A stretch of DNA of 52,197 nucleotides from Phycisphaerales bacterium UBA4658 (GTDB taxonomy: Bacteria; Planctomycetota; Phycisphaerae; Phycisphaerales; UBA1924). This document shows positions 1-52,197 of the stretch, in pieces. Location of the stretch: assembly GCA_002405485.1 (NCBI GenBank), contig DHLW01000060.1:1-52197 (forward strand), given 5' to 3'. The translations under genes were made by a program, and so were the position numbers. The notes below the pieces were generated by a model, which did not search any database, was not told the DNA's origin, and was given only the letters and a program-made list of their open reading frames with translations. Numbering within the stretch: the stretch's first letter is position 1; each line of letters begins with the position of its first letter.

Positions 1-2
1 CC

Positions 3-224
3 AAGCGGTCGGGATTCCTGGTGCGCGAGAAGAGCAAGGGCTATGAGGACGCCCCCCTGGTGATCATGGTGACCGCCAACGAGGGCAAGCGGCACCAGAC
101 ATACGCCGAGCACCTGGGCGTCGACGCCTATCTGCAAAAGCCTGTCCCACTGGAAGAGCTCATCCAGACCTGTGTCAAGCTGCTGGACATGGAGGCGGCG
201 GAGGACGAGGCCCAGCCGAGCTAG
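3..224 (+). CDS. Response regulator receiver domain, 3' end (partial)
   Basis: The reading frame is open at the left edge of the window, so only the last 73 residues are present. They match the C-terminal half of a CheY-like receiver domain: a hydrophobic strand with VIMVTAN (beta-4, switch Thr) and then VDAYLQKPVPLEEL, where the Lys of QKP is the conserved receiver lysine before beta-5/alpha-5. The protein ends about 25 residues after this with a short acidic tail and no output domain, so it is either a stand-alone receiver or a protein whose C-terminal domain is the receiver. The phospho-acceptor Asp and everything upstream lie outside the window, so the partner kinase and output cannot be told. 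Confidence 0.8.
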   Translation, partial: KRSGFLVREKSKGYEDAPLVIMVTANEGKRHQTYAEHLGVDAYLQKPVPLEELIQTCVKLLDMEAAEDEAQPS

Positions 225-322
225 CCGGTGCCAGGCCCAGGGCCCGGAGCGGCACAGAAGGCGACCAGCGAACGCACCCGGATCGCAGGATGGACGGGGC
301 TTTGACGCCGGCATGCTCGGGG

Positions 323-328
323 TATGCT
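323..328 (+). promoter_or_regulatory. -10-like TATGCT, leaderless type
   Basis: TATGCT ends 9 nt before the GTG at 338. No Shine-Dalgarno sequence precedes that GTG. The spacing supports GTG 338 rather than ATG 290 as the start. Inference from position only. Confidence 0.35.
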
Positions 329-337
329 TCGGGGATC

Positions 338-706
338 GTGGCCAAGAAACGCACGCTCATTCTGATTCGCTCCGTGCCGCCGGGCGCGGCGTCCGCGGGG
401 CTGTCGCCCCTGGGCTCGCTGCGCGAGGTGCGTGCGGCGCTCGGGCAGTGCAACATCTCGCCCGACGGGTCCGGGCCGCACGGCTACGGCGAGCGTCTGG
501 GAACGGGCGTGCTGCACGGTCCCGGCATGGTCATGGAAATCCCGTTGAGCGAAGAGCCGACGAGCAATCGCGGCGCGGGCCCGGAGATCAGCCAGGTGCT
601 GGTGAGCGTGACCGACGAGGACTTCGCCTTTCCGGTGCTCATGAAGCTCTGCAAGCTCAACGCCTGGAAGATGATGGACCCCGAGAGCGGACGCACGTTC
701 GGGTGA
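338..706 (+). CDS. Conserved hypothetical protein, 122 aa
   Basis: I do not recognise the family. The product begins with AKKRTLILIR, continues with a Gly/Pro-rich stretch, and has a mixed alpha/beta C-terminal half (SQVLVSVTDEDFAF, then LMKLCKLNAWKMMDPESGR). It has no signal peptide or membrane segment, so it is probably cytoplasmic. The frame is open back to ATG 290, which would add 16 residues. GTG 338 is preferred because the extra residues look non-coding (MDGALTPACSGYASGI) and a TANNNT hexamer lies 9 nt upstream. The gene is separated from the next one by a promoter-like site, so they need not share a transcript. Confidence 0.6.
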   Translation: MAKKRTLILIRSVPPGAASAGLSPLGSLREVRAALGQCNISPDGSGPHGYGERLGTGVLHGPGMVMEIPLSEEPTSNRGAGPEISQVLVSVTDEDFAFPVLMKLCKLNAWKMMDPESGRTFG

Positions 707-763
707 TTGTCGGCCATGGCGGGGGCACGCCCTGGCCAGAGCGTCTTCGCGGCCCGTGTGCTC

Positions 764-769
764 TACCCT
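764..769 (+). promoter_or_regulatory. -10-like TACCCT, leaderless type
   Basis: TACCCT ends 6 nt before ATG 776 and there is no ribosome binding site between them, matching the leaderless arrangement seen at many starts in this window. Confidence 0.45.
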
Positions 770-775
770 CCTCAC

Positions 776-1177
776 ATGCCACAGGAAACCAAGATGGAGC
801 CCCCGGCGGTGACCCAGCAGCGCGACAGCGTCGCCGGGTGGTCGGTGGATCTGGGCGACGACGACGCGACGTTCGATATCCTGGAAAAGGCCTTCGACTA
901 TCGCGGCGACGTGACGCTCACGCTCAAGGACGGCTCGGTGGTGGCCGGGTACCTGTTCGATCGCAAACGCGGCAAGACGCTGACCGACTCCAGCGTTCGG
1001 CTGCTCCCGCCGACGAGCGAGGAGCGGATCACGGTGCGATACGCCGACATCCGGCACATCGCCTTCAGCGACCGGGACCCCGCGGCGGGCAAGAGCTTCG
1101 AGACCTGGGTGAAGAAGTACATCGAGAAGAAGCTCAAGGGCGAGAAGGCGAGCATCGAGAGCGAAGCGCTGGATTGA
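776..1177 (+). CDS. Conserved hypothetical protein, 133 aa
   Basis: I do not recognise a named family. The central part (VTLTLKDGSVVAGYLFDRK ... ITVRYADIRHIAF) has the look of a small beta-barrel of the SH3/LSm type: a strand, a GSVVAGYLFDR turn-strand, and a final RYADIRHIAF strand. It is followed by a basic helix (ETWVKKYIEKKLKGEK). A ligand or RNA-binding role is possible but not shown. The frame is open upstream to 707, but ATG 776 has a TACCCT hexamer 6 nt upstream and the preceding residues are low-quality coding. Ends 51 nt before the convergent spoVR stop. Confidence 0.7.
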   Translation: MPQETKMEPPAVTQQRDSVAGWSVDLGDDDATFDILEKAFDYRGDVTLTLKDGSVVAGYLFDRKRGKTLTDSSVRLLPPTSEERITVRYADIRHIAFSDRDPAAGKSFETWVKKYIEKKLKGEKASIESEALD

Positions 1178-1228
1178 TTCCTGAGCACACAGGCGGGACG
1201 CCTGTGCCGCCAAAGCCAACGCAGCTCT

Positions 1229-2815
1229 TTAGTTCAGCATGTGCGCCGGCTCCGGCGTGCTTGCCGAGATCTTCTCTTTCTTGAGCTGCTCGGCGTCGGG
1301 ATCCTCGCAGGTGAAGAGCACCTGGTCGTCCTCGCTCCGCGCCTGCAGGTGCACCGGGCGGCCCCAGATGATGCGGATGTTTCTGAGGACTTCCTTGGCC
1401 TTGGCCAGGTCGACTTCCAGTCCGTTGTACTGGTGCGCGAGATAGAGCTCGCCGCGGTTGCGATAGTTGCCGTCCACGACGTAGATGAACGGCTGGCCCA
1501 TGTTCGTGAGCCGGTAGAGCAGCGTCTTCTTGATGCGGTCAAAGTCTCGGCTGACGACCTTCAGCTCGCCCGTCTGCGGGTCGCGGCGATACTGATACAT
1601 CTTGTGGCGATCCACGAACTCGGGCGTGAGGAACTCATCGATGAACTGCACGTCGTTGTAGATCTTGCGGACCTCGAAGATCTTCTCGCGCCCCTTCATG
1701 CTCTTGTCGTCATGGCGCTCCTTGGCGCCCAGGCCCTCCAGCCGCTCCCACGCCGGGCCGTGCTGGCCCGTGTTCCAGCGACGCTCGATGTCGCGGAAGA
1801 GCTCGTACCCGATCTTGTACGGGTTGAACCCCCCGGGGGCCATGTGCAACACGCCGGAGTGCTGGTCGGCGTACTGGATGATCTCCTTGGCCTCGACGAA
1901 GTGCTGGGTCATGAGCTTGCTGTGCCAGTACACGGCCCAGCCCTCGTTCATGACCTTGGTCATGGCCTGCGGGGCGAAGTAGTACGCCTCGTCGCGGATG
2001 ATCGACAGGATGTCGCTCTGCCAGTCAGCCAGGTGCGCGTGCCGGAGCAGGAACAGCAGCACGTCGCGCGTCGGACGCTGCGGAACCTTCGGACGGTCGG
2101 TCTGCATCCGCTTGTCGTGCTCGGCCCGCTGGCGCGCGATCTCGCTCTGCGGGTTGATGAAGGGATCCATGTAGTCCTTCGCCGGGAGCTTGTCGGGGAC
2201 GAACGCGTGCGGATCGTCGTGCGACGGGGACGATCCGGCGTCGTCGCCGGTGTGCCGAGAGCGCGAGCGCATCGGCGACACGAGCGATCGGTTCATGAAC
2301 ACCGAGTGCGGATCGATCAGATGCTCGATGCTCAGGCACGCATCGAGGAAGCGCTCGACCGCGTCCTGCCCCTGGCGATCGATGTGCCGACGCACCCGCG
2401 TGGCGTGGTTGGCCATCTCGTCCATCATCTTGCGGTTGGTCTTGGCGAACCAGAAGTTGTGCTTGAAGAAGTCGGCGTGGCCGTAGACGTGGGCCATCAC
2501 GAGTTTCTGGTCGACGACGGCGTTGGACTCCTGGAGATACGCGTACACCGGGTCGGTGTTGATGACCATCTCGTAGATGCGACCCATGCCATAGGCGTCG
2601 CGCTTGGAGAGCGATTCGTACTCCATTCCCCACTTCCAGTGCGGGTAGCGGACGGGGAACCCGCCATACGCCGCGATCTGGTTCATGGTGTCGAACGACA
2701 GCACCTCGTACACCACCTCGTAGAAGTCGAGCCCGTACTCGATGGCCTTGGAGCGGATGGCCTGCATCCACTCGAAGAGTTCCGGGCTGAGCTGGGTGTT
2801 GGCGATCGAGGGCAT
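1229..2815 (-). CDS. SpoVR family protein
   Basis: The 528-aa product is a full-length SpoVR/YcgB-type protein. The family is conserved across bacteria and was named for a cortex-formation role in Bacillus sporulation; its biochemistry is unsettled. Recognisable blocks are the N-terminal FYEVVYEVLSFDTMNQIA and FPVRYPHWKWGMEYE, the AHVYGHADFFKHN histidine-rich block around residue 110, KVMNEGWAVYWHSKL in the middle, and YVVDGNYRNRGELYLAH near the C-terminus. In many bacteria spoVR travels with prkA (serine kinase) and yeaH/DUF444; neither is beside it here. The start is the first ATG of the open frame. No clear Shine-Dalgarno or TANNNT is visible upstream. Organisms of this type are not known to form endospores, so the name should not be read as a sporulation function. 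Confidence 0.93.
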   Translation of the reverse strand: MPSIANTQLSPELFEWMQAIRSKAIEYGLDFYEVVYEVLSFDTMNQIAAYGGFPVRYPHWKWGMEYESLSKRDAYGMGRIYEMVINTDPVYAYLQESNAVVDQKLVMAHVYGHADFFKHNFWFAKTNRKMMDEMANHATRVRRHIDRQGQDAVERFLDACLSIEHLIDPHSVFMNRSLVSPMRSRSRHTGDDAGSSPSHDDPHAFVPDKLPAKDYMDPFINPQSEIARQRAEHDKRMQTDRPKVPQRPTRDVLLFLLRHAHLADWQSDILSIIRDEAYYFAPQAMTKVMNEGWAVYWHSKLMTQHFVEAKEIIQYADQHSGVLHMAPGGFNPYKIGYELFRDIERRWNTGQHGPAWERLEGLGAKERHDDKSMKGREKIFEVRKIYNDVQFIDEFLTPEFVDRHKMYQYRRDPQTGELKVVSRDFDRIKKTLLYRLTNMGQPFIYVVDGNYRNRGELYLAHQYNGLEVDLAKAKEVLRNIRIIWGRPVHLQARSEDDQVLFTCEDPDAEQLKKEKISASTPEPAHMLN

Positions 2816-2912
2816 GGTCTGGATATCGGCCCGAAGAGGGCCGGCATCTACTGACCTGTACGTTTGCGGGGCGTTCGGGGATCGTGCGATTCCGTGCCGA
2901 TCGGCGGGCGGA

Positions 2913-3395
2913 TCACCCGATCTCGTGAATCATCTTGGAGAAGTACGCCACGGCGAGCAGGATGACTGTCAACGCGGACGCAATAGAGAGGGCGTCGGCC
3001 TGGCCATCGGGCAATCGCCGAAACCATCGCCGCCCGCGCGCCGACGCCAGGAAGCCAGCGCCGACGCCCAGCAGCGGCCCGAAGATCCCGGGGATCAGGA
3101 CGATCCACCACAGTTCCGAGCCTGTCATTCGCCCTCTGGAACTCGAGAAGGCGATCACCGCGATCATGAGCAGGCACAGGAGCGGCGCCGAGCCGATGCA
3201 CAGCGTGATGATCGTGAAGATCAACATGCACAGGCGGTCCTCGGCGAGTCGCACCGCGATCTCCAGCCGCTGATTGCACTCCGGGCAGCGATCGCCCGTC
3301 AGCCCGCGCAGGTTGTACCCGCAGTTGGGACAGGGCGTGTCCTCTGCCGCGAGGATGTCGGCCAGCGCTCGCGTGCGTGCTTCGCCCGGGTCCAT
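2913..3395 (-). CDS. Zinc-ribbon membrane protein (CPNCGYNLRGL type)
   Basis: The 160-aa product has an N-terminal zinc ribbon, CPNCGYNLRGL followed about 10 residues later by CPECN, giving a CxxC-CxxC set of ligands. Three or so hydrophobic segments follow (LIFTIITLCIGSAPLLCLL, IVLIPGIFGPLLGVGAGFL and ASALTVILLAVAYF). The C-x-x-C-G-Y-x-L-R-G-L ribbon on membrane proteins is common in Planctomycetota; no function is established. The ribbon probably faces the cytoplasm. The frame is open to 3452, but ATG 3395 is chosen because TACGAT sits 6 nt upstream on the minus strand and the extra 19 residues do not look coding. Confidence 0.75.
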   Translation of the reverse strand: MDPGEARTRALADILAAEDTPCPNCGYNLRGLTGDRCPECNQRLEIAVRLAEDRLCMLIFTIITLCIGSAPLLCLLMIAVIAFSSSRGRMTGSELWWIVLIPGIFGPLLGVGAGFLASARGRRWFRRLPDGQADALSIASALTVILLAVAYFSKMIHEIG

Positions 3396-3401
3396 GCCCC
3401 C

Positions 3402-3407
3402 ATCGTA
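3402..3407 (-). promoter_or_regulatory. -10-like TACGAT, leaderless type
   Basis: On the minus strand TACGAT ends 6 nt before ATG 3395, with no Shine-Dalgarno sequence between. Confidence 0.4.
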
Positions 3408-3448
3408 CTGGACGGCCCCCGGTGCACGCGCAGCGATCCCGCAAAGCA

Positions 3449-3478
3449 GCAAGGGCCCGGCGTCTGCCGAGCCCTTGC
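3449..3478 (-). terminator. Hairpin downstream of the PEP-CTERM gene
   Basis: A 13-bp stem (3449-3461 with 3466-3478, one G-U type mismatch) closes a 4-nt loop. It lies 30 nt after the PEP-CTERM stop codon, reading on the minus strand. The T-tract after it is poor (TGCTTTGCGG), so efficiency as an intrinsic terminator is uncertain. Confidence 0.5.
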
Positions 3479-3508
3479 GGAAGAAACACAGATTGTCGTG
3501 GCCGCTGT

Positions 3509-4249
3509 TTAGCGACGGCGACGGGCGACCAGCAGCCCGCCGAGGCCCATGAGGGCGGCAGCGCCCGGGGCGGGAACAAGGTAGCGGTTGAAGTCGGCGA
3601 GCGAGGTCGCGCCGGTGTTGAAGCCGAAGTTGCCGTTGAAGTTGAAGGCGGGCGACGCGGGGAGCGACTCGTTCGAGAGGAACTGCGACTGGGAGGTGTA
3701 GTAGGCGAACCAGTCGACGACCGTGGGGCTGCCGATGCTGGAGGCGGGGATGGAGATGTTCTGGGCAGGATTGAACTGCAGGAAGGTCAGCGAGCCGGTG
3801 GTGAGCTCGAAGAGGGCCGAGCCGAAGCTGCCGATGGCCAGACCGAAGTCGGCGACGCCGCCGCCGGAGCCGGGGGCGTAGGTGGACATGCCCGTGGGGT
3901 GATTGAGGATGCCGTTGAGGGCGGGGCTGGAAATCGCGCGACGGCCGCCGTCGCCGAGGTCGCTCATTTCAAAGTCAGCGAGCCCGCCGTTGCGGACGTC
4001 GAGCATGATGACGACGATGTTGTCGTTGCCCAGAGCTGCGGCAGTGATGTTCGTGCCGATGTTCAGGTTGCCGCCGGAGCTGCCGAACGTGATCGTCGCA
4101 GGTCCGAGGACGCCGCCGAAGCCCACACCGCCGCCGTTGGTGTACGACTGGGTGGAAGGGCCGGACAGGGACAGGGCAAGGCCAGCGTGCGCCGACGAGG
4201 CGACGGCCGCGGCGGCCAACGCCGCACAAGCAAACACAGCGATCTTCAT
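3509..4249 (-). CDS. Secreted PEP-CTERM sorting-domain protein
   Basis: The 246-aa product starts with a clear signal peptide (MKIAVFACAALAAAAVASSAHA) and ends with a PEP-CTERM-type tail: PAPGAAALMGLGG, a short hydrophobic helix and the basic cap ARRRR. In this system an exosortase recognises the tail in the inner membrane; Planctomycetota commonly have PAPG in place of PEP. The middle is Gly/Asn/Ser-rich and beta-prone (GTNITAAALGNDNIVVIMLD) with no recognised catalytic motif, so it is probably an exported structural or surface protein. No exosortase gene is in the window. The start is supported by a GAGGAGAGAAG ribosome binding site directly upstream. It is divergent from the ABC ATPase gene. 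Confidence 0.88.
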   Translation of the reverse strand: MKIAVFACAALAAAAVASSAHAGLALSLSGPSTQSYTNGGGVGFGGVLGPATITFGSSGGNLNIGTNITAAALGNDNIVVIMLDVRNGGLADFEMSDLGDGGRRAISSPALNGILNHPTGMSTYAPGSGGGVADFGLAIGSFGSALFELTTGSLTFLQFNPAQNISIPASSIGSPTVVDWFAYYTSQSQFLSNESLPASPAFNFNGNFGFNTGATSLADFNRYLVPAPGAAALMGLGGLLVARRRR

Positions 4250-4298
4250 AGCTTCTCTCTCCTCACTCTTTGGGCCCGTTCATCGAGCCAGCAAGAAA

Positions 4299-4304
4299 AG
4301 GATA
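4299..4304 (-). promoter_or_regulatory. -10-like TATCCT for the PEP-CTERM gene
   Basis: TATCCT on the minus strand lies about 50 nt before ATG 4249, giving a leadered transcript in agreement with the Shine-Dalgarno site there. No good -35 is visible. Weak assignment. Confidence 0.25.
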
Positions 4305-4432
4305 CCCCAATCTGAGGGGAAATGCCATGGGAATATCGGGGTTTCTGTTGCTCCTCGGCTGGCTCGGAATGAAACGGTGAGTTTGGGTGATTTCCTGGAG
4401 TGTCAAGGTCACGCCGCGGTCGCTCACCGGCT

Positions 4433-4461
4433 TTGCGGGCTCGCCGGGGCTGTGCTACCGT
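4433..4461 (+). promoter_or_regulatory. Promoter TTGCGG-17-TACCGT
   Basis: TTGCGG (4433-4438) and TACCGT (4456-4461) are separated by 17 nt. The -10 ends 10 nt before ATG 4472, so transcription would begin at or within about 3 nt of the start codon. Confidence 0.5.
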
Positions 4462-4471
4462 GCCCGCCCCG

Positions 4472-5599
4472 ATGTCCACGACGATCACGCTGCAGGAACT
4501 GACCAAGTCGTTTCCCGGTTCTGCCCCGGGGGCGGGTGGTGTGTCGACCACGGCGGTGGATCGGGTCTCGCTGACGATCGAGGCCGGGGAGTTGTTCTTC
4601 CTGCTCGGGCCGTCGGGATGCGGGAAGACCACGCTGCTGCGGATGATCGCGGGGTTCATCGAGCCGACCGGCGGGAGCATCCAGTTTGCTCCCTCGGGTC
4701 GCCCGGCCCGGGACGTGACCTTTGACCCCCCGAACAAGCGGAACACCGGGATGGTGTTCCAGTCGTACGCGCTCTGGCCGCACATGACCGTGGCTCAGAA
4801 CGTGGGCTTCGGGTTGACGGTCCGGAAGGTGCCGCCGGCGGAGCGGGACCGGCGTGTGATGGAGGCGCTCCAGGCGGTGCGAATGGAGGCGTATGCGCAG
4901 CGCCGGCCGAATCAGCTCTCGGGCGGGCAGCAGCAGCGTGTCGCGCTGGCCCGGGCGCTGGTGATCCGGCCGGACGTGTTGCTTCTGGATGAGCCGCTGA
5001 GCAATCTGGACGCGAAGCTCCGGCTGGAGCTGCGCGGGGAGATTCGGCGGATCTGCAAGCAGGCCGGCGAGGGCCAGCGGGGCATCACGACGGTGTACGT
5101 GACCCACGATCAGAAGGAAGCGCTCTCCATTGCCGACCGGATCGCGATCGTGAGCCAGGGGCGGATCGTGCAGATGGGCCCTCCGGCGGAGCTGTACCGC
5201 AAGCCGCACACTCGATTCGTCGCCGAGTTCCTGGGCGAAACGAACTTCATCGAGGGACAGGTTCACCAGCAGGACGGGCAGCGCCTGATCGTGCAGACGG
5301 GTCTGGGCAAGTTGATCTCGACCAGCGTGGCGCCGGGGGTCTTGAGCTCCGCGGGCACGCGGGTGCTCTGCTCGCTGCGTCCCGAGGCCTTCCGCATGGG
5401 CCAGCCAGATGGCACGAACACCATCGTGGGCCGGGTGCGCGAGAGCGTCTATCTCGGGGAGACGGCCCACCTCGATATCGAGACTCAGGGCGGGGGGACA
5501 CTTCGGGCTGCAACGCTCAATCCCGGGCTGAGCCACCGCGTCGGCGAGAGCGTGACCATGGGCATCGCCGCCGATGATGTCGTCGTGCTGCCGGCGTGA
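4472..5599 (+). CDS. ABC transporter ATP-binding protein (PotA/UgpC/FbpC type)
   Basis: The 375-aa protein couples ATP hydrolysis to import of a small solute. All ATPase motifs are intact: Walker A GPSGCGKT (46-53), Q-loop VFQSYALWPH with Gln97, signature LSGGQQQR (149-156), Walker B LLLDEP (170-175), D-loop SNLD and switch His212 (VTHDQKEA). The C-terminal third (about 240-375) is a TOBE/MOP-like regulatory region, typical of importers for polyamines, ferric iron, sulfate or sugars. No permease or binding-protein gene is adjacent, so the substrate cannot be inferred and the ATPase may serve transporters encoded elsewhere. An upstream extension to 4400 is open but lacks coding character. Confidence 0.93.
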   Translation: MSTTITLQELTKSFPGSAPGAGGVSTTAVDRVSLTIEAGELFFLLGPSGCGKTTLLRMIAGFIEPTGGSIQFAPSGRPARDVTFDPPNKRNTGMVFQSYALWPHMTVAQNVGFGLTVRKVPPAERDRRVMEALQAVRMEAYAQRRPNQLSGGQQQRVALARALVIRPDVLLLDEPLSNLDAKLRLELRGEIRRICKQAGEGQRGITTVYVTHDQKEALSIADRIAIVSQGRIVQMGPPAELYRKPHTRFVAEFLGETNFIEGQVHQQDGQRLIVQTGLGKLISTSVAPGVLSSAGTRVLCSLRPEAFRMGQPDGTNTIVGRVRESVYLGETAHLDIETQGGGTLRAATLNPGLSHRVGESVTMGIAADDVVVLPA

Positions 5600-5929
5600 T
5601 GCCGCTCTTTCGTCGGTCCAGCGCCCGGGCACGCTTGGAGAAACCGTCAAAGTCCAAAAAGCCAGCGACCGCCTTTCGGCGGTCAGTGGCTATTCTCTCT
5701 CAGACGTTGTCGTTGTTGGGTCCCGATCTGCCCGATCGGTTTCCCTGTCTGATGAGTCGAAGCTTACAACACCTGCCCGCATAAGCAAGACAAAAGTCAG
5801 AGATTCCCAAGATTCGCCATTCGTCAGGGCCTGCCGCGGCCGTCCGAGAATATCCTATTGGAATCCAAACAAGGCGGGTTCTGAACGATTCCGGCGGGCT
5901 TTCGGCTCTCTGCGGGGCAATACTCACGT
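5600..5929 (+). other. 330-nt intergenic region, lower GC
   Basis: This stretch is visibly richer in A and T than the flanking genes and holds no convincing gene. It contains a hairpin near its start (5661-5690) and a possible -10 TATCCT at 5851-5856 that would give the glycosyltransferase gene a leader of roughly 65 nt. The short frames in it look random. Confidence 0.5.
5661..5695 (+). terminator. Hairpin after the ABC ATPase gene
   Basis: Arms 5661-5673 and 5678-5690 form a stem whose inner part GACCGCC/GGCGGTC is perfect, with a 2-nt internal mismatch and a TTTC loop, followed by TATTCTCTCT. It lies about 60 nt past the stop at 5599. Plausible intrinsic terminator with a weak T-tract. 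Confidence 0.55.
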
Positions 5930-8386
5930 GTGATCGACCCGAGGCAGCCAGGGTATGACTCGACGCCCGTCAGTTCGGACCGGGCGGTGATGGCGTATGC
6001 ACCGGGGGTGCAGGGCGATCCGCTGATGCCGCCAGCGGGGCCGGTGGTCTCGGTGGTCACCCCGTTCTTCAACACCGGGCCGGTCTTTCATGAGACGGCG
6101 GTGAGTCTGCTGGGGTTTGACGCCCGTGAGGATGGGCGGGCCGGTCGGCGCGCCAGCGGGCAGTCGCTGCAGAACTTCGAGTGGATCATCGTGAATGACG
6201 GGTCGACCGACCCGGGAGCGCTCGAGGTCTTGGAGCAGTATCGCCGACTGGCGGCTCGGGACGCGCGGGTTCGGATCATCGATCACGGGGTGAACCACGG
6301 GCTGCCGGCGACACGGAACACGGGCATTCGTGCGGCCAGAGCCCCGTACGTGTTCTTCCTGGACTCCGACGACCTGATTGAGCCGACGACGCTGGAGAAG
6401 TGTGCGCTGCATCTGGAGTGCAACCCGGAGTTCGCGTTTGTCAAGGGATACACGGTCGGCTTCGGCGCCCAGGAGTACCTGTGGACGCACGGGTTCCACA
6501 GCCGAGAGCAGTTTCTGGAACAGAACTGCGTGACCGCGACGGCGATGGTCCGGACGAGTGTGCTGCACGCGGTGGGGGGGTTCGACGAGTCGATCCGGCG
6601 CGGGATGGAGGATTGGGAGTTCTGGCTGCGCTGTGCCTATATGGGCCACTGGGGCGCGACGATCGAGGAGTATCTGGATTGGTATCGGCGGCGTGACAAT
6701 CAGCATGCGGCGTGGGAGAACATCGCCCATGCCGAGCACCGAGCCCAGTTCCTGCACCGGCTGAAGTCGGCGCATCCGGAACTGTGGCAGGGACGATTTC
6801 CGGATCCGCGACCGGCATGGCACATGTCGTTCACGATTCCCGCGCCGGAGCTTGAGGGACTGGACGAGCGGGACGAGGCGCTTGGGCGGAATCGGATCGT
6901 GAACCCGCTTGCCAAGGACCGCCCGCGGCTGCTCATGATCGTGCCCTGGCTCCGCCTGGGGGGTGCGGACAGGTTCAACCTTGACCTCGCGCGGTTTCTG
7001 ACGCGTCGCGCGGGGTGGGAGGTGACGATCGCCACCACGCTGAGCGGGCACCCGTGGCTCGCGGAGTTCACGGCGATCACACCGGACGTGTTTGCGCTGA
7101 ACCATCTGGGCAGGCCGATGCACCTCGGTCGGCTGCTGAGCCATCTGGTGCGTTCGCGTCGGCCCGACGTGGTGATGGTGAGCAACAGCCAGCACGGGTA
7201 CTACCTCGTGCCGTATCTGCGTTCGCTGCATCCCGAGCCGGTGTATGTGGACTTCAACCACATGGAGGAACCGGACTGGCAGAACGGCGGGCATCCGCGG
7301 ACGGGCGTCGGTATGCAGGAGCAGCTCGATCTGTCGATCGTGGTGTCGGAGCATCTGAAGCGATGGATGTGCGGTGAGCCGCGGCGGGCAGACCCGAAGC
7401 GCATCGAGGTCTGCCACATCAACGCGGACACGGGGCTGTTCAAGCCCGACGCCGAAGCGCGAGCGGCGTGGCGCGAGGAGCTGGAGATCGCCGAGGACGC
7501 GCCAGTGCTGCTGTACGCGGCCCGGCTGTGCGCGCAGAAGCAGCCGCTGGTGCTGGCCCGGACGATGGAGATGCTCGCGAGCCGAAGGTCGGACTTTGTC
7601 ACGCTCGTGGCGGGCGAGGGCGAGCTCGGGGATGCGCTGCGCGGCGCGATCGATCGGGCGGGGATCGGCGACCGCGTGCGGATGATCGGCTCGGTGAACG
7701 CGGACAGGATGCCGGGGCTGATGGCGGCGTGCGACGTGTTCTTCCTGCCCAGCCAGTGGGAGGGGATCGCGTTGTCGTTCTACGAGGCGATGGCGACGGG
7801 GCTGGTGGTGGTTGGCGCGGACGTTGGGGGGCAGAGCGAGCTGGTCACGCCGGAGACCGGCATCCTTCTGAAGTTCGTCAAGCGCGACCCGGAAGTGGAG
7901 GCGCAGCGGTACGCCGATGCGCTGGACGGGCTGCTGGGGGATCCGGCGCGGATGCGGTCGCTCGGGCGAGCGGCCCGGGAGCGGATCGAGCGGCACTTCG
8001 AGCTGGAGACGATGGGCCGGCGGATGCTCGAGTGCTTCCGTCTGGCCGGGCGGTGGCAGCGGGACTGGCCTCGGGCGCGGGTGCCGGCGGGCCTTGGTCG
8101 CGAGCTGGCGACGTTGGGGACGGAGGTGGTGCGGGTGCACGAGCTCGCCGACGAGTTGTGGCAGTATCGCCAGCGGTACTTCGATCTCACGGGCGAGCGC
8201 AAGAGCGACGAAGAGGCGGCTCGCGATCGCGAGGCGCGTCTGGCGCTGGAGCGGATCACGGCAAGCCGGTCATATCGGCTGATCCAGACGCTCAAGCGGG
8301 TCCCGCCGTGGTCGGTCTATATCCGGATGAAGTACGGGGCCGATCATCTGGGGGCCGGTCCGGGGCGTCGCGAGCTCGGGACGTAG
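5930..8386 (+). CDS. Bifunctional glycosyltransferase, GT2 fused to GT4
   Basis: The 818-aa product joins two glycosyltransferases. Residues about 38-260 are a GT2-type GT-A domain: VSVVTPFFNTG, then WIIVNDGSTD, NHGLPATRNTGI and the metal-binding FLDSDD (Asp145-Asp148), then GMEDWEFWLR. Residues about 325-680 are a GT4/GT-B domain: PWLRLGGADRF, a donor-site region LLYAARLCAQKQP, VAGEGELGDAL and PSQWEGIALSFYEAMATGL. A short coiled C-terminal tail ends in basic residues. It probably adds two sugars in turn to a surface polysaccharide or glycan; donor and acceptor are unknown. The start is GTG 5930; ATG 5990 is an alternative that leaves both domains intact. No other polysaccharide genes are adjacent. 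Confidence 0.9.
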   Translation: MIDPRQPGYDSTPVSSDRAVMAYAPGVQGDPLMPPAGPVVSVVTPFFNTGPVFHETAVSLLGFDAREDGRAGRRASGQSLQNFEWIIVNDGSTDPGALEVLEQYRRLAARDARVRIIDHGVNHGLPATRNTGIRAARAPYVFFLDSDDLIEPTTLEKCALHLECNPEFAFVKGYTVGFGAQEYLWTHGFHSREQFLEQNCVTATAMVRTSVLHAVGGFDESIRRGMEDWEFWLRCAYMGHWGATIEEYLDWYRRRDNQHAAWENIAHAEHRAQFLHRLKSAHPELWQGRFPDPRPAWHMSFTIPAPELEGLDERDEALGRNRIVNPLAKDRPRLLMIVPWLRLGGADRFNLDLARFLTRRAGWEVTIATTLSGHPWLAEFTAITPDVFALNHLGRPMHLGRLLSHLVRSRRPDVVMVSNSQHGYYLVPYLRSLHPEPVYVDFNHMEEPDWQNGGHPRTGVGMQEQLDLSIVVSEHLKRWMCGEPRRADPKRIEVCHINADTGLFKPDAEARAAWREELEIAEDAPVLLYAARLCAQKQPLVLARTMEMLASRRSDFVTLVAGEGELGDALRGAIDRAGIGDRVRMIGSVNADRMPGLMAACDVFFLPSQWEGIALSFYEAMATGLVVVGADVGGQSELVTPETGILLKFVKRDPEVEAQRYADALDGLLGDPARMRSLGRAARERIERHFELETMGRRMLECFRLAGRWQRDWPRARVPAGLGRELATLGTEVVRVHELADELWQYRQRYFDLTGERKSDEEAARDREARLALERITASRSYRLIQTLKRVPPWSVYIRMKYGADHLGAGPGRRELGT

Positions 8387-8432
8387 GGATCGTCGGACGG
8401 GCGCGAGGTGGCTGGTTGCGGCCAAGCCCGCG

Positions 8433-8438
8433 TAGCAT
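8433..8438 (+). promoter_or_regulatory. -10-like TAGCAT, leaderless type
   Basis: TAGCAT ends 8 nt before the nuoD ATG at 8447, with no ribosome binding site between. Confidence 0.45.
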
Positions 8439-8446
8439 CCCGTCCC

Positions 8447-9733
8447 ATGCCCTTCACACTCAAGCCCGAGCACGGTTTCGGCGTCGACGTCGAGAAGACC
8501 GATTATCTCAAGCAGCACGTGGACACGGGCGAGCGATGGGTGCTGAACTTCGGGCCGCAGCATCCGGCGACGCACACGACGCTTCGGCTGGTGCTGGAGC
8601 TTGACGGCGAGCGGATCGCCCGCTGCACGCCGCACATCGGGTACTTGCACTCGGGCTTTGAGAAGCTCGGCGAGCATCTGGACTACAACCAGTACGTGAC
8701 GATCGTGTCGCGGATGGACTATCTGTCCCCGATCGCCAACGACATCTGCTGGCACCACGCGGTGGAGACGCTCTTTGGGATCGAGCTGACGCCGCGGTGC
8801 AAGGTTCTGCGGACGATCATGGCGGAGTTTGCCCGGATCCAGAATCACCTGCTGTGCGTCGGCGCGGCGGCGCTGGACCTCGGGGCGATCACGGGCTTCC
8901 TGTTCTGCTTCAATCCGCGCGAGCGCATCTACGACATCTGCGATTACATCAGCGGGCAGCGCTTCCACCCCGACTGGACCCGCGTCGGGGGGATCATGAA
9001 AGAGATTCCCGACGAGGCCGTGTTCGTCAAGCTCTGCAAGCAGGCCCTGGAGGACATCAAGAAGGCCATCGAGGAGACCGAGGGGCTGCTGAACCGCAAC
9101 CGCATCTTCATCGATCGCACGGCGGGAGTCGGGGTGATCGACAAGAAGGAAGCGATCGCCTGGTCGCTCACCGGTCCGATGGCGCGTGCCAGCGGCGTGG
9201 CCCGCGACCTGCGCAAGGACTTCCCGTATCTCTGCTACAAGGACAACTGGGACGGGCAGGGAGCGCGGGCAGTCGAGTTCAAGGTGCCTCTGGCCAACGA
9301 GGGCGACGCCTACGCCCGCTTCCGCGTGCGCGTGGAGGAGATCAAGCAGTCCCTGTTCATCCTCGAGCAGCTCGTGGACAACATCCCGGGCGGGCCCGTG
9401 GATGCGTTCAGCGACTCCAAGATGGTCAAGCCGCCCAAGAAGGACGTCTACGGCTCGATCGAGGGGCTGATCCAGCACTTCGAGCTCATCATGAGCAATC
9501 GCGGGTGGAACGCGCCGATCGCCGAGGCCTATGGCGCGATCGAGACCGCCAACGGCGAGCTTGGGTACTACATCGTGAGCGATGGCGGACCTCGGCCGTT
9601 CCGCGTGCGGACGCGGCCGCCGTGCTTCATCAACTACCAGGTGATGGCCAAGCTCACCGAGGGGCACATGCTCAGCGATGTTCCCGCGGTGATCGGCTCG
9701 ATCAACGTGGTGGCGGCGGAACTGGACCGGTAG
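8447..9733 (+). CDS. nuoD: NADH-quinone oxidoreductase subunit D
   Basis: The 428-aa product is the 49-kDa-type subunit of respiratory complex I, which forms part of the quinone-reduction site in the peripheral arm. Diagnostic blocks are NFGPQHPATH (34-43), HIGYLHSGFEKL (63-74), DYLSPIANDICW and RIQNHLLC, the RTAGVGVI/LTGPMARASG region, and the C-terminal DVPAVIGSINVVAAELDR. The length is usual for a stand-alone NuoD, not a NuoCD fusion. No other nuo gene is in the window, so the complex must be encoded in pieces. ATG 8447 is chosen over the open frame from 8408 because TAGCAT lies 8 nt upstream and the family N-terminus begins here. It converges with lepB. Confidence 0.96.
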   Translation: MPFTLKPEHGFGVDVEKTDYLKQHVDTGERWVLNFGPQHPATHTTLRLVLELDGERIARCTPHIGYLHSGFEKLGEHLDYNQYVTIVSRMDYLSPIANDICWHHAVETLFGIELTPRCKVLRTIMAEFARIQNHLLCVGAAALDLGAITGFLFCFNPRERIYDICDYISGQRFHPDWTRVGGIMKEIPDEAVFVKLCKQALEDIKKAIEETEGLLNRNRIFIDRTAGVGVIDKKEAIAWSLTGPMARASGVARDLRKDFPYLCYKDNWDGQGARAVEFKVPLANEGDAYARFRVRVEEIKQSLFILEQLVDNIPGGPVDAFSDSKMVKPPKKDVYGSIEGLIQHFELIMSNRGWNAPIAEAYGAIETANGELGYYIVSDGGPRPFRVRTRPPCFINYQVMAKLTEGHMLSDVPAVIGSINVVAAELDR

Positions 9734-9794
9734 GCGCCAAGGAGCGTGCATCTCGCTGCCGGGCTGAAAGCACTGTTCTGGCGGCTTGATGCTC

Positions 9795-10550
9795 TCAGTC
9801 CAGGCGTTGTCCGAACCGCTCCCACCTGGGCGCATAGCTCTCGCGCGGATCGACCGAGAGGGCCACGCCCGGGCATCGGCCGTAGATGTTCCGCAGCGGC
9901 ACGGTGCCGATGAATCGTGAGTCGTTGGACATGTCGCGGTGATCGCCCAGGACGAAGTACTCGTCCTTGGGAATGACGCGTTCGGCGAAGCTGCTGACGC
10001 TGGCCAGGCCGGGGGTGAGAGTGATGGCGTGGTCCTTGCCCGGGAGCCGCTCGCGTGCGAGGCGGACGGGGATGTCCTTTCCGCCCGGGAAGGGGGCCGA
10101 CGCGGCGGGGTCTGTGATCTCCCAGCTCATGGGCTCGCCGTTGATGAACAGCACGTTGTCACGCATCGCGATGCGGTCGCCGGGGAGGGCGACGATGCGT
10201 TTGACCAGCCGCGTGCCGTCGAGCGGGGAGGCGAAGGTGACGATGTCGCCGCGATCGGGCGTATCCCATCGGGCGATCCAGAACAGCGAGAAGGGCACGC
10301 GGAGCCCATAGGCGAGTTTGTGCACGTAGATGCGGTCGCCCTCGAGAATGGTCGGGCGCATGGAGCCGGTCGGGACGTCGTTCCAATCCGCGATCGAAGA
10401 CCGGATGGGCGCCATGATGGCGAGCACGAGGCAGAGGGGATAGATCCACTCGCGGAGGATCCGCTCCCCCAGTGAGCGACCCTGCCCTTTGCAGGTCGAG
10501 CGTTCGCCGAGCCGGGAGAGGAGCACGCTGAACGGGCGGATCTTGATCAT
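9795..10550 (-). CDS. lepB: Signal peptidase I
   Basis: The 251-aa inner-membrane protease removes signal peptides from exported proteins; the window itself encodes many such substrates. Near the N-terminus a hydrophobic anchor (WIYPLCLVLAIMAPI, 35-49) is followed by the catalytic serine box VPTGSMRPTI (Ser63) and the general-base lysine in RLVKRIVALPGD (Lys117). The box D/E region GDHRDMSNDSRFIG lies near the C-terminus. The reading frame stays open far upstream, across trpS in antisense, but that part has no signal peptidase similarity, so the ATG at 10550 is taken as the start. It is divergent from trpS with a 234-nt gap and convergent with nuoD. Confidence 0.94.
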   Translation of the reverse strand: MIKIRPFSVLLSRLGERSTCKGQGRSLGERILREWIYPLCLVLAIMAPIRSSIADWNDVPTGSMRPTILEGDRIYVHKLAYGLRVPFSLFWIARWDTPDRGDIVTFASPLDGTRLVKRIVALPGDRIAMRDNVLFINGEPMSWEITDPAASAPFPGGKDIPVRLARERLPGKDHAITLTPGLASVSSFAERVIPKDEYFVLGDHRDMSNDSRFIGTVPLRNIYGRCPGVALSVDPRESYAPRWERFGQRLD

Positions 10551-10771
10551 GTCGGGATGCTCGGACCGGGGCTTCGTGGCGCGTTGTCGGCGTTCGGACG
10601 CGTGTCGGAAGCCGAGCGTGACGTGCAGGAGAGAGTCTGCCCCGGTGGTACGCCCGGGCCAGTGATGCGGGTTCGATCGATGGGTCCGAGAATCCGAAGC
10701 GCCCGCGCAAGCGGCACGGGCGGCACGACCCGACGCGCGATCCGCGGCCCGATCGGTCGGGTTGGCGGGTC

Positions 10772-10777
10772 TAACCT
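10772..10777 (+). promoter_or_regulatory. -10-like TAACCT, leaderless type
   Basis: TAACCT ends 7 nt before the trpS ATG at 10785. No Shine-Dalgarno sequence is present in the 7 nt. Confidence 0.5.
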
Positions 10778-10784
10778 CCTCTCC

Positions 10785-11849
10785 ATGACCACCGTCAAGC
10801 CCCGCATCCTGACCGGCGACACGCCCACGGCGACGGGCCTGCACCTCGGGCACTTCGTCGGGTCGCTGGAGAATCGGCTGAGATTGCAGGACCAGTACGA
10901 CTGCTACTTTCTGATCGCCAACGTGCACGCGTTCACGACACTGAGCGACAAGCCCGAGCAGATCCGGGCCAACACGATCGGGATCGTGAAGGACTGGCTG
11001 GCGGTGGGGCTCGATCCGGAGAAGTCGACGTTCGTGCTGCAGAGCGAGATCCCGGCGATCGCCGAGCTCACGTTCCTGTTTGCCATGCTGCTTCCGTTCA
11101 ACAAGGTCATGCGCAATCCGACGCTCAAGACCGAGATCGAGAGCAAAGGGCTGGGCGACACGTACCCGTTCGGGTTTCCGATGTACGCGGTGGGTCAGTG
11201 CGCCGACATCCTGGCGTTTCGGCCGGAGCTCGTGCCCGTCGGCGAGGATCAGGAGGCCCACATCGAGATGTGCCGGGACGTCGCGCTGAAGTTCAACCAG
11301 ATGTACTGCGGCGTGGGCAACCGCGTGCCCGCCGATGAGCACGCCAAGGCGGGCGGCGTGTTCCCTGTGCCCAAGGCCAAGATCGGGCGGATCGCGCGGC
11401 TGGTGGGCACCGACGGCGTGCAGAAGATGAGCAAGTCGCTGAACAACGCCATCTTCCTGTACGACGAGCCCAAGCAGGTGCAGAAGAAGATCAACTCGAT
11501 CAACATGGGCCGCCCGACGATGACGAGCCCGATCCCCGAGAACCACGTGCTGCTGCAGTACGTCGACGCGTTCATCGGGGGCGAGCGAGCGGAACAGATC
11601 CGGGCCGACTACGTGCAGGGCAAAGAGGTCAAGGACGGCGTGATCAAGGCCGAGCTGGGCGAGGCGATCAACACGCTGCTCACGCCGATGCGGGAGCGCC
11701 GGGCGAGGTACGAAGGGCCGGCGGGAGACGACCTGGTCCTGGACATCATCCGAACGGGCGTGCGCAAGGCCAACGCCGTCGCCGAGGAGACCCTCTACGC
11801 CGCGAAGAAGGCGATGCGGATCGATTTTGGGACGCGAAAACTGGTCTAG
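10785..11849 (+). CDS. trpS: Tryptophan--tRNA ligase
   Basis: The 354-aa class I synthetase charges tRNA-Trp. The HIGH-equivalent motif is ATGLHLGHFVG (LHLGH at 19-23) and the KMSKS loop is intact at 214-218 (VQKMSKSLNN). DTYPFGFPMYAVGQCADIL and VGEDQEAHIEM line the tryptophan/adenylate pocket as in bacterial TrpRS. Length is normal. The start at ATG 10785 follows a TAACCT hexamer and fits the family N-terminus, whereas the open frame to 10557 does not. The TAG stop codon (11847-11849) is inside the left terminal inverted repeat of the small element at 11846-11982, so the element may have set or slightly altered the C-terminus. Confidence 0.96.
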   Translation: MTTVKPRILTGDTPTATGLHLGHFVGSLENRLRLQDQYDCYFLIANVHAFTTLSDKPEQIRANTIGIVKDWLAVGLDPEKSTFVLQSEIPAIAELTFLFAMLLPFNKVMRNPTLKTEIESKGLGDTYPFGFPMYAVGQCADILAFRPELVPVGEDQEAHIEMCRDVALKFNQMYCGVGNRVPADEHAKAGGVFPVPKAKIGRIARLVGTDGVQKMSKSLNNAIFLYDEPKQVQKKINSINMGRPTMTSPIPENHVLLQYVDAFIGGERAEQIRADYVQGKEVKDGVIKAELGEAINTLLTPMRERRARYEGPAGDDLVLDIIRTGVRKANAVAEETLYAAKKAMRIDFGTRKLV

Positions 11850-11982
11850 CAGGCTGTTGAAATAGGCTTTGACGAGCTTCTTCCGAGCCATTCCAGACCG
11901 TTTTCTGCCCGTTAGACCCGGGTACGAGGGCCGGAAAGTCGGGCGGTTCAGTAGCCGGATCGGTTTTTCAACAGCCTGCTAG
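11846..11982. mobile_element. 137-bp MITE-like element with 17-bp perfect terminal inverted repeats
   Basis: The left end CTAGCAGGCTGTTGAAA (11846-11862) is the exact reverse complement of the right end TTTCAACAGCCTGCTAG (11966-11982). The 103-nt interior has no gene of its own. Size and terminal repeats fit a non-autonomous MITE or a repetitive inverted-repeat element. Both ends carry the palindrome CTAG, which could be a 4-bp target duplication or part of the repeat; one copy alone cannot decide. The left repeat contains the trpS stop codon. No transposase is present, and the parental family was not identified. Confidence 0.7.
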
Positions 11983-12041
11983 TCCGCACGGAGTCCTTCT
12001 TGGGCAGAGGGATCTCTGGCATAGGGTGTTTGGGTTGCCGA

Positions 12042-12047
12042 TAGAAT
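12042..12047 (+). promoter_or_regulatory. -10-like TAGAAT, leaderless type
   Basis: TAGAAT ends 8 nt before the cysS ATG at 12056; no ribosome binding site lies between. It is 60 nt past the end of the inverted-repeat element. Confidence 0.5.
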
Positions 12048-12055
12048 CGCGGCCC

Positions 12056-13690
12056 ATGCCTCTCACGCTCTACAACACGCTGACCCGTCGCCTTGAACCG
12101 CTGCGTCCGCGCGATCCGCGGCGGGTGACGTTCTACACCTGCGGGCCGCCCGTCTATGACGACGCGCACATCGGGAACTTCCGGTCGTTTCTCGCCGCCG
12201 ACGTGCTGAGGCGGTTTGTCGAGAGCCCGCTGTGCGAGCTTGAGGGCATCGGGCCCGGGCCGCGGACGGTCGTGCATGTGATGAACATCACCGACGTCGG
12301 GCACATGACCGACGACGACCAGGCCGACGGCGGGGGCGAGGACAAGATGGCCGTCGCCGGTCGGCGATTGCTGGAGCAGAAGAAATCGGGCAAGCTCCCT
12401 GCCGGTGTCGCGCTGGATCCGAACAATCCGTACGACATCGCCCGCTTCTACACCATGCGTTTCCTGGATGACGCGAAGAAGCTCGGGCTGAAGGTGGCCA
12501 TCGAGCAGGAGCGGGATCCGACGCTCATGCCGCGGGCCACGGCGAACGTGCCCGGGATGATCGCGCTCGTCGGCACGCTCATCGAGCGCGGGCACGCGTA
12601 CGTGGTGGGCTCCGCGGGATCCAGAGTCGTGTACTTCCACGTGCCCTCGTTCCAGGCCTACGGGGCCCTCAGCGGGAACACGCTGGACGCTCTGCGCGAG
12701 GGCGCAGGTGGGCGCGTCGCCAGCGAGAACCAGTCGGGCAAGAGGCACCCCGCCGACTTCCTGCTCTGGAAAGAGGACTCAACTCACGTCATGAAGTGGG
12801 ACTCGCCTTGGGGCGCCGGGTATCCGGGGTGGCACATCGAGTGCTCGGTGATGTCCGCCGCCCGGCTGTGCGGCGAGTCGGGCGTGCTCGACCCGGACGC
12901 GCTCGTGCGGCTGCGGGTTCCCGATGCGCACCCGATCATCGACATCCACTCCGGCGGTGAGGACAACATCTTCCCGCACCACGAGTGCGAGATCGCCCAG
13001 TCGGCGTGCGCGTTCAACACCAGTCACGCCGGCCCATACGCGGGCATGTGGTTCCATCCGCGCTTCCTGTTTGTCGAGGGGGCGAAGATGAGCAAGAGCA
13101 AGGGCAACTTCTTCACCGCGCGGCAGTTGTACTCGCCCGCCCCCGATGGCAAGGGCATCGAGCCGGCCGCCATCCGCCTTGAGCTCATCCGCACCCACTA
13201 CCGCTCCAACGCGAACTTCACCGAGCAGGGGCTGAGAGACTCGGCCCGCATGGTGGAGCGCTGGCGACGCTTCCGGGATGCCGCCCTCGCCGGGCGCGGC
13301 GAGGGCGATGCCGGCGCGCGCAGGGCCTGCCGGGACGCGTTCGCCGCCGCGCTCCAGGAAGACCTGAACATCGCCGGTGCGCTCGGAGAGCTCAACGGGT
13401 GGATCGGCCGGGTGGAGGCGCCCGTGCCCGCCGACGCGGCCCTGCTCCGCGAGATCGACGCGGTGCTCGGCGTGCTGGAGCTGGAACCGCCCAGCAGCGC
13501 GCAGACCGACATCGGCGTGTTCATCGGATGCGAGGCGGATCCGGCGGTGCTCGCCAAGCTCAACGAGCGAGTCGCCGCCAAGAAGGCCAAGGACTTCGCC
13601 CGCTCCGACGCCATCCGTGCCGAGCTTGCGGGCATGGGGTATCAGATCAAGGACGTGGCGGGAGGCAAGGTCGAAGTGCGGCGCGGGTGA
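12056..13690 (+). CDS. cysS: Cysteine--tRNA ligase
   Basis: The 544-aa class I synthetase charges tRNA-Cys. The substrate-binding zinc is bound by Cys29 (FYTCGPPVYD), the Cys and His of GWHIECS, and the HSGGEDNIFPHHECE region. The HIGH motif reads HIGN (38-41) and KMSKS is at 344-348 (GAKMSKSKGNFF). The C-terminal domain contains an ARSDAIRAEL-type helix (FARSDAIRAELAGMGY), typical of CysRS. The protein is longer than the roughly 460-residue norm; part of the excess is a Gly/Asp-rich and Lys-rich insertion around residues 85-130. It follows trpS on the same strand but has its own promoter-like site and an intervening element, so the two are probably separate transcripts. Confidence 0.95.
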   Translation: MPLTLYNTLTRRLEPLRPRDPRRVTFYTCGPPVYDDAHIGNFRSFLAADVLRRFVESPLCELEGIGPGPRTVVHVMNITDVGHMTDDDQADGGGEDKMAVAGRRLLEQKKSGKLPAGVALDPNNPYDIARFYTMRFLDDAKKLGLKVAIEQERDPTLMPRATANVPGMIALVGTLIERGHAYVVGSAGSRVVYFHVPSFQAYGALSGNTLDALREGAGGRVASENQSGKRHPADFLLWKEDSTHVMKWDSPWGAGYPGWHIECSVMSAARLCGESGVLDPDALVRLRVPDAHPIIDIHSGGEDNIFPHHECEIAQSACAFNTSHAGPYAGMWFHPRFLFVEGAKMSKSKGNFFTARQLYSPAPDGKGIEPAAIRLELIRTHYRSNANFTEQGLRDSARMVERWRRFRDAALAGRGEGDAGARRACRDAFAAALQEDLNIAGALGELNGWIGRVEAPVPADAALLREIDAVLGVLELEPPSSAQTDIGVFIGCEADPAVLAKLNERVAAKKAKDFARSDAIRAELAGMGYQIKDVAGGKVEVRRG

Positions 13691-13749
13691 GCGATGGGCG
13701 ACTTCGCCGCCCGGGGCGGGCAAAACTCGCCCCGACCGATGCCGAACAC

Positions 13750-13755
13750 TAACCT
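13750..13755 (+). promoter_or_regulatory. -10-like TAACCT, leaderless type
   Basis: TAACCT ends 5 nt before ATG 13761. Confidence 0.4.
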
Positions 13756-13760
13756 TGACC

Positions 13761-14696
13761 ATGTCGCAGAACCCCTACGCGCAGTTTGGACAGCAAGGCG
13801 GACAGTTCGGGCGGGAGGATCTGGAGCCGCTCACTTCACGCACGAGCATCATGGCGGTGATGTCGCTGGTGCTCGGGATCATCGCGGTGATCCCGGGCGT
13901 GTGCTGCATTCCCGGGCCAGGCGCGGTCGCCGTGATCCTCGGCGGGCTCGCGGCCCTGTTCATCGGTCGGTCCATGGGTCGGCTGTCGGGCATGGGCCTG
14001 GCGATCACCGGGATCGTGCTGGGGCTCCTGGCCAGCGTGTTCAGCGTGTTCGTGCTCATCGGTGCGTCCAATGCGAACAAGGAGCTGGGCGGCCAGTTCT
14101 TCAAGCCCGCGGCCCAGACCTTCAAGAAGCTCGATTCGGGCGACATCGCCGGCTTCCGCGGATCGCTCACCCCGGCCGCCGCCGCCAAGCTCACCGACGA
14201 GCAGATCACCGACTTCGTCGCCCGCTATCAGACCGAGGTGGGTTCGTTCCAGAAAGCGCCTGAGGACCTCATCGAGATGGTCTCGGCGTTCATGAAGATG
14301 GCCAGCAACCAGAATCAGGCGGCGACCAATCAGCGGATCGGTCAGCAGTCTCAGAACTTCATCCCGATGCCCTCGGAGTTCAGCCGCGGCAACGCGGTGA
14401 TCCTGATGCTGTTTGATCCGCAGGCGATGACGAAGATGGGATCCGGGGCAACGCCCGGCACGCTGGGTCCGATCGCCGTGAACTTCTGCGTGCTGACGAT
14501 GGACGGCAAGGAAGTCTGGCTGTGGGACGAGGCCGAGTCGCGCAAGCTCATGTCCGGCCCGGGCATGCCGCCCTCGCCGGCCACTCCGCCTTCTGGCGCC
14601 CTCCCCGGGGGGGCCCAGCCGGGGCCGGACGCGTCATCGGGCCCGGATGCGGCGCCGACGCCGCCGGCGGCGCCCGAACCCAAGCCGGCGCCCTGA
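13761..14696 (+). CDS. DUF4190-like membrane protein, 311 aa
   Basis: After a Gln/Gly-rich N-terminus (MSQNPYAQFGQQGGQFG) come two adjacent membrane segments: SIMAVMSLVLGIIAVIPG and, after a Gly/Ala hairpin and the SMGRLSGMGLAITGIVLG turn, LLASVFSVFVLIGA. This two-helix layout resembles DUF4190 proteins. The rest is exported or cytoplasmic, alpha-rich (FKKLDSGDIAGFRGSL, TDEQITDFVARYQTEVGSF) and ends in a Pro/Ala-rich tail. It lies 46 nt upstream of the MlaF-like ATPase and may belong to that lipid-transport group, but it does not look like an MlaE permease, which has five or six helices. Function unknown. Confidence 0.8.
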   Translation: MSQNPYAQFGQQGGQFGREDLEPLTSRTSIMAVMSLVLGIIAVIPGVCCIPGPGAVAVILGGLAALFIGRSMGRLSGMGLAITGIVLGLLASVFSVFVLIGASNANKELGGQFFKPAAQTFKKLDSGDIAGFRGSLTPAAAAKLTDEQITDFVARYQTEVGSFQKAPEDLIEMVSAFMKMASNQNQAATNQRIGQQSQNFIPMPSEFSRGNAVILMLFDPQAMTKMGSGATPGTLGPIAVNFCVLTMDGKEVWLWDEAESRKLMSGPGMPPSPATPPSGALPGGAQPGPDASSGPDAAPTPPAAPEPKPAP

Positions 14697-14728
14697 TCCG
14701 TGTTGGGATCGAGATCGGCGTGCGCCGC

Positions 14729-14734
14729 TACAGT
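14729..14734 (+). promoter_or_regulatory. -10-like TACAGT, leaderless type
   Basis: TACAGT ends 8 nt before ATG 14743. Confidence 0.4.
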
Positions 14735-14742
14735 GGCTCTCC

Positions 14743-15717
14743 ATGCAGACGTTGGGTCAACAGGATGACGCCCGGCAGCCGGAGCAGTCCGCCTTGGACG
14801 CGGGCGACGTGCTGATTTCCTGCCGGAACGTGGTCAAGCGTTTCGACAGCCGAACGGTGCTCGACGGGGTGAGCTTCAACGTTCGCGCCGGGGAGACGAT
14901 GGTGATCATGGGCGGTTCGGGCTGCGGCAAGAGCACGCTGCTGCGATGCATGATCGGGTCGCACGCGATCGACGACGGGCGGATCGAGCTGTTCGGGCAG
15001 AACATCTGCGCGCTGAACCCTGAGCAGATGGATGACGTGCGGAAGAACTTCGGGATTCTCTTTCAGTCCGGCGCGCTGTTCAACTCCATGACCGTCGCCG
15101 AGAACGTGGCGCTTCCGCTGCAGGAGCACACGGATCTGGATCCCAGCACCATCGAGATCATGGTGAAGATCAAGCTGGAGCTGGTCGGGCTGCGCGAGCA
15201 CGCCGACAAGTTCCCGGCGCAGATCTCGGGGGGGATGAAGAAGCGGGCTGGGTTGGCGCGGGCTTTGGCGCTTGATCCGCGGATCCTGTTCTATGACGAG
15301 CCCTCGGCGGGGCTGGATCCGGTCACCAGCGCCGAGATCGACCGCCTGATCGTCGGGCTGACGCGCAAGGTCGGGGTCACGAGCGTCGTCGTGACCCACG
15401 AGATGGACTCGGCGTTCACGATCGCCGACCGCATGGTCATGCTCGACAAGGGTCGCGTGCTTCGGGAGGGTTCGCGGGAGATGTTCGATGATCTCCGCAG
15501 GCTCCCCGAGGACCGGGCGGCGGATCTGCCGGAGGAGGACCGGCTGATCCGGCAGTTCCTGCGCGGCGACGCCGAGGGGCCCATCACAGAGCGCAAAGCC
15601 GCCACGAGCTACGCCGAGGACCTGCTCCGTCAGCCCGAGACCGCCAAGCCGATCGGCCCGAGTATCGAGGCGACCCGCGGGTGGGGCTTCAGACGGCGCA
15701 AAGACCAGCTACCCTGA
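14743..15717 (+). CDS. MlaF-like ABC transporter ATP-binding protein
   Basis: The 324-aa ATPase belongs to the MlaF/Ttg2A branch that powers MCE-type lipid transport between the envelope membranes. Walker A is GGSGCGKST (57-65), Q-loop Gln108 (LFQSGALFNSMTV, a strongly MlaF-like sequence), signature ISGGMKKR (161-168), Walker B LFYDEP (182-187) with the MlaF-type SAGLDPVTS D-loop, and switch His219 (VTHEMDSA). The C-terminal 70 residues are a charged tail not present in short family members. The gene sits 6 nt before the MlaD-like gene, so co-transcription is likely. No MlaE permease is encoded in the window, although mlaE normally adjoins mlaF. Confidence 0.92.
   Translation: MQTLGQQDDARQPEQSALDAGDVLISCRNVVKRFDSRTVLDGVSFNVRAGETMVIMGGSGCGKSTLLRCMIGSHAIDDGRIELFGQNICALNPEQMDDVRKNFGILFQSGALFNSMTVAENVALPLQEHTDLDPSTIEIMVKIKLELVGLREHADKFPAQISGGMKKRAGLARALALDPRILFYDEPSAGLDPVTSAEIDRLIVGLTRKVGVTSVVVTHEMDSAFTIADRMVMLDKGRVLREGSREMFDDLRRLPEDRAADLPEEDRLIRQFLRGDAEGPITERKAATSYAEDLLRQPETAKPIGPSIEATRGWGFRRRKDQLP
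15710..15715 (+). promoter_or_regulatory. -10-like TACCCT before the MCE gene
   Basis: TACCCT ends 8 nt before ATG 15724 and overlaps the end of the ATPase gene. Because the two genes are 6 nt apart this may be an internal promoter or chance. Confidence 0.25.
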
Positions 15718-15723
15718 GCGGAC

Positions 15724-17043
15724 ATGAGCGCCAGTCGCGGATCCAGAAACAACGTCCTTGCGGGCATCTTCGTGCTCGTCAGCGTCGTGCTGACGGTGGT
15801 GGTCGTCACCATTCTCTCCAACATCGGCGAGCGGCTCCAGCCCCGGCACACCTACATCGTCCGTTTCTCCGTCGTGGACGGGGCCGAAGGGCTCGATCGC
15901 GGCGCGGCGGTGAAGATCGGGGGGCAGCGTGTCGGGCGGGTGGACTCCACGCGATTCGTGAGCAACCCCGTCACCGGCGAGCCCGAGTTCGTCGACGTCG
16001 AGATCGAGATTCCGACCTCATTCAAGCTCTTCACAGACGCCGACGTGCAGCTCATCCGTCCGCTGCTGGGCTCGGGCAGCACGATCAACATCGTCGCGTT
16101 CACGGGCATGGCGCAGGTGGATGGCAAGTTCATCGGCCCGCCAAGGCCCCTGCTCCCGGGCGACACGGTCATGGGCCGGCTTGGTGCGCCGGGGTTCATC
16201 GCGCAGAGCGACTACGCACGCATCCAGTCGATCATCGCCCGCGTCGATCGCATCACCGAAGAGGTCGAGCCGCGCGTCGGCTCGATCATGACCAACGCCG
16301 ACGCCGCCGTCGCCGACGTCCGTGCGATCACCGGCGACGCCCGCAAGGCCTGGCCAGAGTGGGAGAAGCGCGTCACCGACGTGCTCGCCCGCTTCGACAA
16401 GGCCAGCGAGCCCTTTGAGCAGATCGTCAGGAACGTCAGCGACACCAGCGTGTCCATCAAGGACGGCGTCGCCGAGTTACGAGATCTGCTCGCCCGCGGC
16501 CGAGCCGCCATCGACGAGAACCGCGCATCCCTGGATCAGATCGTCGAGAACGTCCGTCAGCTCACGAACAAGGCCAACACCGAGGCCTATGACCAGGTGC
16601 TCGCCGCCGTCAAGACCGCCCAGGAGACGCTCGACTCGGCCCGGTCCGCGGCGGGCCAGGTCGATGAGCTGCTGGCTCGCACCGCTCCCGACGTCACCGA
16701 GATCGTCACCAGCGCCGCACTCGCCGCCAATCAGCTCAAGCTCGCCACCGTCGAGATCCGGTCCGCCCCTTGGCGACTGCTCTATCAGCCCACCAAGAAG
16801 GAACTGGAGAACGAACTCCTGTACAACTCGGTGCGTCAGTACTCGGCCGCCGTCGGGGAGCTGCGTCAGGCCGCCGACGCCCTTCGTTCGGTTGCTGAAC
16901 GGGCCGGGGCATCCAGCACGGCCCTTGGCGTCACAGACAAGGCCGCACTGGAAGCGTTGAACGCGAAACTCCAGGAGGCGTTCGACAAATACCAGGAGCA
17001 GGAGCGTGCGTTCCTCGAGCGGTGGAGCAAGGCCAAGCCCTGA
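15724..17043 (+). CDS. MlaD family (MCE domain) protein
   Basis: The 439-aa protein has one N-terminal membrane anchor (VLAGIFVLVSVVLTVVVVTIL) and then an MCE domain (about 38-130): YIVRFSVVDGAEGLDRGAAV, KIGGQRVGRVDS and LIRPLLGSGSTINIVAF. In characterised systems MCE domains form hexameric rings in the periplasm that carry phospholipids. The remaining 300 residues are helical and repeat-like (IVRNVSDTSVSIKDGVAEL, ASLDQIVENVRQL, AAVKTAQETLDSARSAAGQV), predicted coiled coil, as in needle-forming MCE proteins. It directly follows the MlaF-like ATPase gene and precedes a secreted hydrolase gene. Confidence 0.9.
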   Translation: MSASRGSRNNVLAGIFVLVSVVLTVVVVTILSNIGERLQPRHTYIVRFSVVDGAEGLDRGAAVKIGGQRVGRVDSTRFVSNPVTGEPEFVDVEIEIPTSFKLFTDADVQLIRPLLGSGSTINIVAFTGMAQVDGKFIGPPRPLLPGDTVMGRLGAPGFIAQSDYARIQSIIARVDRITEEVEPRVGSIMTNADAAVADVRAITGDARKAWPEWEKRVTDVLARFDKASEPFEQIVRNVSDTSVSIKDGVAELRDLLARGRAAIDENRASLDQIVENVRQLTNKANTEAYDQVLAAVKTAQETLDSARSAAGQVDELLARTAPDVTEIVTSAALAANQLKLATVEIRSAPWRLLYQPTKKELENELLYNSVRQYSAAVGELRQAADALRSVAERAGASSTALGVTDKAALEALNAKLQEAFDKYQEQERAFLERWSKAKP

Positions 17044-17096
17044 CCCCCGCCGCTCGCGTCCACCAGGCGGTTTCACCCGCGGAAAGGCGCGACAAC

Positions 17097-18407
17097 ATGC
17101 GTGCGGCGACTCTCATGCTGGCGACCGTGATCGGAGCGACCGCCTCCGCGCTGCCGGCATGGGCGGACACACCTCCGCCCCCAAGCCCCGACGCGCCGGG
17201 GCCCGCTCAGCAGGCCGGTCGCGAAATCGACGTCGCACTCGCCAAGCTCCGTCGCTGGCTGAGCACGAGCGCCGATCAGGCACAGTCGGCGGCGGCGTCG
17301 GCTTCGAGCGACGCGCGGGCCTGGCTTGACGCCCGCGTGGTTGATCTGCTGGGCACGCCGGACGCTCCGCGCCAGTTCGGGGTGTTCTTTGCGGCCCGCG
17401 CCGTGAACGCCGCCGGCGCTCCAGGATCATCGTCGCCCGCCGACCGGGCCACTCCGCAGCCGCCGGTCGTGGTCCAGACGCAGTGGATCGATCTTCAGGC
17501 CGTCAGCCCGAGGACGCTTCCTACCCGTGCGATCGTGCTGGTGCACGGTCTGGACGAGCCCGGGGCGGTCTGGTCCGATCTTGCCCCCGCGCTGCTGTCG
17601 GGGGGGTACACCGTCATCAAGCTCGACTATCCCAACGATGGGCCGATCGACGCCGCGTCCAAGTTGCTGGTGAGCGCGCTGGCGGATCTCAAGTCTCGAG
17701 GCGTGCGGAACGTCGACATCGTCGCCCACTCCATGGGCGGGCTGGTCGCCCGCGACGCGCTCACGCGCTCCGACGGATACGCGGGCCATGGCGGCGGGTC
17801 GCCCTCGCTCCCCGCCGTTGATCGGCTCGTGATGCTGGCGACGCCCCACGCCGGCTCCAAACTCGCCGCGCTGCAGCCGCTGAGCGAGGCTCGCGAGCAG
17901 ATCGCTCGCCGGATCGACGGCACGCACGCGCCGGAGGCGGGGCTCATCAACTCCGCCGCCGACGGCAAGGGCGAGGCCGCCATCGACCTGGCCCGCGACT
18001 CGGCGTTCCTGCGGGCGCTGAACGCCCGGTCCCACCCAAAGCACACTCGGATCATCAACGTCATCGCCCGCGTCGTTCCCGAGGAGCAGGAGCGGAGCGT
18101 TGTCAGCGACCTTGCGGGCATCGCCGAGCTCGTCGATGAGCAGGCCAGTCCGGCGCTGCAACGGATCCTGGCCGACATCACTTCGGCCCTGGGCGACGGG
18201 CTGCTCAGCGTCGAGAGCATGAAGCTCGAAGGCGTGGAGAACGTCACCGTCAGCGCCGACCACCGAAGCGTCATCCGCAAGTGGCACATCCTCGAAGGGC
18301 TGGGCCTGGTCGACCCGCGACCGCACGACCCGCCCCCGGGCGTTCGCATCGTGCTGGATGCCCTGGCCGACGATCGAACCGGTGAGACGCTCAAGGTCGC
18401 CCCGTGA
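17097..18407 (+). CDS. Secreted alpha/beta hydrolase, lipase-like
   Basis: The 436-aa product has a signal peptide (cleavage probably after AWA, residue 23), a disordered Pro/Ala linker and an alpha/beta-hydrolase fold. The oxyanion segment is IVLVHGLDEPG (His150), the nucleophile elbow is VAHSMGGLVA with Ser212, LVMLATPHAGS follows as in lipases and PGAP1-like proteins, GDGLLSVES is the likely acid region and SADHRSVI supplies the catalytic His. It would cleave an ester, probably a lipid, in the periplasm. It lies 53 nt after the MCE gene, so a role in envelope lipid turnover is plausible inference. ATG 17097 is preferred to 17022 because GGAAAGG precedes it and the signal peptide begins there. 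Confidence 0.85.
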   Translation: MRAATLMLATVIGATASALPAWADTPPPPSPDAPGPAQQAGREIDVALAKLRRWLSTSADQAQSAAASASSDARAWLDARVVDLLGTPDAPRQFGVFFAARAVNAAGAPGSSSPADRATPQPPVVVQTQWIDLQAVSPRTLPTRAIVLVHGLDEPGAVWSDLAPALLSGGYTVIKLDYPNDGPIDAASKLLVSALADLKSRGVRNVDIVAHSMGGLVARDALTRSDGYAGHGGGSPSLPAVDRLVMLATPHAGSKLAALQPLSEAREQIARRIDGTHAPEAGLINSAADGKGEAAIDLARDSAFLRALNARSHPKHTRIINVIARVVPEEQERSVVSDLAGIAELVDEQASPALQRILADITSALGDGLLSVESMKLEGVENVTVSADHRSVIRKWHILEGLGLVDPRPHDPPPGVRIVLDALADDRTGETLKVAP

Positions 18408-18642
18408 GCGCAACCGGCGGCGAGTCCGGCGAACTTCGCACGGCACCCGACGTAGAAGATCATGCAGGCCGCGCACGTTCGCGGAGCCGTCACAGGTCGA
18501 AGCTGAACCCTTCGGTCCGTGCGCTTTCCGCACACGTGCCCGGCCTGTTCGTGCAGACCGGCGGGCGCCGCCGCGCAGGGCCAGGCGCGGAGCGGCCCTT
18601 GCCGGGGCCAGCGCCGGTTTCCGTGCCGAACGCCGTCTTCGG

Positions 18643-18648
18643 TATGCT
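18643..18648 (+). promoter_or_regulatory. -10-like TATGCT, leaderless type
   Basis: TATGCT ends 6 nt before ATG 18655. Confidence 0.45.
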
Positions 18649-18654
18649 CTGCCC

Positions 18655-19347
18655 ATGGCGCAGCGTCGTCACCACTATGAGCGGGCCTTCGAGTGGTTCC
18701 TGCGCTCCCGGCGGATTCCCTATGTCGCCGTCGACGAGGCCCGCAAGGCCCTCCTGCCGGAGTCTGCGACGCTGGCGGTTTCGACATCGGTCCGGTCCCG
18801 CACGTCGACACCGGAGTCGGGGGAGTCTGGCCCAGCCGCCGCCCTCAAGTCCTTCGACTTTGTGATCTACGGCGATGCCGGTTCGAACCTGCTCATCGAC
18901 ATCAAGGGTCGGCGCGTCGGCTCGTCGCGCCGCATCCGCGGCGATGCCGGTCTCTCGACCGGCCGGCTCGAGTCATGGGTCACCATGGACGACATCGACT
19001 CGCTGCGCTCCTGGGAGCAGCTCTTCGGGTCGGGATTCCAGGCCGCCTTTGTGTTCGTGTACTGGTGCGACCGACAGCCTCCCGACGCTCTGTTCCAGGA
19101 GATCTTCGAGTATCGCGGCGTGTGGTACGCGCTCCGGGCCGTCACCCTGCTGGCATACGTGCAGCACATGAAGGTCCGCAGCCCCAGATGGCGCACCGTG
19201 GACGTGCCCCGCGGTGCGTTCGAACGCATCTCGCACGCCTTTGCTCCCTCCCCGTCGGAGCTCGCCCACGGCGGTCAAGCCCTGTTCGACCTCGGGCCCG
19301 ATGTGCCCACGCTCCTGCCGCTCCAGCCGGTTCGACCTACCCTCTAA
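18655..19347 (+). CDS. HYExAFE family protein, nuclease-like fold
   Basis: The 230-aa product carries the family signature HYERAFE at residues 7-13. HYExAFE proteins are annotated in Planctomycetota without a known function. Reading the sequence, the core looks like a PD-(D/E)XK endonuclease: helix 1 with Glu13, then SFDFVIYG (Asp68), then a strand LLIDIKGRRV that supplies Asp82-x-Lys84. This D...D-x-K spacing is the metal site of restriction-endonuclease-like folds. The C-terminal half is aromatic-rich (AAFVFVYWCD, FEYRGVWYALRAVTLLAYVQHM). Nuclease activity is inference. The start at 18655 is set by the signature position and the TATGCT site. It is not adjacent to a restriction or repair gene. 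Confidence 0.82.
   Translation: MAQRRHHYERAFEWFLRSRRIPYVAVDEARKALLPESATLAVSTSVRSRTSTPESGESGPAAALKSFDFVIYGDAGSNLLIDIKGRRVGSSRRIRGDAGLSTGRLESWVTMDDIDSLRSWEQLFGSGFQAAFVFVYWCDRQPPDALFQEIFEYRGVWYALRAVTLLAYVQHMKVRSPRWRTVDVPRGAFERISHAFAPSPSELAHGGQALFDLGPDVPTLLPLQPVRPTL
19338..19343 (+). promoter_or_regulatory. -10-like TACCCT, leaderless type
   Basis: TACCCT ends 6 nt before ATG 19350, overlapping the last codons of the upstream gene. Confidence 0.35.
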
Positions 19348-19349
19348 CC

Positions 19350-19592
19350 ATGCCAAAGACACTCTCCCGACTCGTGTGCGTCGGCCTCTGTGCCCTGGGT
19401 GCGGCGGCCATGTCCGCCCCGGCACTGGCCCAATCGACCAGCGGCACACGGAAGGTCGAACCCCTCACCCCGCCCACGCCCCCGCCTACCAACGCCGGCA
19501 CCCCGTGGATGCCCATGATCACCATGTTCGTGCTCCTGGCCATCATCGTCGGGGTGAACTTCCTCCCGAGCAAGCGCGGCCACCAGGACTGA
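19350..19592 (+). CDS. Small secreted or membrane protein, 80 aa
   Basis: An N-terminal signal sequence (LVCVGLCALGAAAMSAPALAQ) is followed by a Thr/Pro-rich linker (PLTPPTPPPTNAG) and one hydrophobic segment, PMITMFVLLAIIVGVNFLPS, with a short positively charged end. It would be a small single-pass membrane protein with its N-terminal part outside the cytoplasm. The single C-terminal helix resembles YajC/TatA-sized subunits only in size; no family match is claimed. It starts 2 nt after the HYExAFE stop codon. Confidence 0.75.
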   Translation: MPKTLSRLVCVGLCALGAAAMSAPALAQSTSGTRKVEPLTPPTPPPTNAGTPWMPMITMFVLLAIIVGVNFLPSKRGHQD

Positions 19593-19646
19593 CTCTCCCC
19601 CGGATCCGGCCCTGCCCCATCCGTTTCCTGCGATCAAGGTGCACGC

Positions 19647-20027
19647 ATGTCCGAGACGATCCCGCACAGTCCCGTCGGGCCTCACTCTGGCGCGCCCGGG
19701 TCCGCTTCGCCATCGGCGCTTCGGTCCAACGCCCGGCTGCTCACGCTCAACGGCGTGCTGCTGTTGATCCTGGCCGGGGTGACCCTCTCCAGCTCACGGC
19801 TGGCCTCGGCCCAGCCCGACGCCCGACGCGACAGTCCGCGTCTCCGCGGCGAGTACACCATGGTCTCCGGTCGAACCCAAGGGCTCACCACGAGCACCCT
19901 CTACATCATCGACGCCGTGAACCAGGAGATCGTCGCCCTGAACTGGGATCGCAACGCCAACAAGCCGGAGGTCATCGGTCTGCGCTCGCTGGCCGAGGAC
20001 TCCCGCTTCCTCGAGAGGGTCCGCTGA
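19647..20027 (+). CDS. Membrane-anchored hypothetical protein, 126 aa
   Basis: One membrane segment (LLTLNGVLLLILAGVTL, about 31-47) is followed by a small beta-rich domain with the phrase LYIIDAVNQEIVALNWDRN. A ribosome binding site AAGGTG precedes the ATG. The stop is separated from the next ATG by a single nucleotide (TGAcATG), so the next gene is probably translated by coupling. The pair looks like a two-gene unit of related small anchored proteins: both have one helix and a short domain with a D..N.E pattern. Function unknown. Confidence 0.75.
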   Translation: MSETIPHSPVGPHSGAPGSASPSALRSNARLLTLNGVLLLILAGVTLSSSRLASAQPDARRDSPRLRGEYTMVSGRTQGLTTSTLYIIDAVNQEIVALNWDRNANKPEVIGLRSLAEDSRFLERVR

Positions 20028-20028
20028 C

Positions 20029-20385
20029 ATGACCCTCGAACACTCCAAGCGGTCTTCTTCTGGAGCAGTCTGGCTCTGGGCCAGTGCGGCGGTCCTGCTC
20101 GGGCTGATCATCGTCCAGCTCGGCAAGGCCCCGCCCGCCCGCTCGCCGAGCGTCGCTCATGCGGAGCTCGCCTTGGCCGCCATGGGCGAGGTCAGCCGCG
20201 TCGGCGACTTCACCCTGCTCACGTTCAACGCCGGCAGTGATGACGTTCTCGCCGTCCTCGACGGCCGGAACGAAGAGCTGTACTTCTACCGGGTCCGGAA
20301 CCAGACCCAGCTCGACTTCATCTCTCGTGAGAATCTGAACCAGCTCTTTGCCAGCGCCAAGAAGCTCGGGCCGGGCCGGAAGTGA
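20029..20385 (+). CDS. Membrane-anchored hypothetical protein, 118 aa
   Basis: The product has a single N-terminal membrane segment (VWLWASAAVLLGLIIVQLG) and an exported or periplasmic domain containing FTLLTFNAGSDDVLAVLD, GRNEELYFYRVRN and LNQLFASAKKL. It begins 1 nt after the stop of the preceding gene and resembles that product in layout (anchor, then two or three strands with a DxxNEEL-type phrase), which suggests old duplication or shared partners. I do not recognise a family. Confidence 0.75.
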   Translation: MTLEHSKRSSSGAVWLWASAAVLLGLIIVQLGKAPPARSPSVAHAELALAAMGEVSRVGDFTLLTFNAGSDDVLAVLDGRNEELYFYRVRNQTQLDFISRENLNQLFASAKKLGPGRK

Positions 20386-20436
20386 CGCCAGCCCCGCTCC
20401 GGTGCTGATCGTTCGCTCTGCACTCCGGATTCGTGA

Positions 20437-20461
20437 TAAACTGCCGTATGCCCCGGGGCAT
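20437..20461 (+). promoter_or_regulatory. -10-like TAAACT with 14-bp palindrome at the start region of the ricT-like leader
   Basis: TAAACT (20437-20442) is followed 5 nt later by the perfect palindrome ATGCCCCGGGGCAT (20448-20461), which would span the transcription start. If this is the promoter, the next gene has a leader of about 205 nt. No good -35 is visible. The palindrome is the strongest two-fold symmetric site in this gap. Confidence 0.3.
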
Positions 20462-20654
20462 GCCCCGGTCCTGTGCGTTTGGACCCTGCTCGCCACGCCG
20501 GCAGCGAGCAGGCACATTTCACCCCTGGTCGGCGGCGTTTGTGATTCCTTGTGTTGTCCTTCCGGAGTCTGCCGGATCGAACCCCCGCTCTGCCCGCACG
20601 AACGCGCTCTGATCCTCCAACCGCACGAGGCGGCCGTGATTGGCCGCACACTCC

Positions 20655-22208
20655 ATGCCCATCGTTCCTCTGCCCCAGTTTGAAGCCGATCTCGCTGAGC
20701 AGGACCGCGAGCTCTATGAGAAGATGAAGCCCCCGACCTCCGTGGTCGTCCGCTTCGGGATCATGAAGCTCGTCGGCGAGTTCCCTTTTCAGCTCGACGT
20801 CAAGCCCGGATGCGGGACCAAGTTCGTCCTGAGGACCCACCGCGGGACCGAGATCGGCGAGATGCTGACCAGCACCTGCCCGAACTCCGGATGCTCCAAG
20901 AGCGTCAGCCGCAAGGAGATGCTCGAGTACATCGAGAACTCCGGCGGCAAGGACTACCCCTTCTTCTCCATGCAGGGCAAGGTTCTCCGCGTCGCCACCA
21001 TCGAGGACCTGAACCAGCAGGCCAAGATCGACGAGTCTCGTCCGCAGATGGTCCGCCAGGCACGGGCCATCTCCGAGCGCATGAAGCTCCCGTTGAAGAT
21101 GGTCGACGCCGAGCCGATCCTGGGCGGAGAGAAGATCACCTTCTATTTCCTGAGCGAGGAACGCATCGATTTCCGCGAGCTCGTCCAGGAGCTCGCCGAG
21201 ATCCACCACACCCGTATCGAACTGCGACAGGTCGGCGCACGCGACGAGGCCCGGCTCACCGCCGACTACGAGAAGTGCGGCCAGCACTGCTGCTGCAAGC
21301 AGTTCCTCAAGGTGCTCAAGCCCGTCAGCATGAAGGCCGCCAAGACCCAGAAGGCCACGCTCGATCCGCTCAAGATCTCCGGCCGGTGCGGTCGGCTGCT
21401 GTGCTGCCTGCGCTACGAGGAGCAGACCTATGACGAGCTCCGCGCACGCCTGCCCAAGAAACGCACCCGCGTGAACACCGAGTTCGGCGAGGGCTGGGTC
21501 GTCGACAGCCAGATCCTCACGCAGCTCGTCCTCGTGCAGCTCGAGGCCAGGGATGAGCAGGTCGCGGTGCCCTTGGAGGAACTCACGATCCTCGGGCCGG
21601 GCGGCGGGGGCCCGCCTGCGCCGAAACCTCAGGAGCCGCGCGCCGACCGCGGACAACGTCCGGGCCCGCAGGGGCCGCCGCGCGATCGGCCGCCCGCGCC
21701 CGCCCGCTCGACACCCGACCGCGTGGATGATGCCGACGACGCACGCGACCTGGATCATGGTGATCAGCTCGACTCCGCGGATGCCTCCCCAGAGACTGCC
21801 GGCGGACGATCGGGCAATCGCGCGTCCGGGGGCAATCGGCCCGGAGGCGGGGGCCCGCGATCCGGTCCACCTCAGGCACCACGCTCGTCCAAGGGTGATC
21901 GACCACGCACCGGCGCACCGGGCGATCGGCCAGCGAGCCCTCCAGGCGCCGGGCAGCGACCGCCCGCCTCGCCGCCCAGAGACGAGATCGATGAGATCAT
22001 GGACATGCTCGACTCGGGCCCGGGTCAGGCCGACCCGCAGCGTTCTGGTTCGGGCGAGCGGGGCGGTGGGGGTGGCGAGGGCAAGCGCCGTCGTCGCCGC
22101 AGACGCGGTGGCACCGGCCCCGGCCCCGGATCCGGATCCGGTCCAGGCCAAGGGCCGAGCGGACCGGGTGCTGACCGAGGCGGGCCTCCGGGTCTAGGGT
22201 CCCTGTGA
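20655..22208 (+). CDS. RicT-like PSP1 C-terminal domain protein
   Basis: The 517-aa product has an N-terminal PSP1/RicT (YaaT) domain of about 320 residues. The diagnostic cysteine-rich core is KCGQHCCCKQFLK followed by KISGRCGRLLCCLRYEEQTY. In Bacillus subtilis RicT works with RicA and RicF in an iron-sulfur complex that promotes RNase Y-dependent mRNA processing; whether that holds here is unknown, and no ricA or ricF is adjacent. Residues about 325-517 are a disordered Gly/Pro/Arg/Asp-rich tail ending in a basic RRRRRRGG-type patch, much longer than in Bacillus and suggestive of RNA binding. ATG 20655 is chosen; TTG 20640 is an alternative 5 codons upstream. Confidence 0.88.
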   Translation: MPIVPLPQFEADLAEQDRELYEKMKPPTSVVVRFGIMKLVGEFPFQLDVKPGCGTKFVLRTHRGTEIGEMLTSTCPNSGCSKSVSRKEMLEYIENSGGKDYPFFSMQGKVLRVATIEDLNQQAKIDESRPQMVRQARAISERMKLPLKMVDAEPILGGEKITFYFLSEERIDFRELVQELAEIHHTRIELRQVGARDEARLTADYEKCGQHCCCKQFLKVLKPVSMKAAKTQKATLDPLKISGRCGRLLCCLRYEEQTYDELRARLPKKRTRVNTEFGEGWVVDSQILTQLVLVQLEARDEQVAVPLEELTILGPGGGGPPAPKPQEPRADRGQRPGPQGPPRDRPPAPARSTPDRVDDADDARDLDHGDQLDSADASPETAGGRSGNRASGGNRPGGGGPRSGPPQAPRSSKGDRPRTGAPGDRPASPPGAGQRPPASPPRDEIDEIMDMLDSGPGQADPQRSGSGERGGGGGEGKRRRRRRRGGTGPGPGSGSGPGQGPSGPGADRGGPPGLGSL

Positions 22209-22311
22209 GACCGTCGGAACGGGCGAGATCGAACGCCCGTCATGCACGAATCTCCGGCGGTTCCGGATTCATGCTCCCGACGCCGTCGGCTTCGGAGTGA
22301 TCGGACCTTCT

Positions 22312-22331
22312 CCCGCCGAGCGCGGGTTTTT
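22312..22331 (+). terminator. Short GC stem with TTTTT tract
   Basis: CCCGC (22312-22316) pairs with GCGGG (22322-22326) around a 5-nt loop and is followed at once by five T residues. The stem is short but the T-tract is good. It would end the ricT-like transcript about 120 nt after the stop. Confidence 0.45.
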
Positions 22332-22407
22332 GTCCGGTGCATGGTCGGTCAGTTGCAACTCGGTGTGAAGATCGGGGCCTGGGTCGCTCTGGGTCGTGCC
22401 AAGCTGC

Positions 22408-22435
22408 TTGCGTGCACGCCGCCATGCCGTACATT
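22408..22435 (+). promoter_or_regulatory. Promoter TTGCGT-16-TACATT
   Basis: TTGCGT (22408-22413) and TACATT (22430-22435) are spaced by 16 nt and would start a transcript near 22442, giving the metallopeptidase gene a leader of about 170 nt. Confidence 0.4.
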
Positions 22436-22613
22436 TGACCCGCAGATCGGTCGAAGAACGTGTGGCCGATGGCGCGAGCGGCGACGTGCCGCTGTGTCTT
22501 GGGCGATCGCCGAGCGTCGACGGGCATCCAAGAGCGGAGTCGCCGCGAGGCATCTCTTGGTACATCGGCCCGGGGGTTGGCCGTGAGCAGAACTCGAGTA
22601 GACAAGGACACCC

Positions 22614-25600
22614 ATGGGTCGTATTCAGCGAGCGTCGGCATGTCTTCGGCTGGTCGTGACGTTCGCGCTCGTCGTGTTCGCCGCCGCGACTCTGGTGCGT
22701 GCCGATGCCGGGCAACGGGTGCAGCAGGGCTGGACCATGCTCCCGCAGCACCCGGCGGAGGTGCTCAACCTCCCGCCGGACTCTCGGCCGCAGCTTGGCC
22801 AGGCCGTGTCGCTCGATCTGCAGGCGCTCAGGACCACGCTCGCCGGTGCGCCCCTGGAGGGGACCCCCGAGGCCCGCACGCGCCCGATCGTGCTCTTTCT
22901 CCCGACGCCCGGCGGAAGCTGGCAGCGGTTCAACGTCTTCGAGTCGCCCCTGATGGACCAGGTCTTCCGGGCCAGGCACCCCGACATCCGCACCTATGTC
23001 GGACAGGGCATCGATGATCCCTGGGCCACGCTGCGATTCGAGATCACCCCCCGCGGGTTCAGCGCCCAGGTGCTCAGCCCCGACGGCGCGTGGTACATCG
23101 ATCCCGTCAGCCGGGGCGATCAGTCCAGCTACACGAGTTTCTACAAGCGCGAGTACGCCAAAGAGCGCCCGCTGTTCAACTGCGGCGTGCTCAACCAGGA
23201 GGCCCCGGGCGTGCCCAGGTTCCGCCCGCGAGGATCTGTCGGGACCATCCTCCGCAACTACCGCATCGCCATCTCCTGCACCGGCGAGTTCACCCAGTGG
23301 GCCGGCGGGAGCAACGAGGCCCTCAACCTCGTCGTGACCGCCGTCAGCCGCCTCTCGGGCATCTATGAGCAGGAACTCGCCGTCCGCTTCCTGCTCGTCG
23401 GCAGCCAGATCGACGTCATCTACTCCGACCCCGCCACCGATCCGTTCTCGGCTCCGAACAATGGCGGGATCACGCTCGGTGAGAATCAATCCTCGCTCGA
23501 TGCGGCCATCGGGTCCGGCGCGTACGACATCGGGCACGTCTTCCACCGAGTCGATCCCGGCAACAGCAACGGCATCGCCGCTCTCGCCAGCGTCTGCACC
23601 GCCGTGAAGGCGCACGGGTACTCGGCTTCGGACAATCCTCGCAGCGTCTTCTTCGTGGTCGACTACGTCGCGCACGAGGTCGGACACCAGTTTGGCGGTC
23701 GTCACCCGCACGCCAACTGCAACGGCCTCCCCGGGGACGTCGTCGGGCTCCTCGTCGAGCCCGCCTCCGGTTCGACGATCATGGCCTATCCAGGCATCTG
23801 CGGCTCAACGAACCTGCAGCCCAACGCCGACCCGTACTTCAACGCGCTGAACTTCGACCAGATGCTTCCGGTCATTCTCGGCTCCACCTGCGCCACCCCG
23901 GTGAACACCGGCAACGGCGTGCCGAGCGTCAACGCCGGCGCACTGTACAACATCCCCGTGAACACGCCGTTCACGCTGACGGCCGTCGGCTCAGATCCCG
24001 ATGGCGACGCGCTCACGTTCTGCTGGGAGCAGGCCGACGCCGGCCCGCCGATCAACCTGCCGCTGAATGCCAACGACAACGGTGTCTCGGCGATCGTCCG
24101 CAGCCGACCCCCGACCACCTCGCCCTCGCGCACGGTCCCGCACATCCCCGACCTGGTCGCCAACCGCTTCCCCTTGGGCGAGACCACGCCGCAGGTCCCT
24201 CGGTCGATGCGCTGGCGCGTGACCATCCGTGACAACGCCGCCGGTGGCGCGGGCGTGAACTCCGGCGAGACCACGCTCACCGTGGTGGATACCGGCTCAC
24301 CCTTTCGCGTCACGGCCCCGAACGCTCCTGGTGCGTCGTTCTCCGGCCAGGTGAACGTCTCCTGGGATGTCGCCGGCACCACCAGCGCCCCGATCAACTG
24401 CAACGCGGTCCGCATCCTGCTCTCAACCGACGGCGGCTTCACGTTCCCCACGATCCTCGCCGCGAGCTTGCCGAACTCCGGTTCTGCGCAGGTCGCCCTG
24501 CCCAACATCAACACCACCACCGCCCGGATCAAGGTCGAGGCCGTCGGGAACGTCTTCTTCGACATTTCCGACAACGACTTCGCCATCGTTCCCTCCGGTC
24601 CGATCGCCGTGTTCACCCAGGGGCCGGCGCCGACCATCAACGACAGCTTCGGAAACGGCAACAACAACCGCGCGATCGACCCGGGCGAGGGCGGCATCCG
24701 ACTCACGATCCCCATCACGAACATCGGCACGCTCAACGCCACCAACGTGGTCGGGCAGCTCTTTGCCATCAGTTCCTCGGTGTCCATCCCCGTCGCCATC
24801 CGCTCCTACATCTCCATCAACGTCGGACAGACCCGCTCGAACGATCTGCCGTTTGAGATCTCCGTCTCTCCCACGCACCCCTGCGGCGAACCGATCCTGC
24901 TCGCGCTCTCGGTCAGCAGCGATCAGGGCTCCAACGTCATCAACCTCAGTCTCCCCGTGGGCTCCTCCACCAGCGGCACGCCCCGCACCTTCCGCTTCCC
25001 GCCAAACGACACCGATCCCCCGCTCAACGTCATCATCCCCGACAACAGCGCCATCGGCGTGAACGTCAACGCGCTCGTCGCTGACATCGGCTCCGTCGGC
25101 GACGTCGACTTCCGCCTCGAAGGCACGAACTGCACCACTCAGCCGGGCTCGCCCACGGCCGGTCTTGCCCACACCTACGTCGGCGACCTCTTCATCCGGC
25201 TCTTCAACCCCGAGGGCACGGGCGCCTCCATCATGAACCGCCCGGGCGTGCTCGGTGGCGATCCGACCTTCGGATCCAGCGGCAACAACTTCTGCGGCAC
25301 GTTCTTCGACGACGACGGCCAGTTTCCGCTCATCCAGGCCATCGCCGCCGACGGCACTGGCGCGCCATACACCGGCACCTACAGGCCTGCTCAGCCGCTG
25401 GCGATCTTTGATGGTCAGGCTGGTGATGGGATCTGGGTGCTGAACCTGCAGGATCGCAGCGCCGGCGACGGTGGCATCCTCCGCCGATTCGCCCTGGTCA
25501 TCACGCCTCAGAACAGCATCTGCTCGCCCCCACTGAGCGTGACCGGCGCCTGCTGTGATGAGTCCGGCGCGTGCGTCGTCGCCGCACCCGGCTTCTGCCC

Positions 25601-26759
25601 AGACGGCAGCACCTATCTCGGCAACTCCACCGTCTGCTCGCCCAACCCCTGTCCGCAACCCACCGGGGCGTGCTGCGCGACGACCGGATCCTGCTCCATC
25701 AGCTCCGCCGCCGACTGCGCCGCCGCCGGTTCAACCTATCAGGGCGACGACTCCGCCTGCTCGCCCAATCCCTGCCCACAGCCCTCGGGCGCGTGCTGCA
25801 GCTCGTTCGGCAACTGCTTCCTGAACACCCAAACCGGCTGCTCCGGCACGTTCCTGGGCAGCGGCACCGTCTGCACCCCCGTCAATCCCTGTGCCCAGCC
25901 CTCTGGTGAGTGCTGCGACGGCGTCGGCGTCTGCACGGTCGTTCAGCAGATCAACTGCGGCGGCACGTGGACGGCCTTCGGCACCTGCGCGCCCAGCCCC
26001 TGCGCACAGCCTCTGGGCACCTGCTGCCTCCCCGCAAGTGGCCAGTGCTTCTCTGCCCGCCAGAGCGCCTGCGTCGGCGACTGGACCGTGGGCGGCTCCT
26101 GCACGCCGAATCCCTGCCCGCAGCCGACTGGCGCCTGCTGTGACGCCGGCGCGTGCACCATCACGACTCAGGGCGCCTGCGCCGGCATCTGGGATCAATC
26201 CCAGACCGCCTGCACGCCCAACCCCTGCCCGCAACCCACCGCCTCCTGCTGCATCGGGCCCTCCTGCTCGGTCACCACTCAGGCAACCTGCACCGGCACC
26301 TGGGGCGCCTCCGACGCGTGCTTCCCGAATCCCTGCCAGATCCCGCAGTTCACGCTGACCGTGGGCTTTGTCTCCGGCTCCGGGTCCGGCGCCATCAGCA
26401 GCACACCCGCCGGTATCGCCTGCCCGGGCACCTGCTCGGCCCAGTACACAAGCGGCACCAACGTCGCGATCAATCCCATCCCAGCGTCCAACTCCCGCTT
26501 CGCCGGGTGGTCCGGCGCGTGCTCCGGCACCGGTCCGTGCGTGGTCAGCATGACCGCGGCTCGAACCGTCGGCGCCCGGTTCGTCTGCAGGGCCGACCTC
26601 AATGGCGACGGACTCTTCGATGTCGCCGAGATCTTCGACTTCCTCAACCTCTGGTTCGCCGGTGATCCCGCCGCCGACATGGGCGTGACCCCAGGCGTGA
26701 TCGACGTCCCGGATGTCTTTGAGTTCCTGAACCTCTGGTTCGCAAGTTGCGGCCCCTGA
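22614..26759 (+). CDS. Secreted zinc metallopeptidase with P-domain, Cys-rich repeats and GC-type dockerin
   Basis: The 1381-aa product begins with a signal peptide (LVVTFALVVFAAATLVRA). A reprolysin-like peptidase domain carries the zinc motif HEVGHQFGGRH (354-364) followed by the Met-turn region STIMAYPGIC. Next come an Ig/CARDB-like beta region (about 440-780), a proprotein-convertase-type P-domain (about 790-965, IFDGQAGDGIWVLNLQD), seven Cys-rich repeats (about 977-1244), a Gly-rich repeat domain with RFAGWSGAC, and a GC-type dockerin (about 1324-1381). The dockerin halves read EIFDFLNLWFAG and DVFEFLNLWFASCGP; the chain runs two residues past the usual terminal Cys. It should be a secreted or surface-held protease. 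AAGGA lies upstream of the ATG. Confidence 0.93.
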   Translation: MGRIQRASACLRLVVTFALVVFAAATLVRADAGQRVQQGWTMLPQHPAEVLNLPPDSRPQLGQAVSLDLQALRTTLAGAPLEGTPEARTRPIVLFLPTPGGSWQRFNVFESPLMDQVFRARHPDIRTYVGQGIDDPWATLRFEITPRGFSAQVLSPDGAWYIDPVSRGDQSSYTSFYKREYAKERPLFNCGVLNQEAPGVPRFRPRGSVGTILRNYRIAISCTGEFTQWAGGSNEALNLVVTAVSRLSGIYEQELAVRFLLVGSQIDVIYSDPATDPFSAPNNGGITLGENQSSLDAAIGSGAYDIGHVFHRVDPGNSNGIAALASVCTAVKAHGYSASDNPRSVFFVVDYVAHEVGHQFGGRHPHANCNGLPGDVVGLLVEPASGSTIMAYPGICGSTNLQPNADPYFNALNFDQMLPVILGSTCATPVNTGNGVPSVNAGALYNIPVNTPFTLTAVGSDPDGDALTFCWEQADAGPPINLPLNANDNGVSAIVRSRPPTTSPSRTVPHIPDLVANRFPLGETTPQVPRSMRWRVTIRDNAAGGAGVNSGETTLTVVDTGSPFRVTAPNAPGASFSGQVNVSWDVAGTTSAPINCNAVRILLSTDGGFTFPTILAASLPNSGSAQVALPNINTTTARIKVEAVGNVFFDISDNDFAIVPSGPIAVFTQGPAPTINDSFGNGNNNRAIDPGEGGIRLTIPITNIGTLNATNVVGQLFAISSSVSIPVAIRSYISINVGQTRSNDLPFEISVSPTHPCGEPILLALSVSSDQGSNVINLSLPVGSSTSGTPRTFRFPPNDTDPPLNVIIPDNSAIGVNVNALVADIGSVGDVDFRLEGTNCTTQPGSPTAGLAHTYVGDLFIRLFNPEGTGASIMNRPGVLGGDPTFGSSGNNFCGTFFDDDGQFPLIQAIAADGTGAPYTGTYRPAQPLAIFDGQAGDGIWVLNLQDRSAGDGGILRRFALVITPQNSICSPPLSVTGACCDESGACVVAAPGFCPDGSTYLGNSTVCSPNPCPQPTGACCATTGSCSISSAADCAAAGSTYQGDDSACSPNPCPQPSGACCSSFGNCFLNTQTGCSGTFLGSGTVCTPVNPCAQPSGECCDGVGVCTVVQQINCGGTWTAFGTCAPSPCAQPLGTCCLPASGQCFSARQSACVGDWTVGGSCTPNPCPQPTGACCDAGACTITTQGACAGIWDQSQTACTPNPCPQPTASCCIGPSCSVTTQATCTGTWGASDACFPNPCQIPQFTLTVGFVSGSGSGAISSTPAGIACPGTCSAQYTSGTNVAINPIPASNSRFAGWSGACSGTGPCVVSMTAARTVGARFVCRADLNGDGLFDVAEIFDFLNLWFAGDPAADMGVTPGVIDVPDVFEFLNLWFASCGP
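25542..26345 (+). repeat. Seven tandem Cys-rich coding repeats of 36-41 residues
   Basis: Within the metallopeptidase gene, seven consecutive units follow the pattern GACC-x(3-6)-GxC-x(6-8)-C-x(6-10)-C-x-PNPCPQP. Each has about six Cys. The units differ in sequence but keep the CC pair and the PNPCPQP end, as expected of old duplications under selection for disulfides. Similar units occur twice in the gene at 48458. Confidence 0.85.
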
Positions 26760-26906
26760 CCCGGATCCTTCCCTTCGCGCCGTGAAGCTCATCTGAGACG
26801 ATCCGATCACGCGCCATTGCGCGCGATTCGCTGTCTTTGACGCGTGGCACCAGCCCGGGGTACTTCCAAAAACCAGCTTGTTTTCTCGGGTTTTGGATGA
26901 TTCCCG

Positions 26907-26934
26907 TTGCCGGACATCACCCCATCCGTATGTT
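26907..26934 (+). promoter_or_regulatory. Promoter TTGCCG-16-TATGTT
   Basis: TTGCCG (26907-26912) and TATGTT (26929-26934) are 16 nt apart. The leader would be about 45 nt, consistent with the GTGGAG ribosome binding site 7 nt before ATG 26988. The phrase GTATGTTCC recurs before the gene at 51292. Confidence 0.45.
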
Positions 26935-26987
26935 CCTACCCCCTCTGGGTGCGTTTCCCAGGCCTTGTGTGAATGTGGAGAATCTGC

Positions 26988-28334
26988 ATGCGCGGCGCGC
27001 GTTCGTCGGTCATCGGGTCATGCGTGGTCCTGGCTCTCGCCGGTTCGGCGTGGGGACAGGCGTGGTATCTCCCCATTCCCTCGCTCCTCACCGGAACCGC
27101 CGACAGGACCAATGCCTCGGCGATCTCGCGTGACGGCGCCACCGTCGTCGGCGCGTCCGACAGCGTGAACTCGGTCGGAGCCGCGCTCGAAGACGGCTAC
27201 GTGCTCACGATCACGCCCACGGGCTCGATCGCCTCAGGTCCCACGAGCGTCGGAGCCATCAGCCCGGGCAACTTCAAGAGCGATTGCCGCGGCGTCAGCG
27301 GCGATGGATCCGTGATCGCCGGCATCAGCCGAGAGGTCATCCCCGCATCGCCGACGCCGCAGAATCGCGATCGCGCCTTCCGCTGGTTCGGCGGGTCGAT
27401 CGCCTCTCTGGGCGTCGCGGGCCAGCCCGCCGGCACCTTCGGCACGAGTTTCGCGTACGGCGTCTCCGCGGATGGCAACTGGATCGTCGGGTCCACAGGC
27501 ACCAACTCCGGCGGAGCTGGCCGCGCGTTCCGCTGGTCGCAGGCCGGCGGCTTTGAGACCTTCGCCCCCTTGCCGGGCACCGGCGCGTCGTTCGCCCGGG
27601 CCGCCAGCGGCGACGGCTCGGTCGTCATCGGTGACTCCGCTGGGCTGTGTTTCCGCTGGACCCAGGCCACCGGCACGGTCGCGATTCCCGCCATCGCCGG
27701 GGCCGGCGACAACTTCGGCATCGCGCTGGGCGTCAGCTTCGACGGTTCGATCACCGTCGGGGCCATGACCAGCCCCACGTTCGTCGACTCCTCCCTGGGC
27801 TTCCCGATCCCCCAGGCCGAGGCCTTCCGATTCGTCGGCGGCGTGACGCGACGCCTCGGCGGCCTGCCAAGCTCCGGCTCTCAGGCCAGCACCGCCGCGG
27901 CCATCAGCGACAACGGTCTGGTGATCGTCGGCGAGAGCCGCACCAGCGGCGATCTGATCACCGGTCTCACCGAGGCCTTCGTCTGGACGCCCCGCTGGGG
28001 CATGGTCCCGCTCGCGTCACGCGTCGTCGACGCCGCGGGCAACCCGCTCATCCCCGGCTCGGTTCGGCTGAGCGAGGCCATGGGTATCTCCGGCGACGGC
28101 ACCAGGGTGGTCGGCAACGCCGTCGACGGTTCGGCCATCTTCGGATACGTCGTTCAGATCCCGCGGTATTGCGTCGGCGATCACAACGACGACCGAGCCA
28201 TCACCCCCTCGGACATCTTCGACTTTCTGAATGACTGGTTCGCCAATCTCGCCCGCGCAGACGCCGACGGGAACGGCGTGCTCGCCGCGGCGGACATCTT
28301 CGACTTCCTGAACGCCTGGTTTGCAAACTGCTGA
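26988..28334 (+). CDS. Secreted HAF-repeat-like protein with GC-type dockerin
   Basis: The 448-aa product starts with a signal peptide (SVIGSCVVLALAGSAWGQ). The body consists of repeats of the type ISRDGATVVGAS, VSGDGSVIAGIS, VSADGNWIVGST, ASGDGSVVIGDS, VSFDGSITVGAM and ISDNGLVIVGES, each about 45-60 residues and separated by RAFRW-type strands. This is the pattern of extracellular HAF repeat or beta-propeller-like proteins. Residues about 394-448 are a GC-type dockerin (DIFDFLNDWFAN, then DIFDFLNAWFANC with the Cys as last residue). No catalytic motif is seen. ATG 26988 is preferred to 26973 because GGAG lies 7 nt upstream. Confidence 0.88.
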   Translation: MRGARSSVIGSCVVLALAGSAWGQAWYLPIPSLLTGTADRTNASAISRDGATVVGASDSVNSVGAALEDGYVLTITPTGSIASGPTSVGAISPGNFKSDCRGVSGDGSVIAGISREVIPASPTPQNRDRAFRWFGGSIASLGVAGQPAGTFGTSFAYGVSADGNWIVGSTGTNSGGAGRAFRWSQAGGFETFAPLPGTGASFARAASGDGSVVIGDSAGLCFRWTQATGTVAIPAIAGAGDNFGIALGVSFDGSITVGAMTSPTFVDSSLGFPIPQAEAFRFVGGVTRRLGGLPSSGSQASTAAAISDNGLVIVGESRTSGDLITGLTEAFVWTPRWGMVPLASRVVDAAGNPLIPGSVRLSEAMGISGDGTRVVGNAVDGSAIFGYVVQIPRYCVGDHNDDRAITPSDIFDFLNDWFANLARADADGNGVLAAADIFDFLNAWFANC

Positions 28335-28361
28335 GTCACCCGCACCGGCGCGTCCGCTTGG

Positions 28362-29501
28362 TCAGTTGCTCCCCGACGGCGCCGGCTCCACGGCCCCTGC
28401 CGGACGTGGCAACAGCTCGACCAGCGGCTGCGACGCTTCGCCCCCGGCGATCCGCCACCATCCACCGATGATGGCCCTCGTGGTGAGCGTGAAGCGCTCC
28501 ATGTCCAGCGTCTCAATGGTGTCGGTGGGCTTGTGATAGTGCGGCGAGCGAAAGTTCGCCGTGTCGCTCAGAATGATCGCCGGCAGCCCAAGAGCCAGGA
28601 ACGGCGCGTGATCCGACCGCAGAAGATCCGGCGGGGCGATCGGCAGAAAGTCCACGAACACCGTCTTGGCCCGCGGCTCGGCCTGGTTCATCGCCTGCTC
28701 GAACGCACGGGAGAAGGTCCGGTGCGCCATCACGCCCCCTGCCGCGATGAAGTCCCCGACGGTCGGCGGCTTGAACAGCCGGCTCGGCGGAATCGGGCTC
28801 TTCTGGCTGTCCGGGGCGTCGGTGAAGTACCCAAGCATGTCCATCGAGACCATGCCCACCACCTTGAACCGCCCCGCCTCAAGATCCGGGCGGATGCGCT
28901 GCGCATACGCCCGCGAGCCCACCAGCCCAACCTCCTCGAGATTGAAGAACACCAGCCGAACCGTCCGACGCAGCGGCCGACCCCTGAACACGCGGGCCGC
29001 TTCCAGCAGCGCGGCGGTGCCGGTTCCGTTGTCGTCGGCGCCGGGCGAGTTGGGCACGGCGTCGAAGTGCGCCCCGAGGATCAGCACCTCGTCGGCGTGC
29101 TCGGCGCTCCCCGGAAACTCCACGACCAGATTGTGGTACGGCGTGGCCGGCTCGCGCCGCTCTCGACCGCGCCGACCGATGAAGTCCACGGGGTCAAGCG
29201 TCACCTCCAGCCCCAGAGCCCGCAGCTCGCGAAGCAGGATCGCCTCGGTCTCTCGCAGTCCGGCCTCGTGCGCCTCGTCCCCCCACGGCGATCGCTTGGT
29301 CGGAAGCATGCGCAGAGTCGCCAGCAGCCGCTCCTGGGAGACCTCGTCTTCCGGAAGCGCGGGGCGCGGGGCGGGCGCTGGTGGCCGCGGCTCCGCCGCG
29401 CTCTCCGCCTTCGGGCCACGGGAACCGCAACCGGCCAAGACAGCCGAGGCGACGCACGCGATCAACGCGATGTGCAGGCGAACGGACGTGGTGGAGATCA
29501 T
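28362..29501 (-). CDS. M28 family zinc peptidase, lipoprotein
   Basis: The 379-aa product has a lipoprotein signal ending in the lipobox LAGC (Cys25), so it should be anchored to a membrane by lipid. The M28 aminopeptidase metal site is complete: GAHFDAV (His145), the bridging Asp in GADDNGTG (156-157), NLEEVG (Glu189 catalytic base, Glu190 ligand), SMDMLGY (Asp221) and HYHKPTD (His323). These enzymes are usually aminopeptidases or glutaminyl cyclase-like. Its ATG overlaps the TGA of the upstream HDOD-GGDEF gene (ATGA, 29498-29501), so translation is likely coupled and the start is well fixed. It converges with the dockerin gene at 26988. Confidence 0.92.
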   Translation of the reverse strand: MISTTSVRLHIALIACVASAVLAGCGSRGPKAESAAEPRPPAPAPRPALPEDEVSQERLLATLRMLPTKRSPWGDEAHEAGLRETEAILLRELRALGLEVTLDPVDFIGRRGRERREPATPYHNLVVEFPGSAEHADEVLILGAHFDAVPNSPGADDNGTGTAALLEAARVFRGRPLRRTVRLVFFNLEEVGLVGSRAYAQRIRPDLEAGRFKVVGMVSMDMLGYFTDAPDSQKSPIPPSRLFKPPTVGDFIAAGGVMAHRTFSRAFEQAMNQAEPRAKTVFVDFLPIAPPDLLRSDHAPFLALGLPAIILSDTANFRSPHYHKPTDTIETLDMERFTLTTRAIIGGWWRIAGGEASQPLVELLPRPAGAVEPAPSGSN

Positions 29502-31600
29502 CGACCCAGCATACCGGCGACGGCGCGCGGCGCGGCGTGCGCGGGCGCGTTTCCGTGAACCCCCGACACCACTTTGTTCAACCACGCCGGGAGCTCCTGA
29601 ACCAGATTCTCCTTGCAGATGAACGTGCTCGCGCCGCCCGCGATGCAGTTGTCCCGGTCCTTGGCCTCTTCGCTGGCGCTGATGATCGCAAAGGGCAGGT
29701 GCCGCATCTTGAGGTGTTTGCGAGCGGTGTTCAGCACCGCCAGGCCGGTGCCCCCGGCCAACCCAAGATCACAGACCACCACGTCCACAGGGGCGTGCGA
29801 GTTGCTGCTGGCTTCCACCAGCCGGGCCGTTCCCTTGGTCGCCGACTTCATCCACTCCACCTGCGTGTGCGGGGTGCGCTGGATCAACGCCATGACCATC
29901 TTCGCCGCAAGCGGATCGTCCTCCAGCAGCAGCACCCGGATCGACCCGTCGCTCCGGCGGACCGCGACCGCCTGCTGCTCAATGCTCGGGGCGATCGGGA
30001 CCGCCGTGTCGGACGAAGCGCTCGGCTGCACCGCAGCCGCCGATTCCGCACTCGCCTGGGGCGCGGGCTGCATCGCACCGGCCGGCACCTCCGCGCCGGC
30101 AGAGGGGGCGGTCGTTGCGCACACGCGGTTGCGACCCCCGTGCTTGGCCTCATACAACTGCTTGTCGGCGAGCTCGATGAGTTGCGCGATGCTCCGGGCA
30201 GGATGGCCCGACGAGGGATCGGCGGCGCACACACCCACGCTCACCGTGATCGGGAGCTGCAGCGGCTTGCCCGCCGCCGCGCTCACATCAAACGGCGATC
30301 CGCACACCATGCGGCGGATCTCGTCGGCCACCGACGAGGCCTCGCTCAGATTCACGCCCGCCAGGAGCACCGCGAACTCCTCCCCCCCGTAGCGGCACGC
30401 CGTCCCGTGGTGCGACGTGGCCCCGGCGATGCGACTGGCAAGTTCCTTCAGCACGGCGTCGCCCACGTGATGACCATACGTGTCGTTGACGCTCTTGAAC
30501 TTGTCTCCATCGAGCATCAGCAGCGCGATCGAGCGACCCAGCGTGCTGGACTCCCCGAACAGCCGGGCGCACTCGGCGTCGAACTTCTTGCGGTTTCCCA
30601 GGCCCGTCAGCGCGTCGGTGACCGACATCCTCTCAAGGTCCTGATTGGCCTGCCGAAGCCGCTCGGCTTCCCGCATCGAGGCAAGCTGCTGGGTCACCAG
30701 CGCCTCGTTGGCTTGCCGGAGCAGCTCCGCCGAATCCGGAACAGATCCAACCGGCTTGCCCAGCAGACGCCCGAGCTCCGCCGAGTCCTTGCCGATCTGC
30801 ACCAGCAGCGGCGCCATCTCCGCTGATGAGAGCCCGAACCAGAGTCTGGCTCGACCAAGCAACGCGGGCAGGTGCTCGCCGGGGCCGCTGGCCATCATCG
30901 CGCCGGCGATGATCGTCCCGAGCGACACTAGGCGAACAAGGTCGCGGCTGTCGGGATCGGCCTGATCCGCATCGTGATGGTGCTGGATGGTCTGCGTGTA
31001 CCGGTCCGGCAGTCGCCACCTGTTGGCCAGTGCCGCTCCCGCCTGTGCGTGCGTGAATCCCAGCGCCGATTGCTCCAGTTCCAGGTGACGCCCGTGATCC
31101 GGCTCGCGACCGACCGCCGCGGCATACACGGGACCAAGGGCAGTGTGCATCGCCAGTGCGCCGATGTCCTGAAACAGGGCGGCGGCAAACGCCTCCTCGG
31201 GATCACAGCTCCGCACCCGCTGCGCCAGCGTTCGGGCCGCCGCCGCCGAGAAGATCGAACGTTTCCAGTGTGCGGCAAGGTCGTACCCCGGTCCAAGCCG
31301 CGCGTGCGCCGTCGACTCCACCAGACTGAAGCCCAGCACGATCGACTTCACCGCGGACAGGCCCAGGAAGTTCAACGCCCGGCGGATCGTCGTGCACGGA
31401 GACTTCAGCCCGAACATCGAGCTGTTGACCGTCTTGAGAACCTTCGCAGAGAGCGCGGGATCAGTCTCGATCACGCGCGCAATCTGCTCCATGCTCACAT
31501 CCGGATTCCGAGTGAGCGTCAGCACCTGCACGCCCACCGTCGGCAACGTGGGCAGATTGTCACACCCCAACACCGTGTTGAGCGTCGTCAGTTCGTTCAT
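29498..31600 (-). CDS. HDOD-GGDEF-REC signalling protein
   Basis: The 700-aa cytoplasmic protein combines three signalling domains. Residues about 15-215 are HDOD (LPTLPTVGVQVLTL, ALNFLGLSAVKSIVLG, FQDIGALAMH). Residues about 325-495 are a GGDEF diguanylate cyclase with DALTGLGNR, metal Asp364 (LMLDGDKFK) and an intact GGEEF at 405-409; no RxxD inhibitory site sits 5 residues before it, so product inhibition is not expected. After a disordered linker, residues about 554-680 are a receiver with Glu560-Asp562, phospho-acceptor Asp611 (VVVCDLG), Ser641 and Lys663. A C-terminal receiver on a GGDEF protein is the less common order. The M28 gene downstream overlaps by 4 nt. Confidence 0.93.
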   Translation of the reverse strand: MNELTTLNTVLGCDNLPTLPTVGVQVLTLTRNPDVSMEQIARVIETDPALSAKVLKTVNSSMFGLKSPCTTIRRALNFLGLSAVKSIVLGFSLVESTAHARLGPGYDLAAHWKRSIFSAAAARTLAQRVRSCDPEEAFAAALFQDIGALAMHTALGPVYAAAVGREPDHGRHLELEQSALGFTHAQAGAALANRWRLPDRYTQTIQHHHDADQADPDSRDLVRLVSLGTIIAGAMMASGPGEHLPALLGRARLWFGLSSAEMAPLLVQIGKDSAELGRLLGKPVGSVPDSAELLRQANEALVTQQLASMREAERLRQANQDLERMSVTDALTGLGNRKKFDAECARLFGESSTLGRSIALLMLDGDKFKSVNDTYGHHVGDAVLKELASRIAGATSHHGTACRYGGEEFAVLLAGVNLSEASSVADEIRRMVCGSPFDVSAAAGKPLQLPITVSVGVCAADPSSGHPARSIAQLIELADKQLYEAKHGGRNRVCATTAPSAGAEVPAGAMQPAPQASAESAAAVQPSASSDTAVPIAPSIEQQAVAVRRSDGSIRVLLLEDDPLAAKMVMALIQRTPHTQVEWMKSATKGTARLVEASSNSHAPVDVVVCDLGLAGGTGLAVLNTARKHLKMRHLPFAIISASEEAKDRDNCIAGGASTFICKENLVQELPAWLNKVVSGVHGNAPAHAAPRAVAGMLGR

Positions 31601-31726
31601 TCCAGGGGCTCATTCCGAAAAGGGTCTGAGAGCAACCACGCACACACCGGGAAGGCGAGCCATGGCACTCCCGGAGCGTCTCAATCGGACCCCTTTGAAA
31701 TGGGGATGAGTGCAACGGATATTGAT

Positions 31727-31754
31727 TTCATAATACGCGTTTTCCCTGAGGCAA
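31727..31754 (-). promoter_or_regulatory. Promoter TTGCCT-16-TATGAA for the HDOD-GGDEF gene
   Basis: On the minus strand TTGCCT (31754-31749) and TATGAA (31732-31727) are 16 nt apart; TATTAT overlaps the -10. The transcript would have a leader of roughly 120 nt. The -35 lies in one arm of the hairpin at 31744-31782. Confidence 0.4.
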
Positions 31755-31782
31755 CTCCGGTGAAAACACCGGCAGTTCAGGG
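31744..31782. other. Bulged hairpin after argB
   Basis: CCGGTG/CACCGG closes an AAAA loop (31757-31772), extended by AACT/AGTT and CCCTG/CAGGG with two bulges. It sits 28 nt past the argB stop. Neither strand has a proper T-tract after it, so it may be an attenuating or RNA-stabilising structure rather than a classical terminator. It overlaps the promoter of the next gene. Confidence 0.5.
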
Positions 31783-31809
31783 ATTACAATGGCCTCTACT
31801 GGCCACTTG

Positions 31810-32721
31810 TTAGTGCAGCGTAATCTGCGTTCCGATGCCCTCGTCGGTATAGATCTCAAGGAGCAAGGAATGAGGGATGCGCCCATCGATGATGTGGGCT
31901 TTGGGAACACCGGCGTTGAGCGCCACCAGGCAGGCGTCGACCTTGGGCAGCATTCCTTCCCCGATCACCCCTGCCCGAATGAGCTTGTCGATCTGGGACT
32001 TGGTCAACGTGGAGGCATAGGCGTCCGGGTCTTCGCTGCTGGTTCGGATGCCGTGCGTGTCCGAGAGCATGACGAGCTTCTCGGCCTTCAGGGCGGCGGC
32101 GACGTGACCGGCCGCGGTGTCGGCGTTCACGTTCAACTTGCCGGGATCGTCCGGATCGGGCGGATCGGTCGGTCGGCGACGCCCCATGGCGACCGGGGCG
32201 ATAACCGGGATGTACCCGTCGTCGCAGAGCGCCCGCAGGAGCACCGCGTTCACTTCCATGATGTTCCCGACGTACCCGAGATCGACCCGTTCCCTGGTTT
32301 TGGGGTCCGTGAGCGCCATGCGCTCGGCGATGAGCACGCACGAGCCCAGCGAGTGCAGCCCGATGGCCCGGGAACCCGAGGCATTCAGGTTGTCCACCAG
32401 GAACTTGTTGACCTCGTTGACAAGAACGTTCTCGGCGATCTCGAGCGTCGCCTTGTCGGTGTAGCGGCGGCCCTGGATGAACCGGGCCTTCAGCCCCGCC
32501 GCGTTCATCGCTTCGGTGATGGACTTGCCCCCGCCGTGGACGATGATCGGCTGCATGCCCACGCCCGACATGAACGCCACGTCGGTGAGCAGGGCCCGCA
32601 TGCGCTCGTCATCCTCCTGGATGGAGCCCCCGACCTTGACGACGACGACCTTGTCGCGGAACGACTGGATGTAGCGGTGGGCCTCGATGAGGGCCGCGGC
32701 TTTGGCAATGGCAACGTCCAT
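31810..32721 (-). CDS. argB: Acetylglutamate kinase
   Basis: The 303-aa cytoplasmic enzyme phosphorylates N-acetylglutamate, the second step of arginine synthesis. Diagnostic motifs are VVVVKVGGS (Lys27-Gly29 region), IIVHGGGKSITEAM (glycine-rich substrate loop), LGYVGNIMEVN, LNVNADTAAGHVA and LVMLSDTHGI; GEGMLPKVDACL and AHIIDGRIPHSLLLEI at the C-terminus are typical of AGK. An N-terminal helix (MDVAIAKAAALIEAHRYIQSF) of the kind linked to arginine-sensitive hexameric AGK is present, so feedback inhibition is likely but inferred. ATG 32721 is preferred to TTG 32730; TACACT lies 8 nt upstream. No other arg gene is nearby. Confidence 0.95.
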   Translation of the reverse strand: MDVAIAKAAALIEAHRYIQSFRDKVVVVKVGGSIQEDDERMRALLTDVAFMSGVGMQPIIVHGGGKSITEAMNAAGLKARFIQGRRYTDKATLEIAENVLVNEVNKFLVDNLNASGSRAIGLHSLGSCVLIAERMALTDPKTRERVDLGYVGNIMEVNAVLLRALCDDGYIPVIAPVAMGRRRPTDPPDPDDPGKLNVNADTAAGHVAAALKAEKLVMLSDTHGIRTSSEDPDAYASTLTKSQIDKLIRAGVIGEGMLPKVDACLVALNAGVPKAHIIDGRIPHSLLLEIYTDEGIGTQITLH

Positions 32722-32729
32722 GGGGAGCA

Positions 32730-32735
32730 AGTGTA
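32730..32735 (-). promoter_or_regulatory. -10-like TACACT, leaderless type
   Basis: On the minus strand TACACT ends 8 nt before the argB ATG. It lies in the 18-nt gap to the upstream gene, so argB may have its own leaderless start inside an operon. Confidence 0.35.
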
Positions 32736-32739
32736 GAAC

Positions 32740-33054
32740 TCACTGCGGCGCGTGCTCGACGATGTACCGTGCAAAGACCTCGACGATGAGGTACGACGCC
32801 AGCCCGAGCAGCACCATGCCGAGCACGATCTCCAGCGTCATCTTCGCCACGGCCCGCCAGTACGTCTTCAAATCCTGGTGCTTGACGGCTTTGTACACAA
32901 GAGCGATGAACACCGCCATGAGCGGGAGCAGGGCCCACCACGCCCCGTGCACGTCGATCGGATCGATGAACGGGCGATAGGGGGGCTTGGGGAGCTCGCC
33001 CGCCGAGCCCAGGACCATGCTGACGATCGGAGCCGCGAGGGCCAGATGGCTCAT
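32740..33054 (-). CDS. Small membrane protein, 104 aa
   Basis: Two or three hydrophobic stretches (LALAAPIVSMVLG, WWALLPLMAVFIALVYKAV and MTLEIVLGMVLLGLASYLIVEVF) with short charged loops make this an integral membrane protein. Its ATG overlaps the TGA of the DUF6677-like gene (ATGA, 33051-33054), so the two are translationally coupled and probably work together. argB follows 18 nt downstream. Family not recognised. Confidence 0.8.
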   Translation of the reverse strand: MSHLALAAPIVSMVLGSAGELPKPPYRPFIDPIDVHGAWWALLPLMAVFIALVYKAVKHQDLKTYWRAVAKMTLEIVLGMVLLGLASYLIVEVFARYIVEHAPQ

Positions 33055-33698
33055 TGCGCACCCCCAGAGGCGGAGTCGGTTCCCGGCACGCGGAGCGTGC
33101 GCTTGACCCCGGAGCCCGGTTCGGCGCCGGCCTTGGTCGCTGATCCCGGGCGGCGTCGCGGCACGCGGACGTTGAACGCGGCGTCGACGACCACGATGAC
33201 GTTCATGAACCCGGCAATGGTGATGAACAAGGTCCCGAGCTCCCCGGTTCGACCCAGCGACTTCACGTAGGGTGGATACGCCGGGGAAATGGTCTCTCCC
33301 TTGGCGGTGCGGGCGGTGGGAACGCCGTTGTCCAGGAAGATCGGGGTAGGCGAGCCGGTGTCGGGATCGCGGGCCTCATCGGGCCGGGCCGAACGGAGGA
33401 TGTTCATGTCCCGGACCTTGAACCAGTTCTGGTGGGCGTAGTCGACGGCGAAGGTGGGGGGGCCGACCAAGGCCTGGCCCAGGAACCAGATGAAGTTGTC
33501 CCGGCGGTCGATGCAGGAGATTCCCCCGATGAGCAGGCCGGTGGTGAACAGGCCCATGACCCCGACGCTGATGCACACGCCACGGAGCGCGTGTCCGAGG
33601 TAAAGGTGTCCCAGTCCGGGGAATGCGGCGGCGAGAATGGCCGCCACTGGTTGAAGTTCGTCCTTGGCTCCGGCTTGGCTCAGGGGGCTGAGGGGCAT
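33051..33698 (-). CDS. DUF6677-like membrane protein, 215 aa
   Basis: The N-terminal half is AAILAAAFPGLGHLYLGHAL followed by a hydrophobic hairpin (VCISVGVMGLFTTGLLIGG), the pattern of DUF6677/TM2-like proteins common in Planctomycetota. A further membrane segment (LGTLFITIAGFMNVIVVVDAAF) follows, then a basic, Pro/Gly-rich tail. A GxGHxYLG motif is the hallmark. Function is unknown. The gene is first in a minus-strand run with the small membrane protein gene and argB, and is divergent from the acidic-protein gene. Confidence 0.8.
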   Translation of the reverse strand: MPLSPLSQAGAKDELQPVAAILAAAFPGLGHLYLGHALRGVCISVGVMGLFTTGLLIGGISCIDRRDNFIWFLGQALVGPPTFAVDYAHQNWFKVRDMNILRSARPDEARDPDTGSPTPIFLDNGVPTARTAKGETISPAYPPYVKSLGRTGELGTLFITIAGFMNVIVVVDAAFNVRVPRRRPGSATKAGAEPGSGVKRTLRVPGTDSASGGAQ

Positions 33699-33735
33699 AG
33701 AAGGGTCGTGTGGATCGGCGTGCGGAGCGTCGGTC

Positions 33736-33778
33736 GCCCGCGTGGGGATTTGACACGCGGGCGAGGGCGAGTAGTGTA
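33736..33778. promoter_or_regulatory. Divergent -10 overlap plus 9-bp hairpin
   Basis: The sequence TAGTGTA at 33772-33778 reads TAGTGT on the plus strand and TACACT on the minus strand (33778-33773), so one site could serve as -10 for both the acidic-protein gene (plus) and the DUF6677-like gene (minus). Next to it GCCCGCGTG (33736-33744) and CACGCGGGC (33754-33762) form a perfect 9-bp stem that would be near the 5' end of the minus-strand leader. Function inferred only. Confidence 0.35.
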
Positions 33779-33858
33779 CCGGCCTTCAACCCTCGGCCCC
33801 AGCGGGATCAGGCCGGGCGTGGCAGGACTCTTCGACGGATCATCCAGGGGACGAACAC

Positions 33859-34206
33859 ATGCTGCTGCTGCTGCAGGACAAGATCGACGAGCTTCTTTCT
33901 CTCGAGCCCAGCGAGGCGACCCCATCGTGGCTCATGCCGGTCCTTGACGACGACGCGCGCAAGTTCAAGGACGAGCCCGCCGAGGAGGACGAGGAAGAGG
34001 ACGATGACGCCGAGGACGGCCTCGAGGAAGACGATGAGGACGCCGACGACGAGGGCGCCGACGCCGAGGAAGACGCCGACGAGGACGACGAGTTTGAGGA
34101 TGATGACGAGTTTGAGGACGACGACGACGAGTTCTTCGGCGAAGACGAGGACGACGACGATTTCGACGACGACGTGGACGATGAGGACGAGGACGACGAC
34201 TTCTGA
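33859..34206 (+). CDS. Extremely acidic protein, 115 aa
   Basis: A 30-residue hydrophobic/amphipathic start (MLLLLQDKIDELLSLEPSE, then WLMPVLDDDARKFKDE) leads into a tail made almost only of Asp and Glu with scattered Phe, Ala and Gly. About 68 of 115 residues are acidic. GGGG precedes the ATG by about 8 nt. The frame is kept through a long GAC/GAG/GAT repeat, which argues for selection on acidity rather than a random low-complexity run; the antisense Ser/Val-rich frame is a by-product. It could be a nucleic-acid mimic, a chaperone-like or RNA polymerase delta-like modulator, or a cation buffer. None of these is shown. Confidence 0.75.
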   Translation: MLLLLQDKIDELLSLEPSEATPSWLMPVLDDDARKFKDEPAEEDEEEDDDAEDGLEEDDEDADDEGADAEEDADEDDEFEDDDEFEDDDDEFFGEDEDDDDFDDDVDDEDEDDDF

Positions 34207-34286
34207 GCCCTCTTCACCCCGTGCCGAGTCCAAGACCAGGCACGGGCAGGGCCCACGAGGCGTCGTCGATCCTGGAGCGACGCCTC

Positions 34287-34781
34287 ATGCCCACCACGCC
34301 CGAGAACCGCACGCCCAATGACGCTGACCAGCCCCCCGCGGGCCAAGGCGGCGGGGTGGTTGATCGCCGAAGCGGGCTGGATCGTCGGACCATGGCCGAG
34401 TTTGCCAAGGCGATCCGTGATGCCGGCCAGACGGCTTCGGCCCCAGACGCGCAGGACGAGGCGTTCACGGGTCTGGAACGCCGCAGGGGCCCCGGTCGGC
34501 GGCGCACCGACTTCACCAAGAGCGCCGAAGAAGGCGAGATGACCAGCGAGCAGTTCCTGTTCATCTCCGCAATCGAGGCATTCAAGCGCGGCAACAACAA
34601 GATGTTCCCGACGTGGACCGACGTGCTGGAGGTGGTCCGGCTGCTTGGGTATCGCAAGACCATGCCCAGCGAGCTCAACCTCCGCAACGTCGAGGATTGG
34701 CGCGAGAAGCCCGACACCCTCAGCGGCGTCCGCTCAAAGCCCGGGCATCCCGAGCCGCGGGACCGTCGAGAGGCGGCCTGA
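34287..34781 (+). CDS. Hypothetical protein with basic GLERRRGPGRRR motif, 164 aa
   Basis: The product has a disordered N-terminus, a basic patch DRRSGLDRRT, a second patch GLERRRGPGRRRTDF and then a folded helical domain (TSEQFLFISAIEAFKRGNNK, FPTWTDVLEVVRLLGYRKTM, LNLRNVEDWREK). The helical part looks like a small winged-helix or helix-bundle domain but I make no family call. It follows the acidic-protein gene by 80 nt, and the acidic/basic contrast makes an interaction conceivable. GGAG lies about 10 nt before ATG 34287; GTG 34221 is an in-frame alternative. Confidence 0.7.
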   Translation: MPTTPENRTPNDADQPPAGQGGGVVDRRSGLDRRTMAEFAKAIRDAGQTASAPDAQDEAFTGLERRRGPGRRRTDFTKSAEEGEMTSEQFLFISAIEAFKRGNNKMFPTWTDVLEVVRLLGYRKTMPSELNLRNVEDWREKPDTLSGVRSKPGHPEPRDRREAA

Positions 34782-34813
34782 CCGTTCCTGGCGACCCGAG
34801 CTCTCCGGGGCGC

Positions 34814-35683
34814 TCACCAGGCCATGACCTGCACGATGCGTTCCGGGGCATCGCCCGGCGGACCGGGGACCGGCCCTGTGCGCAGGGTGTACAGCGGCAT
34901 CTGCCGAGGGCAGTTGATGCGCAGGTGCTCGACCATGCCGTCGCCCAGGCCTCGCGAGATGCAGCAGAGCGTGTTCCGCAGCCGGAGCACCCCGGTGGCC
35001 CTGTCCGGGGGCAGATCGCTGGAGGTGTGCGGGGCGAGCTTGGCGTGCACCCGGACCTGCCCGGCGTGGGTGTGACCGGCGAGCAGGATCGGGATCCCCA
35101 ACTCTGCACAGCCGACGATCGCGGTGGGGTGGTGGCCCAGGGCGAGTCGGAACGTCTCCAGGCCGCTCACGTCCGGGGGTGCCTGCAGCAGCACGCCCAG
35201 CGGGTCCTCCGGCCAGTCCAGCCCGATCAGGCGGAGGTTTGCGCCGCCCATGGCCAGGTCCAACGCGCGCCCGCCGATGCAGTTCAGGGCCGGCAGCTCC
35301 CGAGTGCAGCGTCGGCGGAACTCGGGCGTGTCGTGATTGCCGAAGACGCAGAACACGCCGATGCGCGGCCGCCAGTGCCGGCTCATGACCTGGAGCGTCT
35401 CGAGTGCGGCGTGCTCGTGCCCGGGCTCGTCCATGAGGTCGCCGGTCAGGGCGATGAGGTCGGGCTCGACGTGTTCCAGAGCGTGGAGGATGACCCGGTA
35501 GCGCTCGGTGGCCAGGAGCGACCGCCGGACGTGCAGGTCGGAGATGTGCAGAATCGTGAGCCCGTCAAGCCCGCTGGGGAGGGCCGGGTGGCGGATGTCG
35601 AACCGCTCGATCGGCGCCGGGGGCATGGGCGTGCGGAACGAGGTGTCGGGCGATCGAGGGTGTTGGCCGGGGTTCCGGTGCAC
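34814..35683 (-). CDS. Metallophosphoesterase
   Basis: The 289-aa product has the calcineurin-like two-metal site: ILHISDLHVRR (D-x-H), LIALTGDLMDE (GD), VFGNHDTPE (GNHD), LALGHHP (GH) and LAGHTHAGQV (GHxH). This is the YkuE/YaeI subgroup layout of cytoplasmic phosphodiesterases; substrate unknown. The frame runs to a GTG at 35683, and TACGCT lies exactly 6 nt upstream of it on the minus strand, so the GTG start is preferred to ATG 35626, which would remove only a disordered N-terminus. It is divergent from the DUF2071-like gene, with 32 nt between start codons. Confidence 0.9.
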   Translation of the reverse strand: MHRNPGQHPRSPDTSFRTPMPPAPIERFDIRHPALPSGLDGLTILHISDLHVRRSLLATERYRVILHALEHVEPDLIALTGDLMDEPGHEHAALETLQVMSRHWRPRIGVFCVFGNHDTPEFRRRCTRELPALNCIGGRALDLAMGGANLRLIGLDWPEDPLGVLLQAPPDVSGLETFRLALGHHPTAIVGCAELGIPILLAGHTHAGQVRVHAKLAPHTSSDLPPDRATGVLRLRNTLCCISRGLGDGMVEHLRINCPRQMPLYTLRTGPVPGPPGDAPERIVQVMAW

Positions 35684-35689
35684 GTGCGC

Positions 35690-35706
35690 AGCGTACGCCG
35701 TATCGT
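35690..35706. promoter_or_regulatory. Back-to-back leaderless promoters, first divergent pair
   Basis: Minus strand: TACGCT (35695-35690) ends 6 nt before GTG 35683. Plus strand: TATCGT (35701-35706) ends 9 nt before ATG 35716. The two -10 hexamers are 5 nt apart, so two polymerases could not be bound together and each -35 region would fall in the other gene. Confidence 0.45.
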
Positions 35707-35715
35707 GTGCCCCGC

Positions 35716-36708
35716 ATGCCGCACCCGTTCATGACAGGTTGGTGGGGGAGTGTCGCGGTGCTGAGCTGGGCCGTGCCCGCGGCGGTGCTGGCGCGGTATC
35801 TCCCGGCGGCGCCCGCGTCGGGCGCGGGAGGGTTGCGCGCGCTCGGTGACGCCGCCGGCGGGGGGCCGGGCGGATCGAACGCGCGGCGCGGCGGGATGCC
35901 GCTGACGTTTCACGCAGACGGTGCGCCCGCGGAGAACCCGCTCCGTCTGGACGCCCCCATGCACCCGTGTTTCCTCAGGGGGGATCGCAGTTCGGCGACG
36001 GGTGCCGTGGTCAGCATCGTGGCCCGGCACTGCACCCACATGCGCCTGCTGGGCGTCCGCTGGCCGGGAGTCGCCAGAACGTCGTCCGTCAGCATGCAGT
36101 TCTACGTGCGACATGGGCAGCGTCCCGGGGTGGTCTGCGTGCGCGAGGTCGTGAGCAGCCGGGTCGTCGCATGGGCGCAGCGCAAGGCCCACAACCACCC
36201 CAGCGTCGCCGCGCCCATCGAGTGCGAAGTCAAGCAGCAGACGATGCTCATCGGGACGGAGTATCGGGTGCTCTGGCCAGAAGGCGGGCTGGCGCCCGCG
36301 GCCCATGTGACTCGGCAGATGCCGGTGCGCGAGCACATGCTGCGCGGGGTCGGTTCCAAGCCCGCGACGCGCCCCGGCGGGGCCGGGCACGCCGCATTGC
36401 CCACGAGCACGCCCGGCGAAACCGGCCCGGAGACGGTGGAACGCTGGCTGACCGATCGCCCGCTGGTGTTCGGGGCCGATCCGACCGGCCGGGGGCTTGT
36501 GTACGAGATCATCCATCCGTCCTGGGGCGTGCACCCGACGGTTGACGCCGAGGTCCGCATGGATATCGCGGGGATGTTCGGCCCGGACTTCGGCTTCCTG
36601 ACCGGGCGCGAGCCGCAGCACGCGATGCTCGCCGTGGGCAGCGAAGTAGCCGTCTTCCCGCGTCGGCAGAGCGCGGTGGTCAGATGGGGCGAGCGGCGGG
36701 AGCGCTGA
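35716..36708 (+). CDS. DUF2071-like protein (YqjF type)
   Basis: The 330-aa product begins WGSVAVLSWAVPAAVLARYLP, like the opening of DUF2071 proteins, and has the aligned core SMQFYVRHGQRPGVVCV, SRVVAWAQRKAHNHPSVAAP and YRVLWPEGG. DUF2071 members have an acetoacetate-decarboxylase-like beta-barrel and no known substrate. The C-terminal EIIHPSWGVHPTVDAEVRMD and PQHAMLAVGSEVAVFP are consistent with the end of the barrel. An insertion rich in Gly/Ala lies near residues 35-65. The gene starts at ATG 35716, 9 nt after TATCGT. Confidence 0.65.
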   Translation: MPHPFMTGWWGSVAVLSWAVPAAVLARYLPAAPASGAGGLRALGDAAGGGPGGSNARRGGMPLTFHADGAPAENPLRLDAPMHPCFLRGDRSSATGAVVSIVARHCTHMRLLGVRWPGVARTSSVSMQFYVRHGQRPGVVCVREVVSSRVVAWAQRKAHNHPSVAAPIECEVKQQTMLIGTEYRVLWPEGGLAPAAHVTRQMPVREHMLRGVGSKPATRPGGAGHAALPTSTPGETGPETVERWLTDRPLVFGADPTGRGLVYEIIHPSWGVHPTVDAEVRMDIAGMFGPDFGFLTGREPQHAMLAVGSEVAVFPRRQSAVVRWGERRER

Positions 36709-36718
36709 CGCTCCCGGG

Positions 36719-37108
36719 CTAGGCCTGCCGGCGGCGGCACTCCTCAAGAAACTCCACCCCCCGCCGAAGGTGCGGAATCACGATCGAGCCGCCCACGATC
36801 AGGCCGACGTCGAAGGTCTCCCAGATCTCCTTGTCGCTGGCCCCAGCCTGCACGCACTGGTCGATGTGATACGCGATGCAGTCGTCGCAGCGCAGCACCA
36901 TGCTCGCGGCGAGGCCCAGCAGTTCCTTGGTCTTCTTGTCCAGTCCGGGCGGGGTCTCGGTGCTTGTGTCGCGATAGGTCTGGTCATCGAGGGCAAAGAA
37001 CCGCTTGGTGACCAGCGTTCCCGCGCCGGGCTGCCCGCTTCCCGGAGCGCCGAGGATCTTCTGGTTCAGGCGAGATCGAAACTCCTGGAACTGCTCGTAC
37101 CTGCTCAT
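36719..37108 (-). CDS. AhpD/carboxymuconolactone decarboxylase family protein
   Basis: The 129-aa cytoplasmic product matches the AhpD-like fold: LDKKTKELLGLAASMVLRCDDCIAYHIDQ with the redox pair CDDC and the nearby His, then ASDKEIWETFDVGLIVGGS. In the family the CxxC acts with a Glu and His relay as a peroxidase/reductase centre; this set is intact. Partners such as AhpC are not adjacent. ATG 37108 is chosen because TACGAT ends 5 nt upstream and the longer frame to 37135 adds only nine poor residues. It is divergent from the gene at 37149. Confidence 0.88.
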   Translation of the reverse strand: MSRYEQFQEFRSRLNQKILGAPGSGQPGAGTLVTKRFFALDDQTYRDTSTETPPGLDKKTKELLGLAASMVLRCDDCIAYHIDQCVQAGASDKEIWETFDVGLIVGGSIVIPHLRRGVEFLEECRRRQA

Positions 37109-37113
37109 GCGGA

Positions 37114-37142
37114 ATCGTACGACTCGGATTCCCAACTACACT
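37114..37142. promoter_or_regulatory. Back-to-back leaderless promoters, second divergent pair
   Basis: Minus strand: TACGAT (37119-37114) ends 5 nt before ATG 37108. Plus strand: TACACT (37137-37142) ends 6 nt before ATG 37149. Only 40 nt separate the two start codons. Confidence 0.45.
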
Positions 37143-37148
37143 TTCGCC

Positions 37149-37586
37149 ATGTCCCACGCTCCTCCAGCCGCTCGGATTGCCGCCTCTCCCGCTGGGCAGA
37201 CGGGTGTCCGGTCCGTCGCGGTGGCGATGGCGATGGTCCTGGGTCTGACGCTGTGGGGGCTATTCATCGCGCTGGTGGCGATCCTCGGGCCCAGGTACAC
37301 GGAGCTGTTCCGCGACTTTGGCGTGCAGATCCCGTTCACGACCCGGTGGTTCATCGAGCTTTCGGAGTTCATGCGATCGCCGATCACGCTCGGGCTCGTC
37401 GCGGCGGCTCCGGTGGCGGTGCTGCTGATCCTGGGAGCCAGTGCTCTGCGTGCTGGGCGCGGAGCGTTGATCGCGATGTACGTGTTCGCGCTCGCCGCGC
37501 TCCTGCCGATCGCGGGGTTCATCCTGTCCATGACGCTCGTCGCGGCCCGCATCGCTGGACAGATGCAGAGCGGCGCCGGGAACTGA
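37149..37586 (+). CDS. Membrane protein, 145 aa
   Basis: Three hydrophobic segments are visible: SVAVAMAMVLGLTLWGLFIALVAI, ITLGLVAAAPVAVLLILGAS and ALIAMYVFALAALLPIAGFIL, with the periplasmic or cytoplasmic loop GPRYTELFRDFGVQIPFTTR between the first two. The loop phrase and helix order resemble small type II secretion GspF-like fragments only superficially, so no family is claimed. ATG 37149 fits the TACACT site; the longer frame to 37005 is antisense to the AhpD-like gene. Confidence 0.75.
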   Translation: MSHAPPAARIAASPAGQTGVRSVAVAMAMVLGLTLWGLFIALVAILGPRYTELFRDFGVQIPFTTRWFIELSEFMRSPITLGLVAAAPVAVLLILGASALRAGRGALIAMYVFALAALLPIAGFILSMTLVAARIAGQMQSGAGN

Positions 37587-37605
37587 CCGTTTGAGGTGCG
37601 GGCGA

Positions 37606-38148
37606 TCACGCCTTGCGGACGGTTCCGGCGGCACCGAGCCGGCGGCCGATGGCCTCCAGGTTCATGTTCAGGTACATGTGATACCCGAAGAAGAGCTTCA
37701 TCATGGCGCGAGGGATCGCGTGCCGGACGCGACCGGTCTCGGTGAGCTTGACGGTGCACCCGCCATCCGGACGCTCCTGAATCAGGTACAGCCACGTGCC
37801 GGAAAACTGGGCATGGTGATCGTCCTGGATGGTCCGCTCGATCAGTCGTGGGGGCTCATGCCGAGTCTGCACGAGCACGAACGAGTTGCGCCCCATGTGC
37901 ATTCGGCAGGCCTGCAGCCCGTTCTTCTCCGGGAGCATCTCCACCTTCGTGACGCCCTTGGCCCAGGTCGGATGCCGCTCGACGTCGGCGATGAGGTCAA
38001 AGGCCTGCTGCGCGGTCGCGTGCACGTCGATGGCGCCCGACGCCTGGTGCTCGACCGGGATCGTGCGCCCGTACATCCATGCCGCAACACCCAGCAGCGC
38101 AAGCAGCGCGACAAGCGACCCGATGACGATGAGCAGTGTCCAGAGCAT
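37606..38148 (-). CDS. Membrane-anchored SRPBCC-like protein
   Basis: The 180-aa product has an N-terminal membrane helix (LLIVIGSLVALLALLGVAAWM) and then a START/SRPBCC-type ligand-binding domain (IDVHATAQQAFDLIADVERHP, WAKGVTKVEML, WLYLIQERPDGGCTVKLTETG, MNLEAIGRRL). Such domains bind hydrophobic ligands in a deep pocket. GGAG lies 9 nt before the ATG. It is the last of a minus-strand run with a DUF1579-like gene, an SRPBCC gene and an ArsR regulator gene, but the gaps of 47 nt and 32 nt leave co-transcription open. Confidence 0.8.
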   Translation of the reverse strand: MLWTLLIVIGSLVALLALLGVAAWMYGRTIPVEHQASGAIDVHATAQQAFDLIADVERHPTWAKGVTKVEMLPEKNGLQACRMHMGRNSFVLVQTRHEPPRLIERTIQDDHHAQFSGTWLYLIQERPDGGCTVKLTETGRVRHAIPRAMMKLFFGYHMYLNMNLEAIGRRLGAAGTVRKA

Positions 38149-38195
38149 GGAGCGTCACTCCGATGGATGCTGGCGAGTGCCAGGCAAGGGTGCGA

Positions 38196-38786
38196 TCACT
38201 TCCGCCGCTTCAGGACGATCTCGGCACCCTTGAACTCGGGCGACCCGCCGAAGGACATGTACGACTCGATCCTCTGCGCGTCCGACCCTTCGAGAATGAT
38301 CACGTCTCGGGCGGTTGCCTTGCCGCCCATGAAGGGGTAGGAGCCCGTGAGTTCCAGCCGGCGGGCGTCAGCGCCGATCGCGCCCCGCAGAGGCATCATC
38401 GCCGGGACGGTGCTGGCAAACCGCGTGCACTCGTACTCCTTGCTGAACGGGTTGTACCCGAGCAAGCTCATCGACGACCACTTCGGCGTGCCCGGGCCGA
38501 GATCGCCCCCTTCGAGTTTCTGCTGCAGGTACTTGCCGCCCAGCACGAGTTCCGCGGAGAGTACTGCGGTGGTCTTCACGGGCGCGGCGTCGGGCGTGAA
38601 CCAGAAGGTGATCTCCGCATCCCACACGCCCTCCCAGCTCTTCAAGAGATCCATCGGCGTGCCCTTGGCGATGGACTTGGCCGCGGGATCGGCGGGCGCG
38701 CTCGTCGGCGGCTCCGCAAGGACCAGCGCCGCCCCGGCAGCCGCGATGCCCGTCGCCAGCATCAGCGAAACGCGAGTGAGCTTCAT
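38196..38786 (-). CDS. DUF1579-like secreted protein
   Basis: The 196-aa product has a signal peptide (LMLATGIAAAGAALVLA). The body contains LLKSWEGVWDAEITFWF, VLGGKYLQQKLEGGDLG and MSLLGYNPFSKEYE, then TSYPFMGG-like and MSFGGSPEFKGAEIVLKR strands, the layout of DUF1579 lipocalin-like proteins. No catalytic residues are known for the family. AAGGAA precedes the ATG. It lies between the two SRPBCC genes on the same strand. Confidence 0.8.
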   Translation of the reverse strand: MKLTRVSLMLATGIAAAGAALVLAEPPTSAPADPAAKSIAKGTPMDLLKSWEGVWDAEITFWFTPDAAPVKTTAVLSAELVLGGKYLQQKLEGGDLGPGTPKWSSMSLLGYNPFSKEYECTRFASTVPAMMPLRGAIGADARRLELTGSYPFMGGKATARDVIILEGSDAQRIESYMSFGGSPEFKGAEIVLKRRK

Positions 38787-38818
38787 CGATCGTTCCTTAT
38801 CTGATCTCATTCCGACGT

Positions 38819-39667
38819 TCATCCGCGCAGAAGTGTGCCCATTCGTTCCGACCACGACGCCGCGACGCGCTCGACCATCGAGCGCTTCTCTCCCCAGATG
38901 GACACCCAGAACATCGGCGTGAACGCGCGCACGTCGCTCTGCGGGATCACGCCACCGGGCTCCAGCTCGATGCGCATCAGTGCATCGTCCAACTCGCGCA
39001 CCACGCCCGCGAACATGCGGTCGGGCACATGCCGCACAACCGTGCCGGAGTACGACGCTCCGTCGGGGCCAACCAGGGCGTACGCGTCGCCTTCGTTCAG
39101 CCCGGCGATCGAGCCCGATGTGCACAGGCCATTCCCGTCAACACGCCACAGGCGCGACCAGATGGCCTTCTGCCCCATCGGCTCGGGCGGCGGCACGGGA
39201 TTCCACACGCACGCGCGGTCCTTGCCGGGGTGCCTCGACAGATAGTGCCGAAGCGAGCGCAGTTCGAACTTCCATCCGCTGGAGATCGAGTCGTAGTAGT
39301 CCGCCCACTTCGCCTCCTTGCCGAAGCCCGATTGCGTGACGCGGACGACGGTGGTCTCTTCGGCATCGTTGTGCGAGACGATCTCGAACATGCCGGTGAC
39401 CTGGACCGCGCCGCCATCGTGCGTCTCGGTCCAGGCCAGCGCCCGGCCGGGCTCCCAGAGAGTGATCGGCGCCTCGCCCTCGCACGCCGGACCCCAGGAG
39501 AGAAACACGCTTCCTCCCAGCCCGGGCTTCACCCACGCCGAGATCGGGAACCACCTCTGCAGCTCGGCTCCGTCGGAGAGCGCCTGCCAGACGTCCTTGG
39601 GCGTAGCACGCACTTCGATCTCGAAACTGAACTTCTCCGGCAAAGACGTTGGCTGGCTCATGCTCAT
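38819..39667 (-). CDS. SRPBCC/AHSA1 domain protein
   Basis: The 282-aa product has an N-terminal AHSA1-type SRPBCC domain (FEIEVRATPKDVWQALSDG, ELQRWFPISAWV, ITLWEPGRALAWTE, EETTVVRVTQSGF, YDSISSGWKFELRSLRHYL) followed by a second, more divergent half with MFAGVVRELDDALMRIEL. Its ATG overlaps the TGA of the ArsR gene (39664-39667). Pairing of an ArsR-type regulator with an AHSA1 protein is common in bacteria, usually with unknown ligand. The overlap fixes the start. Confidence 0.85.
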   Translation of the reverse strand: MSMSQPTSLPEKFSFEIEVRATPKDVWQALSDGAELQRWFPISAWVKPGLGGSVFLSWGPACEGEAPITLWEPGRALAWTETHDGGAVQVTGMFEIVSHNDAEETTVVRVTQSGFGKEAKWADYYDSISSGWKFELRSLRHYLSRHPGKDRACVWNPVPPPEPMGQKAIWSRLWRVDGNGLCTSGSIAGLNEGDAYALVGPDGASYSGTVVRHVPDRMFAGVVRELDDALMRIELEPGGVIPQSDVRAFTPMFWVSIWGEKRSMVERVAASWSERMGTLLRG

Positions 39668-40299
39668 TCTCCGGGCGTGGGCGAGGGTGTGTGGGGGTCC
39701 TCGGGTCGTGTGATGGCCGGATAGCCGCCGACCGTGAACTTGAACAGTCGGCCGGCGTCATCCCCGCCGGCGACGTGGTGCTTGGCGGACAGCCGTGCCA
39801 GCGCGTCGGTGAGCTCGGCGGCAAAGGCGTGCATCGACTCCGGAGATGCGAAACGCACCTCGGTCTGGAGCGTGAGCGTGGGGAGCTTCTTGCCGGCACG
39901 CTCGGCACGGCCGCGCAGAATCCCCACCTCGCGGATCGTCTCGGCACACACCGCAACGAGATACGCCGAGCTCAGCCGATCCTGCACGTTCGCGGGCGTG
40001 GCGCCGATGGCCCCAAGCACCTCGGGCGAGACCAGATACCCCCGGGCCGTGGCCCGGACCACCCGCTCCATGCAGTTCCCGCGCTTGCGCTCCTCGACCA
40101 GTTCCACGAGCCCGACCTTCTCAAGCTCGCGCAGGTGGTAGTTGATCCGCTGCCGGGGCTCGCTCAGTCGGCGTGACAACTCGGTCGCCGACGCCGGTTC
40201 ATGCAACTCCTGCATGAGCCGAAGCCGAGTCGGTTCCAACAGCGCGGCCGCCTGGCTCGGCTGGTCCAGCACCTCCAGTTGCCGCGCGGGATGACCCAT
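39664..40299 (-). CDS. ArsR-family transcriptional regulator
   Basis: The 211-aa product has an N-terminal winged helix: LLEPTRLRLMQELHEPAS, ATELSRRLSEPRQRINYHLRELEKVGLV with the recognition helix RQRINYHLREL, and the wing VELVEERKRGN. The remaining 120 residues are helical and end in a Pro-rich tail; no CxC metal site is seen, so it probably does not sense arsenite or other metals in the usual way. It overlaps the SRPBCC gene. Its own promoter (40306-40334) has an inverted repeat over the -35, which suggests autoregulation by inference. Confidence 0.87.
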   Translation of the reverse strand: MGHPARQLEVLDQPSQAAALLEPTRLRLMQELHEPASATELSRRLSEPRQRINYHLRELEKVGLVELVEERKRGNCMERVVRATARGYLVSPEVLGAIGATPANVQDRLSSAYLVAVCAETIREVGILRGRAERAGKKLPTLTLQTEVRFASPESMHAFAAELTDALARLSAKHHVAGGDDAGRLFKFTVGGYPAITRPEDPHTPSPTPGE

Positions 40300-40305
40300 G
40301 ACTTG

Positions 40306-40334
40306 ACGGTATCACCGACAACATTGTTTGTCAA
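40306..40334 (-). promoter_or_regulatory. Strong promoter TTGACA-17-TACCGT with inverted repeat
   Basis: On the minus strand TTGACA (40334-40329) and TACCGT (40311-40306) are 17 nt apart and the -10 ends 6 nt before the arsR ATG. GACAA (40317-40321) and TTGTC (40328-40332) form a 5-bp inverted repeat with a 6-nt centre across the -35 and spacer, a plausible operator. The region is A/T-rich against the surrounding sequence. Confidence 0.65.
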
Positions 40335-40402
40335 GACAGAAATGCAATTCCATATCAAGATGAACGTTTGTGGGGGTACGGGCAGGTGGATGAGGGGGTG
40401 TT

Positions 40403-40431
40403 TTGGCGGGTGCGGGGGCCGGGCGTACCCT
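40403..40431 (+). promoter_or_regulatory. Promoter TTGGCG-17-TACCCT
   Basis: TTGGCG (40403-40408) and TACCCT (40426-40431) are 17 nt apart; the -10 ends 5 nt before the ispD ATG, so the transcript would be leaderless or nearly so. Confidence 0.5.
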
Positions 40432-40436
40432 GCGGG

Positions 40437-41255
40437 ATGCAGCTTGCCGTGATCATCCCAGCCGCCGGCGCGAGTCGGCGGTACGTCGAGTCGGCCAAGG
40501 CCCAGGGTGTGGAGGTGGCTCGCCAGAAGATTGACGAGGACCTTGGGGGTCGGCCGCTGTTGCACAGGACGGTGGAGCTCTTCACGAAGCTGCCGGAGGT
40601 GGGGGTGATCATCGTCGCCGGTCCGGCCGACGACGGGGCGTACGAGCAGTTCGCGTTTCGTCACGCCGACAAACTCTCGGTGCTTGGGGTCAAGAACTGC
40701 CGCGGCGGTCTGGAGCATCGGTATCAGACCGTCTGGAACGCCCTGAAGATGGTGCCGGAGACGTGCACGCACGTGATGGTGCATGATGCGGCTCGACCGT
40801 GCGCCTCGGCGGCGCTCATTGAACGGGTTGTGGAAGCGGCGCGTGCGGGGCACGCCGCGGTCATTCCCGGCATGGATGTGCCGGACACGCTCAAACGTGT
40901 GAGCGAAGCGACCGTGCGTGCGAGCGAGCCCGACCCGGTGGCGGCGATTCTGGGCGGCGACGCCGGGCGGGGCCCGCTGGCGCGGACGGTCGAGATCACG
41001 GTCGATCGCACTCGGCTGGTGGCGGTGCAGACGCCGCAGCTCTTTGCGGCATCTCTCCTGAAGCGCGCGTATGCCCAGAAGGATCTTTCCAGTACCGATG
41101 ACGCGCAGCTCGTCGAGCGGCTGGGCGAGCCGGTGGTCGTGGTCGAGGGGGAGCCCACGAACATCAAGATCACCCGAGCCGGAGATCTCGCGCTGGCGCG
41201 GGCGATTCTGGGATTTCGCGCCCCGGGCGACAAGCCGGCGCACATGCGATTCTGA
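40437..41255 (+). CDS. ispD: 2-C-methyl-D-erythritol 4-phosphate cytidylyltransferase
   Basis: The 272-aa enzyme makes CDP-methylerythritol in the MEP isoprenoid pathway. Recognised blocks are AVIIPAAGASRRY (CTP-binding loop), VMVHDAARPCAS, VAVQTPQLF and STDDAQLVERLGEPVVVVEG followed by NIKITRAGDLALA. Between the CTP loop and RPLLHRTVELF there is an insertion of about 20 residues (SAKAQGVEVARQKIDEDLG), so the usual PKQY sequence is missing; the Lys in ARQK may take the role of its lysine. Other MEP genes are not in the window. ATG 40437 fits both the family start and the TACCCT spacing. Confidence 0.92.
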   Translation: MQLAVIIPAAGASRRYVESAKAQGVEVARQKIDEDLGGRPLLHRTVELFTKLPEVGVIIVAGPADDGAYEQFAFRHADKLSVLGVKNCRGGLEHRYQTVWNALKMVPETCTHVMVHDAARPCASAALIERVVEAARAGHAAVIPGMDVPDTLKRVSEATVRASEPDPVAAILGGDAGRGPLARTVEITVDRTRLVAVQTPQLFAASLLKRAYAQKDLSSTDDAQLVERLGEPVVVVEGEPTNIKITRAGDLALARAILGFRAPGDKPAHMRF

Positions 41256-41317
41256 AACCTTGACGCTCCAGCCAGGTACCGTCGGGCAGGGCGGTGTTCC
41301 CACTCGAGGAATCACAC

Positions 41318-41869
41318 ATGTCGACCCGCCTGCTCGCCACTTCCACGGTCGCCGTCGCAGTCTTGACGTTCGGCCTGCTTGGGCTGAGCGGGCCGGCGGA
41401 GCAGCCGGGCGCGGATCGACTGCCCGCGGTGCAGCTTGTCGGCTCTGAGAGTCGCATCCGTACGCCGCGCTTTGTGCGGGTTCGGGACGAGGAGGCCTGG
41501 CACCGAGTCTGGGGTGAGCACTCGGGCGTCGAGCCGGGATTCAGTCCGGGCGTTCGGCATGCTGCGCCGAAGGTGGACTTCTCACGATTCATGGTCGTCG
41601 GGTGCTTCCATGGGGAGCGAACGAACATCGACGGCGAGGTCGCCGTGGGTGTCTCCACCGGTCCAGAGGGGATGCGGATCAGGTGCCAGACCAGCAGCTA
41701 TCAGACGGCGTCGATGGCGGGCCAGCCCGAGCAGGCCGTGAAGTGCGCGCCCTTTGGTCTGTGGGTCATCGAGCGCACCGATCTACCGATCATCGTGGAG
41801 CGAGCGCGGCAAGCGGGGAAGTCCGGGCCGATCACCTGGGAACAGGTCATGCGCTTCGAGCCCGGATGA
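41318..41869 (+). CDS. Secreted hypothetical protein, 183 aa (PrcB-like pattern)
   Basis: A signal peptide (STVAVAVLTFGLLGLSGPA) leads to a domain with RTPRFVRVRDEEAWHRVWGEH, KVDFSRFMVVGCFHGERTN, RIRCQTSSYQT and PFGLWVIERTDLPIIVE. The order of an i-x-x-F-x-V-x-D-x-x-x-W strand, VDFSRFMVV and a closing strand resembles PrcB C-terminal proteins, but this is weak. Two Cys could form a disulfide. GAGGA lies 7 nt before the ATG. The last 23 nt overlap the end of the convergent methyltransferase gene. Confidence 0.72.
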   Translation: MSTRLLATSTVAVAVLTFGLLGLSGPAEQPGADRLPAVQLVGSESRIRTPRFVRVRDEEAWHRVWGEHSGVEPGFSPGVRHAAPKVDFSRFMVVGCFHGERTNIDGEVAVGVSTGPEGMRIRCQTSSYQTASMAGQPEQAVKCAPFGLWVIERTDLPIIVERARQAGKSGPITWEQVMRFEPG

Positions 41870-42926
41870 ATGCGGGCGATTGGGCCAGGTCGATGGGCGA
41901 TCGGGCGGCGATGTAGATGAACTCGGTGTTCGTGAGCCGTCCGACCGAGCCGACCTTCTCGCCTCGTGGGCTGTAGATGCCGATGCGTGCGCCCACATAG
42001 CGCCTGAAGTCGTTGGGAATGGTGGCGACGTGGGCGGTCTGGTTCCAGAGCTCCCCGAGCATGGCCTCGATATCCGCTCGATCCAGGTAACCCTCATCGT
42101 TGAACGACAGCACGATCGTCCGGGCGCGGATGGAGCCGAGCAGTTCGCGCAGCGCGGCGGCGCATCGCGGGCGGGAGTTGAACACGCTTCGGCGGGCCTT
42201 CACATCCACGCGCTTGCAGGCCACGCCGTACACCTCCGGCTTGTCCCAGCGCACCAGCGACTCCCACACGTGGTAGTTGCCGAGATACGAGTGCTGGTTG
42301 TACGGCGGGTCGACGTAGGCCACGTCCGCCTCCAGAAGCCGAGCGGCCTCGAGCGCGTCGAGCCCGCTGGCCGAGCCCTTGCCGCCGGTTGCCCGAGGAA
42401 GCACCTTCGGCATCCGCAGTTCCAGCGTGTTGAAAGACCGCGGAGACCAGTTCTTCAAATAGGCCATCTGCAGTCCGGTGGTGGAGTCGACGCGGTCTGC
42501 GGCCTCCATGAGCGAGACGAGCATGACCGCTTCCAGCTCCGGATCCAGGCACTTGCGTGCGATGGCCTCGCGGATCGCGTCGATCCGCTCGCCGTTGTGC
42601 GGCTGGATGAACCGGCTCCTCTGGCAGAACGTCTGCGTGAAGTATCCAGGCGAGCCCGGCAGGGCGTTGAACTCCGCGATGAGCCGCTCCGCGTCCGCCA
42701 GGACATCGTCGGCGTCGGCCTGCACATAGCACCTGGCGAGGGTCTCGGCATAGGCGTTGTGGTCGTTGGCAAGCACGCGCACGCCGGCGTGCTTGAGCGC
42801 GTGCCCGACTCGCGACGTCCCGCTGAACAGGTCCAGCACGGTGCCCGGCCGTCCTTCCAACAGGCGATCGATCGTCTCCACGATGACCGGCAGGAGCACG
42901 CGTTTGGAACCGATGTACTTGATCAC
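41847..42926 (-). CDS. D12-class adenine-specific DNA methyltransferase
   Basis: The 359-aa product transfers a methyl group from S-adenosylmethionine to N6 of adenine in DNA. It starts VIKYIGSKRVLLP, the D12-class opening, has motif I FSGTSRVG (34-41) and motif IV DPPYN (206-210, VDPPYNQHSYLGNYHVWESL). The target site cannot be read from sequence. No restriction endonuclease gene is adjacent, so it looks like an orphan or solitary methylase, as used for regulation or protection. The start is a GTG at 42926; the open frame further upstream to 43202 has no family match. Its 3' end overlaps the convergent gene by 23 nt. Confidence 0.9.
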   Translation of the reverse strand: MIKYIGSKRVLLPVIVETIDRLLEGRPGTVLDLFSGTSRVGHALKHAGVRVLANDHNAYAETLARCYVQADADDVLADAERLIAEFNALPGSPGYFTQTFCQRSRFIQPHNGERIDAIREAIARKCLDPELEAVMLVSLMEAADRVDSTTGLQMAYLKNWSPRSFNTLELRMPKVLPRATGGKGSASGLDALEAARLLEADVAYVDPPYNQHSYLGNYHVWESLVRWDKPEVYGVACKRVDVKARRSVFNSRPRCAAALRELLGSIRARTIVLSFNDEGYLDRADIEAMLGELWNQTAHVATIPNDFRRYVGARIGIYSPRGEKVGSVGRLTNTEFIYIAARSPIDLAQSPAFIRARSA

Positions 42927-43046
42927 GAGTCGATCCGAGGTGCGAGGGGATCCGCCCGAATCCCCGTGGAAGGGGTGTTTTCGACCAAACTGGCCGAGTG
43001 CCCGCAGGATTGGGAGCGGGTTCGCGTTTTTTCCAGACCGCTTTTC

Positions 43047-43075
43047 TTGACGCGGCGCACCGAGCGTGTGATGTT
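43047..43075 (+). promoter_or_regulatory. Promoter TTGACG-17-GATGTT
   Basis: TTGACG (43047-43052) is followed after 17 nt by GATGTT (43070-43075). The -35 is good and the -10 is weak. The leader would be about 65 nt. Confidence 0.35.
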
Positions 43076-43133
43076 TCGGTTCGCGCTCAAGCAAACTCGA
43101 CCGCTCTGGTTTGGTCGGATTTCGCTCGGTGCG

Positions 43134-43138
43134 GGAGG
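43134..43138 (+). promoter_or_regulatory. Ribosome binding site GGAGG that decides the start
   Basis: GGAGG ends 2 nt before ATG 43141 and 8 nt before ATG 43147. Only the second spacing is workable, so 43147 is taken as the start of the glycosidase gene. Confidence 0.7.
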
Positions 43139-43146
43139 AAATGTGC

Positions 43147-46071
43147 ATGTTGCAGGTTCGTTCGTCGTCCGGCGTCGGCTGGGTGTGTGTGGCCGCCGCC
43201 ATGTTCTCGGGTTCGATCGTCTCGGCTCAGGTCTCCTGGCCCGGGGCTGGCGCGGGGCAGCCCAGCCCGGCAGCCGGATATCCGCCCGTCTCCTTCTGGA
43301 AGGAAGAGGGCGTGGTCGGGAACAACTTCATCAACTCGATGCTCGACCAGAACGGGACCTGGTTCGACGTGTACTACCCCGGGGCCGGCGGTGTGCAGGG
43401 GGTCGGGACCAAGGCCGAGGGATACACCAGCGGGCTGGACACCTTCCCGCCGCTGCTTCCGGCGGATCGTCGCGGGCAGATGCACATCAATCAGATGATG
43501 CTCGGCGTGCGCGTCGACGGGCTCACGCACTGGATGAGCAATCCAAACGGCGTCTCGTACGACCAGGTGAATCAAACCTATGTCGGCGACACGCAGACCA
43601 TCCGGACCACCAGCCGTCTGTATGCCGGAGGGAACAACATCGAGGTCGAGCAGATCGACTTCTCCCCCAAGGGCATCACGTTCCCGGGCAACGGCAACAA
43701 GGGCATCCTGATCAAGCGGCTGATCCTCACCAATCGCAACCCCACCGAGAACGCCACGATCTACCTGTACATGGATCCGGCGATCAACGGCGGCGACAAC
43801 TACGACGCGATGTTCTGGGACAGCTCCGTCGGCGCGATGGTCGCCTTCGACAACACCTTCCGCACCGTCACCGGCACCGGGTGCTGCTTCTCGGGGCTCG
43901 ATGAGTACAACCCGACGACCTTCGGCGGATACACCAAGAACGTGAGCGTGTATCTCGGGGCCCAGCTCAAGGTGCTCTCCGCCGTGGGCGGTTCCAGCGG
44001 CTCCACCGCCAGCACCTCGTGGCGCGACCTGGGCTCTGGCGATCAGGGCCAGGGATGGATCGGGGTGAACGTCACGCTCCCGCAGAACACGCCGGTCGAG
44101 GTCAACGCCATCATCGTCGGCGGGTTCGACGCCTTCGCCGGGGCCAGCGGCACGTACAACGTGCAGATGCAGCCCGTCTTCCAGTGGTTCCAGACCCAGT
44201 CCGCACAGGCCCTCCAGGCCGCCACCGACGCGTACTGGACGAACTTCGTCAACGGCGGCACCGTCGTCGTCACGCCCGACGCTCGGCTGAACACGCTCTT
44301 CAAGCGCGGGGTGCTCGGCACCATGCTGCACTTCGACGAGGCCCGCGGCGGGCTCATCGCGGGCTTCCGCAACGGCGCGTATCCCTATGTCTGGCCCCGC
44401 GACATGGCCTGGGCCGGCGTCACGCTCGCGCGGGTCGGGCACACCGACACCGTGCGGCAGATGACGCGATTCCTCCGCGACATCACCTTCCGCGACTTCG
44501 AGACCTGGACGCCCGGCAACACGCCCGGCTTCGAGGCCGCCGGCGGATCGCCCTTCTTCGGCACGCGCAAGGGCTTCTGGAAGCAGAAGTACACGACCGA
44601 TGGGTACGTCGTCTGGGGCGCGCCCCAGGTCGACGAGACCGCCGTCATTCCGTGGATGATCAAGTACACCTACGACGCCACCGGCGACCTCGGATACCTC
44701 AACGAGTTCGAGACCGGCAATCCGGCGAACAGCACCTACGCGATCGTGAAGGACGCGGCCATCGCGATGAGCCAGACCTCCAAGAACGACGCTTCCCGGC
44801 TCAACCACCGACCAAGCTATCCCGGATCCTCCACGCTCCTGATGTACTCCAACAACATCTGGGAGGATCAGTACGACACGTTCATCTACTCCAACGCGAA
44901 CATCGTGCGCGGCCTGCGCGACGCGGCGAGCATCGCCACCACGCTCGGCCAGCCCGCCGACGCCGCCGATTTCACCAATCGGGCCAACGGGATCCTCGCG
45001 GGTCTGAATGACAAGCTGGACTGGAACCGCGAGAACACCGACATCTCCATGCTCGGGATCGTGTATCCCTTCGCGACGCATGCCGCCAATGACCCGCGTG
45101 CCGTGCGCATCATCGACCGCATCAACGGCGTCGCCGCCGACGGCAACGGCGCGTTCGAGCCGCTCGTCCGCTTCCCGGGCCAGTACATCAATGACGCCAG
45201 CGACTACGTCGGCCTGATCGATCGCTACTGGGGCGACGGGTATTGGGGCAACGGCGCCCTTGGCCCGACCCCCGCAGGCCCGTGGTTCCTGACCACGCTC
45301 TGGTACGGCGCGTACTACGCGCTGCGTGCGGAGTTCACCCAGGGCAAGGGCGACATGGACAACCACCTCTACCGCATCAACCGCACCGCCGACCACAACG
45401 GCCCGATCGGCTTCGGCGCCGAGCAGATGGCCCCCAGCAACTCGCTGCAGTACCCGGGCCAGAGCGACTTCACGCTGCAGACGGCGTGGCCCAACGCGTG
45501 GGAGAGCATGTCGTTCTACGTCGACGCCATGATGCTCTTCCTGAACTACACCCCGAGCGGCCCGACCAACACCATCAAGCTCGCGCCGCGCCTGCCCAGC
45601 GCGTGGAACACGATCACGGCCAACAACATCACGCTCGGCAACGGCAGCGTCACCCACAAGGTGAACATGACCATCACCGAGACCCCCGTCACCGGCGATC
45701 AGACCGTGGTCTTCACCAACACCACCGGGAACGCCGTGAACATGGACCTCACGCTCAAGCTCCCCGCCGGACGCTCGGCGTGCGGCGTGACCGTCAACGG
45801 CAACCCGCAGCCCTACACCCCGTCCACCACCGGCAACCTCGTGATCAACCCGTTCGTGCTCGCCACGGGCGCCTCGGCGACGACCACCGTGGTCGTCACC
45901 ACCACCGCCGGCTCCAGCGCCGACTGGGATCGCTCGGGCGCCGTGGACATCAACGACATCTTCACGTTCCTGAACGCCTGGTTCGCCGGCAACGCCGACT
46001 TCAACGGCATCGCCGGAACCGACATCAACGACATCTTCGACTTCCTGAACAAGTGGTTCCAGGGCTGCTGA
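43147..46071 (+). CDS. Secreted GH15-like glycosidase with GC-type dockerin
   Basis: The 974-aa product has a signal peptide (VGWVCVAAAMFSGSIVSA), an N-terminal beta-sandwich (about 40-360) and a six-hairpin (alpha/alpha)6 domain as in glucoamylase/glucodextranase. GH15 marks are YPYVWPRDMAW (Asp419), QVDETAVIPWM, the catalytic-acid segment IWEDQYDTF (Glu573), GPWFLTTLWYGAYYAL and the base segment FGAEQMAP (Glu759). The predicted reaction is exo-hydrolysis of alpha-glucans or related sugars outside the cytoplasm. A C-terminal beta domain precedes a GC-type dockerin (about 924-974): DIFTFLNAWFAG then DIFDFLNKWFQGC. A strong terminator follows. Confidence 0.92.
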   Translation: MLQVRSSSGVGWVCVAAAMFSGSIVSAQVSWPGAGAGQPSPAAGYPPVSFWKEEGVVGNNFINSMLDQNGTWFDVYYPGAGGVQGVGTKAEGYTSGLDTFPPLLPADRRGQMHINQMMLGVRVDGLTHWMSNPNGVSYDQVNQTYVGDTQTIRTTSRLYAGGNNIEVEQIDFSPKGITFPGNGNKGILIKRLILTNRNPTENATIYLYMDPAINGGDNYDAMFWDSSVGAMVAFDNTFRTVTGTGCCFSGLDEYNPTTFGGYTKNVSVYLGAQLKVLSAVGGSSGSTASTSWRDLGSGDQGQGWIGVNVTLPQNTPVEVNAIIVGGFDAFAGASGTYNVQMQPVFQWFQTQSAQALQAATDAYWTNFVNGGTVVVTPDARLNTLFKRGVLGTMLHFDEARGGLIAGFRNGAYPYVWPRDMAWAGVTLARVGHTDTVRQMTRFLRDITFRDFETWTPGNTPGFEAAGGSPFFGTRKGFWKQKYTTDGYVVWGAPQVDETAVIPWMIKYTYDATGDLGYLNEFETGNPANSTYAIVKDAAIAMSQTSKNDASRLNHRPSYPGSSTLLMYSNNIWEDQYDTFIYSNANIVRGLRDAASIATTLGQPADAADFTNRANGILAGLNDKLDWNRENTDISMLGIVYPFATHAANDPRAVRIIDRINGVAADGNGAFEPLVRFPGQYINDASDYVGLIDRYWGDGYWGNGALGPTPAGPWFLTTLWYGAYYALRAEFTQGKGDMDNHLYRINRTADHNGPIGFGAEQMAPSNSLQYPGQSDFTLQTAWPNAWESMSFYVDAMMLFLNYTPSGPTNTIKLAPRLPSAWNTITANNITLGNGSVTHKVNMTITETPVTGDQTVVFTNTTGNAVNMDLTLKLPAGRSACGVTVNGNPQPYTPSTTGNLVINPFVLATGASATTTVVVTTTAGSSADWDRSGAVDINDIFTFLNAWFAGNADFNGIAGTDINDIFDFLNKWFQGC

Positions 46072-46099
46072 GCATCCGAGAACCTTGATCGCAATCTCG

Positions 46100-46135
46100 C
46101 GGCTCGGTCGGCTTGATGCCGATCGAGCCGTTTTT
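46100..46135 (+). terminator. Intrinsic terminator after the GH15-like gene
   Basis: Arms 46100-46112 and 46118-46130 form a 13-bp stem with one mismatch around a TTGAT loop, directly followed by TTTTT (46131-46135). It is 29 nt past the stop. This is the clearest terminator in the window. Confidence 0.85.
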
Positions 46136-46296
46136 CATGCCTCCGCACGCGATCGACCGCTCCGCTCGAGCGTCGGCCGACTGGAGCAGTTTCTTGGTTT
46201 TTGCTCGGCGGATGCAACCGCGCGCCGCCACTCCCCCAATAGTGAGCCGAGCGTTCGACAAGCGGGGTGGCGCGTGATTGCCAGAGGTGCATCGCC

Positions 46297-48294
46297 ATGT
46301 CCAGCGAGTTGTTCCGAGTCACTCCTGCCACGCGATCCGCGCTTGTGTGCGCGGTCGGCGTTGCGGTCGCCGCTCAGGTCGGCCTTGGCCAGGTGGCCCA
46401 GGTCAGCCGTTCGATCTTCCAGGTGAATCAGTCGTCGGGCGTGGTTCGCAACGACGCCGACGCTGTGCACGGGCCGCAGGTCGTCTACGCCGAGGACGTC
46501 GTCGTTCCCGGTTCCGGCGTCGTGCGTCTGACCTTCGGCGAGGCGATCCTCTCTGGTTCGGTCGCCGCCGGCACCGGCTCGTTCATCACCATCACTTCGC
46601 TGAGCGACGGCGCGACCCAGCGGCTCAACGCCGAGCATCTGGCCCAGTGGTCCGGGATGTCGGCCTATTTCAACGGTCCCGTGCTGCGCGTGCAGCTCCA
46701 CGCCTTCGCCGGCACGGGCGAGAACCGCCTCTCGATCGCCTCCGCCGTCGTCGAGAGCGAGGGCCCATCGCCCCGCACCATCTGCGGCGACACCGACGAC
46801 CGGCTGCCGTCGTTCGACAACCGCCAGGGACGCTTCGCCGGCGGATGCACGGCGTGGGTGATCAACGACATGAACTCGTCGCTGCTCACCGCCGGTCACT
46901 GCGGCGCAAGCTCCACCAGCGTGATGAGCTTCAACGTCCCGCTCTCCACATCAACGGGGGGTACCCAGGCCGCCCACCCGGACGATCAGTACGTGGTGGA
47001 TATCACCTCCAACCAGGGCGTCAGCGGCGGCACGGGCAACGACTGGCGATACATCGCCGTGTACCCCAACTCCAACCACGGGCAGACGCCGTATCAGCGC
47101 TATGGGGTGCGGCACACCCTCGCCCCCACCGCGCCTCCCGTCGCCGGCCAGACCATCCGCATCACCGGCTATGGCACCAACGCCGCACCGATGCCGCGCG
47201 AACGCAACCAGACCCAGCAGACTCACACCGGTGCGTATGCCTCTTTCTCAGGGACGCGCGTGCGGTACACCGCGGACACCACCGGGGGCAACAGCGGCTC
47301 CGCCGTGCTCGATGAATCCACGGGCCTCGCCATCGGCATCCACACCCACGGCGGGTGCAGCTCCACGGGCGGATCGAACATCGGCACCGCCATCGGCCAT
47401 CCGGATCTTCAGGCCGCCATGGCCAATTCGCTCGGCCTCTGCGCCAGCGGCAGAGGGACGGTCGCCGGAGACTGGTACGCGCTTGGCGACCGAGCCAACA
47501 ACTTCGGAACTGTGAACCCCGCTCCGGACAACTTCGCCAGGATCGCCCAGGTCGGCGCCGAGTGGCAGGGCCTGGCCTTCAGCCGGGCGCTTGGCCAGTT
47601 CTACGCCATCAACGAGCAGCGCCAGCTCTTCACGCTCTCCATGTCCGGCGTGCCCACGCTGCTCGGGACCGTCACCGGCACAAGCAACATCCTCACCGGG
47701 CTTGCATTCAATCCCATCACCGGCGACCTCTTCGCCATGCAGCCCGCAAACGGGCAGCTCTTCCGCATCAACACCGCCACCCGTGTCGCCTCATCGGTCG
47801 GGACGCCACAGGGCGGCACGCTCCGTGCTCTGGACTTTGATTCGTCCCGCAACACCCTCTGGGGCATCGACCAGGCCGGTGGCACGGCGCGGCTGGTGCA
47901 GATCAACCCGCTCAACGGCGTTCGAACGATCATCGGGGCTCTTGGCACGGGCATCGTGAGCTGCGCCGACGTCGCCTGGAGCCCCGCCGACGGCTCGCTC
48001 CGCACCATCAACGCCGCCACCGGCGAACTGCTCGCCATCGATCCACTCACCGGCGCGGCGACCGTGCTCGGAAACACCGGCGGCGTCTTCGGCTCGGCGT
48101 TCGGCCTCGCGTCCGCCGCCAGCCCCGCCTGCCCCGTCGATCTCACCGGCGATCAGCTCGTCGCCATCGCCGACATCTTCCAGTTCCTGAACTTCTGGTT
48201 CGCCGGGCTCCCGGGCGCGGACTTCGACGGCGTCGGCGGGGTCACGACGTCCGACGTCTTCGCCTTCCTCAACGCCTGGTTTGCCGGGTGCTGA
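46297..48294 (+). CDS. Secreted trypsin-like serine protease with GC-type dockerin
   Basis: The 665-aa product has a signal peptide (ALVCAVGVAVAAQVGLGQ), a pro-region and a chymotrypsin-fold domain: LLTAGHCGAS (His201), GNDWRYIAV (Asp249) and TGGNSGSAVLDE (Ser333), with the expected spacing. Four or five beta-blade-like repeats follow (LAFSRALGQFYAI, LTGLAFNPITGDLFAM, LRALDFDSSRNTLWGI, CADVAWSPADGSLRTI), resembling a propeller, perhaps for binding. Residues about 611-665 are a GC-type dockerin: DIFQFLNFWFAG then DVFAFLNAWFAGC. AGAGG precedes ATG 46297; an upstream extension to 46267 lacks signal-peptide character. Confidence 0.92.
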   Translation: MSSELFRVTPATRSALVCAVGVAVAAQVGLGQVAQVSRSIFQVNQSSGVVRNDADAVHGPQVVYAEDVVVPGSGVVRLTFGEAILSGSVAAGTGSFITITSLSDGATQRLNAEHLAQWSGMSAYFNGPVLRVQLHAFAGTGENRLSIASAVVESEGPSPRTICGDTDDRLPSFDNRQGRFAGGCTAWVINDMNSSLLTAGHCGASSTSVMSFNVPLSTSTGGTQAAHPDDQYVVDITSNQGVSGGTGNDWRYIAVYPNSNHGQTPYQRYGVRHTLAPTAPPVAGQTIRITGYGTNAAPMPRERNQTQQTHTGAYASFSGTRVRYTADTTGGNSGSAVLDESTGLAIGIHTHGGCSSTGGSNIGTAIGHPDLQAAMANSLGLCASGRGTVAGDWYALGDRANNFGTVNPAPDNFARIAQVGAEWQGLAFSRALGQFYAINEQRQLFTLSMSGVPTLLGTVTGTSNILTGLAFNPITGDLFAMQPANGQLFRINTATRVASSVGTPQGGTLRALDFDSSRNTLWGIDQAGGTARLVQINPLNGVRTIIGALGTGIVSCADVAWSPADGSLRTINAATGELLAIDPLTGAATVLGNTGGVFGSAFGLASAASPACPVDLTGDQLVAIADIFQFLNFWFAGLPGADFDGVGGVTTSDVFAFLNAWFAGC

Positions 48295-48457
48295 CCTGGC
48301 AATGTCCGTGGGCGCGAGTCCCATGGATATCGGACCAAGCACACAGAAAACACGTGTTCTTGATCGGTTCGGGATGGTGTTCCCCCGGTCCTGTCGCATA
48401 CCTTCACGGGTTATCTGGCACATCACCCTGAAGCGGGTGATGCTTGGTGACAACCCG

Positions 48458-50959
48458 ATGCGTCCCACACTCGCACACTCCCGTGATCGAACAGCTTCTC
48501 GGACCTGGCTGGCGCTCGCCTTCGCGATCGCATCAACCACCGCCGCGGCTCAGTCTCCCGGCCCCGATGTCATCGTCGGCGACCTCCCCGACGCCACCAG
48601 CTACGGCAAGCTCGGCTCCACCCTCGCCTACGACCTGGGCACCACAAGCTGCAACGTCGGGAACGTGAACATCCGCTGGCAGGCCGGCACCCCGGCCCAC
48701 CCGGTCATCGCCCAGAACCTGTTCCGGTTTCACCAGGGACGGTTCGAGCAGATCGGCATGTCCTGGGTCAAGCACGGCTTCCTCGCGCTCAACCAGAACC
48801 TCTGCGGCACATGCAACGGGCAAGGCGGCTCGGTCCTTGGTGTCGGGTGCAGCGATCCGTATGAGTTCGGGATCAACGGGGAGCAGTTCGGCCTCGGGCC
48901 GCGCTCCCAGATCAATCCCGTCACCGGCGCGTTCCCCTTCGATCCGCAGACCTGGCCGCCTGCAAGCGACATTCTCTCCAGACGCATCCAGGTCGCCGAG
49001 GCCGATCTCGACCCGGCCGCCTACCCGGGTGCGCTGTACTTCGGCGAAGGGTTGTACATCACGCCCGATGAGGCCCAGACCCGCGCGGGTTGGAACAACG
49101 CTTCGCACACGCGCGTGCAGTTCGCCCCAGACCCGGCGCGGAGCATCAGTGTTGTTCCCGGCGTGCCCACACGGCGCACCGAGCCGGCGATCTTCGCGTG
49201 GAAGGCCCAGCAGCCCGGCGTGCAGCTCGTCGGCGTCGACGTGCCCGACGACGGTCGGTTCTGGATCGCCGGACACGCGACCGACAACGGCGACGGCACC
49301 TGGCGGTATGAGTACGCCGCGTACAACCTGAACTCGGATCGAGCCGGCGGCGCGTTCGAGGTGCCGATTCCCCCTGGCGCGGTGGTGAGCAACGCGTCGT
49401 TCCGCGGCATCCCGCACCACTCCGGCGAGCCGTACTCGAACCAGCCGTGGTCCATCAGCGTCACCCCGGACGCCGTGCGATTCGCCTCGCCGCAGACCTT
49501 CGCGCAGAATCCCAACGCCAGCGCGCTGCGGTGGGGCACGCTGTACAACTTCCGTTTCGATGCGAGCGTCGCGCCGTCGGAAGGGAGCGTCTCGCTGGAG
49601 CTGTTTGGCCCAGGAACCGGCTCGGGCTCGGCGTTGGCGGGCATCGCCCTGCGCCAGGTATCCCCCGGCGGGGCCACGCTGACCGCGCCGACGCCGAGCA
49701 ACGACGAGTGCGCCGGCGCCGCTCCGTTGCACACCGGCGAGAACCGCTTTTCCACGCTCGGCGCAACTGGCAGCCCGATCACCACCCCCGGGTGCGCGAC
49801 GATCTCGGGCGATGTGTGGTTCACCTATGTCTACCGTCCGTTTGCGCCGAGCTGCCCAGGGCAGATCGTGTTCGACACCTGCGGGTCGTCGATCGATGCG
49901 TTCATCTCGGTGTACACCGTTGCGTGTCCGCTCTCCGGGGATCTGGCGGCGTGCGACGACGACGGCGGAACCTGCCTCTCCACGCCCGGCCCGGCCCGCG
50001 TGAGCGTTCCCGCCGTTGCCGACCAAACGTACCTCATCCGGGTCGGCTCCAGGGTTGGGCAGACCGGCAACGTGGTGCTGAACATCTCGGCTCCGTTCTG
50101 CATTGCGCCCAATGGAGCGTGCTGCACGCCGCTTGGCGCGTGCACGATCGTGCAAGGGGCGGCGAGTTGCTTCGAGGGCAGCATCTTCCGCGGCTCAGGG
50201 ACGACCTGCGCCCCGAACCCCTGCCCGCAGCCCCCTCCGCCGGTGAACGACCGCTGCGCAGCCTCCATTCCCATCGGCGACAATCTGGCCGGGTCCCCGA
50301 CGCTCATCGGAACAAACGTCGCCTCGGATACCGAGGTCATCGACACCTGTCCGCAATCCACCTTCGGGCAACGCGACGTGTGGTATGTCTATGTGCCCAC
50401 GGTCAGTGCGCAGGTCACCGTCGACACCTGCCTGGTGCCCCCCGGGGGCGCGGACATGGACACCGTGCTCTCGGTGCGCGAGGGCTCGTGCACGGGCCCG
50501 CAGATCGCCTGCAACGACGACGCGATTATCGCGCTCTGCGGGCCGCTCTCGGCGCTCCAGTTCAACGCTCAGGCCGGACAGCCCTACTTCATTCGAGTCG
50601 CGGGCTATCTCGGGGGCACCGGCCGATTCGTGCTCCGCGTTCGCGGCGGGCTGGGCAGCCCGGTCGGTGCCTGCTGCCAGGGATCTATCTGCACCCTCAC
50701 CGCCCCGCAGGCCTGCGTCGGCGGGTTTGCTGGTCTCAGCACCGTGTGCAACCCGGCAAGCGATGTCTTGCCGTGCTGCCGAGCGGACTTTGATCGATCC
50801 GGCACGCTGACCGCGGCGGACATCTTCGACTATCTCAACGCCTGGTTCCTGGGCGAACCCACCGCCGCGTTCGCCAACGACGCCACGCCCCCGATGCCAA
50901 GAACGCCCACGGTGACCGACCTGTTCAACTTCCTCAATGCGTGGTTCACCGGGTGCTGA
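48458..50959 (+). CDS. Secreted multidomain protein with GC-type dockerin, unknown N-terminal domain
   Basis: The 833-aa product has a signal peptide (WLALAFAIASTTAAAQ). Residues about 20-410 are a domain of unknown function shared with the next gene: DVIVGDLPD, TTSCNVGN, HPVIAQNLFRFHQGRFEQIG, SWVKHGFLAL and LGVGCSDPY. Two pre-peptidase-C-like beta modules follow (NDECAGAAPL ... DVWFTYV ... DTCGSSIDAF, and NDRCAASIPI ... DVWYVYV ... IACNDDA). Cys-rich units lie after each (GACCTPLGACTI and GACCQGSICTL). The dockerin (about 770-833) reads DIFDYLNAWFLG then DLFNFLNAWFTGC. ATG 48458 is preferred; ATG 48440 is 6 codons upstream. No catalytic site is recognised. Confidence 0.88.
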   Translation: MRPTLAHSRDRTASRTWLALAFAIASTTAAAQSPGPDVIVGDLPDATSYGKLGSTLAYDLGTTSCNVGNVNIRWQAGTPAHPVIAQNLFRFHQGRFEQIGMSWVKHGFLALNQNLCGTCNGQGGSVLGVGCSDPYEFGINGEQFGLGPRSQINPVTGAFPFDPQTWPPASDILSRRIQVAEADLDPAAYPGALYFGEGLYITPDEAQTRAGWNNASHTRVQFAPDPARSISVVPGVPTRRTEPAIFAWKAQQPGVQLVGVDVPDDGRFWIAGHATDNGDGTWRYEYAAYNLNSDRAGGAFEVPIPPGAVVSNASFRGIPHHSGEPYSNQPWSISVTPDAVRFASPQTFAQNPNASALRWGTLYNFRFDASVAPSEGSVSLELFGPGTGSGSALAGIALRQVSPGGATLTAPTPSNDECAGAAPLHTGENRFSTLGATGSPITTPGCATISGDVWFTYVYRPFAPSCPGQIVFDTCGSSIDAFISVYTVACPLSGDLAACDDDGGTCLSTPGPARVSVPAVADQTYLIRVGSRVGQTGNVVLNISAPFCIAPNGACCTPLGACTIVQGAASCFEGSIFRGSGTTCAPNPCPQPPPPVNDRCAASIPIGDNLAGSPTLIGTNVASDTEVIDTCPQSTFGQRDVWYVYVPTVSAQVTVDTCLVPPGGADMDTVLSVREGSCTGPQIACNDDAIIALCGPLSALQFNAQAGQPYFIRVAGYLGGTGRFVLRVRGGLGSPVGACCQGSICTLTAPQACVGGFAGLSTVCNPASDVLPCCRADFDRSGTLTAADIFDYLNAWFLGEPTAAFANDATPPMPRTPTVTDLFNFLNAWFTGC

Positions 50960-51291
50960 ACGGGCTCTCGGACCGGCCAGAATCGGCCAACGGGTTCTTG
51001 GGGAACTGCCCAAGGACGTTGGCCACGGTGCACGAGGCGCAGGAGCGGCGGGGAAAAACGGCGTAAACCGCTGATTTGCTGCGGCTTGCCCAGACCGCCA
51101 CTGGTTCAGGATTGATGTTCAAAATCGTGCTGGTTCTGTCGGAACCGTGGGGTATGTTCCCGACGAATCGATCCGTTGTCCGTCTGACTCCAGGCGGGTG
51201 TTGCCGCGTTCGCGGCTGAAGAGTGTGTGGCACGGTTCAGCGTGTGTGATTGAAGTGTCGGGCCGCGCCCGGCAAAGAGAGGATTTCGAGC
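50960..51291 (+). other. 332-nt intergenic region between the paralogous secreted genes
   Basis: No gene or convincing terminator is seen. A TATGTT (51153-51158) embedded in GGTATGTTCCC is a -10 candidate about 135 nt before ATG 51292; its -35 is unclear. The same GTATGTTCC phrase lies before the gene at 26988. An AGAGGA site precedes the ATG at 51292. Confidence 0.4.
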
Positions 51292-52197
51292 ATGAAGTGG
51301 TCGCGCGTGTGTATGCAGAGCGTGGGCGTTGCCGCCGTGGTCTGTTGCAGCGGCATGGCGACGGCGCAGCAATCGGTGGGCGCGGACGTGACCGTCGGCG
51401 AGTTGCCGGACATCACCAACAACGCCGCGGTGGGCTCGCTGGACAGCTTTGCCGTCGGCACCACCTCGTGCAACAAGGGCAATGTGCCCTTGAACTGGTT
51501 CACCGGGGGCACCGACAATCGACACCCGGTCATCGGGCAGAACCTCTTCCGCCTGCACAACGGGCGCTTTGAGCACATCGGCCAGGCCTGGCTGAAGCAC
51601 GGCTTCACCGCCCTGCAGGGCACGGTCTGCCAGACGCAGTTCGGCTTCAACTGCTCGCCGACGGCCGGCACCACGCTTGGCATCGGATGTTCGGATCCCT
51701 ACTCCTCCGGGCTGAACAATGGTCAGTCGGGGCTCGGGCCCAAGTGGCAGGTGAACGCCTCCACCGGGCTGTTCCCGTATCCATTTGCGGGAAGTTCCCA
51801 GTCCAGCTTCACGGCCCACGAGCGACGCTTGCAGTTTGACGCGGCCGACGTGAGCTCCACGACCTATCCGGGGGCCCGGTACTTTGTCGAGGGTCACTAC
51901 ATCGGCGGCGATGATGCCTTGGCGGGGAACGACAACAACAACGCGTCCTATCGCGAGGTGACGTACAACGGTTCGGGATTCACCATCACGTCCTCCACCG
52001 CGCGGGAGAAGCCCGCGATTCAGGCCTGGAAGGACGTCGATCCCACCGTGACGATCGTCACCGCCGACATCGCCGGCGACGGGCGATTCCTGCTCGGCGC
52101 CAAGGTCACCCAGAGCGGTTCGAACTACACCTACGAGTACGCGCTGCAGAACCTGAGCTCGCACCGATCGGCCCAGGCGTTCGCGGTGCCCTTCCCC
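51292..52197 (+). CDS. Secreted protein of unknown function, paralogue of the preceding gene (3' end outside window)
   Basis: The frame stays open to the window edge (302 codons). A signal peptide (SVGVAAVVCCSGMATAQ) is followed by a domain clearly related to residues 20-330 of the 48458 product: VGELPDITNN, TTSCNKGN, HPVIGQNLFRLHNGRFEHIG, WLKHGFTAL, LGIGCSDPYSSG, YPGARYFVEGHYI and FLLGAKVTQSG. Conserved Cys and His positions match in both. No enzyme family is recognised. A GC-type dockerin at the missing C-terminus would be expected from the paralogue but cannot be seen. The start is supported by AGAGGA upstream. Confidence 0.88.
   Translation, partial: MKWSRVCMQSVGVAAVVCCSGMATAQQSVGADVTVGELPDITNNAAVGSLDSFAVGTTSCNKGNVPLNWFTGGTDNRHPVIGQNLFRLHNGRFEHIGQAWLKHGFTALQGTVCQTQFGFNCSPTAGTTLGIGCSDPYSSGLNNGQSGLGPKWQVNASTGLFPYPFAGSSQSSFTAHERRLQFDAADVSSTTYPGARYFVEGHYIGGDDALAGNDNNNASYREVTYNGSGFTITSSTAREKPAIQAWKDVDPTVTIVTADIAGDGRFLLGAKVTQSGSNYTYEYALQNLSSHRSAQAFAVPFP

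What the first reader, a model, noticed from the sequence alone, without database searches (positions are those of the whole stretch)
323..40436. Widespread TANNNT hexamers 5-10 nt before start codons predict leaderless transcripts
Reading upstream of each start, at least nineteen genes have TANNNT ending 5-10 nt before the ATG/GTG and usually no Shine-Dalgarno site: starts at 338, 776, 3395(-), 4472, 8447, 10785, 12056, 13761, 14743, 15724, 18655, 19350, 32721(-), 35683(-), 35716, 37108(-), 37149, 40299(-) and 40437. With A and T each near 16% in this DNA, a chance hit in that 6-position window would be expected at only a few percent of starts. A -10 at this distance puts the transcription start at the start codon. 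Leaderless genes with TANNNT promoters are well known in Deinococcus and mycobacteria; for Phycisphaerae I know of no established description. Most dockerin genes (22614, 26988, 43147, 46297, 51292) instead have ribosome binding sites, so the two gene classes may be translated by different initiation routes.
Basis: partly seen in the sequence, partly recalled or inferred. Interest (0 to 1): 0.72.

Follow-up and report, generated by a model that had tools for sequence, protein, structure and literature searches.

The report
Leaderless-gene promoters in Phycisphaerales bacteria
Many genes in this uncultured planctomycete carry a promoter box so close to the start codon that the messenger RNA probably begins at the start codon itself, a known bacterial arrangement that sequence comparison shows here in one order of planctomycetes.

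Summary
All 19 listed starts have TANNNT ending 5-10 nt upstream; none has a Shine-Dalgarno (SD) 4-mer. A gene caller blind to upstream motifs, on 1.23 Mb of the same assembly, gives 114 of 808 genes with TANNNT there against 14.0 expected, peaking at 6 nt. These genes nearly lack SD (5/114 versus 222/694), favour ATG, are absent from overlapping same-strand starts (0/38), and make up 11/34 of the safest starts. The signal recurs in five sampled genomes of the same order (weak in one), at cysS in 59 of 79 relatives, and resembles Thermus and Deinococcus controls; E. coli, one same-phylum genome and two Planctomycetia plasmids lack it. In a close relative all five comparable sites keep T, A and T; at two the inner bases changed. 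Best explanation: sigma-70-type -10 elements giving leaderless mRNAs for roughly 15-30% of genes. The mechanism is known elsewhere; I saw no description for Phycisphaerae in the searches run. TANNNT is also depleted at dockerin genes (1 of 32). RNA 5' ends were not available.

The parts
323..328 (+). TATGCT, spacer 9 to GTG at 338
   Evidence: blind start agrees; orthologue in another locus also has TANNNT
764..769 (+). TACCCT, spacer 6 to ATG at 776
   Evidence: blind start agrees
3402..3407 (-). TACGAT, spacer 6 to ATG at 3395
   Evidence: blind start agrees
4456..4461 (+). TACCGT, spacer 10 to ATG at 4472 (ABC transporter ATPase)
   Evidence: blind start agrees
8433..8438 (+). TAGCAT, spacer 8 to ATG at 8447 (NADH dehydrogenase 49 kDa subunit)
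   Evidence: blind start agrees
10772..10777 (+). TAACCT, spacer 7 to ATG at 10785 (class I W/Y-type tRNA synthetase)
   Evidence: blind caller chose 10680
12042..12047 (+). TAGAAT, spacer 8 to ATG at 12056 (cysteinyl-tRNA synthetase, cysS)
   Evidence: TANNNT in 59 of 79 orthologues, 37 of 41 rows in the tree clade with the window, the window included
13750..13755 (+). TAACCT, spacer 5 to ATG at 13761
   Evidence: blind start agrees
14729..14734 (+). TACAGT, spacer 8 to ATG at 14743 (ABC transporter ATPase)
   Evidence: blind start agrees
15710..15715 (+). TACCCT, spacer 8 to ATG at 15724 (weak MlaD match, below Pfam's cut-off); overlaps the end of the upstream gene, doubtful promoter
   Evidence: blind start agrees
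18643..18648 (+). TATGCT, spacer 6 to ATG at 18655 (HYExAFE family)
   Evidence: blind start agrees
19338..19343 (+). TACCCT, spacer 6 to ATG at 19350; overlaps the end of the upstream gene, doubtful
   Evidence: blind caller chose 19410
32730..32735 (-). TACACT, spacer 8 to ATG at 32721 (amino acid kinase family)
   Evidence: blind start agrees; unchanged in L184
35690..35695 (-). TACGCT, spacer 6 to GTG at 35683; one half of a back-to-back divergent pair
   Evidence: blind caller chose 35626; TACGCT and GTG unchanged in L184
35701..35706 (+). TATCGT, spacer 9 to ATG at 35716; other half of the pair
   Evidence: blind caller chose 35758; TATCGT and ATG unchanged in L184
37114..37119 (-). TACGAT, spacer 5 to ATG at 37108; divergent pair
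   Evidence: blind start agrees; L184 reads TAGAGT at the same place: T, A, T kept, three inner bases changed
37137..37142 (+). TACACT, spacer 6 to ATG at 37149; divergent pair
   Evidence: blind caller chose 37227; L184 reads TACTCT with the ATG kept
40306..40311 (-). TACCGT, spacer 6 to ATG at 40299 (HTH regulator); TTGACA lies 17 bp upstream at 40329-40334
   Evidence: -35 read directly from the sequence printed; blind caller chose 40272
40426..40431 (+). TACCCT, spacer 5 to ATG at 40437 (IspD)
   Evidence: blind start agrees

Best explanation
TANNNT is the -10 element of the housekeeping (sigma-70-type) promoter. RNA polymerase starts about 6-7 nt after its last T, on or within a few nt of the start codon, so the mRNA has no leader or a very short one and no SD. 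Translation would then start by direct recognition of a 5'-terminal start codon. Genes inside operons use ordinary SD-led starts, and dockerin-bearing or exported proteins are seldom leaderless. Shown from sequence: motif, spacing, lack of SD, operon pattern, conservation, distribution. Inferred: that transcription starts from this box, the 5' end, and the ribosome route.
For: 114 of 808 genes against 14.0 expected, sharp peak at spacers 5-8; ANNNTA, ATNNNT and TTNNNA stay near background. SD 4-mer in 5/114 versus 222/694; ATG in 100/114 versus 466/694. TANNNT in 0/38 overlapping same-strand genes, 36/105 at gaps of 15-59 nt, 9/15 at divergent gaps under 60 nt; 14/265 rising to 11/34 with start certainty. 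Five genomes of the same order: 15 vs 3.8, 13 vs 0.7, 7 vs 3.2, 15 vs 5.8, 23 vs 5.5 expected. cysS 59/79. Thermus 9/47 and Deinococcus 12/79 show the same mode at 6 nt. L184 keeps T, A and T at all five sites that could be compared, with inner bases changed at two.
Against: No transcript 5' ends. No clear -35 consensus in the 114 genes: TTG at spacer 17 in 5, and TTGACA matches of 4 or more of 6 in 11/114 against 5/114 and 11/113 at shifted positions. TNNNAT, a control that partly matches the same sites, is also raised (48 vs 27.3). G039 is weak. The P. mikurensis plasmid has only 4 of 73, though 0.3 were expected. Thermus has 2 of 25 genes with TANNNT at same-strand gaps under 10, so the operon rule is not absolute. 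Co-conservation in orthologue pairs also exceeds expectation for control hexamers, so the ratio alone is not specific. EM class fractions are not calibrated: shuffled sequences also gave 26% to a different, weak motif.
Confidence: 0.86

Rival explanations
1. The box acts in translation: an AU-rich, weakly structured or S1-binding element just before the start codon of a leadered mRNA, not a promoter.
For: Nakagawa et al. 2017 (PMC5397173, passages seen) say AT-rich signals at -20 to -10 could be Pribnow boxes or S1 sites, and their single planctomycete had a positive score on that axis.
Against: A translation signal should also serve operon-internal genes, yet 0/38 overlapping genes have it. 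Fixed T, A, T with variable inner bases and the 6-nt mode fit a -10 box. Three of four rearranged hexamers stay near background; the fourth, TNNNAT, overlaps the same sites and rises only 1.8-fold against 8-fold for TANNNT.
Confidence: 0.06
2. The boxes are real -10 elements, but many of these genes also have an upstream promoter or a short leader of a few nt, so strictly leaderless mRNA is not the only or main product.
For: Spacers 9-10 (13 of 114) predict leaders of about 3-4 nt; in six of the distant cysS loci the box lies 11-28 nt upstream.
Against: 101 of 114 sites have spacers 5-8, and few carry an SD to serve a leadered form.
Confidence: 0.25
3. Artefact of choosing starts that happen to follow TANNNT, or chance in AT-poor DNA.
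Against: The blind caller scored no upstream sequence; P about 2e-62.
Confidence: 0.01

Closest known systems
TA-led leaderless genes of bacteria (Zheng et al. 2011, PMC3160421; passages seen)
   Same: Consensus TANNNT about 12 bp upstream of the start counted from the first T (spacer 6 plus hexamer 6 here); high-GC genomes show the TAnnnT form.
   Different: The passages name the groups with leaderless genes; 'Planctomycetes', 'Rhodopirellula' and 'Phycisphaera' have 0 occurrences in the main text. An 'Other Bacteria' row (8 of 20 genomes) is not broken down in what I saw. The lineage looks new to that list, the mechanism is not.
Deinococcus-Thermus -10 motif next to ORFs (Life Sci Alliance 2025, PMC12340547; passages seen)
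   Same: TANNNT next to the ORF; experimentally shown there to act as -10; weak dependence on other promoter sequence; GGAG as the second motif class.
   Different: That work is experimental and in another phylum; here only sequence. My profile of D. radiodurans MP1 and Thermus pTT27 shows the same mode of 6 nt.
Mycobacterial leaderless transcripts (Cortes et al. 2013, PMC3898074; search listing only)
   Same: Many leaderless genes; TANNNT promoters there are recalled, not read.
   Different: Different phylum; 5' ends mapped there.
Leaderless class of GeneMarkS-2 (as summarised in StartLink, PMC9581028; passages seen)
   Different: Whether Phycisphaerae were in that set could not be checked: the 2018 paper is not held.

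Membership tests
Bacterial TA-led leaderless genes | TANNNT about 12 bp upstream (first T) with sharp positional peak | tested here: met
   114/808 versus 14.0 expected, mode spacer 6
Bacterial TA-led leaderless genes | No SD at these genes | tested here: met
   5/114 versus 222/694; window 0/19
Bacterial TA-led leaderless genes | Confined to genes that can be first in a transcript | tested here: met
   0/38 overlapping genes, 1/25 at gaps 0-14, 36/105 at gaps 15-59, 29/333 at larger gaps
Bacterial TA-led leaderless genes | mRNA 5' end at the start codon | not testable with these tools
   no RNA data
Bacterial TA-led leaderless genes | Translated without a leader by direct start-codon recognition | not testable with these tools
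   no translation data; ATG preference 100/114 is only suggestive
Classical sigma-70 promoter with -35 | TTGACA-like -35 at 16-19 bp | tested here: inconclusive
   one clear case at 40299; no consensus over 114 genes
SD-led genes (the other class in this genome) | GGAGG-type site and intact anti-SD | tested here: met
   16S 3' end reads CACCTCCTTTCTAA; SD 4-mer in 222/694 non-TANNNT genes against 102/694 at a control position; 23/38 overlapping genes

The most novel reading that the evidence does not exclude
Phycisphaerales divide their genome between two initiation routes by protein destination: cytosolic, singly transcribed genes are leaderless, while exported and dockerin-bearing proteins keep SD leaders, so that a change in ribosome or initiation-factor state could switch the cell between housekeeping and secretion; with head-to-head start codons 32-40 bp apart acting as mutually exclusive promoter pairs.
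Probability: 0.25. Interest if true: 0.65.

Novelty: new member of a known kind. Interest (0 to 1): 0.47.

Why it matters
It adds an order of an unusual phylum to the bacteria with abundant leaderless genes, and gives single-base predictions of transcription starts for genomes that are mostly uncultured. It also matters for annotation: start prediction tuned to SD sites may misplace starts here. The depletion of the signal at dockerin genes raises a simple hypothesis about how exported proteins are expressed.

Tried and rejected
Chance or composition: rejected by control hexamers and flanks. Stop codon of the upstream gene mistaken for TA: rejected, only 1 of 25 genes at gaps 0-14 has the box. 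A strong -35: not found. Orthologue-pair ratio as proof: dropped as unspecific, because ANNNTA and TNNNAT also co-occur above expectation, though in smaller numbers (both members: TANNNT 68 of 565 pairs with 19.5 expected, ANNNTA 9 with 0.3, TNNNAT 28 with 6.7). EM class sizes: kept only as a rough guide. Rfam scan of the window: nothing above threshold. A control gene (20655) failed with a machine error.

Rows dropped before counts: genes with a start under 80 nt from a stretch end, with N nearby, or open at the 5' end (877 called, 808 used); about 37 kb of the 1.23 Mb reads N; one cysS locus (L172) without a start nearby (79 of 80 used). Dockerin genes: 134 matches genome-wide; I passed on the 50 on contigs of which I held all or part, and 32 usable genes resulted. 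cysS starts were taken as the nearest in-frame ATG/GTG to the start of the tblastn match, without regard to the motif; the blind caller's own starts gave 40 of 63 in one cysS cluster.
Full report
Check of the sites. I read all 19 listed starts back from the window. Each has TANNNT with a spacer of 5-10 nt and none has AAGG, AGGA, GGAG or GAGG at -20 to -4. Two of them, 15724 and 19350, have the hexamer inside the last codons of the gene upstream and are weaker candidates. The site at 40299(-) reads TTGACA, 17 bp, TACCGT, 6 nt, ATG: a complete sigma-70-type promoter whose predicted start point is the ATG, though the blind caller preferred 40272 for that gene.

Genome-wide test without circularity. 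I wrote a gene caller that picks starts from coding statistics and start-codon type only, never from upstream sequence. It was run on the window plus 80 stretches of the same assembly, 1.23 Mb in all: 877 genes, 808 with 80 clean upstream bases. TANNNT at spacers 5-10 occurs in 114 genes against 14.0 expected from positions 35-70 nt upstream, with 22, 38, 18 and 23 at spacers 5, 6, 7 and 8 and 0-5 per position at spacers 0-4 and 11-30. ANNNTA, ATNNNT and TTNNNA give 9, 34 and 29 against 8.3, 28.0 and 21.8; TNNNAT, which partly matches the same sites, gives 48 against 27.3. The count depends on start accuracy: 14 of 265 where the start is least certain, 11 of 34 where it is most certain. Allowing alternative starts within 4 score units gives 139 of 801 at spacers 5-8 against 17-21 of 801 for TANNNT at five other spacings, an excess of about 15%; the four control hexamers give 7, 38, 65 and 73. 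An EM fit assigns 20% to a TA[C/T]NNT class, but its fractions are not calibrated. I therefore put leaderless genes at roughly 15-30%, the upper end being an extrapolation from the safest starts.

Why a promoter and not a ribosome signal. TANNNT genes have an SD 4-mer in 5 of 114 cases, against 222 of 694 other genes and 24 of 114 at a control position in the same genes; ATG is the start in 100 of 114 against 466 of 694. The 16S 3' end carries a normal anti-SD, so SD use is possible and does occur. By neighbour distance, TANNNT is found in 0 of 38 overlapping same-strand genes, 1 of 25 at gaps 0-14, 36 of 105 at gaps 15-59 and 29 of 333 at larger gaps; 23 of the 38 overlapping genes have an SD 4-mer. 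Divergent pairs with gaps under 60 nt have it in 9 of 15 genes. A transcription start signal predicts this pattern; a translation enhancer does not. A spacer of 6 puts the canonical start point on the A of ATG (the last T of a -10 at -7 is recalled knowledge), and position -1 is C in 33 of 38 spacer-6 genes; but C at -1 is also common in other genes (62% of SD genes), so this is weak. No -35 consensus emerges.

Relatives. The nearest named relative by CysRS is L184, a MAG labelled Phycisphaerales, at 88% identity. The same blind method on 200 kb each of five genomes of the same order gives 15, 13, 7, 15 and 23 hits against 3.8, 0.7, 3.2, 5.8 and 5.5 expected; a genome known only to share the phylum (G064, 50% GC) gives 4 against 6.8. 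In 80 named loci around cysS, the cysS start has TANNNT at 5-10 nt in 59 of 79 cases, with flanks that mostly look unlike each other; in the tree the clade of 41 rows that holds the window has 37, and the label changes at least about ten times over the 81 rows, so it has been lost or gained repeatedly. Leaving cysS out, the closer loci (L172-L213) have 74 of 444 genes and 36 of 41 loci with at least one, the more distant ones (L214-L251) 32 of 353 genes and 21 of 37 loci.

Controls from named records, using annotated starts: Thermus thermophilus pTT27 9 of 47 genes and Deinococcus radiodurans MP1 12 of 79, both with mode 6; Phycisphaera mikurensis pPSMK1 4 of 73 (0.3 expected); E. coli 2 of 47 (4.5 expected); Isosphaera and Singulisphaera plasmids 2 of 52 (1.7 expected). 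In Thermus 2 of 25 genes at same-strand gaps under 10 have TANNNT, so the operon rule is not absolute there; Deinococcus has 0 of 26.

Single-site conservation. Aligning the window to L184 covers five of the listed starts with their full upstream stretch. All five keep start codon and TANNNT. At 32721, 35683 and 35716 the hexamer is unchanged. At 37108 it is TACGAT here and TAGAGT in L184; at 37149 it is TACACT and TACTCT: T, A and T stay, inner bases change. At 35683/35716 and 37108/37149 the divergent start codons are only 32 and 40 bp apart and carry outward -10 boxes; such promoters should exclude each other (inference).

Dockerin genes. NCBIfam's GC-type dockerin domain is found in 22614, 43147, 46297 and 48374 above cut-off and in 26988 just below it (above it); the 51292 gene is cut by the window end, and a match lies at 54328-54486 of the same contig, probably in the same gene. 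Pfam's Dockerin_1 does not find them. Genome-wide there are 134 NCBIfam matches at E up to 0.001. Among the 32 usable genes in my sample, 1 has TANNNT at any plausible start against 161 of 776 others (Fisher P 0.011); at the blind start 1/32 versus 113/776, P 0.07. SD is not significantly commoner: 20/32 versus 358/776 at any plausible start (P 0.07), 11/32 versus 216/776 at the blind start (P 0.43). Genes with a hydrophobic N-terminus are also rarer in the TANNNT class: 18 of 112, against 75 of 221 SD genes (P 0.0005) and 109 of 470 with neither signal.

Literature. Zheng et al. 2011 (PMC3160421; passages) define TA-led leaderless genes with TANNNT about 12 bp before the start, detected in 207 of 953 bacterial genomes, and name the groups; 'Planctomycetes', 'Rhodopirellula' and 'Phycisphaera' have no occurrence in the main text, but an 'Other Bacteria' row is not broken down in what I saw. 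Nakagawa et al. 2017 (PMC5397173; passages) include one planctomycete and list the phylum among those with a leaderless and/or S1 bias. StartLink (PMC9581028; [quoted passage not shown] PMC12340547 (passages) shows experimentally that TANNNT next to ORFs is a -10 in Deinococcus. PMC10783764 (passages) has a row for Phycisphaerae in its anti-SD table and, in the passages shown, does not describe leaderless genes there. I searched 'leaderless' with Planctomycetes, planctomycete and TSS, Phycisphaerae, dRNA-seq with Planctomycetes, and others and saw no description for Phycisphaerae. Limits: searches list 25 of 299 and 10 of 1,055 papers; of the 11 papers I looked into one; the library is open-access only, and the GeneMarkS-2 paper is not in it.

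Verdict. The mechanism is known in other phyla; the lineage, the order-wide recurrence at cysS, the back-to-back divergent pairs and the dockerin depletion are what is added.

Noticed in passing
window 40306-40334 (-): Complete TTGACA-17-TACCGT promoter placed so that the predicted start point is the ATG of an HTH regulator at 40299.
   Followed up: partly
window 35683-35716 and 37108-37149: Two head-to-head gene pairs with start codons 32 and 40 bp apart, each with outward -10 boxes, both conserved in L184; likely mutually exclusive promoters.
   Followed up: partly
G000 genome-wide; window 22614-52197: 134 matches to the GC-type dockerin domain (NF041540) in one 3.9 Mb assembly, none in the 14 control genomes.
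   Followed up: partly
cysS upstream in L223, L226, L227, L231, L233, L243: In these distant loci a TATTCT or TATCCT box lies 11-28 nt upstream of cysS instead of 5-10, as if the promoter had moved away and given a short leader.
   Followed up: no
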